Shown piece by piece: positions 1-64,000 of a stretch of 64,000 bases of DNA (position 1 is the first letter of the stretch; every line of letters starts with the position of its first letter). Where the stretch lies: NCBI RefSeq assembly GCF_000330885.1, contig NC_020062.1, forward strand, positions 628,374-692,373. The letters are read 5' to 3'. A program made the translations under genes and the position numbers. The notes beneath the pieces are model-generated. The model saw nothing but the letters and a program-made list of their open reading frames with translations. It did not search any database and was not told the origin of the DNA. This DNA is from Rhizobium tropici CIAT 899 (lineage in GTDB: Bacteria > Pseudomonadota > Alphaproteobacteria > Rhizobiales > Rhizobiaceae).

Positions 1-288
1 GACGGCATCGACGGCATCTTTGTCGGCCCATCCGATCTGTCGATCGCGCTTTCAAACGGCGCACGCCTTGCACCCGATAGTGCCGCGATCGACCAGGCGC
101 TTGCGACCGCGCTTGCGCGGTGCCGTGCTCATGGCAAGGTGATCTGCGCCTTCGGCGGCGATGGCGATCGTGCGGGCCAATATCTGAAGCTTGGTCTTGA
201 TCTGGTTATCGCAGGCACGGAAACCGCTCAGCTCAGGGCAGGAGCGCGCACGGCTCTTGAGGCTGCGCGAAAAGGCGCTGATTCATAA
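1..288 (+). CDS. HpcH/HpaI family aldolase, C-terminal part
   Basis: The window opens inside this gene, so only the last 95 codons are visible, ending in TAA. The segment DGIFVGPSDLS is the signature loop of HpcH/HpaI (2,4-dihydroxyhept-2-enedioate-type) aldolases. These metal-dependent cytoplasmic enzymes split 4-hydroxy-2-oxo acids into pyruvate and an aldehyde. A later VIAGTE-type strand is also typical of the C-terminal end of the barrel. The true substrate cannot be told from this fragment. It may belong to an operon lying to the left of the window. Confidence 0.8.
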   Translation, partial: DGIDGIFVGPSDLSIALSNGARLAPDSAAIDQALATALARCRAHGKVICAFGGDGDRAGQYLKLGLDLVIAGTETAQLRAGARTALEAARKGADS

Positions 289-391
289 TCGGCTGAGATA
301 AAAGCTGCCCGGGGGGGTATCCCACGGGCGGCGTTGATTGCGCAAGAGCCGGATGATTTTAGGTCTGTTCGACCTAAAATCTGAATCCGCT

Positions 392-541
392 CTAGTTCAC
401 CAGCTTTACATAGCAGGGCCGGTAGGTTTCCGTACCGCAGCCGCCACCGACGGCTTGCGCCGGCGTAATCGTGTTTTGGATGGCGATTGCCGCGAGCGCG
501 ACGGCGATGATTGTCAAAACAGTTTTGGTATATTTGTCCAT
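392..541 (-). CDS. small exported or membrane-anchored peptide, 49 aa
   Basis: A 49-residue frame starts at ATG 541 with an AGGGG ribosome binding site six bases upstream and stops with TAG. Residues 5-21 are hydrophobic (TVLTIIAVALAAIAIQN) behind a short charged start, like a signal peptide or a single membrane anchor. The mature part holds GGGCGTETYRPC, with two cysteines eight residues apart that could form a disulfide. I do not recognise a named family; small proteins of this layout are common in rhizobia. Function unknown. Confidence 0.6.
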   Translation of the reverse strand: MDKYTKTVLTIIAVALAAIAIQNTITPAQAVGGGCGTETYRPCYVKLVN

Positions 542-1457
542 GAGTTTCCCCTAATAATAGAATGACTGACGACATGCATCTTAAGATTGCCTTTCTGAAC
601 GCCGGCTGAATATCTATGCTTAAGGTTGTGTCCTGATGTCATGCGAGAACATCGGATCGACAGCCCAAACACGCACCCCTCGTCGACTTTGATCGCAGCC
701 TACGCTTCATCGTTACCCGCCTGCGGGGCATTCTCGCGTCGACATGGCGGAGCGGAATGATTTGTCGAAGGTGTAGGGATTGGCGGTAGGACGCGCCTTG
801 CGTCGCGAAGTAGATCAGCACTGGCGAGCTCGGTTATCGCCCCAATCTCGGCGGCATCAATCTTCGCATCGGCAAGACCTACGCATTGGCATCGTGTTAC
901 CCTCCGGACGCGAGGGCGAGATGAATATCGTCGTCGCCTCGCCGATCGAGGGCGCCTCGCGCTACATGAAGGCGCGAGGAGAGTTGAGCGGAATCGCTAA
1001 TGCCATGCAGTTTGCCCTTTCCCCATTTTTCCCGCCAAAAACGGGCTGCGAAACCCCAACCAAAAGCAAACCAGCTCAAAACGGCTCAATCACACGGATG
1101 GTGAAAAGCTGAAGTTAAAATATTGCTCGACCGGTTCCTGGCGCGCCATCTTCCAGTAATGGCCGCCTTAATCGGTTTATTCGGCGAGTTGGCGCGGAAA
1201 GAACCGTTTTGGTGAGCTGTCACACCCAAAACTCCGCAGTTAGAAGTCATTGATTTCTCGAAAATGCTGTGCATTTCGACTGGATAACCATCGGAATTCC
1301 GTTAGGTTTCTCAGATATTGGTCGCTTGCAGGGCCGGATCAGGGGCGAAAGCGTTCGCCGGGGTCGATATTTGCAACCGGCCGGAGATGCCAAAAGGCTT
1401 GTCCGGTCCAGAAAGTCCGCATGCGCCGCACGGCGTTACGTAATAAGGGAGAATAGT
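542..1457. other. intergenic region, no supported gene
   Basis: About 900 bases lie between the small peptide gene and the aldolase. Several short open frames occur on both strands, but none has a good ribosome binding site or a family resemblance I can name. The right end should contain the aldolase promoter and leader; AGGGAGAA just before 1458 is its ribosome binding site. Confidence 0.5.
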
Positions 1458-2354
1458 ATGGCTGACGAAAAGATGATGTCACAGATGTCGGGCAAGGGTG
1501 GCTTCATCGCTGCCCTCGATCAAAGCGGAGGCTCGACCCCGGGCGCTCTGCGTCTCTATGGGATCGCCGATTCCGACTATAATGGCGATGAGGAAATGTT
1601 CCGCCTGATGCATGAAATGCGCGTGCGCATCATGACGGCTCCCTCATTTTCCGGAGATAAGGTGATTGGCGCCATTCTTTTCGAGAAGACCATGGATGGG
1701 GAGGCGCAAGGCAAGCCGGTTCCCACTTATCTCTGGGCCGATCGCGGTGTCGTCCCGTTCCTCAAGGTCGACAAGGGTCTGGCTGCCGAGGAGAACGGCG
1801 CACAAGTGATGAAGCCGATGCCGGATCTTGACGCTTTGCTCGCCCGTGCGGTGAAGAAGGGGATCTTCGGGACCAAGATGCGCTCAGTCATCGCTAGCGC
1901 CGACAAGACAGGCATCGCCGCAGTGGTCAAGCAGCAGTTCGAGATAGGACATCAGATTCTCGGCCATGGTCTCGTGCCGATCATCGAACCGGAAGTCTCC
2001 ATCAAGAGCCCGACCAAGCAGGAGGCCGAGGCTATCCTGCGGGATGAGATCGCTCAGAGGCTCGACGCAGTGCCGGCCGGCGAGAAAGTCATGCTCAAGC
2101 TGACGATCCCGACTGTTCCGGATTTCTATAAGCCCCTCGTCGATCACAAGGCCGTGGCGCGCGTCGTGGCGCTTTCGGGCGGCTACAGCCGTGCGGATGC
2201 CTGCGAAAAGCTCAGCCACAATCATGGAATGATCGCCAGCTTCTCCCGAGCTTTGACCGAGGATCTGCGCGTGACGATGAGCGACGCTGAATTCGACGCC
2301 AGCCTCGCAAAAACCATCGACGAGATCTATCAGGCGAGCGTCGTGAAGGCCTAA
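1458..2354 (+). CDS. class I fructose-bisphosphate aldolase
   Basis: This 298-residue cytoplasmic enzyme cleaves fructose 1,6-bisphosphate to dihydroxyacetone phosphate and glyceraldehyde 3-phosphate, and works in reverse for gluconeogenesis. Family marks include the N-terminal ALDQSGGSTPGAL, the IIEPEVS strand near residue 177 and the Schiff-base lysine in MLKLTIP (about Lys214). The open frame extends 63 codons upstream, but ATG 1458 is chosen because AGGGAGAA precedes it and the protein then has the usual length. It is a metal-independent class I enzyme. The gene is alone and is followed by a strong hairpin. Confidence 0.93.
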   Translation: MADEKMMSQMSGKGGFIAALDQSGGSTPGALRLYGIADSDYNGDEEMFRLMHEMRVRIMTAPSFSGDKVIGAILFEKTMDGEAQGKPVPTYLWADRGVVPFLKVDKGLAAEENGAQVMKPMPDLDALLARAVKKGIFGTKMRSVIASADKTGIAAVVKQQFEIGHQILGHGLVPIIEPEVSIKSPTKQEAEAILRDEIAQRLDAVPAGEKVMLKLTIPTVPDFYKPLVDHKAVARVVALSGGYSRADACEKLSHNHGMIASFSRALTEDLRVTMSDAEFDASLAKTIDEIYQASVVKA

Positions 2355-2366
2355 TCACACGAAAGG

Positions 2367-2390
2367 CGCCGGGCCTAACGCGGCCCGGCG
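2367..2390. terminator. hairpin between convergent genes
   Basis: Perfect 9-bp stem CGCCGGGCC / GGCCCGGCG with a 6-base loop, 12 bases after the aldolase stop and 12 bases before the end of the convergent methyltransferase gene. There is no long T run, so it is likely a bidirectional terminator of moderate strength. Confidence 0.6.
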
Positions 2391-2402
2391 TCCTCCAGCC
2401 GG

Positions 2403-3464
2403 TCATGCCCTGACTTCGAAGACCATGTTGAACGGCGTTTCGGTTGCCTTGCGGAAATGCGAATAGCCCGCATCCATGGCAACCTTGCGCAGCTTCAATT
2501 CGCCGGCCTGCGCGCCCAGGCCCAGCCCGACTTCCTGCGACAACGAGGCCGGTGTGCAGATCATCGTCGAAGCGCCGTAGAAGACCCTGCCGACCGGATT
2601 GAGATTGTCCTTCAGGCAGTCATGCGCAAAGGGTTCGACGATCATCCAGGTGCCGTCGTCGGCAAGGCTTTCCTTGACGTGTTTACCGGCGCCGACCGGA
2701 TCACCCATGTCGTGCAGGCAATCGAACATGGCGACAAGATCGTAACCGACAGCCGGGAAATCCTTGGCGCTTGCCTGCTCGAACGTGATGCGGGTATCGA
2801 CGCCCGCCTGCTTGGCGGCAGCGCGCGCCCGCTCGATCGATGGCAGGTGATAGTCGAAGCCGAAGAAGGTCGAGTTCGGATAGGCCTGCGCCATCAGGAT
2901 GGTCGAGGCGCCGTGGCCGCAGCCGACATCCGCAACCGCAGCGCCGGCTTGAAGCTTTTCATGCATGCCGTTCAGCGCGGGTATCCATTCCGTAATGAGA
3001 TGGCTGTTGTAGCCTGGGCGGAAAAAGCGCTCCGTGCCGCGGAACAGGCAGGCGCTATGCTCATGCCAGCCGAAACCGCTGCCGGTCTTGAAGGCATTGG
3101 CGATTTTCGGCTCGTCGAGCCACATGGATTGGACGACATCGAAGGCGCCGTTGAAGAAGGCGGGGCTGCTTTCCTCCGCAAACACCATAGCCTGTTCCGG
3201 CGTCAGGTAGAAGCGCTCGGTTTTGTCGTCATAACTGACATAATCGGCCGCGGCTTGAGCTGACAGCCATTCACGCACGTAGCGTTCCTTTACGCCAACC
3301 TTGTCAGCAAGCTCCGCCGGCGTCATCGGTGTTCCGTCGGCCATAGCCTTGAACAGACCCAGATGATCTCCGAGTGTCACCAGCACACCCGAGACCGCCG
3401 CGCCGACATCGCCGATCAGGCGACCGACCAGGGCATCAAGTTTCTGCATATCAGGTTCACGCAT
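2403..3464 (-). CDS. SAM-dependent methyltransferase with N-terminal winged helix
   Basis: The 353-residue protein has an N-terminal winged-helix dimerisation region (about residues 15-90, with KVGVKERYVREWLSA as the helix-turn-helix-like part) and a C-terminal class I methyltransferase fold. The S-adenosylmethionine loop is ADVGCGHGAST near residue 180, followed by an acidic strand end FGFDYH. This domain order resembles O-methyltransferases and small-molecule methyltransferases of the methyltransf_12/25 type; the acceptor is unknown. GGGAGGAAG before ATG 3464 supports the start. It lies downstream of the glutathione peroxidase gene on the same strand, with a 177-base gap. Confidence 0.85.
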   Translation of the reverse strand: MREPDMQKLDALVGRLIGDVGAAVSGVLVTLGDHLGLFKAMADGTPMTPAELADKVGVKERYVREWLSAQAAADYVSYDDKTERFYLTPEQAMVFAEESSPAFFNGAFDVVQSMWLDEPKIANAFKTGSGFGWHEHSACLFRGTERFFRPGYNSHLITEWIPALNGMHEKLQAGAAVADVGCGHGASTILMAQAYPNSTFFGFDYHLPSIERARAAAKQAGVDTRITFEQASAKDFPAVGYDLVAMFDCLHDMGDPVGAGKHVKESLADDGTWMIVEPFAHDCLKDNLNPVGRVFYGASTMICTPASLSQEVGLGLGAQAGELKLRKVAMDAGYSHFRKATETPFNMVFEVRA

Positions 3465-3641
3465 GACATCTTCCTCCCAGATTGATGTGGCGTTTCTTCG
3501 GATACATTCGAAGACTTGAAAATACTCCTGAGCGTAGTCGTAAGCAACGACATAGCAAGGCGAAGTAATACTCGCCCTGCTTGCAAAAATAGATCTTATT
3601 ATTCTGAATTATCTCAGCTTTTATCCTATTTGCCGCGGACT

Positions 3642-4193
3642 TCAGCCAGCGCGAGCCAGTTCTTTTTCCAAAACGGAGAGCAGGCGCGGATCGTCGGCTG
3701 TTACATCAGGCGCAAAGCGGGCAACAACGTCGCCGTCGCGACCGATCAGGAACTTTTCGAAATTCCAGACGATGCCCCCGTTCTGCCCGGTCTCGAGGCC
3801 ATGTTTGGCGAGCCGTTCGCGCATCGACCCGTCTCCTACCGTCTCGACGCTGGAGGCGATCAGGCTGTCATAAAGCGGATGGCGGTTTTCACCTGTCACG
3901 GCGATCTTGGAAAACATGGGAAACTGCACGTCATAGGTCAGCGTGCAGAACTCCAGAATCTCTTTATCGCTACCCGGCTCCTGGCCCTTGAAATCGTTGG
4001 CCGGGAAGCCGGCGATGACAAGACCTTCGTCCCGCTTTTCCTCATAGAGCTTTTCCAGCCCTTCATACTGCACCGTCAGGCCGCATTTGGACGCGACATT
4101 GACGACCATGATGACCTTGCCGCGATAGTCGGCAAGCGTCGTATCGCTGCCGTCGATCTTCTTTACCGGAATATCGAGCACGTTATCGGTCAT
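3642..4193 (-). CDS. glutathione peroxidase-family thiol peroxidase
   Basis: This 183-residue protein reduces hydrogen peroxide and organic hydroperoxides in the cytoplasm. The peroxidatic residue is a cysteine, not selenocysteine, in NVASKCGLT (Cys37). The rest of the catalytic tetrad is visible as Gln71 in FKGQEPGS and Trp143-Asn144 in VWNF. Cys83 in EFCTLTYDVQFPMF is the likely resolving cysteine, so thioredoxin rather than glutathione is a plausible reductant. The frame is open further upstream, but ATG 4193 has GGAGTGA in front and gives the usual length. Confidence 0.92.
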   Translation of the reverse strand: MTDNVLDIPVKKIDGSDTTLADYRGKVIMVVNVASKCGLTVQYEGLEKLYEEKRDEGLVIAGFPANDFKGQEPGSDKEILEFCTLTYDVQFPMFSKIAVTGENRHPLYDSLIASSVETVGDGSMRERLAKHGLETGQNGGIVWNFEKFLIGRDGDVVARFAPDVTADDPRLLSVLEKELARAG

Positions 4194-4369
4194 ATCATTC
4201 ACTCCAAAATGATTTTGATCTACCCTATAATACGCTGCGATCCCAAAGTACACTACGATATCAATATGTTGCGTTGACGGATTGTCGCATTTGCCGCTAC
4301 CTTTATCCTCCCATTTCCCATCGCGGTGGTATCCCGGTGGCACCCTGACCAAGGTCCTGGAGGTAGTAT

Positions 4370-5548
4370 GTGGGCAAGCGAAGTACGGTACTTCTGACGA
4401 AACGTGTCGTCGACGCGGCTCGTCCTGATCGTGACCGGTATCACATTTGGGACAGCGAGCTTCCAGGCTTCGGTCTTCGTGTCGCACCCTCAGGCGTGAA
4501 AACCTTCATCATCAAATATCGAACGGATGGCGGTGGGCGATCAGCGACCCAGCGTATCATGTCCATAGGGCATTTTGGTCCGATCACCGTCGAACAAGCA
4601 AGACGAGCCGCCAAGACCAAACTTGGATGCGTTGCGGCTGGTCAAGATCCTGCCGAAGATCTCCAGATCAAGCGTCGCGACATGACAATCAGCGACCTCA
4701 TTGATCTCTACGAGAAGCAGGGCTGCTTCGTCCGGCACGGTCGGCGGCAAGGCGAGCCGATGAAGCCGAAGACCAAGACCGAAACCGTGGCGCGGCTGCG
4801 TAACCACGTCATGCCTCTGCTCGCCCAACGCAAGTCGCGGAGCCTAAACCCAGGCGACATCGAGGGACTTGTCGCGGATGTGGCGTCCGGAAAGACTGCT
4901 CGCGAGGTTAGGAACAGAAATGGCAGGCGCATCGTTTTAAGAGGCGGAGTGGGGATGGCGGGTAAGGTGGCACGCGACCTCTCCGTCGTTTTCAGTTTTG
5001 CCATCCGGCACGAAATCGTCACCACGAACCCGGTTACGCATGCAATCTTTCGAAAAATTGACAATCGAAGGATGCGATTTCTCACCGTTGAGGAGCTTGC
5101 CAGCCTGGGCGCTGCCTTGGATGAACTCGAAATGGGAAAATGCAACCCCAAGGGCATCAATATCATCCGCCTCCTGGCTTTGACGGGTTGCCGCCGCAGC
5201 GAAATCGCCGGACTGGAATGGTCGGAAGTCAATTTAGCGAAAGGACTGATCGAACTTGAAGACAGCAAGACAGGACCGTCGACCCGCCCCCTGGGCGGGG
5301 CGGCGATTGATTTGCTGAAATCAATCCCGAAGGAGGGCAGCAAGTTTGTTTTTCCTGCTGAACGAGGAGAAGGGCATTTTACACAGACGCCCGTGGTGTG
5401 GTGCAAGGCAGTAGCAAAGGCCCAGATCTCCGGCGCAACGCTCCATACACTGAGGCATACAGTCGGTTCCATTGCTACTTGCTTAGGAGAGAGCCTGGCG
5501 TTGACTGGAGCTATTCCTGGCCACGCGAGACTAAGCTCGACCGAAGGT
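4370..5548 (+). pseudogene. P4-type tyrosine integrase, truncated at the 3' end
   Basis: The frame starts at GTG 4370. The N-terminus (about residues 8-95) is the DUF4102-type arm-binding domain, with LPGFGLRVAPSGVKTFIIKY. The catalytic domain keeps the first arginine (LTGCRRSEIAGLEW, about residue 274), the lysine hairpin (EDSKTG) and the HxxR box (HTLRH, about residue 358), followed by GHARL. The nucleophilic tyrosine should come about 10 residues later, but the reading frame instead runs into the terminal repeat of an IS6-family element and stops within it at 5572. The integrase is therefore very likely dead. Such integrases insert islands at tRNA genes; no tRNA is visible here. Confidence 0.85.
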
Positions 5549-6370
5549 GTTCTGTTGCAAAATTTGATGTAGTCGCGTCGGCCGATTGCCACGGCTGCTC
5601 AGAACGCGGCAGCCAGGCTCTCAACCTGATCAGAGATTGACGGATTGGCAGCGTAAGCGTCCTGCAATTGGCGCTTTCGTAGCATGTGGATCATCTCAAT
5701 TCCGGACAATGTTGCCACGGCCGATTTAAATGACTTGAAGCCGAGCATCGGTCTGACACGCCGCTTGATGCGTCGGTGATCCTGCTCGATGCGGTTGTTC
5801 AGATACTGACTCTGTCGAATGCATGGGGATTCAGGACGACGGCAGGACCGATCCTGAAGGCGGCTTGTGGTGTCACAGGAAATGATCGCTTCCCGGTTGG
5901 TCTGGCTGCCATCGATGACGATGCGCTCCGGCCGGCCGTGCCGGGCGAAAGCCTTTCTGAAGAAACGTTTGGCGGCGGAAAGATCACGATGCTCGCTGAG
6001 CCGAAACTCGACCGTGTCGCCGTTGCTGTCGATGGCGCGATAGAGATACGTCCATCGGCCGCGAACCTTGATATAGGTCTCGTCGGCGTGCCACTTGCCA
6101 GTGACGGCGCGCTTGCGCCGATTGAACCGATCCGCCAATAGGGGCGCAAAGTGGACGACCCAGCGATGGATCGTCGAATGATCGACGCTGATGCGGCGTT
6201 CGGCCATCATTTCCTTCAGGTCGCGCAGGCTCAGGCCATAGCTCAGATACCAGCGCACGCACAGCAATATCACCGACTGCTCGAAATGCCGACCTTTGAA
6301 CATTGCCAGTCTCCGCGACTTCCGGAGATCAATGCCATGTCACCAGTAACCAGGAAGTTTGCAACAGAAC
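5549..6370 (-). mobile_element. IS6-family insertion sequence (IS26-like)
   Basis: An element of about 822 bp bounded by inverted repeats sharing GTTCTGTTGCAAA (left at 5549-5561, right complement at 6358-6370), which are typical IS6/IS26 ends. It holds one transposase gene. The bases flanking the two ends do not form an 8-bp target duplication. That suggests the copy took part in a replicative fusion or a deletion instead of a clean insertion. It cuts the integrase on its left and ends four bases before the stop codon of the acetoacetyl-CoA synthetase gene on its right. Confidence 0.85.
5599..6303 (-). CDS. IS6-family DDE transposase
   Basis: A 234-residue transposase of normal IS6 length. 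The catalytic triad can be read as Asp in WHADETYIKV, Asp in IVIDGSQTNREA and Glu in NNRIEQDHRRIKRR. The N-terminal part (GLSLRDLKEMMAERRISVDHSTIHRWV) is the helix-turn-helix that binds the ends. The frame is intact, so the element may still move. It carries no passenger gene. Confidence 0.92.
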   Translation of the reverse strand: MFKGRHFEQSVILLCVRWYLSYGLSLRDLKEMMAERRISVDHSTIHRWVVHFAPLLADRFNRRKRAVTGKWHADETYIKVRGRWTYLYRAIDSNGDTVEFRLSEHRDLSAAKRFFRKAFARHGRPERIVIDGSQTNREAIISCDTTSRLQDRSCRRPESPCIRQSQYLNNRIEQDHRRIKRRVRPMLGFKSFKSAVATLSGIEMIHMLRKRQLQDAYAANPSISDQVESLAAAF

Positions 6371-6374
6371 CCGC

Positions 6375-8333
6375 TCAGGTCAGGTGAACTTTCAGACGAA
6401 CGAACTCGTCGAGCGCACCCGGGTTCGCCAGAGCGTTGAGGTTTGCAATCGGCAGGCCGTGAATAGCGTTTCGCACGGCCAATTCGACGATCTTACCTGA
6501 TCTTGTCCTGGGGATGTCTGCCACCTGCAGTATCTTCGCGGGCACGTGCCGCGGCGACGCGCCGGTCCTGATCCTTTGCCTAATCTTCGCTTCCAAAGCG
6601 GGGTCGAGTTCGCTTCCGGCGTCAAGGCGAACAAAAAGGACAACGCGCACGTCGTCGTCCCACTCCTGTCCAATGCATATCGCCTCAACGACCTCAGGAA
6701 GCTGTTCCACCTGATTGTAAATCTCCGCTGTCCCGATCCGCACTCCGCCAGGATTTAATGTGGCATCGGATCGACCGTGGATGATAAGGCCGTCATGCGA
6801 GGTCCATTCAGCGAAGTCGCCATGACACCATACATTCTCGAAGCGCGCAAAATAGGATGCTCGATACTTTGCTTGATCCGAGTCGTTCCAGAACCCGATC
6901 GGCATGCTCGGGAATGGTCTCGTGCAAACTAGTTCTCCCTTTTCGCCGCGGATCGGACTACCGTCCTCGTTCCAAACATCGACAGCCAAGCCAAGCCCCG
7001 GCCCCTGTATCTCTCCTCGCCAAACGGGAAGGGTCGGATTGCCCAGTACGAAGCACGAGATGATGTCGGTGCCACCGGACACCGAGGCGAGTTGAAGGTC
7101 TCGTTTGAGACCGTGGTAGACGTAGTTGAAACCTTCTCTCCCAAGGGGCGAGCCTGTGGAGGCGATAACTCGCAGGGCGCGGAGGTCGAAGTTCCCTTCT
7201 GCCTTGAATTGGGCTTTGCGGAGACTGTCGAGATACTTCGCCGAGGTACCGAAGAAGGTGAAATGCTCCTCTTCGGCATACTCCCAAAGAACCTCTGCGG
7301 CTGGGGCGAAGGGCGAACCATCATAGAGGCAGAGCGTAGCACCTGAAGCGAGAGCCGACGCGAGCCAGTTCCACATCATCCAGCCGCACGTCGTGAAATA
7401 GAAGACCTTGTCACCAGGCCTGATGTCGCAGTGCAGGCGGTGCTCCTTCACATGCTGGAGCAGGGTGCCTCCCGCGGAGTGAACGATGCATTTGGGCGCT
7501 CCCGTCGTACCCGAAGAGAACATGATATAGAGCGGGTGCGAAAACGGGAATTCAACGAACTGCACCTCTCTGGGCGGATGAACCTGTTTCACTTGGTCGT
7601 AGGTCGTACTGAGCTTAAGCGAGGCTGCCAGCGCCACCGCATCGCCGCCGTATGGGACAATAAGTGAACTGCAGTCGAACTTCTCAGCGAGGGTCCTGAT
7701 CTTGTCCGAAACGTCGTGCCGCTTGCCGCCGTACCAGTAGGCGTCGCAAGCGATGAACAGCTTTGGTTCGATCTGGCTGAAGCGGTCGAACACGCCCTCC
7801 ACGCCGAAGTCGGGCGAGCACGACGACCAGATAGCTCCCAACGAAGAGGCGGCGAGCATGCAAGCCACGGTCTCCGGTATGTTCGGCAACATAGCGGCGA
7901 CACGATCTCCGGACACGATGCCCATGGCGATGAACGCCTGTTGCAAGGCGGACACCTCCGCCCTCAAGCGATCCCAGCTCCATCGATAGGCGATCTTGTC
8001 CTCTCCGCGGAAGACGATCGCATCCTCCGGACCACTGCGGCACAGGAGATTGCGGGCGAAGCTGAGCTTGCCATCAGGAAAGAAACGAGCCTGAAGCATG
8101 CTCGAGCCATCCACGAGCGTGCGCGCTCCCGGCGCTCCCTTGATGCCGCAGTAATCCCATAGCCCGCGCCAGAAGTCGCTTGGCTCATCCACGGACCACC
8201 GATGCAAATCCTGATGGTCACGAAGGTCAGTCCTAAAGGTATGCGAGCACCATTCCCGAAACGTATTCATCTCGGTATTGCGAGCGCGGTCCGTTGAAGG
8301 CGACCACGACGGATCGAGTTCGGGTAACGTCAT
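6375..8333 (-). CDS. acetoacetyl-CoA synthetase
   Basis: This 652-residue member of the acyl-CoA synthetase family activates acetoacetate with ATP and CoA. The N-terminal segment WSVDEPSDFWRGLWDYCGI is typical of acetoacetyl-CoA synthetases. The AMP-binding loop is MFSSGTTGAPKCIVHSAGG, and the C-terminal acylation lysine lies in RTRSGKIVELAVRNA. It is the last gene of the long catabolic operon. It fits with the beta-keto acid cleavage enzyme upstream, whose product is acetoacetate. The C-terminus looks complete although an IS element lies four bases beyond the stop. Confidence 0.9.
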   Translation of the reverse strand: MTLPELDPSWSPSTDRARNTEMNTFREWCSHTFRTDLRDHQDLHRWSVDEPSDFWRGLWDYCGIKGAPGARTLVDGSSMLQARFFPDGKLSFARNLLCRSGPEDAIVFRGEDKIAYRWSWDRLRAEVSALQQAFIAMGIVSGDRVAAMLPNIPETVACMLAASSLGAIWSSCSPDFGVEGVFDRFSQIEPKLFIACDAYWYGGKRHDVSDKIRTLAEKFDCSSLIVPYGGDAVALAASLKLSTTYDQVKQVHPPREVQFVEFPFSHPLYIMFSSGTTGAPKCIVHSAGGTLLQHVKEHRLHCDIRPGDKVFYFTTCGWMMWNWLASALASGATLCLYDGSPFAPAAEVLWEYAEEEHFTFFGTSAKYLDSLRKAQFKAEGNFDLRALRVIASTGSPLGREGFNYVYHGLKRDLQLASVSGGTDIISCFVLGNPTLPVWRGEIQGPGLGLAVDVWNEDGSPIRGEKGELVCTRPFPSMPIGFWNDSDQAKYRASYFARFENVWCHGDFAEWTSHDGLIIHGRSDATLNPGGVRIGTAEIYNQVEQLPEVVEAICIGQEWDDDVRVVLFVRLDAGSELDPALEAKIRQRIRTGASPRHVPAKILQVADIPRTRSGKIVELAVRNAIHGLPIANLNALANPGALDEFVRLKVHLT

Positions 8334-8354
8334 GGGATTCTCCTGATCACCGTA

Positions 8355-9167
8355 CTAAGCGCCGTCGACGGCGGCGATCTCGGCAATCGCCTGTCGAGCC
8401 ATTACTCTCACCAGGTTTTCCCGGTACGCCCGGGAGCCATGGCGATCCTCGAAAAACTCAAGAGCCGACAAATCGATGGTGTCGACGACTGATGCTTCGA
8501 ACTGGGCTTCCAGCTTACCCTCGAGTTCTTGCAGCCTAAAAGCGCCATCGGAGCCCACCCCGGTCACTGCAACGCGGACGTACGAATCCCCGCGACAGAC
8601 GAATACGCCCGCCAAGGCATATCCTGACGCCGGATGAGGGAACTTGGCATAAGCCGCTCGCTCGGGCGCTTCGAACTCGATCGAGGTTATGAGTTCGTGT
8701 TCATCGAGCGCCGTTTCGAAAATGCCACGGAAAAAGTCCGAAGACCCGATCTCACGCCTGTCTGTATGAATAGTCGCATCCAATGCCAGGATCGCGGCGG
8801 GATAGTCGGCCGCCGGATCGTTGTTGGCCAGGGAACCGCCGATGGTTCCTCGGTTGCGCACATGGCGGTCGCCGATCTTTCCGGCGAGTCGGCCTAGCGC
8901 CGGGCATAGCTCCCGAATGCGTCTTTCGTTTGCGACGGCTGCGTGCGTCGCACCCGCCCCGACGGAGAGCCTGCGACCCTCGTTCGAGATTTCCCCGAAG
9001 GCGGGAAGGGAAGTCAGATCGATCAAGTCGCTCGGTGTGATCAAACCGAGCTTCATCGACGGCAGCAATGTCATGCCGCCCGCAAGGAACTTGGGATCGC
9101 TCGATGAAGCCAACATCGCGCTGATCAGGTCAATTGCCGACGGTCTGTGGAGGGTGAAGGGGTTCAT
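8355..9167 (-). CDS. molybdenum hydroxylase, FAD (medium) subunit
   Basis: The 270-residue protein is the FAD-binding subunit of a xanthine-dehydrogenase/CO-dehydrogenase-type enzyme. It carries the two FAD motifs AGGMTLLPSMK (near residue 30) and TIGGSLANNDPAADYPA (near residue 110). The CoxM-type C-terminal domain follows. It passes electrons from the iron-sulfur subunit to the acceptor. It lies nine bases after the small subunit, and the order large, CoxG, small, medium is kept in this operon. Confidence 0.9.
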   Translation of the reverse strand: MNPFTLHRPSAIDLISAMLASSSDPKFLAGGMTLLPSMKLGLITPSDLIDLTSLPAFGEISNEGRRLSVGAGATHAAVANERRIRELCPALGRLAGKIGDRHVRNRGTIGGSLANNDPAADYPAAILALDATIHTDRREIGSSDFFRGIFETALDEHELITSIEFEAPERAAYAKFPHPASGYALAGVFVCRGDSYVRVAVTGVGSDGAFRLQELEGKLEAQFEASVVDTIDLSALEFFEDRHGSRAYRENLVRVMARQAIAEIAAVDGA

Positions 9168-9176
9168 GTGCAGCTC

Positions 9177-9668
9177 CTATGCCACTTTCGAAACGCTGCT
9201 CATGGCGTATTTCTCGGCAGCGTCGAGAATGGCGGACACGATGTTCTGGTATCCCGTGCAACGGCAAAGATTGCCCTTGAGCTCCTGCCTGACGGTCGCC
9301 TCGTCCAGAGGGCCCTGGGCCTTCTCGATGATGTCGATCGCCGTGATGATCAGGCCGGGGGTGCAATAGCCGCATTGAAGCGCATGGTGGCGATGAAACG
9401 CCTCCTGCACGCGATGGAGCCTCTCCCCGTGCGCCACGCCCTCGATCGTGGTGATAGAACACCCGTTCGCGCCCGCGGCGAGGGATGTGCAAGACTTCAC
9501 GGTGTCGCCATCGATATTGACCACGCATGCTCCGCATTGGGTGGTGTCGCAGCCCACATGCGTTCCGGTCAGCCCGAGGTCTTCGCGAAGGAAGGTCACC
9601 AGCAGACGGTTGTCGTCGACGGTTTTCGTCACTTTCTTGCCGTTGACGACGGCTTCGATTCTGGTCAT
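9177..9668 (-). CDS. molybdenum hydroxylase, [2Fe-2S] small subunit
   Basis: A 163-residue protein with both clusters of this family. The plant-type ferredoxin cysteines are 40, 45, 48 and 60 (HVGCDTTQCGACVVN). The C-terminal four-helix cluster cysteines are 99, 102, 135 and 137 (CGYC and CRCTGY). It relays electrons from the molybdenum site to FAD. The open frame extends upstream into the CoxG gene, but ATG 9668 gives the normal length and follows a GGGAGGAG-like ribosome site. Confidence 0.93.
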   Translation of the reverse strand: MTRIEAVVNGKKVTKTVDDNRLLVTFLREDLGLTGTHVGCDTTQCGACVVNIDGDTVKSCTSLAAGANGCSITTIEGVAHGERLHRVQEAFHRHHALQCGYCTPGLIITAIDIIEKAQGPLDEATVRQELKGNLCRCTGYQNIVSAILDAAEKYAMSSVSKVA

Positions 9669-9691
9669 TTCGCTCCTCCCTGGGAATGCGT

Positions 9692-10138
9692 TCAGGCGCC
9701 GCGGGCGATCTCGGCGATGCGTTCGAAGAACTGGCCGGAGAGCTTTTTGGATGTGGATTCGATCAGCCTGCTCCCGAGCTGGGCCAGCTTGCCGCCGATG
9801 GCCGCGTCCACAGCGTAATGAATGGTGGTGCCGCCGTCCGTCTCTTCGAGCCGGACATTCGCTCCGCCTTTGGCGAACCCTGCGATACCGCCGCTTCCTT
9901 CGCCGGAAATTCGGTAACTTTCCGGGGCCTGCACATCCTGCAGCTTGACCCGGCCGTTGAACTTTGCCTTCACCGGACCGATCGCGATGGTCACGGTTGC
10001 CGCATAGCCCTCGTCGACCGCTTCGAGCGATTGGCATCCCGGGATCGCCTGGCGCAAAACGTCCGGGTCGTTGATGAGCGCCCAGACGGCCGCCCGCGGC
10101 TTTTCGACGAAGAAGTTGCCTTCGAGATTCATGTGCAT
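9692..10138 (-). CDS. CoxG-like SRPBCC protein
   Basis: This 148-residue protein belongs to the CoxG family with a START/SRPBCC fold. The features seen are the N-terminal EKPRAAVWALINDPDVLRQAIPGC and the C-terminal IGGKLAQLGSRLIESTSKKLSGQFFE. In CO dehydrogenase systems CoxG is proposed to help recruit or anchor the enzyme at the membrane. It is encoded between the large and small subunits, seven bases after the large subunit. ATG 10138 or the ATG two codons later could be the start. Confidence 0.88.
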   Translation of the reverse strand: MHMNLEGNFFVEKPRAAVWALINDPDVLRQAIPGCQSLEAVDEGYAATVTIAIGPVKAKFNGRVKLQDVQAPESYRISGEGSGGIAGFAKGGANVRLEETDGGTTIHYAVDAAIGGKLAQLGSRLIESTSKKLSGQFFERIAEIARGA

Positions 10139-10145
10139 TTCCTAT

Positions 10146-12476
10146 TCATTGGGTTTGGGTGTGGGCCGCATGGAGCGCATCCCATAGCTTTCCCGGTGTC
10201 ACGGGCATGTCGATGTCCAGCACGCCCGCCGGGCGAACCGCGTCCAGGACTGCGTTGACGATCGCCGCGGGGGTTCCGATCGTGCCGGACTCGCCGATGC
10301 CCTTCACACCCAGCGGATTGCTCTGGCTGGGTATTTCGATGAGTTTCGATCTGATCGTCGGCATGTGTTCGGCACGGGGAAGACAGTAGTCCATGAACGA
10401 GCCGCTGATGAGCTGACCCTCGTCGTCGTAGACGACTTCCTCGCAAAGCGCTTGCCCGAGGCCCTGGGCACAACCTCCATGGATTTGGCCTTCGCAGATC
10501 ATGGGGTTCAAAGCCTTGCCGACATCGTCCACCGAAAAGAACCGATCGATGGTCACGACACCCGTGTCCGGGTCGACCTCCAGTTCGACGACTTGGCTGC
10601 CGTTGGGGAAGTTCGGTTGAGCGCCTGGCTTTCCGGCAGAAGTGCCTTCGCCGTACAAGCCGAGCGAAAACCGCATGACCGGACCAGCCGGGAGATAGAA
10701 GAACTTCGCCACGTTCTGGATGGGCATGCTTTCGTTGGAATTCCGAACCTTGAAAAGTCCGTCTTCGAAATAAACGTTCGCCTCCTCGGCCTTGAGCAGC
10801 AAGGCCGCCATTTTCGACGCCTTGACGATGACATCGTCGACGGCCCGCTTGAGGGCGGTGCCCCCGAGCATGGAACTGCGAGCCGCGAATGTTCCGCGAC
10901 CAATCAGGACCTTATCGGTGTCACCCTGGACGAAGCGGATGTCCTTCTGGTCCATGGAGAGCCAATCGGCCACCATCTGCGTGAAGACGGTCGCGTGCCC
11001 TTGGCCATGGGAATGCGTGCCCGCTATGATGGTGAGGGTACCAGAAGGATCGAAACGCACTTCCATCCGCTCGTTCATCACGCCAGCGATCTCGATGTAG
11101 GACGTGATGGAGCGCCCCCTGAGCCGACCGCGTCTTGCGCTTTCCGTCTTGCGCGCCTCGTAGCCGATCCAGTCCGCGAGTTCGGCGCATTCATCGGCGA
11201 GCCGTTCGAATTCGCCGCTGTCATAGGTCAACCCTGCGGGGTTGGAATAAGGCATCTGGTCGGGTTTGACATAGTTGCGCCGGCGGAACTCACGAGGATC
11301 GATCCCGAGCTCGTAGGCGGCCTCGTCCATCAGGCGTTCGATCGCATAGGCCGCCTCTGGTCTTCCAGCGCCGCGATAGACCGACATCGGACAAATGTTG
11401 GTGAAGACTGCCTGCGTCTGCAAATCGACCGTCGGCACGTCATACGTGCCCGGTATGAGTTGCATCGAAAAGAAGAGCGGCGGCGTCGCAGTTCCCCAGA
11501 AATAGGCCCCCAGATTGTGGAACGCCCGGGCTCGGATGCCTAGAATCTTGCCGTCTGCGTCGAGAGCCAAATCCGCGTAGACTATCTGTCCCCGCCCCTG
11601 AGTGTCGGTCTGCATCGACTCCGAGCGTGTTGCGATCCATTTCACCGGACGCCGCACCCTGCGTGAGGCCCATAGAACAATGGCGTCTTCCGGATGGATG
11701 TGCGCCTTGAGGCCGAAGCCGCCGCCAACGTCTGGCGAGACAACCCTCAGCGTCGACTCGGGAATTTTCAACACGACGGAGGCCAGTACACGTCGAAATC
11801 CGTGAGGGTCCTGCGAACTTGTATAGAGAGTGAATGTATCGGTTCCGGTGTCGTAGTCTCCCAAACATCCCCTCGGCTCCAGCGACGCCGGTGTCACCCG
11901 GCCGCTCGCCAGCCGCCGGGATACAACGAGACTTGCCCGCTCGAACGACGCCGCAGTCTTTTCTGCATCACCGAATTTCAGATGCACGGAGAGGTTTCCT
12001 GTCTGGTTCTCCGGCCAGATGACAGGGGCTCCCTCCGCCAATGCGGCTTCAGCATCGACAACCGCAGCGAGGGGAGCGTATTCCACACACACGTGTTCCG
12101 CCGCGGCTCTGGCCTCATCGACCGTCTCGGCAATGACCACCGCAACGCGCTCGCCGACACAGCGGACGCGGTCGGCTACGAGTATGGGACGAAGTGTTGC
12201 GAAGCCTTTGGGGCCGCCCCAGACTTCAGGCATGAAGAAGGGTGGCACCGAGCCAAGACCGTCGGCAGCCACATCCGCTCCGGTCAGGACGGCGATCACT
12301 CCCGGCATCTCCGACGCCGCCGAAATGTCGATCGACAGAATGTCCGCATGTGCGTGGGGAGACAGTACCAACGCCGCATGACACTGCCGCGGCAGGGAAA
12401 AGTCATCGACGTACTTTCCCTCGCCAGTCAGAAAGCGGCGATCTTCGATCCGTAAGGCGGGTTTTCCTATCGTCAT
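10146..12476 (-). CDS. molybdenum hydroxylase large subunit, form II (CoxL-like)
   Basis: The 776-residue catalytic subunit binds the molybdopterin cytosine dinucleotide cofactor and would hydroxylate an aromatic or N-heterocyclic carbon with water as oxygen source. Family marks are SPDVGGGFGLKAHIHPED, the C-terminal GGCAQGLGQAL and the catalytic glutamate in VKGIGESGTIG. The active-site loop reads VYRGAGRPEAAY, which is the form II type. Genuine CO dehydrogenases (form I) have a loop with a cysteine, so CO is an unlikely substrate. No maturation gene such as coxD or coxF is seen nearby. Confidence 0.9.
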   Translation of the reverse strand: MTIGKPALRIEDRRFLTGEGKYVDDFSLPRQCHAALVLSPHAHADILSIDISAASEMPGVIAVLTGADVAADGLGSVPPFFMPEVWGGPKGFATLRPILVADRVRCVGERVAVVIAETVDEARAAAEHVCVEYAPLAAVVDAEAALAEGAPVIWPENQTGNLSVHLKFGDAEKTAASFERASLVVSRRLASGRVTPASLEPRGCLGDYDTGTDTFTLYTSSQDPHGFRRVLASVVLKIPESTLRVVSPDVGGGFGLKAHIHPEDAIVLWASRRVRRPVKWIATRSESMQTDTQGRGQIVYADLALDADGKILGIRARAFHNLGAYFWGTATPPLFFSMQLIPGTYDVPTVDLQTQAVFTNICPMSVYRGAGRPEAAYAIERLMDEAAYELGIDPREFRRRNYVKPDQMPYSNPAGLTYDSGEFERLADECAELADWIGYEARKTESARRGRLRGRSITSYIEIAGVMNERMEVRFDPSGTLTIIAGTHSHGQGHATVFTQMVADWLSMDQKDIRFVQGDTDKVLIGRGTFAARSSMLGGTALKRAVDDVIVKASKMAALLLKAEEANVYFEDGLFKVRNSNESMPIQNVAKFFYLPAGPVMRFSLGLYGEGTSAGKPGAQPNFPNGSQVVELEVDPDTGVVTIDRFFSVDDVGKALNPMICEGQIHGGCAQGLGQALCEEVVYDDEGQLISGSFMDYCLPRAEHMPTIRSKLIEIPSQSNPLGVKGIGESGTIGTPAAIVNAVLDAVRPAGVLDIDMPVTPGKLWDALHAAHTQTQ

Positions 12477-12503
12477 TTTGCTTCCTCCATCCTCCCAGAA
12501 CGA

Positions 12504-13280
12504 TCAGTTGTCGGCCAATACGGCGGCGAGCAGGCTGTTGACATGCGGTGCCGCCTCGAAGAGCGGGATGTGGGCCGCTCCGGGGATTGTCGTTACCGCG
12601 ACACCTCCCAGGGCGGCTGCGAGTGCTTCCGAGGCGGCGCGGGGCGTTGCCTCGTCGAATTCGCCGAGGGCGATCGTTACAGGCATTCGCAGGGCAGAGG
12701 CGTGCGCCCTGCAATCAGCATCGGCAAGGGCTTCGCATGAAGCGGCATAGCCCTCGTCCGGAGTCCGCGAGAGCATTGTCGCAAGTGCCCGCCCCCCCAC
12801 GGATTGCTGAAAGCCTGGGGTCGTCCATCTCGACAGAACCGCCTCCGCAATGGATGGCAGACCATCCTCGCGGCATTTTTTGGCGCGCTCGCGCCACATC
12901 GGCGGATTTAGGCTGACGAGATTCGAATCCAGGAGCGTGAGGGTCTTCACCCGATCCGGACGCCCGGCCGCGAACGCCTGGGCGACAAGGCCGCCGATCG
13001 AAATGCCGCAGACATGATAGCTATCCAGGTTCAAGGACGCGACGATCGCGTGGACATCGTCGGCCAGGGATTGAATCGAGACCGCGGACCGTGACACCTC
13101 ACTCAGTCCGTGCCCCCTCAAGTCGGGGCAAACAATGAAGTTGTCCGCGGACAGGGCCTGGACCTGCTTCTCCCAAACGCTGGCGCAAGTGCCCAGCGAA
13201 TGGATGAGTATCAGAGCAGGTTTGGCGGGATTGCCATGGGTTTCGGCGTGGAGGACGTGGTCCTCAAATTCCACGAACAT
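12504..13280 (-). CDS. alpha/beta hydrolase, 3-oxoadipate enol-lactonase-like
   Basis: A 258-residue PcaD-like hydrolase. The oxyanion loop is IHSLGTCASVW, the nucleophile Ser94 lies in GISIGG, the acid is in GEFDEATP (about residue 210) and the histidine is in PGAAHIPLFEA (about residue 237). Relatives open lactones or hydrolyse C-C or amide bonds after ring cleavage. The gene sits between the Mo-hydroxylase and the FAD monooxygenase, with a 2-base gap to the latter, so it probably acts on a ring-cleavage product. PcaD specificity itself is not proven. Confidence 0.8.
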   Translation of the reverse strand: MFVEFEDHVLHAETHGNPAKPALILIHSLGTCASVWEKQVQALSADNFIVCPDLRGHGLSEVSRSAVSIQSLADDVHAIVASLNLDSYHVCGISIGGLVAQAFAAGRPDRVKTLTLLDSNLVSLNPPMWRERAKKCREDGLPSIAEAVLSRWTTPGFQQSVGGRALATMLSRTPDEGYAASCEALADADCRAHASALRMPVTIALGEFDEATPRAASEALAAALGGVAVTTIPGAAHIPLFEAAPHVNSLLAAVLADN

Positions 13281-13282
13281 TC

Positions 13283-14407
13283 TCAGAATTCCTGGTTGAG
13301 TTGGACGAGCGCCTTCTCGACGACGGCGGTCTGTGCTTCCGGAGCCGCTTGCTCCCTTTCCAGCCGGCTGATTTCCAGCGAGGAATCCACCACCAGTTTG
13401 CAGCGCCCGTAGCGGCGCGACATGAATGCATCCAGCGCGGTTGCGACATCCGGAGCTTTCGAAACCTCCTGTGCCAATACGAGGCCGTCTTCGATCCCCA
13501 TGCCGGCGCCGGAGGCGAGTTGCGGTGTGGTGGCGTGTGCCGCGTCGCCGATCAATACGACATTGCCGTTGCTCCAGTTCCCGTCCACGAAAACCGTTTC
13601 GAGCGGCCGGCAGATGATGTTCGACGTCTCCTTCAAGGCCTGACGGACCTCGGCCAACACACCCCCGTAGCCCTCCATGAGGTCATGGAGGATCTGGTGC
13701 TGTCCTGCCTCGTCGCGGCGCAGCGGCTCCCGCTGTGCTTCTAGGTAGAACATGTACATCTGGTTCTTCGAGACCGGGTTCAAGCCTACCTTCGCGCGAC
13801 CACCGAGGAAGAAGGTACGCCGTCCGATCGACGGATGCCTTTCGGTCATCAGCCGCCAGCAGAGCTGTCCGGCGTAACGTGGGGCGGAGGTCTGCGGAAA
13901 CAGGCGTGTGCGCGTCTCCGAGTAAATGCCGTCGGCACCGACGATCAGATCGTATTCGGCGACTTTGCCGTTTCCGAAGCGAACTTGGCTCCTGGTCTTC
14001 CCGGAAACGATGCTTTCGACTTCCACGCCGAGGAGCGGCGCAACGCCGATCTTCTGCAGGCGGCGTTGCATGATGTGATGAAGAACCGGACGGAGGATGC
14101 CGCCAGCGCTCGGAATGCCACCGAGCGCCTCGTTCGTTGTATCCACGGTGAACAGGTGTTTGCCCTGCGCCGAGCAGATGTCGATGCCGTCGGCCGCATA
14201 GCCTTCCTCCAGCACCTCGTCGAGTATGCCCAGCCGCCCCATCGCTCGCAGCGTCGGCCCCGTAATCGTGATGCCCGCCCCGTAGACCTTCCACTGCGGA
14301 TCGCGCTCGCAGAGATCGACGGCGATCCCTCGGTCGCGCAGTGCGATCGAGGCGGCCATGCCGGCTATCCCCCCGCCCAAGACAAGGATTTTGATGTCTT
14401 TCAGCAT
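13283..14407 (-). CDS. FAD-dependent aromatic monooxygenase
   Basis: This 374-residue single-component flavoprotein monooxygenase has the dinucleotide motif GGGIAGMAASIAL at the start, the DG motif in LIVGADGIYSETR (about residue 155) and the GD motif in VVLIGDAAHATTPQLASGAG (about residue 290). Such enzymes use NAD(P)H and oxygen to hydroxylate phenols or hydroxypyridines, as in salicylate, 6-hydroxynicotinate or 2,6-dihydroxypyridine hydroxylases. Directly abutting LigB, it is expected to produce the dihydroxylated ring that LigAB opens. Confidence 0.87.
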   Translation of the reverse strand: MLKDIKILVLGGGIAGMAASIALRDRGIAVDLCERDPQWKVYGAGITITGPTLRAMGRLGILDEVLEEGYAADGIDICSAQGKHLFTVDTTNEALGGIPSAGGILRPVLHHIMQRRLQKIGVAPLLGVEVESIVSGKTRSQVRFGNGKVAEYDLIVGADGIYSETRTRLFPQTSAPRYAGQLCWRLMTERHPSIGRRTFFLGGRAKVGLNPVSKNQMYMFYLEAQREPLRRDEAGQHQILHDLMEGYGGVLAEVRQALKETSNIICRPLETVFVDGNWSNGNVVLIGDAAHATTPQLASGAGMGIEDGLVLAQEVSKAPDVATALDAFMSRRYGRCKLVVDSSLEISRLEREQAAPEAQTAVVEKALVQLNQEF

Positions 14408-15253
14408 TCAGGCCACCTTCACGTTTTCGCCGACGAAGTGACCGATTCCGATACCCGTGTACCAGTCGTTCACTGCCTTGTAGAAGGCGCGCTTAAACTG
14501 CAGGCCGGAGACTTCGGCCGTGCCCATCGCCGCCATCCACATCCGGATTTCTTCGGCACCGTTGCCCGCGGTATGGACGAAGTCAGTGGCATAGGCGATC
14601 ACCTTGTCAGGATCGCCCGCCTCGAGCAGCTGGAGGAGGTTCTCATCGAATTCCCGATTGACCATGCCCATGCGCGGCGTCGCTATATCGTGGCTGATGC
14701 CGCCTGTCGCCAGGATCGCGACGCGCTCGACGCCTTCGTATTCGCGGATCGCCTTGCCGAGGAACCGACCGAAATTGTAGCACCGACGCATCGTCGGCAT
14801 CGGCGGCTGGACGCAGTTGAAGAGAACCGGAACGATCGGCAGGTCGGGATCTAGGCCCGCCAGCTCGAGCGGCGTCAATGATCCGTGGTCGAGCACCATG
14901 TCCATGGAGAACGCCGGATCGAAGTCGGCTTGCAATGCGGCTTGCAGAAGGTACGAGCCGAAGGCCTGGTCTCCCTGGAACGTTCTGCGCTTTGCCTTGA
15001 GCCAGTGCTCGATCGGGCTCTCGTAGCTTTCGCCCGTCCCGATGCAGAGGGCAGGAAAGTTGTCGAGGAAGAAGTTGTGCAGATGGTCGTTCGAAAGAAC
15101 GATCAGGGCGTCGGGTTTACCGGACTCGAAGTCGCGACCCATGTCCTCGTAGGCCCCGAAGATTTCGTTGCGAAGTTCCGCCGGAATCCGGTCCGGGAAG
15201 TTGAGCATGACGGGCGTGTGGCTCGCCGTATAGATTCCGGTTATTTCAGCCAT
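14408..15253 (-). CDS. class III extradiol ring-cleavage dioxygenase, beta subunit (LigB-type)
   Basis: The 281-residue catalytic subunit resembles LigB of protocatechuate 4,5-dioxygenase. Candidate iron ligands are His12 (TASHTPVM), His57 or His59 (SNDHLHNFF) and a glutamate in GNGAEEIRMW (residues 234-235). His188 in ATGGISHDI matches the acid-base histidine, and LDHG is at 122-125. The enzyme cleaves an ortho- or para-dihydroxylated ring next to a hydroxyl group with oxygen. ATG 15253 lies within the end of ligA (13-base overlap), so the two subunits are translationally coupled. Substrate unknown. Confidence 0.88.
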   Translation of the reverse strand: MAEITGIYTASHTPVMLNFPDRIPAELRNEIFGAYEDMGRDFESGKPDALIVLSNDHLHNFFLDNFPALCIGTGESYESPIEHWLKAKRRTFQGDQAFGSYLLQAALQADFDPAFSMDMVLDHGSLTPLELAGLDPDLPIVPVLFNCVQPPMPTMRRCYNFGRFLGKAIREYEGVERVAILATGGISHDIATPRMGMVNREFDENLLQLLEAGDPDKVIAYATDFVHTAGNGAEEIRMWMAAMGTAEVSGLQFKRAFYKAVNDWYTGIGIGHFVGENVKVA

Positions 15254-15552
15254 TTGTCGTCTCCTTCTTTCATGAGGCTGCGCAGTGCGGCGAGCGAAAC
15301 GTCCTCGGGGATTTTCACGCCGATGCAATGCGCCCGCAGGAGATAGGGGTTGACGCCGGCTTCATAGAGCGCGGCCACATCGTTGCCGCTGATCTTCGCC
15401 TTCATCTCGGCGGTCAGCTTGTAGCGGGAGAGGTATTGGTCCTTGTCCTGATTGTAGGCTGCCAGGTCGTCGGGCTTGTGATGCAGCTCGAAGAGGACCT
15501 TGTCCAAAAGGTAGGCCTCCGTCGTCGGCATCATCAATCGCCAGTTGCTCAT
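15241..15552 (-). CDS. extradiol dioxygenase alpha subunit (LigA-type)
   Basis: A 103-residue small subunit with the LigA-like helical fold, including LTAEMKAKISGNDVAALYEAGVNPYLLRA in its middle; the GVNPYLL segment is a family signature. In protocatechuate 4,5-dioxygenase the alpha chain caps the active site of the beta chain and shapes its substrate pocket. The frame is open upstream, but ATG 15552 with an AAAGGAAAA ribosome site gives the usual length. It precedes and overlaps the LigB-type gene. Confidence 0.85.
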   Translation of the reverse strand: MSNWRLMMPTTEAYLLDKVLFELHHKPDDLAAYNQDKDQYLSRYKLTAEMKAKISGNDVAALYEAGVNPYLLRAHCIGVKIPEDVSLAALRSLMKEGDDKWLK

Positions 15553-15568
15553 GGTTTTTCCTTTCGTG

Positions 15569-16705
15569 TCATTGCAGGCGCTGTTCGATCCAGCGCACAA
15601 TGGTGGGAACCGTATGTGGCCCGAACCCCATGTGGCCGCCGGGAAAGAGGCGCACCGTCTTGGGGCTGCCATGCTCGAGAAGCAGGTGAATGTCCGCGAT
15701 GGGGCACTGCCTGTCGTCCTTGCCGTTTACAAGAAGCAGCGGCGCGGAGGGACGGTCGAGAATGCCCTGGTCGAGCAGGGACAGGATCCGGAAACCTTCG
15801 GCGTATTCCTCGTCGTTCGACGCGCCGAGCATCCGGCTGCGGGTTTCGACCAATTCCATGAGGTAGCTGTCGGGGTACCTGGACTGTTCGACCCAGTCGC
15901 GCTGGAACATATAGTGGACGCCGCCACCCCAGTTCACGGCACCGCGAAGCGCATCCGGAATGAGATGGGCGAGTTTCGTCGCCCAATGGCCGCCAAACGA
16001 TCGTCCGATAAGAACCAAGCGAGTGCCGTCGAGGTCCTCGTTCTGCCGAGCCCACTCGATGACCGGAAGAAACTGTTTCTCGCCATCGGCTTTGGCCTTG
16101 ATGGGCGACTCCCCGGTCCCAACGTTGTCCATGGCAATGGACGCGATGCCCGCTGCCGCCAGCTGTGAGGAGAGCTCGGTCATCTCCTCTTTCCAGGCAT
16201 CGACACCGCCCCACATAATGACGACAGGCGGCTTGGCGACATCAGTCGGCTTCCTCACATAGAAGCGCACGCGGTCACCATGAGTCCCTTCCTGAAAAGG
16301 AACCGTCACGGGTTCGATCGGTGGCTCGGCCAATCGGCCGAAATTGCCGTACGCCTCGAGCTCCAGTTCGTAGCTGGCCAACTTGTGGGGGTGGTTGGGA
16401 CACGGGAAGCGCCCGAGGAAAAAGAACCCATAGGCTTGATAGTAGGCGGCACGAGCGGCCTCGAGGTCGCCGCGCTCTTCGGCCAACCGACCGTTGGCGA
16501 GGAATTCCTTACCGGATGCGACCCACGATTTTGCCCAGTTCGCACCGTCGAGGCCTTCGAGCCGATCGATAGCCCTGATTGTCTCCGCCGGGTCGGTGAG
16601 ACCGAGGGGATGCACCCGCTTGCCAAGACGGTCCTTCATCCATGCCTTGGCGTTCTCAAGGCTCCTAGGCCCGCCGGGATCGGTTGTCACGTTCTGTACG
16701 TTCAT
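15569..16705 (-). CDS. FrsA-like alpha/beta hydrolase (C-C hydrolase candidate)
   Basis: The 378-residue protein has an N-terminal helical cap region (residues 15-125) and a C-terminal alpha/beta hydrolase core. The nucleophile is Ser236 in IGRSFGGHW, with an acid in NGKDDRQCP (about residue 320) and a histidine in PGGHMGFG (about residue 359). This layout fits the FrsA/DUF1100 esterases and 2,6-dihydroxypseudooxynicotine hydrolase, which breaks a C-C bond beside a dihydroxypyridine. Given the neighbouring ring-cleavage genes, a carbon-carbon or side-chain hydrolysis is likely. The exact bond is unknown. Confidence 0.78.
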   Translation of the reverse strand: MNVQNVTTDPGGPRSLENAKAWMKDRLGKRVHPLGLTDPAETIRAIDRLEGLDGANWAKSWVASGKEFLANGRLAEERGDLEAARAAYYQAYGFFFLGRFPCPNHPHKLASYELELEAYGNFGRLAEPPIEPVTVPFQEGTHGDRVRFYVRKPTDVAKPPVVIMWGGVDAWKEEMTELSSQLAAAGIASIAMDNVGTGESPIKAKADGEKQFLPVIEWARQNEDLDGTRLVLIGRSFGGHWATKLAHLIPDALRGAVNWGGGVHYMFQRDWVEQSRYPDSYLMELVETRSRMLGASNDEEYAEGFRILSLLDQGILDRPSAPLLLVNGKDDRQCPIADIHLLLEHGSPKTVRLFPGGHMGFGPHTVPTIVRWIEQRLQ

Positions 16706-16721
16706 TCCTTGAACTCCGAAT

Positions 16722-17588
16722 TCATTGCAGTCTGGAAAATGTTTCCCTCAAGCCATCGGCGGTCTCCAAGGGAAGGCTCAGCGAGGTGAGCGCCTTCGCC
16801 ACAACGGAGACGGAGGCGGCGTTCGAGGGAGCGATCGCGCCCGTCGGAAGATGGAGATTGTTCTCGAACCCGATCCGCGCGTTGCCGCCAAGGAGTGCGG
16901 AGGCCACGACGCAGGCAGCTTCATGTTGCCCGAAGGCGCAGACGCTCCAATGTGGCGCGTCATCGGTCCGTACGAATGGCAGAACGTCCGCCGGAATGGA
17001 GGTTTGGCTAGCGCTATAACGCCCGAGTACATACAGCAAGGGGACCTGATCGCTGACAAGGCCGCGCGACCGCATGTCGCGAAGAGCCTCCTGGTCAACC
17101 TGGTCATACAGGATGATCTGCGGTGTGACGCCTTCCCGCGACATCCACTCCATAAGCCTTGCGAAGGGTCTCTCGTCGCTCTCGTCGCGGACGATCTCCC
17201 GCAGCGCGATAGAGGCCGCTTCCGGCCTGACCGCGCGGACGGTCTCGATCATCTCTGATGGAGAATAGATGCCCAGGGATTCAGTGGTGATCTGCACCAC
17301 GAGTTCCCGACCGACTTGCCGTCTGATCGCGCTCGTCGCCTCGCGATAGGCCTCGGCGTCGAGCGAATGACGGCCTCGATCGTCCCGGACATGCACGTGG
17401 ATGAGACTGGCTCCCGCATCCCGGCACTCGGCGGCGCAGCGCGCCAACTCGTCTGCCGACAGCGGCAGGGCCGGGTGGTCGGCCTTGGTCTTCCGTCCGC
17501 CGTTTGGGGCAACGGAAACCATGACCCTACGCTGCTCTGAAGAGCCAGCCTCATCCCGTGAGGGTATGTCTTGGAAGGACATGGTCAT
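16722..17588 (-). CDS. beta-keto acid cleavage enzyme (BKACE, DUF849)
   Basis: This 288-residue enzyme resembles 3-keto-5-aminohexanoate cleavage enzyme. It has a TIM barrel with zinc-binding His64 and His66 in LIHVHVRDDRGRHSLD and the N-terminal VSVAPNGGRKT loop. BKACE enzymes combine a beta-keto acid with acetyl-CoA, giving acetoacetate plus a new acyl-CoA. That product fits the acetoacetyl-CoA synthetase at the end of the operon. The gene overlaps the SDR gene upstream by four bases. Confidence 0.88.
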   Translation of the reverse strand: MTMSFQDIPSRDEAGSSEQRRVMVSVAPNGGRKTKADHPALPLSADELARCAAECRDAGASLIHVHVRDDRGRHSLDAEAYREATSAIRRQVGRELVVQITTESLGIYSPSEMIETVRAVRPEAASIALREIVRDESDERPFARLMEWMSREGVTPQIILYDQVDQEALRDMRSRGLVSDQVPLLYVLGRYSASQTSIPADVLPFVRTDDAPHWSVCAFGQHEAACVVASALLGGNARIGFENNLHLPTGAIAPSNAASVSVVAKALTSLSLPLETADGLRETFSRLQ

Positions 17589-18346
17589 GAGGAAAATCCG
17601 CCGTCGACCATGATGGCCGACCCATTCGTGTAGCGACTGCGATCGGAGGCCAGGAAGCAGACTGCTTCGGCGACCTCTTCAGGCTTGGCATGACGGCCCA
17701 AGGGTATTTGCTCGTCGAAGAAGGCTCCGGCATCCCGGCCGAGGACGACCGACATGGTCTTCTCGGCAGTACGCATGAACTCATTGTCGACCGGACCTGG
17801 ATTGACGGTATTGACTCGAATGCCGCGATGGCCGAGCTCCTTCGACAACCCCCTCATCAGTCCGGTGAGAGCGTGCTTCGCCATGACATACGAGCAGTTC
17901 CCGGGAACTCCCTTCAGGCCGACGATGCTCGACATGATGACGATGCTGCCGCCGTCGCGCATATGAGGCACGGCATACTTGCAAGTATAGAAGCCGCCAT
18001 AGACGTGTGTCTTGATGATCTTGTCGAACATGTCCTCTGGATAGTCTGCGATTGGGCTAAGCGGTCCATCGTTGCCCGCATTGCTGAAGAGGACGTCGAT
18101 GGGGCCGAACGCTTCTACCGTTTGCAGAATAAAGTCGCGAACCTGTGCAGGGTCCGTGACGTCGGCCACGCAGGACCCCGTCCGTGCTGGATCGAATTCC
18201 CGAGCGACCTCGGCGAGCCTGGCGGCATTGAAGTCAACCAGCATCACCTTCGCGCCTTCGCCTGCGAGCAGTTTCGCCGTGGCGAGGCCGATGCTTCCCG
18301 CCGCGCCAGTCACGATGCAGGTTTTGTTTTCCACAAGTCCCATCAC
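17585..18346 (-). CDS. SDR-family NAD(P)-dependent dehydrogenase
   Basis: A classical 253-residue short-chain dehydrogenase. The cofactor loop is VTGAAGSIGLA, the structural NAG is in FSNAGNDGP, and the catalytic Ser-Tyr-Lys are in MSSIVG and SYVMAKHAL. The acidic residue after strand 2 (MLVDFNAARL) favours NAD(H). It probably oxidises a hydroxy acid to the keto acid consumed by the BKACE next to it. It overlaps the permease gene upstream by four bases, which couples transport and catabolism in one transcript. Confidence 0.88.
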   Translation of the reverse strand: MMGLVENKTCIVTGAAGSIGLATAKLLAGEGAKVMLVDFNAARLAEVAREFDPARTGSCVADVTDPAQVRDFILQTVEAFGPIDVLFSNAGNDGPLSPIADYPEDMFDKIIKTHVYGGFYTCKYAVPHMRDGGSIVIMSSIVGLKGVPGNCSYVMAKHALTGLMRGLSKELGHRGIRVNTVNPGPVDNEFMRTAEKTMSVVLGRDAGAFFDEQIPLGRHAKPEEVAEAVCFLASDRSRYTNGSAIMVDGGFSS

Positions 18347-19347
18347 AAACTCCTACCGGGCATTTCTTCGGCCATCAGTGTTGCGGGCTGGGCGGGCGCG
18401 ATCCGCATCCTGGTGGACAGGAGGGCGCGGATGCATGGCCATAGACCCTTGGGGGCGACGAGGATGGTGGCAATAGCCACGATTCCCATCGCGGTGAGGT
18501 GCCAGCTGCCGGAAAGGCCAAAACCTACCATCATCAGTTGGCGCAGGCCGTAGTAGAGCAGCGTGCCGACGACAGGCCCGCCGATCGTGCCGATACCCCC
18601 GACGATCACGATGAAGATCATCGTCACCACCCAGTTCACATCGAAACCGCTCGACACCGTGACGAACATCGCGCCCGAATAGTTTATTGCCCCCGCCAGG
18701 CCGCAGACGGCTCCGACGGTAAGCAAAGCGATAAGGCGGTTTCGACGGACATCGACCCCGATGCTGACGGCCGCGAGTTCGTTGTCACGGACGCCCATCA
18801 TCGCCAGCCCCGTTGGAGACCGCATCAGGAGGCCGATCCCGAAGACCGTAATGATGGCGAGGCCGGCGCTCAGCCAGAACGTGATTCTCAGAAACAGGTC
18901 GAAGTCGAGGTCGCGCGTCGCCTCGAGCGTGAGCCCGGTGACGTTACCCAGATTGGGGGCTATGAGTACCAGCATCGCGACGACCTCTGCGATGACCCAG
19001 GTGCTGATGGAGAAATAGGCGTCGCGCAGCCGAAGCAGGAGCACCGAGCTGAGAGCTGCAAGCGCCATTCCCGCAAGCGGCCCCGCGACGAGCGCCGGAT
19101 AGGGCGAAACTCCCAACGCATTGGATGTGTAGATCGCCGCATAAGCGCCCAGGCCCACGAAGGCCTGCAGTCCTAGCGACACGAGGCCCACATACCCGGC
19201 CATCAGGTTCCAGGCGCTCGCCATGGCGAGCATCAGGCATGCCTCGCCGACCACCGCGGTGACGCCTTCGTCCGCAAGCAACGGCATCGTGGTTGCTGCG
19301 ACGACAGCGAGAATGAAGATCGAGATTTCGGAATGTCGCCTGGTCAT
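18343..19347 (-). CDS. ABC importer permease, LivM type
   Basis: The 334-residue inner-membrane protein has about eight to ten hydrophobic segments and the LivM-type region LMRSPTGLAMMGVRDNELAAVSIGV, followed by FIVIVGGIGTIGGPVVGTLL. It is one of two permeases of a branched-chain-amino-acid-type importer. In this operon the substrate is more likely an aromatic acid or heterocycle than an amino acid. It overlaps livH- and SDR-type neighbours by four bases on each side. Confidence 0.88.
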   Translation of the reverse strand: MTRRHSEISIFILAVVAATTMPLLADEGVTAVVGEACLMLAMASAWNLMAGYVGLVSLGLQAFVGLGAYAAIYTSNALGVSPYPALVAGPLAGMALAALSSVLLLRLRDAYFSISTWVIAEVVAMLVLIAPNLGNVTGLTLEATRDLDFDLFLRITFWLSAGLAIITVFGIGLLMRSPTGLAMMGVRDNELAAVSIGVDVRRNRLIALLTVGAVCGLAGAINYSGAMFVTVSSGFDVNWVVTMIFIVIVGGIGTIGGPVVGTLLYYGLRQLMMVGFGLSGSWHLTAMGIVAIATILVAPKGLWPCIRALLSTRMRIAPAQPATLMAEEMPGRSL

Positions 19348-20210
19348 GCCCGCGCTCCAAAGAAGCCGTTCGGGCGCGCAAGCATGAACGCCAGAAAGAG
19401 GAGGTGAGCGTAGAGAAAGCCGGCATTCGGGTTGAGCTTGAGGCCGACGAGTTGGGCTATCCCCAAGGCGATGCCGCCGAGCATGGCTCCCCAGAACGAG
19501 CCCAAGCCGCCAAGTACGACCACTTCGAAGGAAATGAGAAGCCGCTCAACGCCGGAGAACGGCGTGAAGGTCGTGCGCATGGCAAGCAAGACGCCTGCCA
19601 CTCCCGCCAATGCGAACGAGATGCCCGTGACAAGGCTGTAGACGCGGTCCGGCGTAATGCCCATGACCCTGGCGATCTCCGGATTGTCCGCGGTCGCGCG
19701 AACCATACGCCCGAACTTCGTCTTCTTGAGCGCGAATTCGAGGCCCAGGAAGAGAGCAATAGCTATGAGCATGGTCGTGACTGGGAGAACGCCAATCTTC
19801 ATTCCGGCGATGTCAAAGCTCTGTTGCGCGAAATCGCCCTGCTTGATCATCCTTGGGCTCACGCCGAACCCTTCCGCCATCATGTTGCGCGCGACCACGG
19901 AGATGCCGAATGTCAGCAACAATGGGGCGACCATGTTGTTGAGCTTTAGCGCACGATTGATCAGCCCTGCCTGCAGCACATACCCCAAAGCGAACGAAAC
20001 GGCCGTCACGGGAACAATGAGCAGCAGCGGGTGCAGGAACGGCAGTAGTGTCGATGCGCCCAGTCCGATGAACGCCGCCAGGGCGATGAACTCGCCATGG
20101 GCAATGTTCACGATGCGAGTGACACCGAACACGAGCGCGAGGCCGACACCGAACAAGCCGTAAAGCCCGCCCAGGAGTGCGCCGTTGATGATCGTCGAGA
20201 CCCAGGTCAA
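19344..20210 (-). CDS. ABC importer permease, LivH type
   Basis: A 288-residue inner-membrane permease with the conserved N-terminus LLGGLYGLFGVGLALVFGVTRIVNIAHGEF and the later VVLGGLGSFWGAMLGGIALG coupling region. The frame is open upstream, but the likely start is TTG 20210. It overlaps the stop codon of the livF-type gene (shared TTGA) and has GGGGGAG about eight bases upstream. With the LivM-type protein it forms the transmembrane channel. Confidence 0.88.
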   Translation of the reverse strand: MTWVSTIINGALLGGLYGLFGVGLALVFGVTRIVNIAHGEFIALAAFIGLGASTLLPFLHPLLLIVPVTAVSFALGYVLQAGLINRALKLNNMVAPLLLTFGISVVARNMMAEGFGVSPRMIKQGDFAQQSFDIAGMKIGVLPVTTMLIAIALFLGLEFALKKTKFGRMVRATADNPEIARVMGITPDRVYSLVTGISFALAGVAGVLLAMRTTFTPFSGVERLLISFEVVVLGGLGSFWGAMLGGIALGIAQLVGLKLNPNAGFLYAHLLFLAFMLARPNGFFGARA

Positions 20211-20920
20211 TGCATCATCTCCCCCAAACCAAAATAGGCACGCGCCAACTGCTCGTCGGTCAGGTCGGCACTGTTCCCATGAAGGGTCATCCGCCCTTCG
20301 AGTAGGCAATAAAGTCGGCTAGCGAACGATCGAGCACGATGTACGTCCTGTTCGACAAGGACAATGGAAGTCCCGTAACGTGAGATCGCCTCGAAAGATC
20401 GGTAGATTGCTTCCACCGCCACCGGGGCCAGCCCGAGCGATATTTCATCGCAGAGCAGAACTCTGGGGTTCGACATGAGCGCGCGGCCGATTGCCACCAG
20501 CCCCTGCTGCCCGCCGGAAAGCGTGTTCGGACGCTGTGAACGCCGCTCTTCGAGCAAGGGAAACAGCTCGAAAATGGACTCGAGGTTCCAGTGTCCGGGT
20601 CGCCCGGAGAATGCGCCGATCTTGAGATTTTCCTCCACATCCAGCGACGGAAAGAGCGCGCGCCCCTCGGGCACCAGAGCGACGCCGGAACGCGCGATGT
20701 CCTCGACCTTCCGACGCGTGATCTCCTTCCCGTCATAGGTCACACGACCTTCAACTCGGCCAACAAGACCGGCTATGCTGCGAAGCAAAGTCGTCTTGCC
20801 AGCGCCGTTCGCCCCGACGACTGCGACGCATTCGCCCGCGTCCAACGACAGCGACAGACCGTGCAGCGCGCGCAGATCGCCGTGGAACGCTTCCAGATTT
20901 TCGACCTCAAGCAGCTTCAT
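20207..20920 (-). CDS. ABC importer ATPase, LivF type
   Basis: The 237-residue ATP-binding subunit has Walker A GANGAGKTTLL near residue 36, signature LSGGQQGLVAIGRAL and Walker B VLLCDEISLGLAP. The signature reads LSGGQQ as in LivF proteins. It drives import together with the LivG-type ATPase, whose gene it overlaps by 14 bases. Start ATG 20920 gives the family length. Confidence 0.9.
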   Translation of the reverse strand: MKLLEVENLEAFHGDLRALHGLSLSLDAGECVAVVGANGAGKTTLLRSIAGLVGRVEGRVTYDGKEITRRKVEDIARSGVALVPEGRALFPSLDVEENLKIGAFSGRPGHWNLESIFELFPLLEERRSQRPNTLSGGQQGLVAIGRALMSNPRVLLCDEISLGLAPVAVEAIYRSFEAISRYGTSIVLVEQDVHRARSFASRLYCLLEGRMTLHGNSADLTDEQLARAYFGLGEMMH

Positions 20921-21647
20921 CGGCGGGTATTCCCATGTAGATTTCGCGAACGAGCGCGCTGTTCATCACATCGTCAGGGAGGCCCTCCATGACCTTTCGT
21001 CCGAAATTGAGAACCATGACGCGGTCCGCGACGGCCTTGAGCGCGTGCGGAATGTGCTCGATCCAGATGATCGAGTGCATGGCCTTCAGCTCCTGGATCA
21101 GCTCGATCAGTGACGCAGTCTCGGCGTCGGTGAGTCCGCCGGCTATTTCGTCGAGCAGCAGGAGGCGAGCGTTCGAGGCGAGGGCTTTCGCGAGTTCCAG
21201 ACGCTTTCTGTCGAGCAGGCGGAGCTTGCCCGCATGCATGTCCGTCACTCCGGAAAGCCCGGTCCGCCGAAGGGCTTCCGTAGCCAGCTCCCGGGCGCGC
21301 GCGCCGCGCAAACGGGCGGCGGAGTAGGACGCCAGGAGCACGTTCTCGTTCACCGTCAGATTCTCGAAACATTGCGGTATTTGGAATGCCCTGACGACAC
21401 CCATTGAAGGGCGTCGATGAGGAGACAACTCGGACAGCTCGTTGCCGTCGAGCACAATGGAGCCGCTGTCCTGCCGGACCACCCCGGTGAGCAGATGGAA
21501 CAATGTACTCTTTCCGGCTCCGTTCGGTCCGATCACGCCCAGGCAGCCGCGATGCGGCAGTTCCAAGTCGATGTCATCGGCGACGACAATCGACCCGTAG
21601 CGCTTCTTGAGACCTGATATGCGCAGCAGCACATCGCTCGCGGCCAT
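20907..21647 (-). CDS. ABC importer ATPase, LivG type
   Basis: A 246-residue ATPase with Walker A GPNGAGKSTLFHLLTGVV and the LivG-type segment VVRAFQIPQCFENLTVNENVL. The signature reads KLRLLDRKRLELAKAL, with LLDRKR in place of the usual LSGGxx-like LPYGxQR, and Walker B is LLLLDEIAGGL. ATG 21647 starts five bases after the binding-protein gene ends. The odd signature motif is worth noting but does not rule out activity. Confidence 0.87.
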   Translation of the reverse strand: MAASDVLLRISGLKKRYGSIVVADDIDLELPHRGCLGVIGPNGAGKSTLFHLLTGVVRQDSGSIVLDGNELSELSPHRRPSMGVVRAFQIPQCFENLTVNENVLLASYSAARLRGARARELATEALRRTGLSGVTDMHAGKLRLLDRKRLELAKALASNARLLLLDEIAGGLTDAETASLIELIQELKAMHSIIWIEHIPHALKAVADRVMVLNFGRKVMEGLPDDVMNSALVREIYMGIPADEAA

Positions 21648-21652
21648 TTCCT

Positions 21653-22969
21653 TCAGCTCCGAATCTTCGAGAGCGGCACCAACTCGGCCGTGGGCGTCAC
21701 GCCACTCGTGCCGGCGTTCACGATGACAAGCTCGAAGGGGAATTTGCCGTCCTTGGTCTTGCGCCATTGACCGCCGACGAGTTTTTGGATCGCGACGTTC
21801 TTCACGGGCGATCCCGCGAAATCCAAGGGGCCGACGACCGTGTCGACTTTGAGCGAGGCGATGGAGTCCCGGATCGATTTGTTATCCTTGGGATCGGACG
21901 CACCTCTAAGGGCCGCGAAACCAACCTCCCAAAGCGAGTGGGAGATGCCAAGCGGCTGCGTCCACTGCGCGCCCGTGTCCTGTTCGAACTCGTCGGCCAG
22001 TTCCCGCGCGCTCTGCCCGGTCATCGAAGACTTGTAAGGGAGAGCGGGGTTCCAAAGGACCTCGGTCGACATGCCGTCGCCGAGATCGCCGAGGCCCTCG
22101 AGCGCGCTGGGGAAGAGGAACGGACCTGCGACGGTTACCGCCTCAGGTTGGAAGCCGTTCTGCGCAGCCTGGTTCCAGAAGGTTGCAAAGTGATTGGGAT
22201 AGCAGCTGCCAGACAAAATGCCGACGTCGCCGCCGATCAACTCGGCTATCTGATTGGTGAAGTCATCGTTGTTTAGCTGGAAGAAGCCTGTGTTGACTTC
22301 GGTGTAGCCGTTCTTCTGCAGGAGAACCGGCAGGCCATGCTGACGATCGGCGAATCCGCGCGCCGCGGCGGAGTCCATGTAGATCGTTCCGACCTTCTTG
22401 TTGGTCTGCATTCCGTTCCACATATCGGTGTAGAGTTTGAAAACGTCACCCGCGCCGATGCAATAGTGGAAGGTGAAGGGGAAGCCCTTGTCTGGAGCGC
22501 CGTGCCTCCCAAACACCCAGGCTTCCCAAGGCGACAAAGTCGAAATCATCGGTACGCCACGGGCATCCGCGAGTTCGGCTGCAGCGCCCGAAGAATTGTC
22601 GCCGTCGTCGGTAAGAATCAGGTCGCACTTCTCGCGCAGGACGAGATCGCGCGCCGCCACGGCCGTCTGGTTGGGGTCGGACTGGTTATCCTTTACGATG
22701 ATCTCGACGGCATAATTCGTTCCGCCGATATCGAGGCCATTGGCCACAGATTTTTGAACGCGTTCAACAATCCATGAATCTACGGCCCCGAAATCCGATC
22801 TCAGACCAGATATGCTCGCCAGCATGCCGATCTTCAGGGAGCGCGTTTCAGTCCGGGCGAGGAGGGGAGCCGGAAATTGGGCGATAGCTCCTGCGGCAAT
22901 CGCTCCACCGATCCTGGCGAGTGCGCCTCTTCTGGTCAGCTGCGTGTCGGATTTGTCGTGTTTCGGCAT
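21653..22969 (-). CDS. ABC importer substrate-binding protein, branched-chain type, Tat-type leader
   Basis: This 438-residue periplasmic binding protein is of the Peripla_BP_6 type. The leader carries LTRRGALARIGGAIAAGAIAQF, a twin-arginine-like start followed by a hydrophobic stretch and an ALA-type cleavage site, so Tat export is plausible. The mature part starts with LKIGMLASISGL, typical of LivJ-like proteins. It is the first gene of the operon; GGGAGGA before ATG 22969 decides the start. The family binds amino acids, amides and aromatic acids, and here it should bind the pathway substrate. Confidence 0.87.
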   Translation of the reverse strand: MPKHDKSDTQLTRRGALARIGGAIAAGAIAQFPAPLLARTETRSLKIGMLASISGLRSDFGAVDSWIVERVQKSVANGLDIGGTNYAVEIIVKDNQSDPNQTAVAARDLVLREKCDLILTDDGDNSSGAAAELADARGVPMISTLSPWEAWVFGRHGAPDKGFPFTFHYCIGAGDVFKLYTDMWNGMQTNKKVGTIYMDSAAARGFADRQHGLPVLLQKNGYTEVNTGFFQLNNDDFTNQIAELIGGDVGILSGSCYPNHFATFWNQAAQNGFQPEAVTVAGPFLFPSALEGLGDLGDGMSTEVLWNPALPYKSSMTGQSARELADEFEQDTGAQWTQPLGISHSLWEVGFAALRGASDPKDNKSIRDSIASLKVDTVVGPLDFAGSPVKNVAIQKLVGGQWRKTKDGKFPFELVIVNAGTSGVTPTAELVPLSKIRS

Positions 22970-23164
22970 GTTCCGATCCTCCCAGATCACGTGCGATTTC
23001 GCCCTGTCATGCGCTTTCTCGGCAACGGAAACTCGGTCGCGCGGGCGGTCGTCCACGCGGTTGGTCGCTACCGAAACTAGCCTACTGACGCCTCCTGCTC
23101 GCGCTTGTCGACATCCTCTCGTCGACAATAAAATGAGCACGCTCAATTTTGTGATACAGCGAAC

Positions 23165-23196
23165 GACAATTGTCAATACTGATCATGATCAATATT
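23165..23196 (-). promoter_or_regulatory. palindromic operator over a -35 box upstream of the catabolic operon
   Basis: A 22-bp near-perfect palindrome (23175-23196, one mismatched pair) is centred on TGATCATGATCA. Reading toward the operon, TTGACA (complement of 23171-23176) forms a good -35 box overlapping the palindrome edge, and a second perfect palindrome GACAATTGTC lies at 23165-23174. It sits 200 bases before the binding-protein start and 43 bases after the TetR gene. A repressor bound here would block the promoter, and the neighbouring TetR protein is the obvious candidate. No convincing -10 box could be fixed. Confidence 0.6.
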
Positions 23197-23238
23197 TTTG
23201 AGAGGCATGGCTTTCCCCGCCATGTCGGGCAGCTTCGA

Positions 23239-23910
23239 TCAGGCCAGGGCTTCTGGTCGGGGAGAGAGGCCCTTCATGAGGACCTTGAGTTGGTGCCCGA
23301 GATGCTCCATGGCGGAGTCAAGGTTCAGGTCGTCCGTAGAAAGCCAGCGGCGAAGGTCGACCTGGTAGATCGCGAAGATCGTTTGTGCGATGGCTTGCGT
23401 CGATTCGTCGGAATGGATGACGCGGGCGACGCTTGCCTCTTCGATCAGGCGTTCCAACAGACCGCTCAGCCGTTCGCGGGTCCTCATGAAACGCTCGGCC
23501 TGTTTGCCAGACTGATAGAAATACATTTCCCGGAGAGCCTGCCTGGAAAGTACTGGAAGTCTCGAGAAGTATTCGTAGTGGATGCCTAGGATCGCCATGA
23601 TGTTCTGAAATAGCGATCGCTCGGTCGAGCATGCTTGGATCGATCGATTCACGCAGTCTTCGAGGTCGTCGTTGACGATGAGAAAGAGAAGGTCGCGCTT
23701 GGTTTCGGCGTAGACGAACACCGTCCCCAGGCCGACGCCCGCCGCGCTGGCGATCTCCCGGGTCGTCGTGTCGTCGAAACCTTTCGACACGAAAAGTTCT
23801 AGAGCCGAGGACTTGATCCTCCTCAGCTTGTCGTTCTTGTTCCGCTCGCGGGTGCCAATCTTCCGCGACTTGTCCAGCGCTGCGTCCAACTCGATCTCCC
23901 ATGCCGCCAT
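23239..23910 (-). CDS. TetR/AcrR-family regulator
   Basis: A 223-residue DNA-binding protein with an N-terminal TetR helix-turn-helix (about residues 27-73: ALELFVSKGFDDTTTREIASAAGVGLGTVFVYAETKRDLL) and a helical ligand-binding C-terminal domain. It is encoded just upstream of the 17-gene catabolic operon on the same strand, with the palindromic site between them. It is the likely ligand-responsive repressor of that operon. A long N-terminal tail before the helix-turn-helix is basic. The ligand is unknown. Confidence 0.88.
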   Translation of the reverse strand: MAAWEIELDAALDKSRKIGTRERNKNDKLRRIKSSALELFVSKGFDDTTTREIASAAGVGLGTVFVYAETKRDLLFLIVNDDLEDCVNRSIQACSTERSLFQNIMAILGIHYEYFSRLPVLSRQALREMYFYQSGKQAERFMRTRERLSGLLERLIEEASVARVIHSDESTQAIAQTIFAIYQVDLRRWLSTDDLNLDSAMEHLGHQLKVLMKGLSPRPEALA

Positions 23911-24418
23911 TTACTCACGATAATGGTGCAATGGGTTTCCGTATCAAGTTTCTTGAGCGCGTTCAAAGAAAATCAGAAGGCAACCCGGAGGCATGATACC
24001 TCACATGAGTTTCGCAGTGATCACCGTATCGACTGAGTGGGGCTCCGCCTTCGGCGAGATCGTGGGCGACGAACCAGGGTCGCCAAGCTCTGTGGCACTG
24101 CTCGCCCCACATCTTCGCGACGATTTTGGATGTGTCGGTGACGAGGGCAACCCTGTTGGATATCAGGGCGATTTGGTGCGACGATTTTAGAGTGGCTGTC
24201 CAATCGATTGCGAAAAGTCGCAGTTGATCACATACCTCCAAATTATATCGAATCCTTGATGTCAGTACCGTAGCTTTAAGTGCGCCTGTGTCTCTCAGCC
24301 TCCACAAGGCACTTCCCTGGAGGCGAAATGGTACCCCAGAACTACTTCTGTGGGTCATGCCCGGGCGATTGTCCGATGATGGTTGGAAGAGATGTCGTGG
24401 CGGGGAATATGGAACAGG
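23911..24418. other. intergenic region between TetR gene and IS3-family element
   Basis: About 500 bases. One minus-strand frame runs across it into the IS element but has no ribosome binding site and no family resemblance, and its sequence looks decayed. The left end should hold the tetR promoter. I see no other supported feature. Confidence 0.4.
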
Positions 24419-24478
24419 TTGAATAGCCCCGAGATTTGTAGACGCCTTCTTTCCTAATTTTGAGGCAAGAAGAGCATC

Positions 24479-24748
24479 ATGAGCAAATCGAATTTTAGCG
24501 AAGAGTTTAAGCGTGACGCGGTGCGCCAGATCACGGAGCGAGGCTATCCGGTTGCGGAGGTCTCGCAGCGCCTCGGCGTCAGCCAGCATTCGCTCTACGA
24601 ATGGAAAAAGAAGTTTGCTGCGTCGAACACCAAGGGCAACGACGAGGCCGAGGAGATCAGGCGGCTGAAGAAGGAACTGGCTCGCGTCACCGAGGAGCGA
24701 GATATCCTAAAAAAAGCGGCCGCGTATTTCGCCAGGGATGCAAAGTGA
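24479..24748 (+). CDS. IS3-family transposase OrfA
   Basis: An 89-residue protein with a helix-turn-helix (VAEVSQRLGVSQHSLYEWKKKF) and a leucine-zipper-like coiled coil (EEIRRLKKELARVTEERDILKKAA). It binds the element ends. Seven A residues at 24709-24715 form a slippery run, at which ribosomes may shift by -1 to make the OrfAB fusion. The stop codon overlaps the possible GTG start of orfB. Confidence 0.92.
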   Translation: MSKSNFSEEFKRDAVRQITERGYPVAEVSQRLGVSQHSLYEWKKKFAASNTKGNDEAEEIRRLKKELARVTEERDILKKAAAYFARDAK

Positions 24749-25605
24749 AGTACGCGTTCATTGCTCTGCATTGCTTGCAGTTTTCGGTGCGGACGATGTG
24801 CCGCCTTCTGCGGGTTCATCCCAGTGGGTTTTATGCCTGGCTGAAGAACCCGCTGAGCAGGCGAGCCAGCGAGGACAAGCGACAGACCGACCTGCTCCTG
24901 AAGGCATGGGAAGAGAGCGGCAAGGTCTACGGTTATCGCAAGCTGCACGACGACCTTCTCGATTAGGGAGAGACATGTTGCCCGAACCGGGTTGCGCGTC
25001 TGACCCGCCTTGCCGGGATCAAGGCGCAGATTGGCTACAAACGCCGTCCCGGCATCCACGGCGGCAGGCCTTCGGTCGTCATCGACAACACGCTCGACCG
25101 GCAATTCGACGTGACGGCTCCAGACACTACCTGGGTGACGGACATCACCTACATCCGAACCTGCGAGGGCTTCGCCTATCTTGCCGTCGTCATCGATCTT
25201 TATTCGCGTCGTGTGATCGGTTGGGCAATGCAGAGCCGCCAAACCACCGATGTCGTTCTACAGGCTCTGCTTATGGCCGTGTGGCGACGCAAGCCGAAGG
25301 AAAAGGTGCTGATCCACTCGGACCAGGGCTCGCAGTTCACCAGCATGGACTGGGCCGCGTTCCTCAGGCATCACAATCTGGTTCATTCCATGAGCCGACG
25401 CGGCAACTGCCATGATAACGCGGTGGCCGAGAGCTTCTTCAATCTTCTCAAGCGAGAACGGATACGTCGCAGGGTCTACCGTTCACGCGATGAAGCTCGC
25501 CAGGACGTGTTCGACTACATCGAAATGTTCTACAACCCGAAACGCAAACACGTCAGGAACGGGATGCTGTCGCCCGTCGAGTTCGAAAAGCAGCAGAAAA
25601 TCTAA
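24745..25605 (+). pseudogene. IS3-family transposase OrfB, interrupted by an amber codon
   Basis: The frame (GTG 24745, or by frameshift from orfA) encodes an rve-type transposase. The N-terminus reads KYAFIALHCLQFSVRTMCRLLRVHPSGFYAWL, and the catalytic residues are in TTWVTDITYI, HSDQGSQFTS and NAVAESFFN. At 24964-24966 a TAG codon falls after LHDDLLD. The same frame then continues without a break through GETCCPNRVARL to the end. Relatives have a sense codon there, so a single substitution such as CAG to TAG would explain it. The downstream part alone keeps the whole DDE domain. Confidence 0.85.
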
Positions 25606-25690
25606 CCCGAGGGCGTCTAGGAAACTCGGGGCTATTCACAGGATGCCGATATTTGCCCGGAATTCGGTGGCGTCAAGGTCAGAATGCGCC

Positions 25691-27541
<1,851 letters not shown>

Positions 27542-27591
27542 GAAGTTCCCTTTTATGATTTTACCATTGGTCAGGCTTCAATTGAGGTTGC

Positions 27592-28350
27592 TCACGACGG
27601 AGCTGCCATCGTCGCACGGGAAGCCGAGGGTCGGCCTTCGGCCACCCTTTTGGCCTCAAGCGCGGCAATCCTCTCGTCGATTTCGCGGCGGTCGATCATG
27701 CCGCTGGGGTTCTGGCGCGTCGGCATGGTCTCGGCGACATGAAGATAACGCTCCTGAGCGACGGCATAGAGCCGCTCCAGTTCGGCAAGCGGATCGGCAC
27801 TGTCGTCGATACGGATGTTCAGCCAGGCGTAATCCTGGTCGCGGTGGATGACGAGTGCTGCCGATTGCTTGCCACGCTTATCGCCGCCCGCATCTTCGCC
27901 CGCCCGCATGGCTTCGAGCAGCCGTTCGGCGAGTGGTTTGCCGGCAGTCTTCTTGAAGGTCGCAAGCGTTTCAGAAATCACCTGTGGCCCGGCCAGCATG
28001 TTGCCGGCAACCGACACGTTGTCGTCCACCAGATGACCGGCCCAATCGATGCACTTGGCGCCGGTGAAGGCGGCGTTGCTGCCCTTACTGTCGATCAGGT
28101 GAAACTGCCGCTGCTCGCGGCCTTCGTCGCGAGCACTCAAAGCCTCAACGATTTCGCCAGGCGCATGACCTGCTGCCAGCATGGCCAGTCCGTCGATACC
28201 GTAAAGCGGGCTGGCAAAGGCCTGCGTCGCAACCGCGCCGATGCCGCCGCGAATATGCGGCACGATGCTGCCGACGGCAAAGAAGCGGGTGGCGACGGCG
28301 ATAGCAAGATTTCCGGTTTCCGGCTCTCGTACAACGATCGACCAGGTCAT
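27592..28350 (-). CDS. DUF1028 family protein
   Basis: A 252-residue protein with the DUF1028 N-terminus TWSIVVREPETGNLAIAVATRFFAVGSIVPHIRGGIGAVATQA and the later GNMLAGPQVI. The family has an N-terminal-nucleophile-hydrolase-like fold, and its activity is not established. It is encoded five bases after gamma-glutamyltransferase, another Ntn hydrolase, inside a peptide-uptake cluster. A role in peptide or amide hydrolysis is therefore an inference. The C-terminal 40 residues are charged and probably flexible. Confidence 0.82.
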   Translation of the reverse strand: MTWSIVVREPETGNLAIAVATRFFAVGSIVPHIRGGIGAVATQAFASPLYGIDGLAMLAAGHAPGEIVEALSARDEGREQRQFHLIDSKGSNAAFTGAKCIDWAGHLVDDNVSVAGNMLAGPQVISETLATFKKTAGKPLAERLLEAMRAGEDAGGDKRGKQSAALVIHRDQDYAWLNIRIDDSADPLAELERLYAVAQERYLHVAETMPTRQNPSGMIDRREIDERIAALEAKRVAEGRPSASRATMAAPS

Positions 28351-28355
28351 CGGCT

Positions 28356-30143
28356 CTACCTCCCAACGGCGTAGGCTTGCATCAAACGCGGAGTCGCTGC
28401 GGCGCGCAAGAGACCGTCCGCATCACGCCGCGCTGCGGTGAGGCGTCCCACGGTCCACTCCGGAGCGACGGTCAGCTGGTGGCCCTTCTTGCGCAGCGTA
28501 TCCAGCACGTCGGCGCTGAAATTCGCCTCTGCCGTCAGGCCGCCGGGTTCGCGCGTGCGCGGATAGAAGGAACTCGGGAAATGCGTGCTGTGGAATAGCG
28601 GCTTGTCGATCGCTTCCTGCAGGTTCAGCCCGTGATGGACATAGCGCAGGAAGAAGGAGAGCTGCCACTGTTCCTGCTGATCGCCGCCAGGCGTGCCGAA
28701 GGCGAGCGTCGGGCGTCCTTCATGCAGCGCCATCGTCGGGGTCAACGTCGTGCGCGGCCGTTTGCCCGGTGCAAGTGAAGAGGGCAGGCCGGGTTGCAGC
28801 CAGAACATCTGGGCGCGGGAATTGAGGCAGAAGCCGAGGCCGGGAATGATCGGCGAGGATTGCAGCCACCCGCCCGATGGTGTCACCGACACCATATTGC
28901 CTTCGCGGTCGATGACATCGATATGCACGGTATCGCCGCGCTTCTCGGTGAGATGCGACATTGTCGGCTCGTAGACCGCGCCGCTCTTGGCTTCTGGCGC
29001 ATCGAGCATCGCCATAGTGAGATCGTACTGGCTTTCAAAGCCGGGCAGCTTGCCGGGGCGCAGGGCAAGCGACGCCTCGGACGAAATCAGCCGGCGGCGC
29101 TCATCAGCATAGGCATCCGAAAGCAGGGTTTCGAGCGGTACATTCGTGAAATTGGGGTCGCCGTAATAGACCTCGCGATCGGCAAAGGCGAGCTTCATGG
29201 CCTCAGTAACGGTGTGGACGAAGTCGGCTCCGGCGGGGTCCATGCCGGCCAGATCGAAACCCTTGAGGAGCGACAGCGTCTGCAGGAAGACAGGCCCTTG
29301 ACCCCAGGGACCGATCTTGGCGACCGTCCAGCCGTGATAGTCATAGGTCAGCGGCTCCTCGATGGTGGCGCGCCAGTTGGCCATGTCATCCGCAGTTAAC
29401 ACGCCCTTGTGGCGGGCGCCGCTCGCATCCATGACTTCGGTCTTGCTGACATAGCTGTCGATCGCTTCAGCGACGAAGCCGCGGTAATAGGCATCGCGCG
29501 CGGCTTCGATCTGCGCTTCGCGATCGCTCCTGCTTTCCGCCTCGGCAACGACACGCTTCCAGGTTTCGGCAAGAATCGGGTTCTTGAAGTTGGACCAGGG
29601 TTCGGGGGCGGCACCGCCGGGAAGCCAGGTGTCATAGGAGGTCGGCCATTCCTTGCGATAGAAATCGGCAAGTTCTGCAATAGTTGCGGAAACGCGCGGC
29701 AGGACGGGATGGCCTTTTTCGGCATAGTGGATCGCCGGTTCCAGCACGTCGCGGACGGTCAGCCGGCCATAGTCGCGCAGCATCAGCATCCAGCCGTCGA
29801 AGGAGCCGGGAATGACGGTCGCGAGCAGGCCATCGCCGGGGATGAGCTTCAGCCCCTCGCGCGTGTAATGTTCGATCGTTGCGCCGGCCGGTGCCGGCGC
29901 CTGGGCGCAGATGACCTCGATCTTGTCCTTCTTCTTCGAATAGAGGACGGCCGGCATATCGCCGCCCGGCCCGCAGAGATGCGGCTCGACGATCTGCAGC
30001 ACGAAGCCGGTCGCAACGGCAGCGTCGAAGGCATTGCCGCCCTTCTCGAGAATGCTCATGCCGACGGCGGATGCGATCCAGTGCGTCGACGTGACGACGC
30101 CGAAGGTGCCGAGGATTTCGGGGCGGGTGGTGAATGCGGTCAT
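28356..30143 (-). CDS. gamma-glutamyltransferase family protein
   Basis: The 595-residue precursor belongs to the self-cleaving Ntn-hydrolase family that removes or transfers gamma-glutamyl groups. The likely autoprocessing and nucleophilic threonine is in RGDTVHIDVIDREGN (about residue 403). The substrate-binding loops are GKRPRTTLTPTMAL and GTPGGDQQEQW (about residue 483). No clear signal peptide is seen, so it may act in the cytoplasm after uptake. The HID context differs from the TTHFSVVD of true glutathione-type enzymes, so substrate preference may differ too. It is flanked by a permease and a DUF1028 gene. Confidence 0.87.
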   Translation of the reverse strand: MTAFTTRPEILGTFGVVTSTHWIASAVGMSILEKGGNAFDAAVATGFVLQIVEPHLCGPGGDMPAVLYSKKKDKIEVICAQAPAPAGATIEHYTREGLKLIPGDGLLATVIPGSFDGWMLMLRDYGRLTVRDVLEPAIHYAEKGHPVLPRVSATIAELADFYRKEWPTSYDTWLPGGAAPEPWSNFKNPILAETWKRVVAEAESRSDREAQIEAARDAYYRGFVAEAIDSYVSKTEVMDASGARHKGVLTADDMANWRATIEEPLTYDYHGWTVAKIGPWGQGPVFLQTLSLLKGFDLAGMDPAGADFVHTVTEAMKLAFADREVYYGDPNFTNVPLETLLSDAYADERRRLISSEASLALRPGKLPGFESQYDLTMAMLDAPEAKSGAVYEPTMSHLTEKRGDTVHIDVIDREGNMVSVTPSGGWLQSSPIIPGLGFCLNSRAQMFWLQPGLPSSLAPGKRPRTTLTPTMALHEGRPTLAFGTPGGDQQEQWQLSFFLRYVHHGLNLQEAIDKPLFHSTHFPSSFYPRTREPGGLTAEANFSADVLDTLRKKGHQLTVAPEWTVGRLTAARRDADGLLRAAATPRLMQAYAVGR

Positions 30144-30165
30144 TGGGGCATCCTTTTGAGTTTAT

Positions 30166-31044
30166 TCATGCTTCGCGCGGGTCGAGCGCATCGCGCAGGC
30201 CGTCGCCGAGGAGGTTGAAGCCGATCACGACGAGAAAAATGGCGGCACCCGGCCACATGGCCATCCAGGGCGCCTGTTCGAGATAATTCTTGGCGACGTT
30301 GAGCATCGAACCCCAGCTCGGGGCAGGGGGCTGCTGGCCGAGGCCGAGGAAGGAGAGGCTGGCCTCGGCGATGATCGCGGTCGCGATAGTGAGCGTTGCC
30401 TGCACGAGGATCGGAGCGAAGACGTTCGGCAGGATATAGCGGGAGATGATGCTGAAATGGGTGAGACCGATCGAGCGGGCACCCTCGACATAATCCTCCG
30501 TCTTGACCGCCAGCACCTGGCCGCGGGTCAACCGTACGAAAACGGGCGTTGCCGAAAGCCCGATCGCGATCATCGCATTGATAAGGCTCGGGCCGAGGAA
30601 GGCGGCAAGCGCAATGGCGGTGATGAGGAACGGCATCGCCAGGAAGGCCTCGGTGATGCGCGAGATGATCTGATCGATCCAGCCGCCATAGTAGCCCGAG
30701 ATCAGGCCCGAAGGCACGCCGATCGCAACGGCGATGGCAACCGAGAAGACGCCGGCCATCAGGGACGCTCGCGCGCCCCAGATCATGCGGGAGAGAATGT
30801 CCCGGCCGAGATCGTCGGTGCCGAGCCAGTGCGCGGCCGATGGCGCCTTGCGGATCGCCGACCAGCTGGTGGCGACCGGATCCGGGATCGGCAGGAGCGG
30901 CGCAAGTGCCGCAATCGTTGTAAAGAAGAGGATGATGGCAAGCCCGACCAACGCGCCCTTGTTGGCCCTCAGCTTTCGCCAGGCCCGATTGGGCGCCCGC
31001 TTGGCAGAGGGAGCAGCTGCGGCCGTCTGAACGATCGTGCTCAT
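30166..31044 (-). CDS. dipeptide/oligopeptide ABC permease, DppC type
   Basis: A 292-residue inner-membrane permease with an N-terminal tail, a first membrane helix (ALVGLAIILFFTTIAALAPLL), the DppC mark HWLGTDDLGRDILSRMIWGAR and the coupling loop EGARSIGLTHFSIISRYILPN. ATG 31044 overlaps the stop of the upstream permease by four bases (ATGA), which decides the start. It forms the channel with the DppB-type subunit. Confidence 0.9.
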   Translation of the reverse strand: MSTIVQTAAAAPSAKRAPNRAWRKLRANKGALVGLAIILFFTTIAALAPLLPIPDPVATSWSAIRKAPSAAHWLGTDDLGRDILSRMIWGARASLMAGVFSVAIAVAIGVPSGLISGYYGGWIDQIISRITEAFLAMPFLITAIALAAFLGPSLINAMIAIGLSATPVFVRLTRGQVLAVKTEDYVEGARSIGLTHFSIISRYILPNVFAPILVQATLTIATAIIAEASLSFLGLGQQPPAPSWGSMLNVAKNYLEQAPWMAMWPGAAIFLVVIGFNLLGDGLRDALDPREA

Positions 31045-31988
31045 AGGGCTGCCCTCATGCGCGGATTGAGGAGGACGTAGAGAATATCGGCAATGAGGTT
31101 CATCGCGATAAAGCCGACGGCTGTGCAAAGCACCACACCCTGGACGACCGCATAGTCCCGGTTGAAGACCGCGTCGACAATCAGCTTGCCGAAGCCGGGG
31201 ATGGTGAATATCTGCTCGGTGAGCACAGCGCCGGCCAGAAGCTCACCGAAGAGCAGGGCGCTGACGGTGACGACGGGCAGAATGGCGTTGCGGAAACTAT
31301 GCTGTAGGACCACTGCTGTCTCCGGCAGGCCCTTGGCGCGGGCGGTGCGGATATAATCGCTATTGAGCACGCTCAGCATCGAGGAACGAGTATGTCGCAT
31401 CAAGGTTGCCGCCAGCGCATTGCCGAGCACGAAGGACGGCATCAGCATCGTCTGAATCGAGCGCCAGGGATCTTCGAAGAACGGTTGATATCCGGAAGCC
31501 GGCAACCAGTGGAGTTTCACCGAGACCAAGAGGATCAGCATGATGCCGAGCCAGAAGTTCGGCACCGACAGACCGCACAGGGCGACGATATTGGCGAGGA
31601 AATCGATGAAGGTGTTCTTCTTCACCGCCGCCAATATGCCCATCGGAATACCGATCGCGAAAGCGAAGATCATCGACATGACGGCAAGCTGGATCGTCAC
31701 CGGCAGTTTTTCGGCAACGAGCGTCAGGACCGGCTGGTTGGTGCGCAGCGAAACGCCGAGATCGCCCTTGGCGACACCCTGCAGCCAATAGCCATATTGA
31801 TAGATGACCGGGTCGTTCAGCCGGTATTTCTCGCGAAGCAGCTCCAGCACCTGCGGATCGCGCTCCTCGCCGGCCATGGCAAGCACCGGATCACCCGGCA
31901 GCAGCTTCTGCAGCGAGAAGACGAAGATCGAAATGATCAGCAGCGTCGGGATGGCGACGAGCAGCCTCTTTCCGATATAGCTATACAT
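31041..31988 (-). CDS. dipeptide/oligopeptide ABC permease, DppB type
   Basis: The 315-residue protein starts with the DppB/OppB segment IGKRLLVAIPTLLIISIFVFSLQKLLPGDP and has six hydrophobic segments. The C-terminal coupling region is RTARAKGLPETAVVLQHSFRNAILPVVT. It lies 70 bases after the binding-protein gene, with a strong hairpin between them, and overlaps the DppC-type gene by four bases. Confidence 0.9.
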   Translation of the reverse strand: MYSYIGKRLLVAIPTLLIISIFVFSLQKLLPGDPVLAMAGEERDPQVLELLREKYRLNDPVIYQYGYWLQGVAKGDLGVSLRTNQPVLTLVAEKLPVTIQLAVMSMIFAFAIGIPMGILAAVKKNTFIDFLANIVALCGLSVPNFWLGIMLILLVSVKLHWLPASGYQPFFEDPWRSIQTMLMPSFVLGNALAATLMRHTRSSMLSVLNSDYIRTARAKGLPETAVVLQHSFRNAILPVVTVSALLFGELLAGAVLTEQIFTIPGFGKLIVDAVFNRDYAVVQGVVLCTAVGFIAMNLIADILYVLLNPRMRAAL

Positions 31989-32022
31989 GGGCAGTTCCTT
32001 GCCGCGATGTCGAATGTGAAAG

Positions 32023-32050
32023 AGCCATGCGGGAAGGAGCCCGCATGGCT
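32023..32050 (-). promoter_or_regulatory. intercistronic hairpin between binding-protein and permease genes
   Basis: Perfect 11-bp stem AGCCATGCGGG / CCCGCATGGCT with a 6-base loop, right after the binding-protein stop and 35 bases before the DppB-type start. There is no T run. Such hairpins often protect the 3' end of the binding-protein message and lower expression of the permeases. Confidence 0.65.
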
Positions 32051-32058
32051 TTGGTCGC

Positions 32059-33567
32059 TCAGCCGTTCTTCTTCACGCCCACGAGACGGATCATGCCGTC
32101 CGGGGAGGGCACGAAGCCGGATACCTTCTTGTTGTAGGCCCAGATCCAGGCCTGATGTCCGAGGAAGATGATCGGCAGATCCTGGCTGAGGATCGCCTCG
32201 GCCGCATCGTACTTCTGCTTGCGTACGGCATTGTCCTGCGACTGACGTGCCTCCAGCAGTAGCTTGTCGACTTCCGGATTGCTGTATTTGGAATCGTTGA
32301 GACCGGCGCCTGTCGTCACGAACTGCTGGATGTTGCCGTCGGGATCGGAGCGGCCGGACCAGTCGGAGCGGCTGAGCTGGTAGTTGCCGCTCGACTGCGC
32401 GTCGAGCAGGGTTGCGAATTCCGTCGTCTTCAGCGTCACGTCGAAGCCGGCTTCGGCAACCATCGACTGGATGATCTGCATCATCTGCATCGAGACTGGA
32501 TTGTTGGCGACGGCAAGTTCGACCGGAATGCGATCGAAGCCGGCTTCTTTCACCAGCGCTTTGGCCTTGTCGACATCGCGAGCGGGCACCGGAATATCCT
32601 TGTCGAACCAGGGGCTGTTCGGTGCAAACGGCTGATTGCCGGCAAGCCCGGTGCCATCGAAGACGATCTGCATGGCGGCTTCGCGGTCGATTGCCAGAGA
32701 GAAAGCCTGGCGCAGGCGCTTGTCCTTGCCCATCGGATTGTCGGCGCGCGCGCCGTTGCCGACATTGGCGTAGACGCCAAGCCAGCCGGTGCCGATCGCA
32801 TCGGCATAAACGAGATTGGGGTCGCCTTTGACCGTACCGACATCGGATGCCGCCACGCGTTCGATCATGTCGAGATCGCCGGAGCGCAGGTTAGCGAGGC
32901 GAACCGTCGTGTCGGGGATAGGCAGATAGGTCACCTTATCGATGAAGATCTTGTCCTTGTTCCAGTAATCCTGGAATTTCTCGAGCACGATGCGGTCCTG
33001 CTGCACGCGCTCGACGAATTTGAACGGGCCGGAGCAGACGGGATGATCGCCGAATTTCGCGCCGGCGGCCTTTGCCGCGGTCGGCGAGACCATCATGCCG
33101 GAGCGGTCGGAAAGCTGCGCAAGCAGCGTGACATCGGGCGCCTTCAGGGTAAAGGTGGCTTCGTACTCGCCTGATGCTTCGACTTTGGCAACGGAGGAAA
33201 GCTCGCTCTTGCGGCGCGATTCCGGCATGGTCTGGTAGCGCTGGATGTTGTCGACGACGGCTTGCGCATTGAACGGCGTCCCGTCCTGGAATTTCACGCC
33301 TTGGCGCAGCTCCATGACAAGCTGCTTGCCGTCGGCGGACCATTTCCAGGATGTGGCGAGCTGGGGGACGAACTTCAGGTCCGGTGTTACATCGACGAGC
33401 TTGTCGCACAGCGCGGTATAGACGATGCGGCCGACGAAAGTGCGCGATTGGGCAGGGTCCAGCGCATCGGCATCGTCCTGCAGGCCGATCTTGAGTTCGA
33501 CGGCTAGCGACGGCAGTGCGATCAGGGCGCCGGCGGCAAGCGATGCCATGAATTTGGCGATCTTCAT
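32059..33567 (-). CDS. peptide ABC importer substrate-binding protein (SBP_bac_5)
   Basis: A 502-residue periplasmic protein with a Sec signal peptide (MKIAKFMASLAAGALIALPSLA). The mature start is VELKIGLQDDADALDPAQ, and the family segment is WSADGKQLVMELRQGVKFQDGTPFNA. Members bind di- and oligopeptides, glutathione or nickel complexes. It begins the transporter part of a cluster with a gamma-glutamyltransferase and an M81 peptidase, so modified or gamma-linked peptides are plausible ligands. Confidence 0.9.
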   Translation of the reverse strand: MKIAKFMASLAAGALIALPSLAVELKIGLQDDADALDPAQSRTFVGRIVYTALCDKLVDVTPDLKFVPQLATSWKWSADGKQLVMELRQGVKFQDGTPFNAQAVVDNIQRYQTMPESRRKSELSSVAKVEASGEYEATFTLKAPDVTLLAQLSDRSGMMVSPTAAKAAGAKFGDHPVCSGPFKFVERVQQDRIVLEKFQDYWNKDKIFIDKVTYLPIPDTTVRLANLRSGDLDMIERVAASDVGTVKGDPNLVYADAIGTGWLGVYANVGNGARADNPMGKDKRLRQAFSLAIDREAAMQIVFDGTGLAGNQPFAPNSPWFDKDIPVPARDVDKAKALVKEAGFDRIPVELAVANNPVSMQMMQIIQSMVAEAGFDVTLKTTEFATLLDAQSSGNYQLSRSDWSGRSDPDGNIQQFVTTGAGLNDSKYSNPEVDKLLLEARQSQDNAVRKQKYDAAEAILSQDLPIIFLGHQAWIWAYNKKVSGFVPSPDGMIRLVGVKKNG

Positions 33568-33650
33568 TCTGTTCTCCTGTTTATAGTTTTCGTTCCTTGC
33601 GGTCCCGACCGGTTTCCTCTCCGGTCGTGGCGGGCAGGCAGGCTTTTGGG

Positions 33651-34388
33651 TCAGCCCACCTCCTCAGTCAGCGGTTCCTCGGCTTGGCGTGCATCCAGCG
33701 AGGTGATGCGGATCAGGCTTTCCTGCAGCATCAGCAGATGTTCGCGCATGGCTTCGGCCGCCTTCATCGGATTGCGTGCGGCAATCGCATCGATGATCGT
33801 CCTATGCTGTGCGTAGGAGACCGGGCGGGTCTTGTTGATGCTGCGGGCCAATTCGCGAATGGTTTGCCAGGCTTCATCCTGACGGACATGGTTGATGACA
33901 TCGAAAATGGTCAGGAAGAACTGGTTGCCGGCGCTTTGTGCAATCAGCCGGTGCAGCGCGCCATCCCAAAGCTCTCGGCTGTCGGCATCGTCGCTGGCGG
34001 CGATCTTCTTCGCCAGTTCGTACATGCGGTCGATGTCATCGGGTTTGGCGCGCATGGCGGCGAGCTGAGCCAGTTGCGGCTCGATGCGCAAACGAACTTC
34101 CATGACCTCCATGAGATCCGTGCCGGCCACAAGCGTGCTGACATGCTGGCTCCAATCGTCCGGGCGCTGCCCGACATAGGTTCCCGAGCCCTGCCGGCGC
34201 CAGACGCGGCCTTCCGCCTCCAGCACTTCTAGCGCCCGCCGGATCGCCCGCCGGCTGACACCCAGCGTCTCCGATAGAGCCCGCTCGGTCGGCAGCTTTC
34301 CATCTGCCGGGAGATCGGCCGAATTCAACAGCCCACGGAGCCTTTCCAGGGCATGGACCGAATTTTCCGGAAGGCTGTCGATTGCCAT
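33651..34388 (-). CDS. FadR-type GntR regulator of the peptide cluster
   Basis: The 245-residue protein has an N-terminal GntR winged helix (LPTERALSETLGVSRRAIRRALEVLEAEGRVWRRQGSGTYV) and a C-terminal helical FCD domain that binds a small acid. An alternative TTG start 11 codons earlier would fall inside the palindromic site, so ATG 34388 is preferred although its ribosome site is weak. It lies between the MlrC-type gene and the transporter genes, and probably controls itself and the downstream transporter. Confidence 0.87.
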   Translation of the reverse strand: MAIDSLPENSVHALERLRGLLNSADLPADGKLPTERALSETLGVSRRAIRRALEVLEAEGRVWRRQGSGTYVGQRPDDWSQHVSTLVAGTDLMEVMEVRLRIEPQLAQLAAMRAKPDDIDRMYELAKKIAASDDADSRELWDGALHRLIAQSAGNQFFLTIFDVINHVRQDEAWQTIRELARSINKTRPVSYAQHRTIIDAIAARNPMKAAEAMREHLLMLQESLIRITSLDARQAEEPLTEEVG

Positions 34389-34397
34389 ATTGAGAGG

Positions 34398-34438
34398 TGA
34401 ACCAATTTGAAATTGGTTCAATAGAAGTTGAACTCGCC
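34398..34438. promoter_or_regulatory. palindromic operator upstream of GntR gene
   Basis: A perfect palindrome with 11-bp arms TGAACCAATTT / AAATTGGTTCA around one central base spans 34398-34420 and ends ten bases before the regulator start. A second inverted pair, GTTCAA and TTGAAC six bases apart, overlaps its right side. The position fits autoregulation by the adjacent FadR-type protein. Confidence 0.65.
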
Positions 34439-34579
34439 CGCCTCGTCAAGCGCTTTTTTGTGCAATTTTGGCGATGCACAATGTTTGTGCGCGGCGCGGA
34501 AAGGCGACTCGCAAAAGCGATCGCCTTCTTGAGACGACGGATTAACGATGTCCGCTCTTGCGGTTCTGGGACTTGAGCT

Positions 34580-36019
34580 TCAGCGACCGGCGCGCGCGGA
34601 AATCGCCGTCTCCGGCGTGAAGTCGAAATCCTTGTCGAAGGGGTAGGTCGGCTTGGTCTTGCGCAGGCGCGGCAGGCGTTCGACGAACTGATCGACGACA
34701 CCGGGAGACAGAGCCATCAGGTTCGGGTTGGCGATCGGCGCCAGCTCGGGCGAAAGGTAGCCGGATTTGACGACAATGATCTTCGCTTTGTGCGGAGCGA
34801 GGCCGAGGCGGGTGAAATCGGCGATATTATGATAGGGGCGGCGCTTGGCCGACAGCACGAGGTCGATGCCGTCGATGGAAACCACGGCCTGCCTGTCGGT
34901 CGCTTCTTTAGTCTCCAGCAGATACTTGACGGTGAAGCTGCCCGTCACCGGCTTGCTGCCCTTGGTGTCGAGCGATGCGCCGACGGAAAGATTGAGAGTG
35001 GCGCCGAGGCCGGCGGCATAGCAGGCTTCCGTCGCGGCCCTGTCGGCGATGCCGGCAAAGATGACACCTTGTGCTCCCTGGGCAATCAGTTCCGCCAGCA
35101 CGTCGGCGCGATCACCGACGCCGCCACCCGTTGGATTATCGCCGGATTCCGCCAGAACCACGGGCGTAGTCGCGCTGGCGATTGCCTTGGCGACACATTC
35201 TTCGAGCGAGCCCGTCTCCGAGCCGAAAACGAAATCCTTGCGCACATCCCAATAGGCTTGTGCCAGTCGTTTCGCTTCCCGCTCGAGCACGGCGCGATCC
35301 GTGCCGGTCATGATTGCGGCGGCCGTTGCGCGCGGTTCGTCGGCCCAGACGTAACCGACCATGAGGGAGGCATCCCAGACGCCGTCGATCGCATCGATTC
35401 CGGGCAGCATGTCGTAAAGGCTCTTGGCCGGCTCATCGACCGTGCTGGTGCGTTCGCCCGGCAGCACCACGGGGATCGGCGCCCAGAGCAGGATAGGTTT
35501 TACGCCGGTCTTCAGGCTCTCCGTCAGCATCTTCACGGCCCGACGCATGGTTTCTTCGACATCGATATGCGGGGCGGTGCGATAGGTGGAGTACATGTCG
35601 AGCGCATCGATGATGCGCTGGGTGACATTGCCGTGCAGGTCGTAGCTCGCCGAGACCATGCAGTTATCGCCGACGACGGCCCGAGCCGCGCTGATCCAGT
35701 CGCCTTCGGCGTCTTCCATGCCTTCGACATACATGGCGCCATGCATGGCGAGATAGAGCCCATCGAGCGGCAGTAATGACTTCAATCCTTCCAGAAACTC
35801 TGTCTTGAAGGCTTCGTATGTATGACGGGCGACCGGACCGCCGGCGATCGCTCTGGCATGAATGCTTGGCAGGAACTCGCCGTCGTAATCCCTAAGGAAG
35901 GCGAAGTAGGGCGAGGCAGTCAGCTCCGGGCCGCGAAAAACGCGAAAATCCTTCTCTTCGTTCAGGACGGGATTGTAGGTGCTGCATTCGATGTGAATGC
36001 CTCCGACGGCGATGCGCAT
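34580..36019 (-). CDS. M81 family metallopeptidase (MlrC-like)
   Basis: The 479-residue protein resembles MlrC, the zinc peptidase that finishes linear microcystin breakdown. The start MRIAVGGIHIECSTYNP is typical. Likely metal ligands are Asp127 and His129 in SASYDLHGN and His151 in YRTAPHIDVEET. The C-terminal domain has VVVKSGYLSPELAPIA. GAGG before ATG 36019 supports this start over one nine codons earlier. In rhizobia the family is found beside peptide transporters, where it probably cleaves imported small or modified peptides; microcystin itself is an unlikely substrate. Confidence 0.88.
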   Translation of the reverse strand: MRIAVGGIHIECSTYNPVLNEEKDFRVFRGPELTASPYFAFLRDYDGEFLPSIHARAIAGGPVARHTYEAFKTEFLEGLKSLLPLDGLYLAMHGAMYVEGMEDAEGDWISAARAVVGDNCMVSASYDLHGNVTQRIIDALDMYSTYRTAPHIDVEETMRRAVKMLTESLKTGVKPILLWAPIPVVLPGERTSTVDEPAKSLYDMLPGIDAIDGVWDASLMVGYVWADEPRATAAAIMTGTDRAVLEREAKRLAQAYWDVRKDFVFGSETGSLEECVAKAIASATTPVVLAESGDNPTGGGVGDRADVLAELIAQGAQGVIFAGIADRAATEACYAAGLGATLNLSVGASLDTKGSKPVTGSFTVKYLLETKEATDRQAVVSIDGIDLVLSAKRRPYHNIADFTRLGLAPHKAKIIVVKSGYLSPELAPIANPNLMALSPGVVDQFVERLPRLRKTKPTYPFDKDFDFTPETAISARAGR

Positions 36020-36839
36020 GGGAACCTCAATAGGGGTTGGGACCAATCAGGAAATTATGGACGGCAATGCTGGCGGCGTCCCGTGCCCAGACATCGGCAT
36101 CATCTTTCTGCGGGTACATTGTTGACCGGGAAGTTGCGTTCGTAAACTCTTACAATGTCAAAGCTCCCGTCAAGTAGCTTTCGGTTGGCGAGATGGTTGC
36201 AGGAATTAGCACCTCTTGCGTCAGCTACAGGAGCGGCCACTTTCCACCGCAGATCATTTTTCAGCAATCCGAAATCTCTTCGTTCCCCCGAATTGGAAAC
36301 GCTCGGCCCTTTCCACTCACACTCATCGGGTCAGTGCAATGGCGCAGTGGAAAGCCGTGAGCGGTACGACCGCCTGACCTCACAAACAAGCGTCTCATTC
36401 AGGCCTCCATGACATAACGCGGCATCGCCAATCAGTGGCCTAAAAGGCCTGAAGCCTCCACCGAATGACGGACGTAAAGCTCAGCGAATTCTGAAAGGTT
36501 TAGAACGGCAAGCGGCAATTGCGCCGCCAGGGTGAAGATTCCCCCGCGAGGCTGGGAGCAACTGGAGCAGGCGAAGCATGACGGATCGTTCTGATGTGAA
36601 ACGCACCGCGGGCCATGCGATCGCCGCGGCTTGGCAAAGAACCGTGCTTGCACGGCGTCCTCGACTTCAAATAATGCGGGCTGTAGGGGGGCTTCAACTG
36701 CAGTATGCGCCGACATTTTCTGAAGATCTCGGCACACACTCGCACGATCCGCGTGGCCTGAAGTACATCAGGCTGACAATCACGATCATGGTGGACCTGA
36801 TATGCGCTGCAAACCATTGCATCGAATGGATACGGCGCC
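36020..36839. other. intergenic region, no supported gene
   Basis: About 820 bases. Short frames exist on both strands (for example near 36155-36412 plus and 36432-36737 minus), but none shows a known motif or a good ribosome binding site. The content looks like decayed coding sequence plus the promoters of the flanking genes. Confidence 0.4.
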
Positions 36840-37463
36840 ATGCTTGACGGTTTCGAAAGTCCGGCAGGACATTTGATATCTTTCGGTTTGTCCTATCTTT
36901 TGGTAGCCATCTCTCCTGGGCCAAATTTTATGATTGTCTCCGCCGCCGGATTGCGCTCGCAGCGTACAAATGCGATTGCCGCAGCTCTTGGCGTCGCGCT
37001 AGGCGCATGCTTTCTTTATCTCGCAGTGACACTTTGTGCCGGTGCCGTGCCTGTAAGCGAAACGACGAAACGGCTTGGCGCGATATTTTTCGGAGCTTGC
37101 CTCGTCTATCTTTCTGCCAAATCCCTGAGACGTACGCGCTTAGTTTCGCAATGGATGCACTCACCGATAGCGGAACGCACATCGGGTTATTTCAGGATGG
37201 CTTTTCTTACAGCGATCGCCAATCCGCTCTCGGCCATGTTTTTCGCGTCCTCTCATCTTGTCGCCCCTTCCTCTTTTCTAACGTTTATGTGTGCTGGTCT
37301 GATCTTCGCTATTGCAGCAAGCTGGTTTACCATCGTCGCCGTGATGGCATCCAACGGGAAACTCCGGTCACTTTCGAGGGCCTATCTTGATTGGTTCGAT
37401 CTATTTCTTGCAGCGGCATTCCTATTTCTCGGTATAACGACGCTGTTGTCTTCTCTTCGATAA
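36840..37463 (+). CDS. LysE/RhtB family exporter
   Basis: A 207-residue inner-membrane protein with about six hydrophobic segments. The family mark is SYLLVAISPGPNFMIVSAAGLRSQRTNAIAAALGVALG at residues 18-55, where the PGPN loop is diagnostic. Members export amino acids or their analogues driven by the proton gradient. The gene stands alone, its ribosome site is weak, and its GC content looks lower than that of its neighbours. Confidence 0.87.
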   Translation: MLDGFESPAGHLISFGLSYLLVAISPGPNFMIVSAAGLRSQRTNAIAAALGVALGACFLYLAVTLCAGAVPVSETTKRLGAIFFGACLVYLSAKSLRRTRLVSQWMHSPIAERTSGYFRMAFLTAIANPLSAMFFASSHLVAPSSFLTFMCAGLIFAIAASWFTIVAVMASNGKLRSLSRAYLDWFDLFLAAAFLFLGITTLLSSLR

Positions 37464-37763
37464 GCATCCGTATCCAAACCCTTTGACGGTAATCCGGGTT
37501 CTTTCTCACTTTGTGTGGAGATCGGCCAATTTGAGTGGCATCATCCGCGCTCGGAGAAGCTCCGGTTCTGCTCTGCCGTACATTGCGCGCTTAATCGTCT
37601 TCAGTCGGTTGATTTGACCGTCACCCTGACGACCTGCGTGACCATCTGGCTGATCCCGGTTACGCGAGATGCCGGTCGCGCGTCGTCGGCGCCCAAGGCG
37701 GATGCACAGGAAGCCATGACCCATCAGTGCAAGGCCAAACCACCGGGGGCAGGGTGTGATCTG
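37464..37763. other. intergenic region, no supported gene
   Basis: About 300 bases between the exporter and the convergent GntR gene. I see no gene or clear terminator in it. Confidence 0.4.
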
Positions 37764-38558
37764 TCAGAAGCCGTAGTCGCGCGCGAGCCAGGCTTCCAGC
37801 AGGTTTCGCGATGCCCTGATTGCGGCGTCCGTATCCTGTGCGAGGATGGCGTCGAGGATCGCCTTATGGAGGGGCAGGGCGCGCTTTTGTCCTTCGGCTA
37901 TGTCCTCATGGCCCGAAAGCGTGCGGTTGGCGTAGATCCCGACCGCGATCAGATCGATCAGCTGCGAGTAGATCATATTGTGCGTAGCGGCGAAGATCGC
38001 CGTATGGAAGCGCAGATCGGCATCGGCATTGCTGTTGACGTCGCCGATGGTGGACGCCATCTCTTCGTAAGCGGATCTGATGGCCGCAATGTCGCTTTCG
38101 GTGCGGCGGAGTGCTGCGCGCGCCGTCGCCTCCGGTTCGAGCGCCAATCGCAGATCCTTGATCGACCGCATAATTTCGACCGATGGGCCGGTCTCGTAGT
38201 ACCAGACCATGACGTCCGTATCGAGATGATGCCAATTGGAGCGTTCCTTGACGCGCGTGCCGACGCGGGTCTTGATCTCAACCAATCCCTTGCCGGCAAG
38301 GCATTTCATCGCCTCGCGGATGACGGTGCGGCTAATGCCGAATTGTTCGACGAGATCTGGCTCATTCGGCAGTGTCGTGCCGACCGGATAGTCTCCGCCG
38401 ACGATGCGGCGACCGAGTTCGTGGACGAAATAGCCGAAGACGCCGCGCCGCGGGATCGTACCGTATTTTCGCACAAAGGCATCGAAGGGCGACTGCGTTA
38501 CGATCAGTTTCGATTCCGGGGTAGCCCTGGAGGTCATTGCGTCCTGGCCATGTTTCAT
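37764..38558 (-). CDS. FadR-type GntR regulator
   Basis: The 264-residue protein has a GntR winged helix (LPNEPDLVEQFGISRTVIREAMKCLAGKGLVEIKTRVGTRV, about residues 63-103) and an FCD domain with the metal-binding-type helices (DLRFHTAIFAATHN). Members typically respond to sugar acids such as gluconate, galactonate or idonate. TTGGTACGAACAA at 38592-38604, 33 bases upstream, is a weak candidate operator. A start at the second ATG (six codons on) is possible. No obvious target operon adjoins it. Confidence 0.87.
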   Translation of the reverse strand: MKHGQDAMTSRATPESKLIVTQSPFDAFVRKYGTIPRRGVFGYFVHELGRRIVGGDYPVGTTLPNEPDLVEQFGISRTVIREAMKCLAGKGLVEIKTRVGTRVKERSNWHHLDTDVMVWYYETGPSVEIMRSIKDLRLALEPEATARAALRRTESDIAAIRSAYEEMASTIGDVNSNADADLRFHTAIFAATHNMIYSQLIDLIAVGIYANRTLSGHEDIAEGQKRALPLHKAILDAILAQDTDAAIRASRNLLEAWLARDYGF

Positions 38559-38976
38559 TATGCGGGGCTCTCGTTCCTTATTGATGCGCCGTTGGTACGA
38601 ACAATCGTCAGCCTATGTCGATGCGGAGGTTCCTTGCCAGCATCTCGGCCGGCCTGGGGCTGCTCCATAGCGTTGTGGTATCGATCCCATTGTACTTCCC
38701 GCGGCATTTTCCGATGAAAACCCTAGCATGTCTTCCATATACATGCCTACTGGCAACGAATTGATCGATCTGTTCACCGATTCAAACAGGTTTCCGCACC
38801 CAGCCTCGGGGCAATCTGGGTCGGCAATGGTATCGGCACGGAGATCAAATTGCGTACCATCCGCTAAGCGAAACGTGATCGCTCAATCGATTGATGGGAC
38901 GATTTCGGCTATCGTAAACGTTCCCGAACCGGTTAAATGCAGGCGGGATGCGAGGCGGATTCGGAGTTGCTGATCC
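38559..38976. other. intergenic region between divergent GntR and MFS genes
   Basis: About 420 bases. It contains the candidate GntR site at 38592-38604 and an inverted pair CATGT / ACATG near 38727-38745. No gene is supported. Promoters of both flanking genes should lie here. Confidence 0.4.
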
Positions 38977-40440
38977 ATGAATGATATGTCCACACCTGGG
39001 CACAGGGAGGAGGTGCGGGAGGCGGGCTCGCGTTCGCTGTTGATAGCACTGCTCGTGGCCGGCGCCTTCTTCATGGAGAATCTCGACGGTACGGTCATCG
39101 CGACCGCATTGCCGCAAATGGCCATTTCCTTCGGAGCCCGCCCCGTCGATCTCAATATCGGCATGAGCGCCTATCTGCTGACGCTTGGCGTCTTCATTCC
39201 GATCAGCGGCTGGATCAGTGATCGCTTCGGCGCGCGTCTGGTGTTCACGACCGCCGTCGTCATTTTCACGCTCGCCTCCGTCCTCTGCGGTTTTGCCAAT
39301 GGCGTCGGCTCCTTTGTTGCCATGCGCATCCTGCAGGGCATTGGCGGCGCGATGATGGTGCCGGTGGGCCGGCTTGTGGTCTTGAACAATACGCCGAAGG
39401 ACAAGCTGATCTCGGCCATTGCGACCATCACCTGGCCGGCGCTGGTGGCGCCGATCCTCGGGCCACCGCTCGGTGGCTTCATCACCGACCATGCAAGCTG
39501 GCGTTGGATCTTCTTCCTCAATCTGCCGCTCGGCATATTGGCTTTCATCTTTGCGCTCATGCTCATTCCGGAAACGAAAAGCACAGCACGCCCGCCATTC
39601 GATTGGATCGGCTTCGTCGTCAGCGGCATTGGGCTTGCGAGCCTGATGTATGGGCTGGAACTGATCGGACGCCCTGATCCAGTCTGGCTGGAGGCCTGGA
39701 CCTATGTGATCGTCGGCTTCGTCCTGCTGGCCATCGCCGTTTTTCATTTTCTCCGGACGCAGCATCCGCTCATCGATCTCTCAGGACTGAAGCTGCCGAC
39801 GTTCGCCATCACCATCTCAGGCGGATCGCTGTTCCGCACCGCGATCGGCGCGGTGCCCTTCCTGCTGCCGCTGATGTTTCAAGTCGGCTTCGGGCTCAGC
39901 GCCTTCCATGCCGGCATGCTGACGCTTGCCGTTTTTGCCGGCAATCTGGCGATGAAGCCTGCAACGACGCCCATTCTGCGCCGCTTCGGTTTCAAGCCGG
40001 TACTCATCGTCAACGGCCTGTTGAATGCCATCTTCATCGCCGCCTGTGCGCTGTTTTCGCCCGATACGCCGCTCTGGTTCATCGTGCCGGTGCTCTTCAT
40101 CGGTGGCATGTGCCGGTCGATGCACTTTACGGCACTCAACACGATCGCTTTTGCCGATATCCCACCGGGGCAGATGACGGGTGCCAACACGCTGTTCAGC
40201 ACCGTCTTTCAGCTGACGATGGGCATGGGCATCGCTGTTGGCGCTATCGGCATTCGTATCGGCCAGGCAATCAGTACGCCATTGGGCGTCGACGGTGTCG
40301 TCGCCATCGAGTTCCGTCTGGCCTTCGTGCTGCTCGGCATCATCGCGCTTTTGGCCGTGCTGGATTGTTTGCCCCTTGACCGTAAGGCAGGCGAAAACGT
40401 CTCGCGCAAGCCAAAGCAGAACGCAAGGAAGGCGGCGTAA
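38977..40440 (+). CDS. DHA2-type MFS drug exporter
   Basis: A 487-residue inner-membrane transporter with about 14 predicted helices. The first helix carries the DHA2 mark FFMENLDGTVIATALPQM. The intracellular loop reads WISDRFGARLVF, and motif C is LGPPLGGFITDHASWRWIFFLNLPLG. Such proton antiporters export toxic compounds; no partner membrane-fusion gene is next to it, so it probably works alone across the inner membrane. GGAGTT before ATG 38977 supports the start. Confidence 0.9.
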   Translation: MNDMSTPGHREEVREAGSRSLLIALLVAGAFFMENLDGTVIATALPQMAISFGARPVDLNIGMSAYLLTLGVFIPISGWISDRFGARLVFTTAVVIFTLASVLCGFANGVGSFVAMRILQGIGGAMMVPVGRLVVLNNTPKDKLISAIATITWPALVAPILGPPLGGFITDHASWRWIFFLNLPLGILAFIFALMLIPETKSTARPPFDWIGFVVSGIGLASLMYGLELIGRPDPVWLEAWTYVIVGFVLLAIAVFHFLRTQHPLIDLSGLKLPTFAITISGGSLFRTAIGAVPFLLPLMFQVGFGLSAFHAGMLTLAVFAGNLAMKPATTPILRRFGFKPVLIVNGLLNAIFIAACALFSPDTPLWFIVPVLFIGGMCRSMHFTALNTIAFADIPPGQMTGANTLFSTVFQLTMGMGIAVGAIGIRIGQAISTPLGVDGVVAIEFRLAFVLLGIIALLAVLDCLPLDRKAGENVSRKPKQNARKAA

Positions 40441-40461
40441 CGATGTCAACATTCGAAGTGG

Positions 40462-40602
40462 TTAGTATGGGAATTGGATGAGATTATAATGCAGCAATAT
40501 CGCTGGAATCGCCATCAGGATGATCAGAAGCATTGCGACGCTTGCCACGCGCATCATCTTCCTCCGGCGGGTGCGCTGACCGGTCCAATCATATACTGCC
40601 AT
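40462..40602 (-). CDS. small single-helix membrane protein, 46 aa
   Basis: The frame starts at ATG 40602 with a strong GGAGG ribosome site. Residues 1-20 are polar and basic (DWTGQRTRRRKMMR), and residues 20-38 are hydrophobic (VASVAMLLIILMAIPAILL), so it should insert as one helix with the basic end in the cytoplasm. The open frame extends further upstream, but without a matching ribosome site. I do not recognise a family; it converges on the MFS gene with a 21-base gap. Confidence 0.55.
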   Translation of the reverse strand: MAVYDWTGQRTRRRKMMRVASVAMLLIILMAIPAILLHYNLIQFPY

Positions 40603-40861
40603 AATGAGCCCCTCCTTCTCATTAGTGATTAGAAAGACAAGAAATGGAACGCCAGTCAATATCGGCAATAGCGAGCTAAATAATAAGTATTCTCTAATAT
40701 TTTGAAGGTGGGGCATACTTTGATGGCCGAAGAGAGCCGTCGAACTTCATCTGCAAGAGCCTAGAGAGCGTTCTATGATGCTGGCTCAGACGAGATAACG
40801 AACAAGGATTTCGTGCCCCGTGTCAGCGGGACATTGGTTGCTTTGGAAGAGGAAAAGGCAA

Positions 40862-41908
40862 ATGAGCAAGATGCGCGCCCTGGTTTTGGAACGTCAGCAT
40901 GAGCTGGCGATCCGCGATATCGATCTGCCGCAGCAGGTCGGGCCTGGCCAGGTGAAAATCAAGATCCATACTGTCGGCGTCTGCGGATCGGATGTGCACT
41001 ATTACACCCACGGAAAAATCGGCCCCTTCATCGTCAACGAGCCGATGGTGCTTGGACACGAAGCGGCGGGAACGGTGGTGGAAGTGGGCGCAGGCGTGAC
41101 GCATCTGAAGATCGGCGACCGTGTCTGCATGGAGCCCGGCATTCCCGATGCCAATTCCAAAGCCAGCCGTCTCGGCATGTACAATGTCGATCCCGCCGTC
41201 ACCTTCTGGGCGACGCCGCCGATCCATGGCGTGCTGACCCCCTTCGTCGTGCACCCGGCCAACTACACCTTCAAGCTGCCCGATAATGTCAGCTTTGCGG
41301 AAGGGGCGATGGTCGAGCCCTTCGCCGTCGGCATGCAGGCAGCCACCAAGGCGCGCATCACGCCTGGCGACACCGCCGTCGTACTCGGCGCCGGCCCGAT
41401 CGGTATTATGGTTGCGGTTGCAGCCCTTGCCGGCGGCTGCGCGCGGGCGATCGTTGCCGATCTCGCCCAGCCGAAACTCGATATCGCCGCGCAGTATCAG
41501 GGCGTCATTCCGGTCAATATTCGCGAGAAGAATCTCGTCGACGAGGTCGACCGCTTGACCGATGGCTGGGGTGCGGATGTCGTCTTCGAATGCTCGGGCT
41601 CGCCTAAGGCTTGGGAAACGGTGATGGCACTGCCGCGCCCCGGCGGTGTCATCGTTGCCGTCGGCCTGCCGGTCAATCCGGTCGGCTTCGACGTCTCGAC
41701 GGCATCGACCAAGGAAATCCGCATCGAAACGGTCTTCCGCTATGCGCATCAGTATGAGCGTTCGATCGCGTTGATCGCCTCCGGTCGCGTCGATCTGAAG
41801 CCCTTGATCTCCGAGACATTTGACTTCGAGGACTCGATCAAGGCTTTCGATCGCGCTGTTGAGGCACGTCCGACCGACGTCAAATTGCAGATCGTTCTCA
41901 AGCAGTAG
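40862..41908 (+). CDS. xylitol dehydrogenase-type polyol dehydrogenase (MDR family)
   Basis: The 348-residue zinc-dependent enzyme oxidises xylitol or related polyols with NAD. The catalytic zinc site includes Cys in [14 protein letters not shown] and His-Glu in LGHEAAG. The cofactor loop is [10 protein letters not shown] near residue 177. As in rhizobial xylitol dehydrogenases, the segment [24 protein letters not shown] replaces the four-cysteine structural zinc loop. Start ATG 40862 follows a GGAAGAGGAAAAGG purine run. A strong terminator follows the gene. Confidence 0.88.
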
Positions 41909-41920
41909 GCTTTTGCTGCC

Positions 41921-41975
41921 CATCGCCTTGCCGCAAGCCCACGACAGGCTTCGTGCATCGGCAAGGCGATGTTTT
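41921..41975 (+). terminator. rho-independent terminator after polyol dehydrogenase gene
   Basis: Perfect 13-bp stem CATCGCCTTGCCG / CGGCAAGGCGATG with a 25-base loop that itself holds a small AGCC/GGCT stem, followed by TTTT. It begins 13 bases after the dehydrogenase stop. Confidence 0.75.
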
Positions 41976-42079
41976 CCCTTAGGTTTCATATCTCCCGTAG
42001 ACGGCCCGGCAAAAGCGATGCTAGGTAGCCTTTCAAAGAGGGAAACAGGCTTTAACGCCGTGAAACGGGAAGGACAGCC

Positions 42080-43822
42080 GTGCCGCACGACGTTGCATTG
42101 ATCGCATTGATTGCCGCGGGCTTCGTATTCGCGGCCATTTTCGGCTATCTGGCCGACAGGCTGCATCTGCCGCCGCTGGTCGGTTATCTGGTGGCCGGCG
42201 TCATCATTGGCTCGTCCACCCCTGGTTTCGTCGCCGATGTTTCCCTCGCATCGCAATTGGCCGAGATTGGCGTCATCCTGCTGATGTTCGGCGTCGGCCT
42301 GCATTTCTCGGCCGCTGATTTGCTGGCGGTACGCGGTGTCGCCATTCCCGGAGCCATCGGCCAGATTGCGATCGCGACGCTGCTCGGTGTGGGTTTGACG
42401 TCGCTATGGGGCTGGAGCGTCGGCGCCGGCGTGGTCTTCGGCCTCAGCCTTGCCGTCGCCAGTACGGTCGTGCTGCTGAAGGCGCTGGAAGAGCGCAATC
42501 TCGTGAGTTCGACCAATGGCCGTGTCGCCGTCGGCTGGTTGATCGTCGAAGATCTGGCCATGGTGCTTGCTCTCGTGCTCTTGCCGGCCTTTGCCGGTGT
42601 TCTGGGCGGTCATGCGGACGCCGGCGGCCATGCCGCTTCCGGTTCGATCTGGCTGACGATCGGCATGACGCTGCTCAAGGTCGCAGCCTTCGCGGCTGTC
42701 GCGATCTTCATCGGCCCGCGTGTGGTGCCATGGCTCCTGACCTCGGTTGCGCGCACCGGTTCGCGCGAACTTTTCACGCTGTCGGTGCTGGCAATTGCGC
42801 TCGGCATTGCCTTCGGTGCGGCAGAAATCTTCGGTGTGTCCTTTGCGCTCGGCGCCTTCTTTGCCGGCCTCGTGATGAGTGAATCGCATCTCAGCCACAG
42901 GGCGGCGGCCGACTCCCTGCCATTGCAGAATGCCTTTTCGGTGCTGTTCTTCGTGTCCGTTGGCATGCTCTTCGATCCGTCGGTTTTGATCCGCGAACCG
43001 CTGATGATTATCGGCGTGCTTGCTCTGATCATGCTCGGCAAGGCGTTGATCGCTTTCTGTGTCGTGCTGCTGCTGCGCTATCCCGCCAGCATCGGCTTTG
43101 CAGTTGCCGCCGGACTTGCGCAGATCGGTGAGTTCTCCTTCATTCTGGCCGGGCTCGGCGTCTCACTCGGGCTGCTGACGCGGGAAGGACAGGATCTCAT
43201 CCTTGCCGGTGCGATCCTGTCGATCACGCTCAATCCGCTGGCTTTCTACGCCACCGAAAAGCTGGAAAACTGGGTCTTTGCGCGCTGGCCCTTCCTGGCG
43301 AACAAATATGGCATGGCCAAGCAGGAGGCTCTTCGCCGCCAGTTGACCATCATCAACAAGCAGCGTGAGGAGCGGGATCGCCAGCATCATCTCGAGATCG
43401 AACAGCTCATCGAAACCTTCCCGATGTTTGCCGAACTTGATGATAACGAGCATGAGGAGCTTCTGCTGCTCTTCCGCCCGAGATCGGCGTCGCCCGGCGA
43501 CCGGGTGATCAGAACCGGCGATCGCGGCGACAGCATGTTCTTCATCGCTTCGGGCGCTGTTGAGGTACAGCTGGAGGATGACGAGATCCGGCTCGGCGCC
43601 GGGGCTTTTTTCGGCGAAATGGCACTGCTGACGGGCGCGCGCCGCACGGCCGATGTCGTCGCTGTCGATTTCTGTCAGCTCTTCGTGCTGGACCGCCGCG
43701 ACTTCAATCTGTTCATGTCGCGTCATCCGCAACTGCGTGCCGCCGTCAGCCGCATGGCGCGGGAGAGGCAGGAAAGCAACGTGTCGCGCCAGCGGCGCGA
43801 CCTTTCCCAAGACGCAAGCTGA
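42080..43822 (+). CDS. CPA2 cation/proton antiporter with C-terminal cyclic-nucleotide-binding domain
   Basis: The 580-residue protein starts at GTG 42080 (GGGAAGGA upstream). Residues 1-390 form a KefB/YbaL-type antiporter with about 12 helices, including HLPPLVGYLVAGVIIGSSTPGF and the ion-site region VGWLIVEDLAMVLALVLLPAF. Instead of the usual TrkA-N nucleotide domain, residues 445-560 form a cyclic-nucleotide-binding-like fold (ASPGDRVIRTGDRGDSMFFIASGAVEV, then FFGEMALLTGARRTADVVA). The FGEMALL...RTA box keeps the glutamate and arginine that bind the cyclic phosphate. Ligand and ion are unknown. Confidence 0.88.
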   Translation: MPHDVALIALIAAGFVFAAIFGYLADRLHLPPLVGYLVAGVIIGSSTPGFVADVSLASQLAEIGVILLMFGVGLHFSAADLLAVRGVAIPGAIGQIAIATLLGVGLTSLWGWSVGAGVVFGLSLAVASTVVLLKALEERNLVSSTNGRVAVGWLIVEDLAMVLALVLLPAFAGVLGGHADAGGHAASGSIWLTIGMTLLKVAAFAAVAIFIGPRVVPWLLTSVARTGSRELFTLSVLAIALGIAFGAAEIFGVSFALGAFFAGLVMSESHLSHRAAADSLPLQNAFSVLFFVSVGMLFDPSVLIREPLMIIGVLALIMLGKALIAFCVVLLLRYPASIGFAVAAGLAQIGEFSFILAGLGVSLGLLTREGQDLILAGAILSITLNPLAFYATEKLENWVFARWPFLANKYGMAKQEALRRQLTIINKQREERDRQHHLEIEQLIETFPMFAELDDNEHEELLLLFRPRSASPGDRVIRTGDRGDSMFFIASGAVEVQLEDDEIRLGAGAFFGEMALLTGARRTADVVAVDFCQLFVLDRRDFNLFMSRHPQLRAAVSRMARERQESNVSRQRRDLSQDAS

Positions 43823-43826
43823 TATT

Positions 43827-44738
43827 CTATCGGCGTTTTAGCCAGGATTTCGAGACACGGCAGGCCATTGTGTAGGCGGGGTCGAAGACGTTGCCGACAT
43901 CGTAGCGCACGACCTGACCGAGCAAGTGGCTGGCCGCCGTCTTGTCGAGACCGTAATCTGAGCCGAGCCAGCGCAGCATTTCGCTGGTGGCGTGTTGCAG
44001 GGCCTGATCGAGAGGCCGGGCATTGCCGATGGTGAAAATATCCTCTGCCGTCTCGCCGCGCGGCCAGATGATCGTCTTTTTCTTCTCGACGCTGAGGCGC
44101 ACCGTCACTTCGAAAGTAGTCTCGATCCCGGTGCCGACGATCTCGCCGTCTCCCTGCACCGCATGGCAATCACCGAGGAAGAAGAGAGCGCCAGGGGTCG
44201 ATACCGGAAACCAGATGGTCGTCCCTGGCCCGAGCAGACGATAATCCATGTTGCCGCCGAATTCGCCGCTTGTCGCGGTCGATATGGCCTGACCGAGAGA
44301 CGGTGCGACCCCGAAACAGCCGATCATCGGAGCAAGCGGCAGTGTAAGAGTTTCGAGACCCGCCACCGGTTCGGCCAATCGCGCCGTGAGATTCTGGCGG
44401 TCGATCTGCCAGATCACCTTCTCGCGTGCCGGTAGCGCCCGGACATCCTGTGGATCGACGACATTGGCGGCGACCACGCTGCCGGTGAAGCCCGTATCGC
44501 GCGTCGGCACCATTGCGACGATCTCAACCTTGAGAGAATCTCCCGGCTCCGCGCGCTCGACAAAGATCGGCCCATTCATCGGATTGGGGCCGGATATCTG
44601 GCGGACATCATGCTTGTCGTAGCCGGCGGCATCAAGTGTTTCGGTGACAACAGTATCGCCATCGGCGATATGCAGGGCCGGTGGCAGCGAGCCGATGACA
44701 TTGTGATAATGGGTGGGGGCGAAACGGTGTACTGCCAT
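43827..44738 (-). CDS. acetamidase/formamidase family protein
   Basis: A 303-residue cytoplasmic amidase of the FmdA/AmdA family, which hydrolyses short amides to acid and ammonia. Family marks are the GPNPMNGPIFVERAEPGDSLKVEI segment, the IGCFGVAP loop and GDCHAVQGDGEIVGTGIE. The gene converges on the antiporter gene with a gap of only four bases. No amide transporter (fmdDEF type) is next to it. Confidence 0.88.
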   Translation of the reverse strand: MAVHRFAPTHYHNVIGSLPPALHIADGDTVVTETLDAAGYDKHDVRQISGPNPMNGPIFVERAEPGDSLKVEIVAMVPTRDTGFTGSVVAANVVDPQDVRALPAREKVIWQIDRQNLTARLAEPVAGLETLTLPLAPMIGCFGVAPSLGQAISTATSGEFGGNMDYRLLGPGTTIWFPVSTPGALFFLGDCHAVQGDGEIVGTGIETTFEVTVRLSVEKKKTIIWPRGETAEDIFTIGNARPLDQALQHATSEMLRWLGSDYGLDKTAASHLLGQVVRYDVGNVFDPAYTMACRVSKSWLKRR

Positions 44739-44880
44739 CTTGCTTAAGCCTTGTGTGGGATCCGGTTGCGGCAGCCTATGACGACTCCGAATGTCTGGGA
44801 AAGAGCGCAGCGATCATATTTATGCATAAAGGCCATTTCGCTTGAGGTGCGGGCAAATGTTTGCCTGTCGCAGACTGGCT

Positions 44881-45831
44881 TCAAGCAAAATGATCGCGAA
44901 ATGCTTGCGGTGTGGTCCCGAATTTTCGCATGAAATTGCGCCGCATGGTTTCTTCCGAACTGAAGCCGCAGCGCATGCGCGCCTGATGCACGCTCAGGCC
45001 TTCCTCCAGAAGGCGGCGGGCCGCTTCGATGCGGATGTCTTCCACGGCGCGGGCAGGTGTTCGCCCGGTCGCCTTCAAATAATGGCGCGAGAAGCTGCGT
45101 GCGCTCATATTCGCCTGCTCGGCGAGCGTCGGCAAGGAAAGATCGGCGCGCAGATTGTCCATGATCCAGCCATGCAGACGGTCGAAGCGTTCGCCGCCCT
45201 CCTGAAGTCTCAGTGCCGCGCTGAACTGCGCCTGACCGCCGGGACGCTTGAGGAAAACGACGAGTTCGCGAGCCACGGAAAGTGCCGACGAGCGACCAAG
45301 ATCGGCCTCGACCAAAGCGAGGGAAAGATCGATGCCGGCAGTCACGCCGGCGGAACTCCAGATCTGCCCATCCTGGACGAAGATCGGATCGGGCTCAAGC
45401 TTCACCTGCGGAAAGCGCTTGGCAAATTCTTCGCAACGGTTCCAATGGGTCGCTGCCCGTCGCCCATCCAGAAGACCGGCTTCCGCAAGCAGAAAGGCGC
45501 CGCTGCAGACCGAGGCTATCCGTCGGGCGTTCGCGGCTCGCCGGCGCACCCATTCGATCAGCTCGAGGTTCTCGCAGGCTTTATTGACGCCCCAGCCGCC
45601 GGCGATGATCAAGGTGTCGAGCGGAGTATCGGTATCGGTGAGCGGCGTAGTTATGAGCGAGAGACCTGAACTCGTTTGGGTCTGCGTGTTTTCCGCAACC
45701 ACGATAGCCTTGTAGGGTTTCGGCTGGTCCGGCTCATGCGCCGCCTCGTTGGCGCTGGTGAAAACCTGCAGCGGACCCGTAATGTCAAGCAGTTGGGCGT
45801 TGTCGAAGGCAAGAATTTCGATGCGGCGCAT
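44881..45831 (-). CDS. GlxA-type AraC regulator with DJ-1/PfpI domain
   Basis: The 316-residue protein has an N-terminal DJ-1/PfpI-like sensor domain (residues 1-170, with the cysteine elbow SVCSGAFLLAEAGLLDGRRATHW) and a C-terminal AraC pair of helix-turn-helices (residues 215-316: LAEQANMSARSFSRHYLKATGRTPARAVEDIRIEAARRLLE). Family members activate nearby catabolic genes. The frame opens further upstream, but ATG 45831 aligns with the usual start MRRIEILAFDNAQLLDI. It is divergent from a free-standing DJ-1 gene 85 bases away, which may be its target. Confidence 0.88.
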   Translation of the reverse strand: MRRIEILAFDNAQLLDITGPLQVFTSANEAAHEPDQPKPYKAIVVAENTQTQTSSGLSLITTPLTDTDTPLDTLIIAGGWGVNKACENLELIEWVRRRAANARRIASVCSGAFLLAEAGLLDGRRAATHWNRCEEFAKRFPQVKLEPDPIFVQDGQIWSSAGVTAGIDLSLALVEADLGRSSALSVARELVVFLKRPGGQAQFSAALRLQEGGERFDRLHGWIMDNLRADLSLPTLAEQANMSARSFSRHYLKATGRTPARAVEDIRIEAARRLLEEGLSVHQARMRCGFSSEETMRRNFMRKFGTTPQAFRDHFA

Positions 45832-45916
45832 GATTGGCAAGAAATGACGGTGGTTTGGCAAATGTGCCAGAGCATTGTCGCATAGGCTTGGAAAAGTCAA
45901 TCATCGGAGACATGTT

Positions 45917-46606
45917 ATGACAATCCGCTTCGGCCTGCTTGCCTTTCCAGGCGTCCAGCAACTCGATCTGACCGCACCCTACGAGGTATTCGCCTCGATG
46001 GATGATGCGGAGGTGCATCTCGTGTGGAAGGACACGTCGCCTATCGTATCGGCAACGAAGCTGGCGTTGCAGCCAACAACGACGTTTGCCGAATGCCCGC
46101 CGCTTGACGTCATCTGCGTGCCCGGCGGCGTTGGCGTCAATACATTGCTGGAGGATGCGGACGTTCTGAGCTTCGTCCGGAAACAGGCGGCCCAAGCCCG
46201 CTTCGTAACATCGGTGTGCACCGGTTCTCTCGTCCTTGGAGCGGCCGGCCTGCTCAAGGGCAAGAAGGCCACGACCCATTGGAATGCGCTTGATTTCCTC
46301 GAGAATTTCGGAGCCGTTGCCACGCCGGGGCGCGTCGTGCGGGATGGCAATCTCTTCACCGCGGGCGGCGTTACCGCCGGTATCGATTTCGGACTGACGA
46401 TCGTTGCCGCCTTGCGCGGTCGAGAGGAAGCCGAAGCGATCCAGTTGTCGCTGGAATATGCGCCGGAGCCGCCATTTCATTCCGGATTGCCCGAGAAGGC
46501 CAGCGTTGAGGTGTTAGGCAGAACCAGGCAACGCCTTGCGGGCTCGAGAATGGCACGGCAGGCGATCATCGCTCGCCTCGCGGCGGCCAGACATGGGGCC
46601 GAATGA
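45917..46606 (+). CDS. DJ-1/PfpI family protein (isonitrile hydratase-like)
   Basis: A 229-residue protein with the DJ-1 fold; the nucleophile elbow is FVTSVCTGSLVLGAAGLL (Cys about 110) and the acidic residue is in QLDLTAPYEVF. The pattern GGVTAGIDFGLTIVA with ATTHW resembles bacterial isonitrile hydratase, which converts isonitriles to N-substituted formamides. An acetamidase/formamidase gene lies close by, but on the other side of the regulator. GGAG before ATG 45917 fixes the start. Confidence 0.82.
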   Translation: MTIRFGLLAFPGVQQLDLTAPYEVFASMDDAEVHLVWKDTSPIVSATKLALQPTTTFAECPPLDVICVPGGVGVNTLLEDADVLSFVRKQAAQARFVTSVCTGSLVLGAAGLLKGKKATTHWNALDFLENFGAVATPGRVVRDGNLFTAGGVTAGIDFGLTIVAALRGREEAEAIQLSLEYAPEPPFHSGLPEKASVEVLGRTRQRLAGSRMARQAIIARLAAARHGAE

Positions 46607-46818
46607 AAAGGATTTGTCCACTGGCACTGCCAACTCAATGAAACGGAGCACCGATAGGGAAGCGATCATAGGTTGATCGTGTCGAGGCGATGAATGATGG
46701 GCAGGCGGATGAATGGAATTCCTGTCCCATCTCGCCCACCATACTTGACACAAATAGCTTTTCTGCGACCGTGGCATCACGATGGCGTCCACGGCCTTGC
46801 GGGGAAAAGGCTTATTTG

Positions 46819-47865
46819 ATGAACGAGTTCCGATCATTGCGCTGGATATGTTGCTTCGTCATGGCAATGGCCGTTCTGTTAGGCGCAGGCCCAGGGTTGA
46901 TATCGCAAGCTGCAGCCGCTGAAACCTCCGAGATCGCCCCGCAGACAAAGGCTTCGAGCGAGCAGATCGAGAAGCTGATCGGCACTTTGCGCGATAGCGG
47001 TGTGGTGTCCGGAGCCGATCTGTTGCAGCGCCGCTCCGCTTTCGAGAAGCTCATGGCGTCGACGCCAGGTCCGGCGCGTGTCCAGATACGACGTGTCGAC
47101 GCCAACGGTGTGGATGGCGATCTGATCTGGCCGGCACGGTTGCATCATCCAATCGGCCGGCGTGCCATTCTTTATCTGCATGGCGGCGGTTTCTATAGCG
47201 GCTCGCTTCGGACGCATGCCAACATAGCGGGTTCGCTCGCCAAGGCGGCCTCGGCTGATGTGCTGTTGGTCGACTATCGCCTCGCGCCCGAAAATCGCTT
47301 CCCCGCGCAAAGAGATGATGCCATTGCGGCTTATCGCTGGCTTCTGACATCGGGATACAAGGCCGGCAACATCGTTATCGCCGGCGAGTCGGTTGGCGCA
47401 ACTCTGGCCATCGAAGTCGTTTTGAACCAGCTTAGGCTGAGTGGTCCGCTTCCCGCTGCTGTGGTCGCGATGAGCCCGATCACCGACTTCGCCGCAACGG
47501 GGGCGTCCCCGGCCGCCAACGCCAACAGCGATCCTTTTATGAACAAGGCCGAGCTCACTCTCATCCACGATGCGTTTGCGCGTGACCGCCCTGCAGCCGA
47601 TCCCGACATATCGCCGTTCTATGGCAATGTCTCGGGGTTTCCCCCACTGTTGATCCAGGTCGGCGCGCGTGAGGCACTGCTCGATGACACCTCGCGGTTT
47701 GCGGACAAGGTACGCCAGGCAGGTGGCAATGTGAGCCTGGAAGTCTGGCCCGGGATGATCCATCAATGGCAGATTTTCCCGTTCTGGCTCGACGATGCGA
47801 GGAAGTCGAACGAACGCGTCGCGCAGTTCGCGATCGCGCATTTTGTCGATAAGCCGATGCAATAG
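46819..47865 (+). CDS. exported HSL-family esterase/lipase
   Basis: A 348-residue alpha/beta hydrolase with a signal peptide (residues 1-34, ending AAAAET). The oxyanion motif HGGG is at 121-124, the nucleophile Ser191 lies in AGESVGATLA, and the histidine is in MIHQWQIF (about residue 317). The region VDYRLAPENRFPAQRDD is typical of hormone-sensitive-lipase-type esterases. It should act on short acyl esters in the periplasm. Start ATG 46819 was chosen because the signal peptide begins there. Confidence 0.87.
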   Translation: MNEFRSLRWICCFVMAMAVLLGAGPGLISQAAAAETSEIAPQTKASSEQIEKLIGTLRDSGVVSGADLLQRRSAFEKLMASTPGPARVQIRRVDANGVDGDLIWPARLHHPIGRRAILYLHGGGFYSGSLRTHANIAGSLAKAASADVLLVDYRLAPENRFPAQRDDAIAAYRWLLTSGYKAGNIVIAGESVGATLAIEVVLNQLRLSGPLPAAVVAMSPITDFAATGASPAANANSDPFMNKAELTLIHDAFARDRPAADPDISPFYGNVSGFPPLLIQVGAREALLDDTSRFADKVRQAGGNVSLEVWPGMIHQWQIFPFWLDDARKSNERVAQFAIAHFVDKPMQ

Positions 47866-47977
47866 TTGTTGCGCAGTTAATCGGCACCTGATTTCGAAGC
47901 TCTCGTTCGAAAGGCCGCTGTGGCTTCACAAGTCTGCGAACCCAACCACCGCCCTTCAATTAATTATCGCAATAAAT

Positions 47978-48063
47978 AATCGCTAGATAATTTTCTTATG
48001 GACATAGGAGTCGAAATACACTAGGCATATAGATGTCGCGATAATAAATCGCACGATAAATTT
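47978..48063 (+). repeat. pair of direct repeats upstream of chloroperoxidase gene
   Basis: AATCGCTAGATAATTTT at 47978-47994 and AATCGCACGATAAATTT at 48047-48063 match at 14 of 17 positions and start 69 bases apart. TTATCGC and GCGATAA copies lie around them in an AT-rich stretch. The second repeat ends 14 bases before the start codon. They look like two binding sites for one regulator. Confidence 0.5.
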
Positions 48064-48077
48064 AAGTGGAGATTGAA

Positions 48078-49052
48078 ATGAGCCAGTCGATCCCTCAAGC
48101 TACTCGTCGGGGCGTTATGACAGCCGGGCTTGGCCTTGCCGCCGCTGCAGCTATCAGCCCCTTCGCTCAACCTGCACAAGCCTCTACAAAGCAACCAACT
48201 TCGAAAGGTAAGGACACCATGAGCAGCAGCACGATCACCACTAAGGACGGAACGCAGATCTTCTACAAGGACTGGGGGACGGGCCAGCCGATCGTCTTTC
48301 ATCACGGATGGCCCCTGAGCTCCGACGATTGGGACGCCCAGATGCTATTCTTCCTTCATCAGGGCTACCGCGTCATCGCCCACGACCGTCGCGGCCATGG
48401 CCGCTCCAGCCAGACCGCAACAGGCAACGAGATGGACACCTATGCCGCCGATGTCGCGGCCCTCGCCGAGCATCTCGATCTCAAGGGCGCCATCCATGTC
48501 GGCCATTCCACAGGCGGCGGCGAAGTTGCCCGCTATGTCGCCCGGTATGGCGGCCATGGCCGTGTTTCGAAGGCTGTACTGATCGGCGCAGTACCGCCGA
48601 TCATGGTCAAGTCCGACAAGAACCCCGGCGGTCTGCCGCTGGAAGTCTTTGACGGCTTCCGCACCGCACTTGCCGCCAACCGGGCTCAATTCTTCCGCGA
48701 TATTCCGGCGGGACCGTTCTACGGTTTCAATCGTCCCGGTGCCGCCGTTTCTCAAGGCGTCATCGACAATTGGTGGCGTCAGGGCATGATGGGCGGCACC
48801 AAAGCCCATTATGATTGCATCAAGGCTTTCTCTGAAACGGATTTCACCGAAGACTTGAAGAAGATCGAAGTGCCGACGCTCGTCATGCATGGTGACGACG
48901 ACCAGATCGTGCCGATCGCAGACTCGGCCCTTCTGTCTTCTAAGCTGCTTAAGAACGGCACGCTCAAGGTCTACAAGGGCTTCCCGCACGGCATGGCTAC
49001 GACGCATGCGGACGTGATCAACACGGACCTGCTCGCCTTCTTCAAGGCCTAA
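48078..49052 (+). CDS. non-heme chloroperoxidase-like alpha/beta hydrolase with Tat leader
   Basis: The 324-residue protein begins with a twin-arginine leader ([22 protein letters not shown] and an AQAS site). The hydrolase has nucleophile Ser144 in VGHSTGGGE, an acid in HGDDDQIVP and a histidine in FPHGMATTH. Relatives are cofactor-free haloperoxidases/perhydrolases and esterases. A second start, ATG 48219, preceded by AAGGTAAGGA, would make the usual cytoplasmic form of about 277 residues. The upstream ATG is kept because the leader is coherent. Confidence 0.87.
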
Positions 49053-49068
49053 GCAATCCGAAGATCAT

Positions 49069-49090
49069 GCGCCCGCCGAAAGGCGGGCGC
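49069..49090 (+). terminator. terminator after chloroperoxidase gene
   Basis: Perfect 9-bp stem GCGCCCGCC / GGCGGGCGC closed by a GAAA tetraloop, 16 bases after the stop codon. Only a short TT follows. Confidence 0.75.
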
Positions 49091-49128
49091 TTCACAGCCT
49101 GCCGGGTGCTGTTATCGCCCCCACCATT

Positions 49129-49302
49129 TCAGCTGTCGAGTTTCAACGAAAGCTGAACGGCGCGCGGCAAGGGCGGTAGCGGCCGGCTGATTTCGACACG
49201 GCGCGTCCATGTGGCGCGCCGTTCCTGTTCGCGCTCCCGAAGGGCCTTCGAGACAGCGACAAAGGTCATTGCACGTTCGATGACTTGCTCGGCTTTGGTC
49301 AT
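49129..49302 (-). CDS. small basic protein, 57 aa, unknown
   Basis: ATG 49302 has GGAG six bases upstream. The protein is soluble, helical and basic (KALREREQERRATWTRRVEI) and ends SLKLDS. I recognise no family. The gene is divergent from htpG and separated from it by about 240 bases. Confidence 0.5.
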   Translation of the reverse strand: MTKAEQVIERAMTFVAVSKALREREQERRATWTRRVEISRPLPPLPRAVQLSLKLDS

Positions 49303-49471
49303 GGATATCTCCATATGTTCACTTTATGTTCTCATATTGATCTCATAAAGTCAAGCTTCGGGCGTTGTGCCGGTAGGTCTCCGATATTCCGCCCGCGCGT
49401 TTCATGATGGCTGGAAAGCTGGAGCGGCACCTTCTATCGCGGCCGAGGGCCAACCTTATTGGCAGCCCAAG

Positions 49472-49500
49472 CTTGAAATTTCCCTCGTCTTCCGCCACCT
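49472..49500 (+). promoter_or_regulatory. possible heat-shock sigma-32 promoter of htpG
   Basis: CTTGAAA at 49472-49478 matches the sigma-32 -35 box, and CCGCCACCT at 49492-49500, 13 bases later, is a loose match to its -10 region. The site lies about 40 bases before the htpG start. Confidence 0.4.
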
Positions 49501-49541
49501 CTTCGGCGCGACTTTCAACATTCCCAGGAGACTAGACGCAT

Positions 49542-51431
49542 ATGACAACCACCGCCGCAGAAATGACCGCCGAGAGCCACGTCTTCGAGGCCGACGTTGC
49601 CCGCCTTCTGCATATGATGGTTCACTCGGTTTATTCGGATAAGGATGTCTTCCTGCGCGAGCTGATCTCGAACGCGGCCGATGCCTGCGAGAAGCTGCGT
49701 TACGAGGCGATTGCGCAGCCCGGCCTGCTTGCGAACGATCCCGACAGCCGTATCCTGCTGACGCTCGACGCCGATGGCGGCAAGCTCGTCGTGGAAGACA
49801 ATGGCATCGGCATGAGCCGCGACGAGATGATCGAGGCGCTGGGCACGATCGCCCGATCCGGCACGCGCGCCTTTATGGAGCGCATCGAGGCCAACAAGCA
49901 GGGCGAGGGAGCGCAGCTCATCGGCCAGTTCGGCGTCGGCTTCTATTCCTGCTTCATGGTCGCCGATCGCGTCGACGTCATCTCCCGCCGGGCCGGCGCC
50001 GAAGATGCCTGGCTTTGGTCTTCCGACGGCAAGGGCGGCTACAGCATTGCGCCCGTCGACGTCAGCGAGGCGCCGGCGCGCGGCACCCGCATCACGCTGC
50101 ATCTGATGGAGGATGCCAAGAGCTATGCTTCGCGCTGGAGCGTCGAGCGCATCGTCAAGGAACAGTCCGGCCATGTGCCTGTGCCGATCAAGATCGCCGA
50201 AAAGCCCGGCGAGGAGGCAACGCAGCTCACCGACGGCACCGCGCTCTGGACGAAATCGAAGAGCGACATCACGGCCGAGGAATATACCGATTTCTATCGC
50301 GGCGTTTCAGGCCAATATGACGAGCCGGCGCTGACGGTGCATTTCCGTGCTGAAGGCCGCCATGAATATTCGGCGCTTGCCTTCGTGCCCGGCTCGCAGC
50401 CGTTCGACCTCTTCGATCCGGACCGCAAGGGTCGCATGAAGCTCTACGTGAAGCGCGTCTTCATCACCGATGAAGCCGAATTGCTGCCGCGCTATCTCCG
50501 CTTCGTACGCGGTCTCGTCGACACCTCGGACCTGCCGCTCAATGTCTCGCGCGAGATGATCCAGGAAAGCCCGATCCTGACGGCGATCCGCAAGGGTGTC
50601 ACCAATCGCATCATCACGGCGATCGAGAAGCAGGCGGAGAGCGATCACGACGCCTTCCTGAAGATCTGGGAAAATTTCGGCAGCCTCATCAAGGAAGGCA
50701 TTTACGAGGACTTCGAGCGCCGCTCTCAGCTGCTGGCGCTGTCACGCTTCCGCACCACGACCTCGGGCGACGGCTATCGCTCGCTTGCCGACTACATTAG
50801 GGATGGCAAGGAAGGCCAGCAGTCGATCTACTATCTCGTCGGCGGCAGCCTCGAGCAGCTGAAAGCTTCGCCGCAGCTCGAAGGCTTCCGTGCCCGCGGC
50901 ATCGAAGTTCTGTTGCTCACCGATTCCGTCGACAGTTTCTGGGTGACCAACGCGCCTGAATTCGAGGGCAAGAGCTTCAAGTCGATCACGCAAGGCTCTG
51001 CGGATCTCGCCCAGTTCAAGAGGCAGGATGAGGATAAGCCGGAAGGCGAAAGCGCGCCCGCCGAAGTCCAGGCCTTCCTCGACTATGCCAAGCAGAAGCT
51101 TGCCGATGAGGTATCCGATGTCCGCGCCTCCGATCGCCTGATCGAAAGCGCCGTCTGCCTCGTCGCGTCCGAGCAGGGTTACGACCGCCAGCTGGAAAAA
51201 ATCTTGCAGGGGGCTGGCCGCCTGCAGTCCGGCGCCAAGCCGATCCTCGAAATCAACATGGATCACCCGGTCGTCAAGGCCATTGCCGCCAAGGCCGATT
51301 CACCGTCCCTGCGCGATGATGCCGCCTTTCTGCTGCTCGATCAGGCCCGCGTGCTCGATGGCGACAAGCCCGCCGATCCGCGCGCTTTTGCCGAGCGCCT
51401 CGCGCGACTGATGGAGAAGGCGCTGCAGTAA
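49542..51431 (+). CDS. htpG: molecular chaperone HtpG (Hsp90)
   Basis: The 629-residue cytoplasmic chaperone helps fold and protect client proteins with ATP. The ATP-binding domain shows the catalytic glutamate in FLRELISNAADA, then VVEDNGIGMSRDEM, GTIARSGTRAF and IGQFGVGFYS. The middle domain contains PLNVSREMIQESPIL with the catalytic arginine. The length is normal. CAGGAG precedes ATG 49542. The gene is alone and a hairpin follows it. Confidence 0.96.
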   Translation: MTTTAAEMTAESHVFEADVARLLHMMVHSVYSDKDVFLRELISNAADACEKLRYEAIAQPGLLANDPDSRILLTLDADGGKLVVEDNGIGMSRDEMIEALGTIARSGTRAFMERIEANKQGEGAQLIGQFGVGFYSCFMVADRVDVISRRAGAEDAWLWSSDGKGGYSIAPVDVSEAPARGTRITLHLMEDAKSYASRWSVERIVKEQSGHVPVPIKIAEKPGEEATQLTDGTALWTKSKSDITAEEYTDFYRGVSGQYDEPALTVHFRAEGRHEYSALAFVPGSQPFDLFDPDRKGRMKLYVKRVFITDEAELLPRYLRFVRGLVDTSDLPLNVSREMIQESPILTAIRKGVTNRIITAIEKQAESDHDAFLKIWENFGSLIKEGIYEDFERRSQLLALSRFRTTTSGDGYRSLADYIRDGKEGQQSIYYLVGGSLEQLKASPQLEGFRARGIEVLLLTDSVDSFWVTNAPEFEGKSFKSITQGSADLAQFKRQDEDKPEGESAPAEVQAFLDYAKQKLADEVSDVRASDRLIESAVCLVASEQGYDRQLEKILQGAGRLQSGAKPILEINMDHPVVKAIAAKADSPSLRDDAAFLLLDQARVLDGDKPADPRAFAERLARLMEKALQ

Positions 51432-51436
51432 TCAAT

Positions 51437-51472
51437 CAGGTCGGCGCGGCTCTGACAGGTCGTGCCGACCTG
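51437..51472 (+). terminator. hairpin after htpG
   Basis: Perfect 9-bp stem CAGGTCGGC / GCCGACCTG with an 18-base loop, five bases after the stop. No T run follows. Confidence 0.5.
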
Positions 51473-51704
51473 CTCGGCAGAGCTGGCGTCCGCGTGGGCG
51501 GTTGATGCAAAAACTTGCCTCTAATTATCATCTTTTCGTTGCGCAAGGAGACGTCCTCTTTTATAGAGGACCTGCACACTGGCCGGATCGCTCGGCCACG
51601 TAAGCGTTAACGTCACTCAACGCGTATGATCGAACGGCTCTGCGGCTTCGGTCTGCGCGGCTATGTCCTGCGGATCGAGATCGAAGCGCCTCGAAAGGAC
51701 ACCC

Positions 51705-52478
51705 ATGGATACCCCCCATAATTCCAACATGGCCATTTCCGCCCCGAAGATCGAGCGCGTGCGCCATGAACTGAAGCGGCGCACCCTGACGGTAACGGGC
51801 ATTGATAGGATCACTCCCGGCATGCTGCGCATCCGGCTGGCCGGCGAAGATCTCGCTGATTTCGTAAGCCTTGCGCCCGACGATCATATCAAGGTGATGG
51901 TGCCGGGTGCCGGCACGGAGCTGGAGCGGCGCGACTATACGCCTCGCCAATACGACACCGAGGCGCGAGCGCTCGTTCTCGATTTTGCCGTCCACGAGGC
52001 AGGCCCCGCCACGCAATGGGCGCTCGACGCTCGCGTCGGCGACAGGCTGGAGATCGGCGGCCCTCGCGGCTCGGCCGTTGTGTCTGCAGATATCGAGAAT
52101 TGGCTGCTGATCGGCGACGAGACGGCGCTGCCGGCCGTCGGCCGCCGGATTGAAGAGGCGCGAGCGGGTGCGCGCATAACGGCTATCGTCGCGGTTGCCG
52201 ATGCGCGCGAACATCAGGCATTTCAGAGCGATGCGCAGCTGGATATGCGCTGGGCATATCGGCCTCTCTCGGAGGCGGCGGATCCGTCCTCGCTTCTGAA
52301 GATACTTCAGTCGATCGATGTGGCCCCCGGTACTTTCGTCTGGATCGCCGCCGAAGCCTCCGTCACACGCGCCTTGCGCTCCTACCTAGTCGAAGAGCGC
52401 GGCTATCCACTGAGCTGGATCAAGGCATCCGGCTATTGGGTCAAGGGCAGGGCCGATACGACGGAGAAATTCGACTGA
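51705..52478 (+). CDS. siderophore-interacting protein, FAD-dependent ferric reductase
   Basis: A 257-residue cytoplasmic flavoprotein of the ViuB/SIP type, which releases iron from imported ferric siderophores by reduction. The FAD-binding motif is RRDYTPRQYD (about residues 74-83), followed by DFAVHEAGPATQWA and the NAD(P)H-type GDETALPAVGRRIEE. The C-terminus GYWVKGRADTTE is a family end. AAGGA before ATG 51705 sets the start. No siderophore receptor gene is adjacent. Confidence 0.9.
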   Translation: MDTPHNSNMAISAPKIERVRHELKRRTLTVTGIDRITPGMLRIRLAGEDLADFVSLAPDDHIKVMVPGAGTELERRDYTPRQYDTEARALVLDFAVHEAGPATQWALDARVGDRLEIGGPRGSAVVSADIENWLLIGDETALPAVGRRIEEARAGARITAIVAVADAREHQAFQSDAQLDMRWAYRPLSEAADPSSLLKILQSIDVAPGTFVWIAAEASVTRALRSYLVEERGYPLSWIKASGYWVKGRADTTEKFD

Positions 52479-52813
52479 ATGCAGGCGCGCGGGCGGCGGC
52501 ATGTCGCCCGCTTCGGCCGGATGTGAGCTCAAAGCGTCTTGCCGGAACCGGCGACTGCCCCATTTCATGGCGCAATTGTCCCGCAAATGGACAGGGTGTC
52601 CTATGATAAGATTGGGTTCACCGAAACTGCATTTCGAGCAGATTTCGACTTCCTAAATTACATGGGATCACCGAAGGTTAGGTACGAAGCGAGTGGCGGC
52701 TGATACCGTTGTCGATCGCCTCATAGGTTTATGGTGCCGAACGGGAGGCGGCGCCATGAACTTGATCAGAAGCCCTGCCGTGAGCGACGGCCAATGTTGA
52801 GGATCGACGCAAG
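52479..52813. other. intergenic region with a hairpin
   Basis: About 335 bases. GCGGGCG (52489-52495) pairs with CGCCCGC (52505-52511) to form a short hairpin after the siderophore-interacting gene, probably its terminator. The rest should contain the prsD promoter; no gene is supported. Confidence 0.5.
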
Positions 52814-54553
52814 GTGCTTGCCGTCCCGAAAGACCCGCCGCAGACATTCGCCGCACTGATGGTGTCGGCGCTTCGCAAGGCCCTCATCGGCATAGCTCTG
52901 GCGAGCGCTGCCATCAATGTGCTGGCGCTAACCGGTTCCTTTTTCATGCTGCAGGTTTACGATCGGGTCATTCCGAGCCATAGCTTGCCGACATTGTCCG
53001 GTCTCGTCATCATCGTCGTGACCCTCTATCTGTTTCAAGGCTTGATCGAATTCCTGCGCTCCATGCTGCTTGTGCGCATCGGCATGTCGCTCGACGAGCG
53101 CCTAAACAGGAAGGTTTTCGGCGCGCTTCTGTTCCTGCCAAGCAAAAAACAGACGTCGGACGATGGGCTGCAATCGGTGCGTGATCTCGAGCAGATCCGC
53201 TCCTTCCTTTCCGGCAGCGGTTCGACGGCGCTGTTCGACCTGCCCTGGGTGCCGTTCTATCTGCTTCTTTGTTTTCTGTTCCACTTCTGGATCGGCTTCA
53301 CCGCTCTTTGCGGTGCCTTGTTGCTCGTCGGCATTACCGTGGCTGCCGAGATGCTGTCGCGTCGACCAGCCCTGGAGGCGGCAAGGTCTTCCGCCGCGCG
53401 TCTCGGCTTCGCCCAGGCCGCGCGGCGGAATTGGGAGGCTGCCATTGCCATGGGGTTTTCCCGCCGCCTCACCGATAAATGGGCTGTTATGAATGAGGAT
53501 TACCTCAGGCACCAGGCGATAGCGAGCACCCGCGTCGGCGCGCTGACCATTGCCGCAAAGATCGCGCGCATGATGCTGCAATCCGGTGTCCTTGCCGTCG
53601 GCGCGATCCTTGTCATTCGGCAGGAGGCGACGGGAGGCATCATCATCGCCAGCTCGATCCTGGTGACGCGAGCGTTGGCGCCCGTCGAGCTTGCAATTGC
53701 CCAGTGGAAAGGCTTCGTTGCTGCTCGTCAGGGCTGGACGCGGCTTGCCGCACTCCTCGACGCCGTGCCGCCCGCGCCGCAGGCCTTCGTCTTGCCCACG
53801 CCGTCAGGGGAACTCAGCGTCGAGAATATCACCGTGACGTCGCCCGGCAGTCGCGATTTTATCCTGCGCAATATCTCGTTCAAGATATCGGCGGGAACCA
53901 TACTCGGCGTCATCGGCCCGAGCGCATCGGGCAAGTCTTCGCTGGCACGTGCGATTGCTGGCTTGTGGCCGGTTGCAATCGGCTCCGTGCGGCTCGATCG
54001 CGCCGCACTTTCGCAATGGGATACCGACGAGCTTGGGCAGCACATCGGCTATCTGCCGCAGGATGTGGATCTGTTCGACGGCTCGATCGCCGAGAATATT
54101 TCGCGTTTTGCCGAGGACATGCCGCCGGAGCCGATCATCGCGGCGGCGAAGGCGGCCGGTGTCTACGACATGATCGTCAAGCTCCCAGACGGCTTCGATA
54201 CCAAGATCGGCGAAGGCGGATCGCGCCTTTCGGCTGGGCAAAGGCAGCGTATCGCCTTGGCGAGAGCGCTTTACGGCGATCCATTTCTAGTGCTTCTGGA
54301 CGAGCCGAATTCCAATCTGGATGCGGAAGGCGAGGCCGCACTGACGGCGGCGCTTGCAGGCGTGAAGGATAGAGGCGGCATTGCAATCGTCATTGCCCAC
54401 AGGCCAAGCGCTCTTGCTGCTGCCGATACGGTGTTGATCATTGCCGGCGGTCAGGTTCAGGCGTTCGGGCCAAAGAAGGATATCCTTGGTCCATCGCCCA
54501 AGCAGCTCGGAACAACGCATCTGGCCATCGCCGGTGGGGAGACGCACGGATGA
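52814..54553 (+). CDS. prsD: type I secretion ABC exporter PrsD
   Basis: The 579-residue inner-membrane exporter has six N-terminal helices (region LIGIALASAAINVLALTGSFFMLQVYDRVIPSHSLPTL) and a C-terminal ATPase. Walker A is GPSASGKSSLARAIAG near residue 368, the signature is LSAGQRQRIALARAL near 471 and Walker B is FLVLLDEPNSNLD near 492. PrsD-type exporters secrete RTX glycanases and surface proteins in rhizobia. The start is GTG 52814. It overlaps prsE by four bases, and a glycanase gene converges on the pair. Confidence 0.9.
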   Translation: MLAVPKDPPQTFAALMVSALRKALIGIALASAAINVLALTGSFFMLQVYDRVIPSHSLPTLSGLVIIVVTLYLFQGLIEFLRSMLLVRIGMSLDERLNRKVFGALLFLPSKKQTSDDGLQSVRDLEQIRSFLSGSGSTALFDLPWVPFYLLLCFLFHFWIGFTALCGALLLVGITVAAEMLSRRPALEAARSSAARLGFAQAARRNWEAAIAMGFSRRLTDKWAVMNEDYLRHQAIASTRVGALTIAAKIARMMLQSGVLAVGAILVIRQEATGGIIIASSILVTRALAPVELAIAQWKGFVAARQGWTRLAALLDAVPPAPQAFVLPTPSGELSVENITVTSPGSRDFILRNISFKISAGTILGVIGPSASGKSSLARAIAGLWPVAIGSVRLDRAALSQWDTDELGQHIGYLPQDVDLFDGSIAENISRFAEDMPPEPIIAAAKAAGVYDMIVKLPDGFDTKIGEGGSRLSAGQRQRIALARALYGDPFLVLLDEPNSNLDAEGEAALTAALAGVKDRGGIAIVIAHRPSALAAADTVLIIAGGQVQAFGPKKDILGPSPKQLGTTHLAIAGGETHG

Positions 54554-55860
54554 TCGGCACGGCCTCGTCATCGAACGAACGTATGATCCGCCGCCTGTCG
54601 CTGCTGGTGGTAGCGGTCATCCTTCTATTGTTTGGTGTCATGGGCGGCCTTGCCGCCGCCACCAAGATCGCCGGCGCGGTGATCGCGTCTGGCACGCTTG
54701 TCGTCGACAGCTATGTAAAGCCGATAAAGCACCTGAAGGGCGGCATTGTCCGCGCAATCCTCGTGAAGAACGGCGAGCATGTCGCCGCGGGCCAGGTGCT
54801 CGTCCGGCTGGACGACACCCAGACCCGAGCCAATCTTTCCATCATCCGCAAGCGGCTCAACGAGCTTTCCGCCCGCACGGCGCGTCTAACGGCGGAGCGC
54901 GACGGCAAACAGGAGATCGCTTTTCCAGCAGATCTCCTTTCATCCGCCGGAAACGCGGATGTCGCGGCCATTCTCGCCGGCGAGCGGCGGCTCTTTTTCG
55001 ATCGGCAGGCATCGCGCGAAGGGCAGAAATCGCAGCTGCATGAGCGCATTCAACAGCTTAACCAGGAGATCGAAGGGCTTATCGCGCAGGAAGAGGGTAA
55101 ACGGCGGGAAATCGCGCTCATTGCGAAGGAGCTCGGAAGTCTCGAAGGCCTGCTCAACCAGGGCATCATCTCGGCGACAAAGGTCTATTCCCTGCAGCGG
55201 GAAAGCGCCTCGCTGAACGGCGATCTCGGAAACCTCGTCTCGTCCATCGCCCAGACCAAAGGCAAGATTGCGGAAACCGAACTGCAGATCCTGCAGATCG
55301 ATGCCGACCGTAGTTCGGAAGTGTCCGAGCAATTGCGTCAGGCCGAGAGCGATAGCGGCCAGTTTTCCGAGCGTCTGGTTGCGGCTGAAGATGACTTGAA
55401 GCGGATCGACATCAAGGCGCCTCAGGCTGGCATCGTCGACCAGCTAAACATCCATGCTGCAGCGGCCGTCATCTCGCCTGCAGAAGCGATCCTGCAGATA
55501 GTCCCCGATAAGGATGCGCTGGTGGCGGAGCTGAAACTTGCGCCGCAGGATATCGACCAGATTACCGTAGGCCAGGCGGTATCCCTGCGCTTTCCCGCCT
55601 TCAATCAGCGGATCACTCCGGAGCTGAACGGGCATGTCGATACGATCTCGGCGGATCTGACGACCGATCAGCGTTCGGGACAAAGCTACTATGTCGTGCG
55701 GGTCAAGGTGGCAAAGCCTGAATGGGAAAGGCTCGGAGCCCTGACGCCATTGCCGGGCATGCCGGTGGAAGCTTTTCTGCAGACGGGCGAGAGAAGCGTT
55801 CTTGCCTATCTGACAAAGCCGATGACCGACCAGATCAGGCGGGCGTTCAGGGAGGATTAG
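54550..55860 (+). CDS. prsE: type I secretion membrane-fusion protein PrsE (HlyD family)
   Basis: A 436-residue adaptor with one N-terminal helix (LLVVAVILLLFGVMGGLAAATKI, residues 15-37) and a lipoyl-like half motif VKPIKHLKGGIVRAILVKNGEHVAAGQVL. A long coiled-coil hairpin spans about residues 95-280, and a beta-barrel domain with the second lipoyl half IDIKAPQAGIVDQL follows. It bridges PrsD and an outer-membrane TolC-like protein encoded elsewhere. ATG 54550 overlaps the prsD stop. Confidence 0.9.
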   Translation: MIGTASSSNERMIRRLSLLVVAVILLLFGVMGGLAAATKIAGAVIASGTLVVDSYVKPIKHLKGGIVRAILVKNGEHVAAGQVLVRLDDTQTRANLSIIRKRLNELSARTARLTAERDGKQEIAFPADLLSSAGNADVAAILAGERRLFFDRQASREGQKSQLHERIQQLNQEIEGLIAQEEGKRREIALIAKELGSLEGLLNQGIISATKVYSLQRESASLNGDLGNLVSSIAQTKGKIAETELQILQIDADRSSEVSEQLRQAESDSGQFSERLVAAEDDLKRIDIKAPQAGIVDQLNIHAAAAVISPAEAILQIVPDKDALVAELKLAPQDIDQITVGQAVSLRFPAFNQRITPELNGHVDTISADLTTDQRSGQSYYVVRVKVAKPEWERLGALTPLPGMPVEAFLQTGERSVLAYLTKPMTDQIRRAFRED

Positions 55861-55890
55861 GGTGGTCTCGACTGAGCTGCGGTATTTACC

Positions 55891-55924
55891 CAGCGGCCGC
55901 CCGATTTGCGTCGAACGGCCGCTG
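55891..55924. terminator. hairpin between convergent prsE and glycanase genes
   Basis: Perfect 9-bp stem CAGCGGCCG / CGGCCGCTG with a 16-base loop, centred between the two convergent stop codons. Confidence 0.55.
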
Positions 55925-55950
55925 CGGAATGGATCAAGTTCCGAGACCGG

Positions 55951-57387
55951 TCAGATATGCCAGTCCGTCGTATGGGCGGATTGCGCCGAGGTGGTCAGCT
56001 GGGCGGCGTGATCGTCCAGCGAATAGGCCTTGATATAGTCGATCTTCATCTCGGATCCGTTCGGGAGTCCATCCGTTGGAGTGCCCGCCACACCGCCCAC
56101 TGCGAGATCGACGAGCATATACATCGGGCCATGCATATCGGCGGGCGTATCGGCATGGGCGACGGCGACGTCATCGAAATACCAGACGATCTGATCCTTA
56201 TCCCAGAGCACGCCATAATTATGGAAGCCGTTGGTACTCGGCACTTCCACCGGAATGGACGTCTTCGTGTGCTCGCCGGTGGCATTCGAATGGACCGTGA
56301 CATTCACCGTGGTGGGGTTCTGCCCGCGCATCTCCACCACATCGAGTTCCGGTGGCCAGGAGCCATCCTCCGGCAGCAGCCAGAAGGCAGGCCAGACGCC
56401 CTGATTGTGCGGCATCTCCGCCCGCATTTCGAAATATCCGTAGGTCTGCGAGAAGGTGGAGTGGGTGGTCAGAAGCCCGGATGTGTAATCATGGTTCTCG
56501 ACGATCGATTTCAATGCGTCCGGCGTTTGCTTCGCCGTGATCGTCAGAACACCGTCCGAGACGGAAAACGGGTTTGCGGATGCCGTCGGCGCGTAGGACG
56601 GATTGATATACCATTGCAGCTCGTCGTTCAGGCTGCTGCCCTTGTCCGGCGCCCAATGGTATTTAGCATCCCAGGTGCCCTGCGTTCCCTCGTGCAGCGA
56701 GAGCGTGTTGAAATCATCCGAAAAGGTCTGCGTCAGCGACGATCTGTCAAGCCCGAGCTGAAACTGGTCTTCATGCAGGTCGGAGATGGTCTTGTTGGCG
56801 AAGACCAGGCTTTCGCCATTGCCGAGATCGAGCCGGACATTGGCGCCTTCCTGCGTGGAATGGCTGACAACCTGATCGAAGGACGACAGGCCATACTGAT
56901 TGAGCCTGACCTTGTCGTCATCGCTGAAATCGGTGATGAGATCGCTGCCGTTGCCCTTGCTGATGATGAAGGTATCGGCCCCGCCGCCGCCAATGAGCAC
57001 ATCGTTGCCGCCGCGTCCATCGATGGTCTGGCTGCCGCTGCCGCCGGTGATGATGTTGTCGGCGTCGTTGCCATAGGCATGGCGATTGTCGCCCGTAACG
57101 GTAAGATTTTCGACATTGGCGGGCAGCGTGTAATCCATCCAGGTGTTGATGGTATCGACGCCGGCATTGAGGCCTTCAGAGACCCGATTGTTGCTCGAGT
57201 AGATATAATAGATGTCGTCGCCTGTGCCGCCCATCAGCGTCACGTTGACGGTGTTGTCGCCCCATATGGAATCGTTGCCCGCGGTGCCGTAAAGCACCGG
57301 TCCCGACCCGGTGGCGGAAAAGAAACTTGTCGACGTACCGCTATAGTAAAGGGGCTGTCCAAGGGCATTCAAAACTGAATTGGGCAT
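55951..57387 (-). CDS. secreted GH16 beta-glycanase with RTX repeats (ExsH/Ply type)
   Basis: The 478-residue protein lacks a Sec signal peptide. Residues 30-155 hold calcium-binding RTX-type repeats (GTAGNDSIWGD, GGTGDDIYYI, GGSGSQTIDGRGGNDVLIGGGGADTF). Residues 215-465 form a glycoside hydrolase 16 domain, with the catalytic motif ELDVVEM (Glu347, Asp349, Glu352). The architecture is like rhizobial exopolysaccharide depolymerases exported by PrsDE, although here the repeats precede the enzyme domain. It probably trims or cleaves the acidic exopolysaccharide outside the cell. The position next to prsDE supports this. Confidence 0.9.
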   Translation of the reverse strand: MPNSVLNALGQPLYYSGTSTSFFSATGSGPVLYGTAGNDSIWGDNTVNVTLMGGTGDDIYYIYSSNNRVSEGLNAGVDTINTWMDYTLPANVENLTVTGDNRHAYGNDADNIITGGSGSQTIDGRGGNDVLIGGGGADTFIISKGNGSDLITDFSDDDKVRLNQYGLSSFDQVVSHSTQEGANVRLDLGNGESLVFANKTISDLHEDQFQLGLDRSSLTQTFSDDFNTLSLHEGTQGTWDAKYHWAPDKGSSLNDELQWYINPSYAPTASANPFSVSDGVLTITAKQTPDALKSIVENHDYTSGLLTTHSTFSQTYGYFEMRAEMPHNQGVWPAFWLLPEDGSWPPELDVVEMRGQNPTTVNVTVHSNATGEHTKTSIPVEVPSTNGFHNYGVLWDKDQIVWYFDDVAVAHADTPADMHGPMYMLVDLAVGGVAGTPTDGLPNGSEMKIDYIKAYSLDDHAAQLTTSAQSAHTTDWHI

Positions 57388-57866
57388 CAGAATCCTCTTC
57401 CTTTGTGCCGGACGACCTCCTCCACAGAGCTAATATTTCCTCCCACTCATGTACGCCATATAGCGTGCATTGTTTTTCCGCCCACCCCTGCGGTTAAGTT
57501 TTTTCGCCGAGCGTGGCTGCGCCTCATTCCTTCGCAGGTGAAGGGCTTTTGACGCGTCTTGCAATCTGCATGCAGTGGTATTTCTCTCAGTAGAATTCAA
57601 GTTGAAGTAAATTTTACTGTAAGAATATATAAATATATATCACACGAGGCTTATTAATGTATTTCGTATAATGCGTGAGTGCTGCCTACAGTAAATATTC
57701 GACATAATCGTTGAATATGGCCAAAAAATTCTTAGAGTTACACCAAACGGAGGATGCGGTGGCGTAAAATTGCCAATATGAGATCGCAAGAACTCAGTCG
57801 CTGAGGGACGGAAGTTGAGATGCGATATGCGATATTGCGGCGATACGCCAGGTAAGGGGGTCGGAT
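57388..57866. other. AT-rich regulatory region between glycanase and IalB-like genes
   Basis: About 480 bases, clearly richer in A+T than the surroundings, between divergent genes. TTTACTGTA at 57613-57621 and its complement at 57687-57695 form an inverted pair, and AGTAAATTTTACT near 57606 is a small palindrome. These could bind a regulator of one or both genes. No gene is supported. Confidence 0.45.
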
Positions 57867-57953
57867 ATGGACGAGATAACGCCATTCAAGGCGATAGTGG
57901 GCGTCGAGGGAGGCTGGTCAACATCGATATATCGACCGGATAGTGGATTGTGA
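57867..57953 (+). CDS. 28-codon leader frame
   Basis: ATG 57867 is preceded by AAGGGGG, one of the strongest ribosome sites here. The frame encodes 28 residues, begins MDEITPFKAIVGVEGG and ends with TGA overlapping the ATG of the next gene (TGATG). It could be a translated leader that couples ribosomes into the IalB-like gene, or a remnant of that gene's original N-terminus. No family resemblance. Confidence 0.45.
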   Translation: MDEITPFKAIVGVEGGWSTSIYRPDSGL

Positions 57954-58477
57954 TGGCCGGCAAGGCGACCATCGGCGCTTCAAATTCAGGCGCGTTGCAG
58001 GAGCGTTACGGCGACTGGATCCTTACCATCGTCAATCAGGGTACTGCCGATCTTGCCCGGCTATCTTATGCTATTTCATACACGCTGTATGATCTGCAGA
58101 CGAACACGCCGGTACTGTCGATTGAACTTACTCCAGGGGGCAGGAGTCTCCGGGGCATGTTGGCTCTACCGCAGGGACTCTATCTGCGCAGCGTCGGGCT
58201 ACCACCAGGCGGCAAGGCCGCTCCCGGTCTGGCCTCGCCATTCGCCACCGCTTTCCCACGTGGCTGTCTTGTCGAGCTGAACCTAAATAAAGCCATGCTT
58301 GCCGGTCTGCGGCGCCGGCGCAATCTCACTGTGACGTTGGCTGCAGCCGATACTGATCGCGAGGTGAGTTATGTCATCTCGCTTCATGGGTTTGCCGAAG
58401 CTCTCAACCGGGCGCTCTCCATCGTCGATCCTTACGCAGCGAGAGCAGACCCCGGGCCAGGCATGACCCTTCAGTAG
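57953..58477 (+). CDS. IalB-like protein lacking a signal peptide
   Basis: The 174-residue protein resembles the invasion-associated locus B family in its pattern RYGDWILTIV, TPVLSIELTPGGRSLRGML, LPQGLYLRSVGL, PFATAFPRGCLVELNL and the final VSYVISLHGFAEALNRAL. IalB proteins are normally periplasmic with a signal peptide and paired cysteines. Here no signal peptide is seen and only one cysteine remains (in FPRGC). The role is unknown. The 3' end overlaps the convergent GntR gene by seven bases. ATG 57953 shares bases with the stop of the leader frame. Confidence 0.6.
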   Translation: MAGKATIGASNSGALQERYGDWILTIVNQGTADLARLSYAISYTLYDLQTNTPVLSIELTPGGRSLRGMLALPQGLYLRSVGLPPGGKAAPGLASPFATAFPRGCLVELNLNKAMLAGLRRRRNLTVTLAAADTDREVSYVISLHGFAEALNRALSIVDPYAARADPGPGMTLQ

Positions 58478-59424
58478 GCCGGGTCTGGCAGCACGCTCGA
58501 ATTCTCAAGTCTAGCTTCTCGGGTGATGCTTGCAAGCAATGTCCGGCGCGCCTCACTAAGATGTGCCGTACACGTCTGGCTGATTTTCTTCTGATCCCTT
58601 GAGAGAATCGCGTCGATATAATCCAAATGCTGATACACCGCCGCTTCGTTCCGGCTGCGCTCGTCTTTCTTGTTCCATTGATAATGATAGAAGAAAATCA
58701 GCGAGATGACGTGATAAAATTCGGTGACGAAGCGGTTGCTGGAAGCGCTGTTGATCAAACGATGCAACTGCTCGTCCAGGAGCGAGAACCGGTGATAGTC
58801 GGTCTCGATCGTCTCCAGCAACTTGAGATGTTCGCCGCGCAATCTGCGCAGTTCGTTCCAGCTCGGATCGCCGTCATCGAGTTCCGCAAAGCGCATGACG
58901 GATCGCAGTTCGAAAATTTCGCGGATATCGGAAAGCTCGTTGGCGAATTCCAGCGTCATGCCGCGGAAGACCCATTTGCCGCCGGCCTCGCGCTCCATCA
59001 GGCCAAAATGCCGGAAACTCTGCAGAAATTCGCGGATCGTTGTCGACGACACGCCGAATTGCCGTGCGAGCTGAAGCGCGTTGATGGTCTGACCCGGTCC
59101 GCTATCGGATTGGAGAATCCATGTCAGGAAAGCGCGTTCGACCATCAATGTCGGCGGGATGGTTTCGGCTTCGCAATAGAGCTCTGATGGTTCTACCTGC
59201 CGCAGGACTGCGCCGTCCCTGGAAATCAGGCCGCTCTCCTTAGCCGCAGCAAGGCACTTGCGGACAGTCGTTCTGCTGGTGCCAAGCGTTCGACCGATCT
59301 CGCGTTCCGAGCCAAGCGGGTGTCCATGGCCGACCGATTGCACGTGGCGCAGGAATTCGTTGAACTGCCGTTTGAAGAGGTTTTCAGAACGCATGCCGCC
59401 CGCCCTTGCTGGTTTTTTAAACAT
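58471..59424 (-). CDS. GntR/FCD regulator with two winged-helix modules
   Basis: The 317-residue protein has a first GntR-like winged helix (residues 15-75: SEREIGRTLGTSRTTVRKCLAAAKESGLI), a second one (residues 94-155: LARQFGVSSTTIREFLQSFRHFGLMER) and a C-terminal FCD ligand domain (residues 160-300, EIFELRSVMRF onward). Most GntR regulators have one such DNA-binding module. ATG 59424 has a poor ribosome site, and ATG 59394 (MRSENL) is an alternative. It may control the alcohol dehydrogenase gene divergently encoded 260 bases away. Confidence 0.82.
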   Translation of the reverse strand: MFKKPARAGGMRSENLFKRQFNEFLRHVQSVGHGHPLGSEREIGRTLGTSRTTVRKCLAAAKESGLISRDGAVLRQVEPSELYCEAETIPPTLMVERAFLTWILQSDSGPGQTINALQLARQFGVSSTTIREFLQSFRHFGLMEREAGGKWVFRGMTLEFANELSDIREIFELRSVMRFAELDDGDPSWNELRRLRGEHLKLLETIETDYHRFSLLDEQLHRLINSASSNRFVTEFYHVISLIFFYHYQWNKKDERSRNEAAVYQHLDYIDAILSRDQKKISQTCTAHLSEARRTLLASITREARLENSSVLPDPAY

Positions 59425-59483
59425 AAAATACCACTTTAAATCGCTTATCTCAACCGTGTAAATTCAGCGCAAGCAGGCGGTGA

Positions 59484-59629
59484 ACGAGCGCAATCCAGTG
59501 TGGAAGTTCGAGGTGAAGATGGTGGCCAAGTTATTCCTGTACGCCATCGGCGTGTGCAAGGGCGAAGCTACCCTGAAGCCGGTTCGATCTACCGGTCGAC
59601 ATCGCCGCCCTGAACTGATCTATGTTTAG
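59484..59629 (+). pseudogene. possible gene remnant upstream of alcohol dehydrogenase
   Basis: A frame without a proper start reads NERNPVWKFEVKMVAKLFLYAIGVCKG and ends at TAG 59627. It looks like the tail of a lost protein-coding gene but matches no family I can name. Confidence is low. Confidence 0.25.
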
Positions 59630-59657
59630 TAAACCGGGCGCAAGCGTCCGGTTTACT
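59628..59657. promoter_or_regulatory. perfect inverted repeat before alcohol dehydrogenase
   Basis: AGTAAACCGG / CCGGTTTACT, ten base pairs without mismatch, around a ten-base spacer that can itself pair (GCG.../...CGT). It lies 26 bases before the GTG start and partly covers the stop codon of the upstream remnant. It may be an operator for the nearby GntR protein, an mRNA hairpin or an old terminator. Confidence 0.55.
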
Positions 59658-59683
59658 CCCCAATCCAGGAAAGGTTTCGTCAC

Positions 59684-60697
59684 GTGAAAGCCCTGTTGAT
59701 CGAAAGTGAAGGCATCAGCCGTTTCACCGATGTCGCTCGCCCGCAGCTCGGGGAGGGCGATGTCCGTATTTCCATCCGCCATGTCGGCATCTGCGGGAGT
59801 GATCTCAACACGTTTCGAGGCCTCAATCCCCTGGTGCAATTGCCGCGCATTCCTGGGCACGAGATCGGCGGCGAGATTGTCGAGACCGGGGCGGGTGTTC
59901 CGCCTACCTATCGACGCGGGCAGCGCGTTATCGTGCTTCCCTATACCAGTTGCGGCACGTGCTCCTCCTGCCGCAAGGGGCGCGTGAATGCCTGCCGCTA
60001 CAATCGTACGCTCGGTGTCCAGCAGGATGGCGGGCTTGCCGAAGAGATCGTTCTTCCGGCGGAGAAGCTGATTCTCAATGATACCCTTGAGCCGCGCTTT
60101 CTCGCCTTGGTCGAACCGCTGTCGGTAGGCTTCCACGCAGTGGCGCGCGGCCGCGTGTCGGCGAGCGATCGCATCGTCGTATTGGGCTGCGGGATGATCG
60201 GCATGGGCGTCGTGATCGGAGCCGTTGCTCGCGGAGCCGAGGTGATTGCCGTCGACCTGAGCCCGGAAAAGACCGCGCTGGCAAAACAGTTCGGAGCCCG
60301 CTACACAATCGATGCCGGCACGGAAGATGTCGTTGCGCGCATTGTCGAGCTGACGGATGATCAGGGCGTCGATGTGGCCTTCGAGGCAGTCGGTCTTCCT
60401 GAAACTTTTCGTCAGGCCATCGACCTGGCCGGCTTTTGCGGCCGCGTCGTCTATGTCGGCTACGCCAAGGCGCCCGTTAGCTATCAGACGCAGATGTTCA
60501 ATCTCAAGGAACTCGATATCATGGGGTCGCGCAACGCAACCAGGTCTGATTTCGATGCCGTCATCGCTTATCTCGAGACGATCGGCGATCGTGCTGCCTC
60601 GCTCATTTCCAAGGTCATACCCTTCGCAGATGCCGAGAGCGCATTGCCCTTTTGGGACAAGAATCGCGACGTCTTAAAGGTCGTCGTCGAAAGATAA
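59684..60697 (+). CDS. zinc-dependent alcohol dehydrogenase (MDR, sorbitol/threonine dehydrogenase-like)
   Basis: The 337-residue enzyme starts at GTG 59684 with AGGAAAGG upstream. The catalytic zinc residues are in VGICGSDLNTF and PGHEIGGEI. The structural zinc cysteines are present as CGTCSSCRKGRVNAC (about residues 88-102). The cofactor loop is VLGCGMIGMGVV near residue 168, and the acidic end of the next strand (VIAVDLS) favours NAD. It probably oxidises a sugar alcohol or uronate-type hydroxyl. The exact substrate is not clear. Confidence 0.87.
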   Translation: MKALLIESEGISRFTDVARPQLGEGDVRISIRHVGICGSDLNTFRGLNPLVQLPRIPGHEIGGEIVETGAGVPPTYRRGQRVIVLPYTSCGTCSSCRKGRVNACRYNRTLGVQQDGGLAEEIVLPAEKLILNDTLEPRFLALVEPLSVGFHAVARGRVSASDRIVVLGCGMIGMGVVIGAVARGAEVIAVDLSPEKTALAKQFGARYTIDAGTEDVVARIVELTDDQGVDVAFEAVGLPETFRQAIDLAGFCGRVVYVGYAKAPVSYQTQMFNLKELDIMGSRNATRSDFDAVIAYLETIGDRAASLISKVIPFADAESALPFWDKNRDVLKVVVER

Positions 60698-61162
60698 GTA
60701 TGTAGGTAAGTATACGATGTTCGCTGCGCTGCCCGATTGGGCGCGCAGCCAACTGGGGTTCCGCGCACAGCGGGATCTTCATTGTGTTCCATGCACCAAG
60801 GCTTTTGCAGCCTGCTCGAGAAGACGTGCGCCCCGACCGGTATCGTCGTCAAAAATGCCGGGGATAAGGTAACGAGGTGCTCGACGATTGCGGCACCGCA
60901 TCTTTTCTTGCCCTGCTCCAACTCCGGCGGGACAATCTACCCCCGCATAGGCCGCTATTTGGCGCCCATGATATCTGAAGACGCGTCTGTCGGCTGATCC
61001 GCCTTCCGGTCGGCATCCGTTGCGGTCATCCGATGACCTGCGGCGTAGAAAGAGATTTTCCAATTCCCGCATCTTCGGAGATCGCTGTTTCTTTTAATCT
61101 ACTATTTTTATCGACAATATTTGCATTATCGAAAATGCATGCGATCTTCGGAAGGGATAAGA
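60698..61162. other. intergenic region, no supported gene
   Basis: About 465 bases. Overlapping short frames exist on both strands but carry no motif. The right end has the promoter and GAAGGGA ribosome site of the FMN reductase gene. Confidence 0.4.
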
Positions 61163-61723
61163 ATGAGTGCGCCCAAACTTGTCGGCATTGCCGGCAGCTT
61201 CAACAGGCCGTCGAAGACTTATGCGCTGGTCCAGACTGTCGCGGATCTGGCAAGCGGGCGATATGGCTTCTCAAGCAGGATCTACGATCTGCATGATGTT
61301 GGCCCTTCTCTCGGCGCGGCCCAGTGGCGCAAGGATCTCGACGATCAGGCGAAAGGCGTGATCGATGAAATCGTCTCGGCAGATGCGTTGGTTATCGGCT
61401 CGCCGACGTTCAAGGGCTCTTATCCCGGGCTGTTCAAGCATCTGATCGACCTTATCGATCCACACGAGCTGCGCGCCAAGCCGATCATCATCACGGCGAC
61501 CGGCGGGGGCGACCGGCATGCGCTGATGGTAGAGCATCAGCTGCGGCCGCTCTTCGGCTTCTTCATGGCATATACCCTGCCAACCGCCGTCTATGCGTCG
61601 GATCGTGATTTTACCGATTACAGGGTTTCCTCGGAGCCGCTCGCCAACCGCATCCATGAAGTCGTCGGTGAGCTTTCGGCTTTCTTCCCGCATCCGGTAA
61701 CGGTGCTTGCCGCGGCCGAATGA
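61163..61723 (+). CDS. NAD(P)H-dependent FMN reductase (MsuE/SsuE type)
   Basis: A 186-residue flavodoxin-like reductase that supplies reduced FMN to two-component monooxygenases. The FMN-binding start is VGIAGSFNRPSKTYALV, and the later loop is VIGSPTFKGSYPGLFKHLIDLID. The length and the PLFGFFMAYTLPTAVYA segment fit the sulfonate/dibenzothiophene-type reductases. GAAGGGA before ATG 61163 sets the start. No partner monooxygenase is in this window. Confidence 0.85.
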   Translation: MSAPKLVGIAGSFNRPSKTYALVQTVADLASGRYGFSSRIYDLHDVGPSLGAAQWRKDLDDQAKGVIDEIVSADALVIGSPTFKGSYPGLFKHLIDLIDPHELRAKPIIITATGGGDRHALMVEHQLRPLFGFFMAYTLPTAVYASDRDFTDYRVSSEPLANRIHEVVGELSAFFPHPVTVLAAAE

Positions 61724-61781
61724 CGGGCTAAGGACGATTTGCTTCAGCCGCCTGGAATTCATCAATCAAATGGAGGGTTAC

Positions 61782-61952
61782 ATGAAATGGAATGTCATTA
61801 GCCGCCTGAAGACGATTTTCGCGGGGCGTGCGTTGCGGGATGAAGATGGACGCATCCGGTCCGTCGATCGGCCCGAGCCCGGCGAGCGAGAGCTCTCCGC
61901 GCGCGATTACGAGATCTACTATTGGTGTACATCCCCCGCGCCTTGGCATTGA
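61782..61952 (+). CDS. small protein, 56 aa, unknown
   Basis: ATG 61782 follows GGAGGG at ideal spacing, which favours it over the ATG four codons earlier. The protein is polar (DEDGRIRSVDRPEPGERELSARD) and ends with the aromatic WCTSPAPWH. I recognise no family. It lies 58 bases after the FMN reductase and 65 bases before the hydrolase, so it may share their transcript. Confidence 0.5.
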   Translation: MKWNVISRLKTIFAGRALRDEDGRIRSVDRPEPGERELSARDYEIYYWCTSPAPWH

Positions 61953-62017
61953 AGGGATGCATTTTTGATTTCCTGTCGCAAGCTTTGCATTCGATCGCTT
62001 TTCCTCGTGAGGCTTCC

Positions 62018-62602
62018 ATGACCAGAGTACTGATCGTGCCCGGCCTTTTCGGCTCCGCCGAGGGGCATTGGCAGCGCTATTGGCTGCAGGATCATTCCGA
62101 CGTTCGGCTCGTCGAGCAGGATGACTGGGACTTTCCCAATCTCGGCAGCTGGATGGAGAAATTGGAAGCCGCGCTGGAAGAGGCCGGAGAAGCCTATATC
62201 GTCGCCCACAGCTTGGGCTGCGTGTTGACAGCAAGATTGGCTGGCCGCCAGGCCGCACGAAGGGTCAAAGGCGCGCTGCTCGTAGCGCCCTGCGATATTC
62301 CGGTGACGGAAACCCTGCATGCCGGACATCTATCCTTCGGCACCATGCCGACGGACGCGCTGCCTTTCCCAAGCATGACGATCGGGAGCTTGAATGACAT
62401 TTATATGAGCCTCGACCGGCTCGGCATGTTCGGACGGCTCTGGAATTCGGATGTCCGCAATATCGGCCTTGCCGGACATATCAACATAGTGAGCGGTTAC
62501 GGACGCTGGGCTAGCGGCTATCGTTTTCTGGATATGCTGAAGATGCGCAGCCGGCATCGCAGGCCGCAAGGGATTTCAGCAGCAATCGCGGCGTCCATTT
62601 GA
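62018..62602 (+). CDS. RBBP9/YdeN-family alpha/beta hydrolase
   Basis: A 194-residue small serine hydrolase. The oxyanion part is IVPGLFGSAEGHWQRYW, and the nucleophile Ser65 lies in VAHSLGCVL. The histidine is in GLAGHINIVSGYGRW (about residue 154), a typical end of this family. Substrates of bacterial RBBP9-like proteins are unknown. GTGAGG precedes ATG 62018. It is encoded just before the peroxiredoxin gene, which may be cotranscribed. Confidence 0.87.
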   Translation: MTRVLIVPGLFGSAEGHWQRYWLQDHSDVRLVEQDDWDFPNLGSWMEKLEAALEEAGEAYIVAHSLGCVLTARLAGRQAARRVKGALLVAPCDIPVTETLHAGHLSFGTMPTDALPFPSMTIGSLNDIYMSLDRLGMFGRLWNSDVRNIGLAGHINIVSGYGRWASGYRFLDMLKMRSRHRRPQGISAAIAASI

Positions 62603-62708
62603 AACAAGGGCTTTTCATATCCGACATTCGACGCCATTGTGCGACGGATTTTTTCTCGTTCCTCGGCCATCACAAGCGCGCGCCGGGGCAGGTTTTGGAG
62701 GTAAGGCA

Positions 62709-63368
62709 ATGAGTTTGCGCATCAACGATATCGCGCCGGACTTTACGGCGGAGACGACGCAGGGCGAGATTAAGTTCCATGACTGGATCGGCAATGGTTG
62801 GGCCGTGCTTTTCTCGCATCCAAAGAACTTTACGCCGGTCTGCACGACGGAACTCGGCGCAATGGCCGGCCTCGAAGGTGAATTCAGCAAGCGCAGCGTC
62901 AAGATCATCGGCATCTCGGTCGATCCGGTCGAGAGCCATGGTCGTTGGAAAAGTGATATCAAGACGGCTACCGGTTTCGATGTCGACTATCCGCTGATCG
63001 GCGACAAGGACCTGAAGGTTGCCAAGCTCTATGACATGCTGCCGGCAGGCGCCGGCGAAAGCTCGGAAGGCCGCACGCCTGCCGACAATGCCACGGTTCG
63101 CTCCGTCTTCGTCATCGGCCCCGACAAGAAGATCAAGCTGATCCTCACCTATCCGATGACGACGGGCCGCAACTTCGGCGAAATCCTGCGCGCGATCGAC
63201 TCGATCCAGCTGACATCCAAGCATCACGTCGCAACGCCGGCAAACTGGCAGCAGGGCGAAGACGTCATCATCACCGCCGCAGTCTCCAACGAAGATGCCA
63301 TTACCCGCTTCGGCTCATTCGATACGGTATTGCCCTATCTGCGCAAGACCCGGCAGCCATCAGCCTGA
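62709..63368 (+). CDS. 1-Cys peroxiredoxin (Prx6 type)
   Basis: The 219-residue peroxidase reduces hydrogen peroxide and alkyl hydroperoxides. The peroxidatic cysteine is in KNFTPVCTTELG (Cys45), and the matching arginine region is present. The Prx6-type C-terminal extension (TSKHHVATPANWQQGEDVIITAAVSNEDA) follows, and no resolving cysteine is seen. GGAGGTAAGG before ATG 62709 is a near-ideal ribosome site. The gene is convergent with the LysR gene, and a terminator lies between them. Confidence 0.93.
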   Translation: MSLRINDIAPDFTAETTQGEIKFHDWIGNGWAVLFSHPKNFTPVCTTELGAMAGLEGEFSKRSVKIIGISVDPVESHGRWKSDIKTATGFDVDYPLIGDKDLKVAKLYDMLPAGAGESSEGRTPADNATVRSVFVIGPDKKIKLILTYPMTTGRNFGEILRAIDSIQLTSKHHVATPANWQQGEDVIITAAVSNEDAITRFGSFDTVLPYLRKTRQPSA

Positions 63369-63400
63369 TCGGCGTGGTGATTAAGAGTTTTAGCTGACAC

Positions 63401-63429
63401 GATGCGGCCCTGGCGGCCGCGTCGCTTTT
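63401..63429. terminator. terminator between peroxiredoxin and LysR genes
   Basis: Stem GATGCGGCC / GGCCGCGTC (nine pairs, one G-T) with a five-base loop, followed by TTTT on the plus strand. It serves the peroxiredoxin gene. Confidence 0.7.
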
Positions 63430-64000
63430 ACAGATGAACGTTTTCGCGCAAGAAATCCAACAAGGCGCGCACGCGCGCTGGTAGAGGACCGCCCTGTCCG
63501 ATATAGACGGCGTGGAATTCCTCGATATCTCCGGGATTGAATTCTTCCAGCACGGGCTGTAGCCGCCTAGCCGCGATATCCGATCTGACGGTGAAGGCGG
63601 CAAGTCGCGCCAGGCCGGCACCGGCAAGCGCAAGATGCCGCATGGCTTCGCCGTCGCCCACCTGCAGGCTGCGCGCCGCCGGTACCGTCGCAATTTCGCC
63701 GTCAATGAGCAAAGGCCAGCCTTCGATCGCCCTGGAATAGCTAAAGCTGATGCGGCAATGTTTTGCCAATTCCGCGGCGGAGTAAGGTGTTCCATGCCTG
63801 CGCAGATAGTCCGGCGAGGCGACAATGATACTTCGTGTGGTTCCAAGCTTGCGGGCCATGAGGCTGGAGCTCTTCAGCGGTCCAGCGCGGATTGCAACAT
63901 CGGCGCGCTCCTCCATCAGGTCGATGACCCGGTCCGTATGGAATATCTCGAGCGAGACATTCGGATGCAGCGCCATGAAAGCGGGCACAAGCGGGGCCAA
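63428..64000 (-). CDS. LysR-family regulator, C-terminal part
   Basis: The gene runs off the right edge; 190 codons are visible. They form the substrate-binding domain of a LysR regulator of the LysR-type AaeR/DsdC-like group, with ADVAIRAGPLKSSSLMARKLG, the domain hinge SPDYLRRHGTP and the typical ending VRALLDFLREN. The DNA-binding helix-turn-helix would be outside the window. It may control neighbouring genes to the right, or the convergent peroxiredoxin gene. Confidence 0.88.
   Translation of the reverse strand: MAPLVPAFMALHPNVSLEIFHTDRVIDLMEERADVAIRAGPLKSSSLMARKLGTTRSIIVASPDYLRRHGTPYSAAELAKHCRISFSYSRAIEGWPLLIDGEIATVPAARSLQVGDGEAMRHLALAGAGLARLAAFTVRSDIAARRLQPVLEEFNPGDIEEFHAVYIGQGGPLPARVRALLDFLRENVHL

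Follow-up and report, generated by a model that had tools for sequence, protein, structure and literature searches.

The megaplasmid pRtrCIAT899c of Rhizobium tropici CIAT 899 carries a predicted 17-gene operon that we read, with a probability of roughly 0.45, as an aerobic meta-cleavage pathway, shuffled by horizontal transfer, that would degrade a polyhydroxylated phenolic, probably one of the acyl- or chromone/flavonoid type. The window, i.e. the whole stretch of DNA that was analysed, comprises 64,000 nucleotides; in it, the operon runs almost without gaps on the minus strand from position 22969 to 6375. The operon and its surroundings contain the following features:

25111..25605, plus strand: transposase integrase-core ORF (rve, 110.6 bits), across the operon from the integrase
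23239..23910, minus strand: TetR-family regulator, probable operon regulator (Pfam TetR_N; ortholog in 19 of 31 related loci)
21653..22969, minus strand: periplasmic binding protein of a LIV-type ABC importer (Peripla_BP_6, 131.6 bits; orthologous in 1 of 31 related loci)
20907..21647, minus strand: ABC ATPase, LivG-like (ABC_tran)
20207..20920, minus strand: ABC ATPase, LivF-like (ABC_tran)
19344..20210, minus strand: ABC permease, LivH-like (BPD_transp_2); start codon uncertain, picked from sequence
18343..19347, minus strand: ABC permease, LivM-like (BPD_transp_2)
17585..18343, minus strand: short-chain dehydrogenase, SDR (adh_short_C2; 55% match in Novosphingobium AAP83, L049)
16722..17588, minus strand: BKACE-family protein, Arg/Ile/Asn subfamily by active-site comparison (PF05853, 210.5 bits)
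15569..16705, minus strand: Ayg1/FrsA-like C-C hydrolase with Ser236, Asp331 and His358 (PF06500 FrsA-like, 57.8 bits)
15241..15552, minus strand: LigA-type small subunit of an extradiol dioxygenase (PF07746, 31.1 bits)
14408..15253, minus strand: LigB-type catalytic subunit of an extradiol dioxygenase (PF02900, 141.6 bits)
13283..14407, minus strand: FAD-dependent aromatic hydroxylase, i.e. flavin monooxygenase (FAD_binding_3 and NF005313 above cut-off; AF2 model pLDDT 91.9)
12504..13280, minus strand: PcaD-like alpha/beta hydrolase (TIGR02427, ~216 bits; 2xua, 5.8e-37)
10146..12476, minus strand: Mo-hydroxylase large subunit (MoCoBD_1/2; best solved matches 8uem, 1t3q, 7dqx)
9692..10132, minus strand: CoxG-like protein (ORF; 79% match in L052 annotated as carbon monoxide dehydrogenase subunit G)
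9177..9668, minus strand: Mo-hydroxylase 2Fe-2S subunit (Fer2_2; NCBIfam)
8355..9167, minus strand: Mo-hydroxylase FAD subunit (FAD_binding_5)
6375..8333, minus strand: acetoacetate-CoA ligase, AACS, second copy in the genome (TIGR01217, 948 bits; chromosomal paralog 64%)
5599..6303, minus strand: IS240-type transposase (DDE_Tnp_IS240), 71 bases downstream of the operon by spacing
4370..5572, plus strand: tyrosine integrase adjoining the operon (Pfam Phage_integrase)

The first-pass annotation had proposed seventeen tightly spaced genes of one orientation, and this was borne out. All of them were found in the proposed place and order on one strand, by ORF location and, for 16 of the 17 proteins, by a Pfam/NCBIfam scan (the CoxG-like gene was placed by ORF location only). 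With a TTG start for LivH at 20210, which follows a purine-rich stretch and gives a 4-base overlap, the spacing within the operon ranges from -14 to +27 bases; the spacing table used a provisional LivH start at 20243 and has -37 there. All 17 reading frames are open and closely packed, and a terminator-like scan found no match inside any of the intergenic gaps. From spacing and orientation, the 17 genes are predicted to form one unit. The arrangement is more than chance, because Rhizobium sp. SG_E_25_P2 (L023; 73-96% identity) has 16 of the 17 genes in an unchanged order; its match to the 17th, AACS, is limited to residues 1-204. The TetR gene lies 269 bases upstream on the same strand and accompanies the core genes in 19 of the 31 loci; it is thus probably part of the same unit.

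LigB served as the seed of the search for these related loci, and gene presence was called by hand-set identity thresholds. A core recurs in the 31 other loci, consisting of the Ayg1/FrsA-like hydrolase (30), LigA (30), LigB (31) and the flavin monooxygenase (28); its usual companions are the PcaD-like (25/31) and BKACE-like (20/31) genes. The Mo-hydroxylase was found in 10 loci, the SDR in two, an orthologous importer in one and an intact AACS in none. Acetoacetate-activating genes showed no significant association with BKACE in the 31 loci (Fisher p 0.53, 2 loci). The count includes two damaged loci, L047 (degenerate) and L025 (split hydrolase, only scraps of the monooxygenase), and leaves out L050 and L051 (LigB 30-35%, no core nearby), the short loci L054-L063 and the duplicates L064, L066, L068 and L069. 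Among the plasmid matches H1 to H3, of ~87% identity, H2 was retrieved, and H3 corresponds in record length to L067. The search for Mo genes elsewhere in the genome covered 16 of the 21 loci without them, i.e. all but L025, L047, L053, L065 and L067.

Both ring-cleavage subunits scored above the cut-offs of PF02900 and PF07746, which places them with the class III extradiol dioxygenases of the LigAB type. LigB is the only PF02900 match in its own genome, and His12, His57, His59, His123, His188, Glu234 and Glu235 are invariant in the 31 rows of the alignment; the iron-binding residues among them would be those of LigB. The LigA and LigB families and the two-subunit arrangement are shared with protocatechuate 4,5-dioxygenase and gallate dioxygenase. 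The scores stayed below the NCBIfam curated cut-offs for LigAB enzymes of named substrate (protocatechuate, gallate, 3-carboxyethylcatechol), and LigB fell short in all 11 NCBIfam models that it matched (best 179 vs 290 bits; gallate 139 vs 412). A LigB was found in 13 of 100 relatives, own genome counted, with one other ortholog (84%) and the rest at <=35%.

In sequence and predicted fold, the hydrolase is nearest to the Ayg1/Wdyg1 acyl-arene C-C hydrolases. It has an FrsA-like fold, a Ser-Asp-His triad and a hinge Asp, and an activity of the Ayg1/DHPON type is predicted. Residue equivalences were set by spacing against PMC11165489, and the loop of Asp331 (331-333) has a pLDDT under 50 in the model. 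An N-terminal GLDG at residues 51-54 was rejected as the Ayg1 GLDG motif (residues 186-189 in Ayg1; PMC11165489), which spacing pairs instead with GVDA at 167-170. The polyketide-shortening Ayg1/Wdyg1 enzymes (8qd1, 8qd7; 26% identity) serve fungal pigment biosynthesis, whereas the present gene is part of a bacterial degradation operon. The family is large: of 8000 candidate proteins that were scored, 1741 fall at E<=0.001, with only generic source names among the 120 of 1741 proteins listed. Counting the own genome, the hydrolase itself occurs at E<=1e-40 in 4 of the 385 genomes of the class, with at most 40% identity in the other three, and at E<=1e-100 in 7 of the 394 genomes of the family.

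The PcaD-like hydrolase has Ser94, Asp209 and His237 invariant in 23 rows; its 216.1 bits lie below the TIGR02427 equivalog cut-off of 255.85 for 3-oxoadipate enol-lactonase. AACS exceeds the TIGR01217 cut-off for acetoacetate-CoA ligase (948.3 vs 520.9 bits). All family-level PF05853 residues are kept in the cluster copies of the BKACE-like protein, and three active-site positions are altered: Arg occupies the Glu14 site, and Ile and Asn stand in 20 of 20 cluster copies in place of the Glu base (E143 in KCE, E171 in BKACE15) and Asp231. The KCE residue numbers were fitted to the BKACE alignment, and the E143/E171 equivalence was set by constant offset. We rejected the idea that the changes are unique to the cluster: in 29 BKACEs from elsewhere, Glu is kept in 20 and Asp in 23, and six carry the Arg/Ile/Asn set. 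Since five of these six adjoin an ORF that, judged by its sequence, resembles class III aminotransferases, an ordinary beta-keto acid role may still be possible. According to excerpts of PMC11961710, the E171L mutant of BKACE15 is dead and this Glu is the proposed catalytic base.

Taken together, a polyhydroxylated plant-type phenolic would be degraded by meta-cleavage, with acetoacetate as an end product. The operon would be controlled by TetR, and the LIV-type importer would take up the compound or its acid. A variable front end would follow, with the Mo-hydroxylase here and P450 plus ferredoxin or C-glycoside-cleaving genes in other species. The flavin monooxygenase would place a new hydroxyl ortho to an existing one, LigAB would open the ring, the Ayg1-type serine hydrolase would cut the C-C bond beside a carbonyl in a retro-Claisen-type step, and the PcaD-like hydrolase would open a product such as an enol-lactone. 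A beta-keto acid, probably one with a distal negative charge, would be the substrate of the BKACE-like Zn enzyme, and the operon's own ligase would activate the acetoacetate. We infer both the order of the monooxygenase, LigAB and the hydrolases and the identity of the substrate. Of the initial proposal, complete catabolism of an aromatic compound, the aromatic catabolism is retained and the completeness is not. Several points go against our best reading: AACS is intact in 0 of 31 loci, the BKACE-like protein is without the Glu base and has Asn for Asp231, the Asp331 loop of the hydrolase model is of low confidence, Foldseek with this model ranked plain FrsA above the nicotine enzyme, and C-glycoside-cleaving genes adjoin the core in two loci only. 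When CIAT 899 was exposed to apigenin, all 15 genes induced in RNA-seq were on the symbiotic plasmid, with no induction on the megaplasmid (passages of PMC4782375); apigenin is therefore not an inducer under those conditions.

Among known systems, flavonoid A-ring degradation in Variovorax (ifc) and Herbaspirillum (fde) also combines a flavin hydroxylase and an extradiol dioxygenase in one cluster, and ifc has its own hydrolase similar to 2,6-dihydroxypseudooxynicotine hydrolase (excerpts of PMC11069340 and PMC11303751). Their dioxygenase, however, is of the glyoxalase type (FdeC/IfcB; excerpts of PMC11069340), whereas LigAB is the only ring-cleavage gene found within the operon; the cupin IfcD enzymes have no counterpart here, and BKACE, AACS and Mo genes are not mentioned in the available passages. 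The anaerobic phloroglucinol cluster of Clostridium scatologenes likewise pairs a BKACE-family lyase with acetoacetate activation, but it is oxygen-independent and relies on a reductase and on ring opening by a cyclase-family enzyme (parts of PMC10470551). This pathway was rejected, as its reductase and cyclase are absent from the operon; two of the 31 relatives have a cyclase-family gene close to the core. No report of the present gene set was recognised among the open-access literature matches listed, as represented by titles, beginnings of abstracts and some passages.

A serious if rather doubtful competitor is a route for a small phenolic acid or aldehyde with one ring (e.g. a trihydroxybenzoate- or resorcinol-type acid). 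Here, the Mo-hydroxylase or SDR would adjust the side chain, the monooxygenase and LigAB would open the ring, and both hydrolases would convert a product of the muconate or pyrone type into a beta-keto diacid. Transporters of the MFS, TRAP, NMT1, LIV and TctC types often serve small acids, and those adjoining the core in the 31 loci are MFS in 11, TRAP in five, NMT1-type in three and orthologous LIV in one; in addition, L025 has a LIV set that is not orthologous and follows its PcaD-like gene, and L035 has a binding protein that by its sequence resembles TctC. The likeness to PcaD and the Arg at the Glu14 site of BKACE would suit a 3-oxoadipate-like diacid, and some relatives are marine by name, e.g. 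Maritimibacter. The MFS, TRAP or NMT1-type transporters and the marine relatives count against our best reading in that they fit a small acid too. What speaks for a larger substrate is the Ayg1-like hydrolase, as the characterised members of its family attack larger phenolics at their acyl side chains, together with the C-glycoside-cleaving genes in two relatives.

The Mo-first, pyridine-like chemistry of the first-pass annotation has become improbable. In such an N-heteroaromatic pathway (nicotine-, hydroxypyridine- or quinoline-like), the Mo-hydroxylase would be followed by flavin hydroxylation and extradiol cleavage. Relatives of the Mo subunit include quinoline 2-oxidoreductase (440 bits) and 6-hydroxypseudooxynicotine dehydrogenase (414 bits). 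Among solved structures, the sequence of the monooxygenase matches best to MHPCO, a hydroxypyridine oxygenase (86.4 bits), level with HpxO (86.0), and six of the 31 loci have an amidohydrolase-family gene close to the core. The families of 2,6-dihydroxypseudooxynicotine hydrolase, 2,6-dihydroxypyridine hydroxylase and the Mo dehydrogenase of the Arthrobacter nicotine pathway recur in the operon, but these three enzymes are more distant relatives than other families. The hydrolase, Mo subunit and monooxygenase model each have nearer relatives elsewhere (the monooxygenase sequence alone giving a tie), and the Mo-hydroxylase occurs in only 10 of 31 loci. To our knowledge, LigAB, BKACE and PcaD are not part of the Arthrobacter pathway. 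Form I CO dehydrogenase, i.e. aerobic CO oxidation, was also rejected for the Mo enzyme (CoxL equivalog 509 bits vs a cut-off of 991.15), whose loop reads VYRGAGR and not AYRCSFR as in form I. A mimosine-degrading Rhizobium has the LigB-family enzyme PydA (passages of PMC7356986); as PydA was compared by family assignment (LigB) only, it points weakly to a mimosine/3,4-dihydroxypyridine route. A molybdopterin oxidoreductase gene of the megaplasmid, not mapped to the window, is slightly down at low pH (excerpts of PMC5936775).

The 17-gene block is probably mobile. An integrase and transposases lie on its flanks, and the LigB tree places the window LigB with Rhizobium SG_E_25_P2 and Aquabacter, apart from other Rhizobium (89/91, not starred). 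These observations, the rarity of the importer (1/31) and SDR (2/31) and the reduced AACS of L023 would also fit a patchwork without a single coherent function, in which an old core had gained an IS-borne importer, SDR, Mo enzyme and AACS that are partly idle, but this is very unlikely given 17 open, tightly spaced frames and the order shared with L023.

In two of the 31 loci, L042 and L044, homologs of C-glycoside-deglycosylation genes are found immediately upstream of the core. The two form a sister pair in the LigB tree (93/93, not starred), so the association was perhaps a single event. PF19906, which stands for C-glycoside deglycosidase systems (CarA/B/C), was found in both carriers, and the same search gave no match in the CIAT 899 genome. 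Judging from its neighbours, the GMC gene of this group may be a C-glycoside oxidase; among solved structures it is nearest to a chloramphenicol-inactivating oxidoreductase. We tentatively propose, as a possibility that goes beyond the meta-cleavage reading, an undescribed aerobic route of alphaproteobacteria in which a retro-Claisen hydrolase of the Ayg1 type, described from the synthesis of fungal melanin, and LigAB dismantle acyl-phenols or C-glycoside aglycones, ending in acetoacetate by way of an altered-site BKACE subfamily, with interchangeable front ends (Mo enzyme, P450, C-deglycosylation) on one mobile core.

As a bean symbiont, CIAT 899 has been studied and is used in inoculants (PMC3557214), and the operon is thus directly open to gene deletion and growth tests. 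Identifying the substrate would put a name to a route, shared among alphaproteobacteria, for an aromatic compound that is maybe plant-derived, and would test whether the Arg/Ile/Asn BKACE subfamily truly cleaves beta-keto acids.

All 17 co-directional genes that the first-pass annotation placed at 6375..22969 were found on the minus strand in the order claimed. Intergenic spacing ranges from -14 to +27 bases with LivH read from the TTG at 20210 in place of a provisional start, and none of the terminator-like sites predicted in the window lies between genes of the block.

22969->6375, minus strand: 17-gene block (LIV importer, SDR, BKACE-like protein, Ayg1/FrsA-like C-C hydrolase, LigA, LigB, flavin monooxygenase (FMO), PcaD-like protein, Mo-hydroxylase with CoxG, acetoacetate-CoA ligase (AACS))
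23239-23910, same strand as the block: TetR gene, 269 bases upstream of it

One flank carries an integrase and an IS240-type transposase, the opposite one an integrase-core transposase ORF. Elsewhere in the window, the stretch 25691-36019 combines genes of a peptide-type ABC transporter with those for a gamma-glutamyltranspeptidase, a DUF1028 protein and an M81 metallopeptidase, and 55951-57387 encodes a family 16 glycosyl hydrolase carrying an RTX repeat. The block's LigB is the only PF02900 match in the CIAT 899 genome, whose replicons are published as 3,837,060, 216,610, 549,467 and 2,083,197 bases (PMC3557214). The window spans 628374-692373 on the contig corresponding to pRtrCIAT899c. Among the matches listed from the open-access full-text literature we recognised no paper describing the gene set, which does not prove absence.

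A LigB scan of genomes yielded 29 loci, to which two plasmid loci and two further loci were added; after removal of L050, L051 and duplicates, 31 loci were compared, the window not counted. Because all were found via LigB or the hydrolase, counts for these two are high by design, and because the fetched flanks span at most 10-14 kb, with some contigs ending sooner, all counts are lower bounds. LigB (31/31), hydrolase (30/31), LigA (30/31) and FMO (28/31) are frequently joined by the PcaD-like protein (25/31), the BKACE-like protein (20/31) and TetR (19/31). Mo subunits occur in 10 loci, CoxG and AraC in 9 each, an amidohydrolase in 6, and SDR, P450, cyclase, CoA-transferase (a third locus, L024, has split matches) and C-deglycosidase with GMC oxidase in 2 each. 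Transporters near the core are MFS (11), TRAP (5), an NMT1-type binding protein (3) and a LIV binding protein (1); an intact AACS was found in none of the 31 loci within the fetched flanks. Rhizobium sp. SG_E_25_P2 (L023) keeps 16 of the 17 genes in order and, of AACS, residues 1-204. Its TetR gene (819-1478) is divergent, as if this end were inverted, and that of the window is co-directional. From the counts and this locus we conclude that a stable core carries modules that vary between loci, namely the importer, the SDR, the Mo enzyme and AACS. Of the 21 loci whose cluster has no Mo genes, 16 were searched for them elsewhere in the genome: seven gave no match at E<=1e-100, and among the other nine the best match was 46% identical. 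In Novosphingobium humi, genes for the large subunit of a hydroquinone dioxygenase (PnpCD_PnpD_N) and for an aldehyde dehydrogenase adjoin the core divergently (L053, 8023-10544). In Falsiroseomonas (L035, 6764-7507), TetR and core are preceded by a protein resembling arylmalonate decarboxylase (PF17645, 32.2 bits).

The BKACE-like protein keeps the Zn ligands in the alignment, but Glu14, Glu143 and Asp231 of the enzyme KCE, in what we take to be its numbering, are replaced by Arg32, Ile159 and Asn243, invariant in 20/20 cluster copies. By constant offset, Glu143 would correspond to E171 of BKACE15, a residue at which substitution by Leu abolished activity (PMC11961710). Since Glu14 touches the lysine-pathway substrate at its amino group (PMC10470551), Arg at this site points to a distal negative charge on the substrate. 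The Arg/Ile/Asn set is not unique to the operon: it occurs in 6/29 other BKACEs, five of them (L102, L103, L104, L105, L107, in class genomes) beside a class III aminotransferase-like ORF. This speaks against a dead enzyme and for a subfamily with a distinct chemistry or substrate. The five loci may represent a separate cluster of beta-amino acid type; in L102, L103 and L105 a large TRAP-like permease ORF also lies close by. The second BKACE of CIAT 899 (G000:C4:1007840-1008706) is canonical (PEIEAF, RVGLEDN) and adjoins a 3-hydroxyacyl/carnitine dehydrogenase-like ORF (neighbouring ORFs were all judged by sequence).

The predicted FMO structure (pLDDT 91.9) lies among class A hydroxylases whose scores are close together (HpxO and TrlE 41.5, 3-hydroxybenzoate 6-hydroxylase 40, MHPCO 38, 2,6-dihydroxypyridine hydroxylase 37.6), and in sequence comparison MHPCO (86.4 bits) and HpxO (86.0) tie; the FMO names no substrate. 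LigB stays under the cut-off of all 11 models matched, and the PcaD-like protein under that of PcaD. The Mo large subunit is nearest to a CoxL-like structure, followed by quinoline and hydroxypseudooxynicotine dehydrogenases.

Our leading, still tentative reading is that the substrate is a polyphenol (probability about 0.45). The hydrolase family would speak for it, as would the C-glycoside deglycosidase genes directly upstream of the core in L042 and L044 and a resemblance to the ifc isoflavone cluster, where a related hydrolase likewise accompanies a flavin hydroxylase and an extradiol enzyme (PMC11069340). Among these deglycosidase genes the beta subunit is PF19906, the TIM-barrel partner has 7dnm as best solved match (4e-65; the DgpC1-named chain 9m3b is lower in the list), and the GMC oxidase was assigned by position. 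Against a polyphenol count the confinement of this link to one lineage, the absence of a PF19906 match in the CIAT 899 genome by a search positive in both carriers, and the induction by apigenin, in what PMC4782375 reports of CIAT 899, of symbiotic-plasmid genes only. The relatives' transporters, which would suit small acids, also count against it and favour a small phenolic acid, on balance a rather unlikely alternative. An N-heteroaromatic compound, toward which the first-pass annotation leaned, seems improbable. That the block is a patchwork is less probable again. All these odds reflect the combined points for and against a polyphenol.

On the LigB tree the window groups with L023 and Aquabacter (89/91), apart from other Rhizobium, and Rhizobium RU36D pairs with Devosia enhydra (93/93), both forks being below the starred level. 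Horizontal movement is likely.
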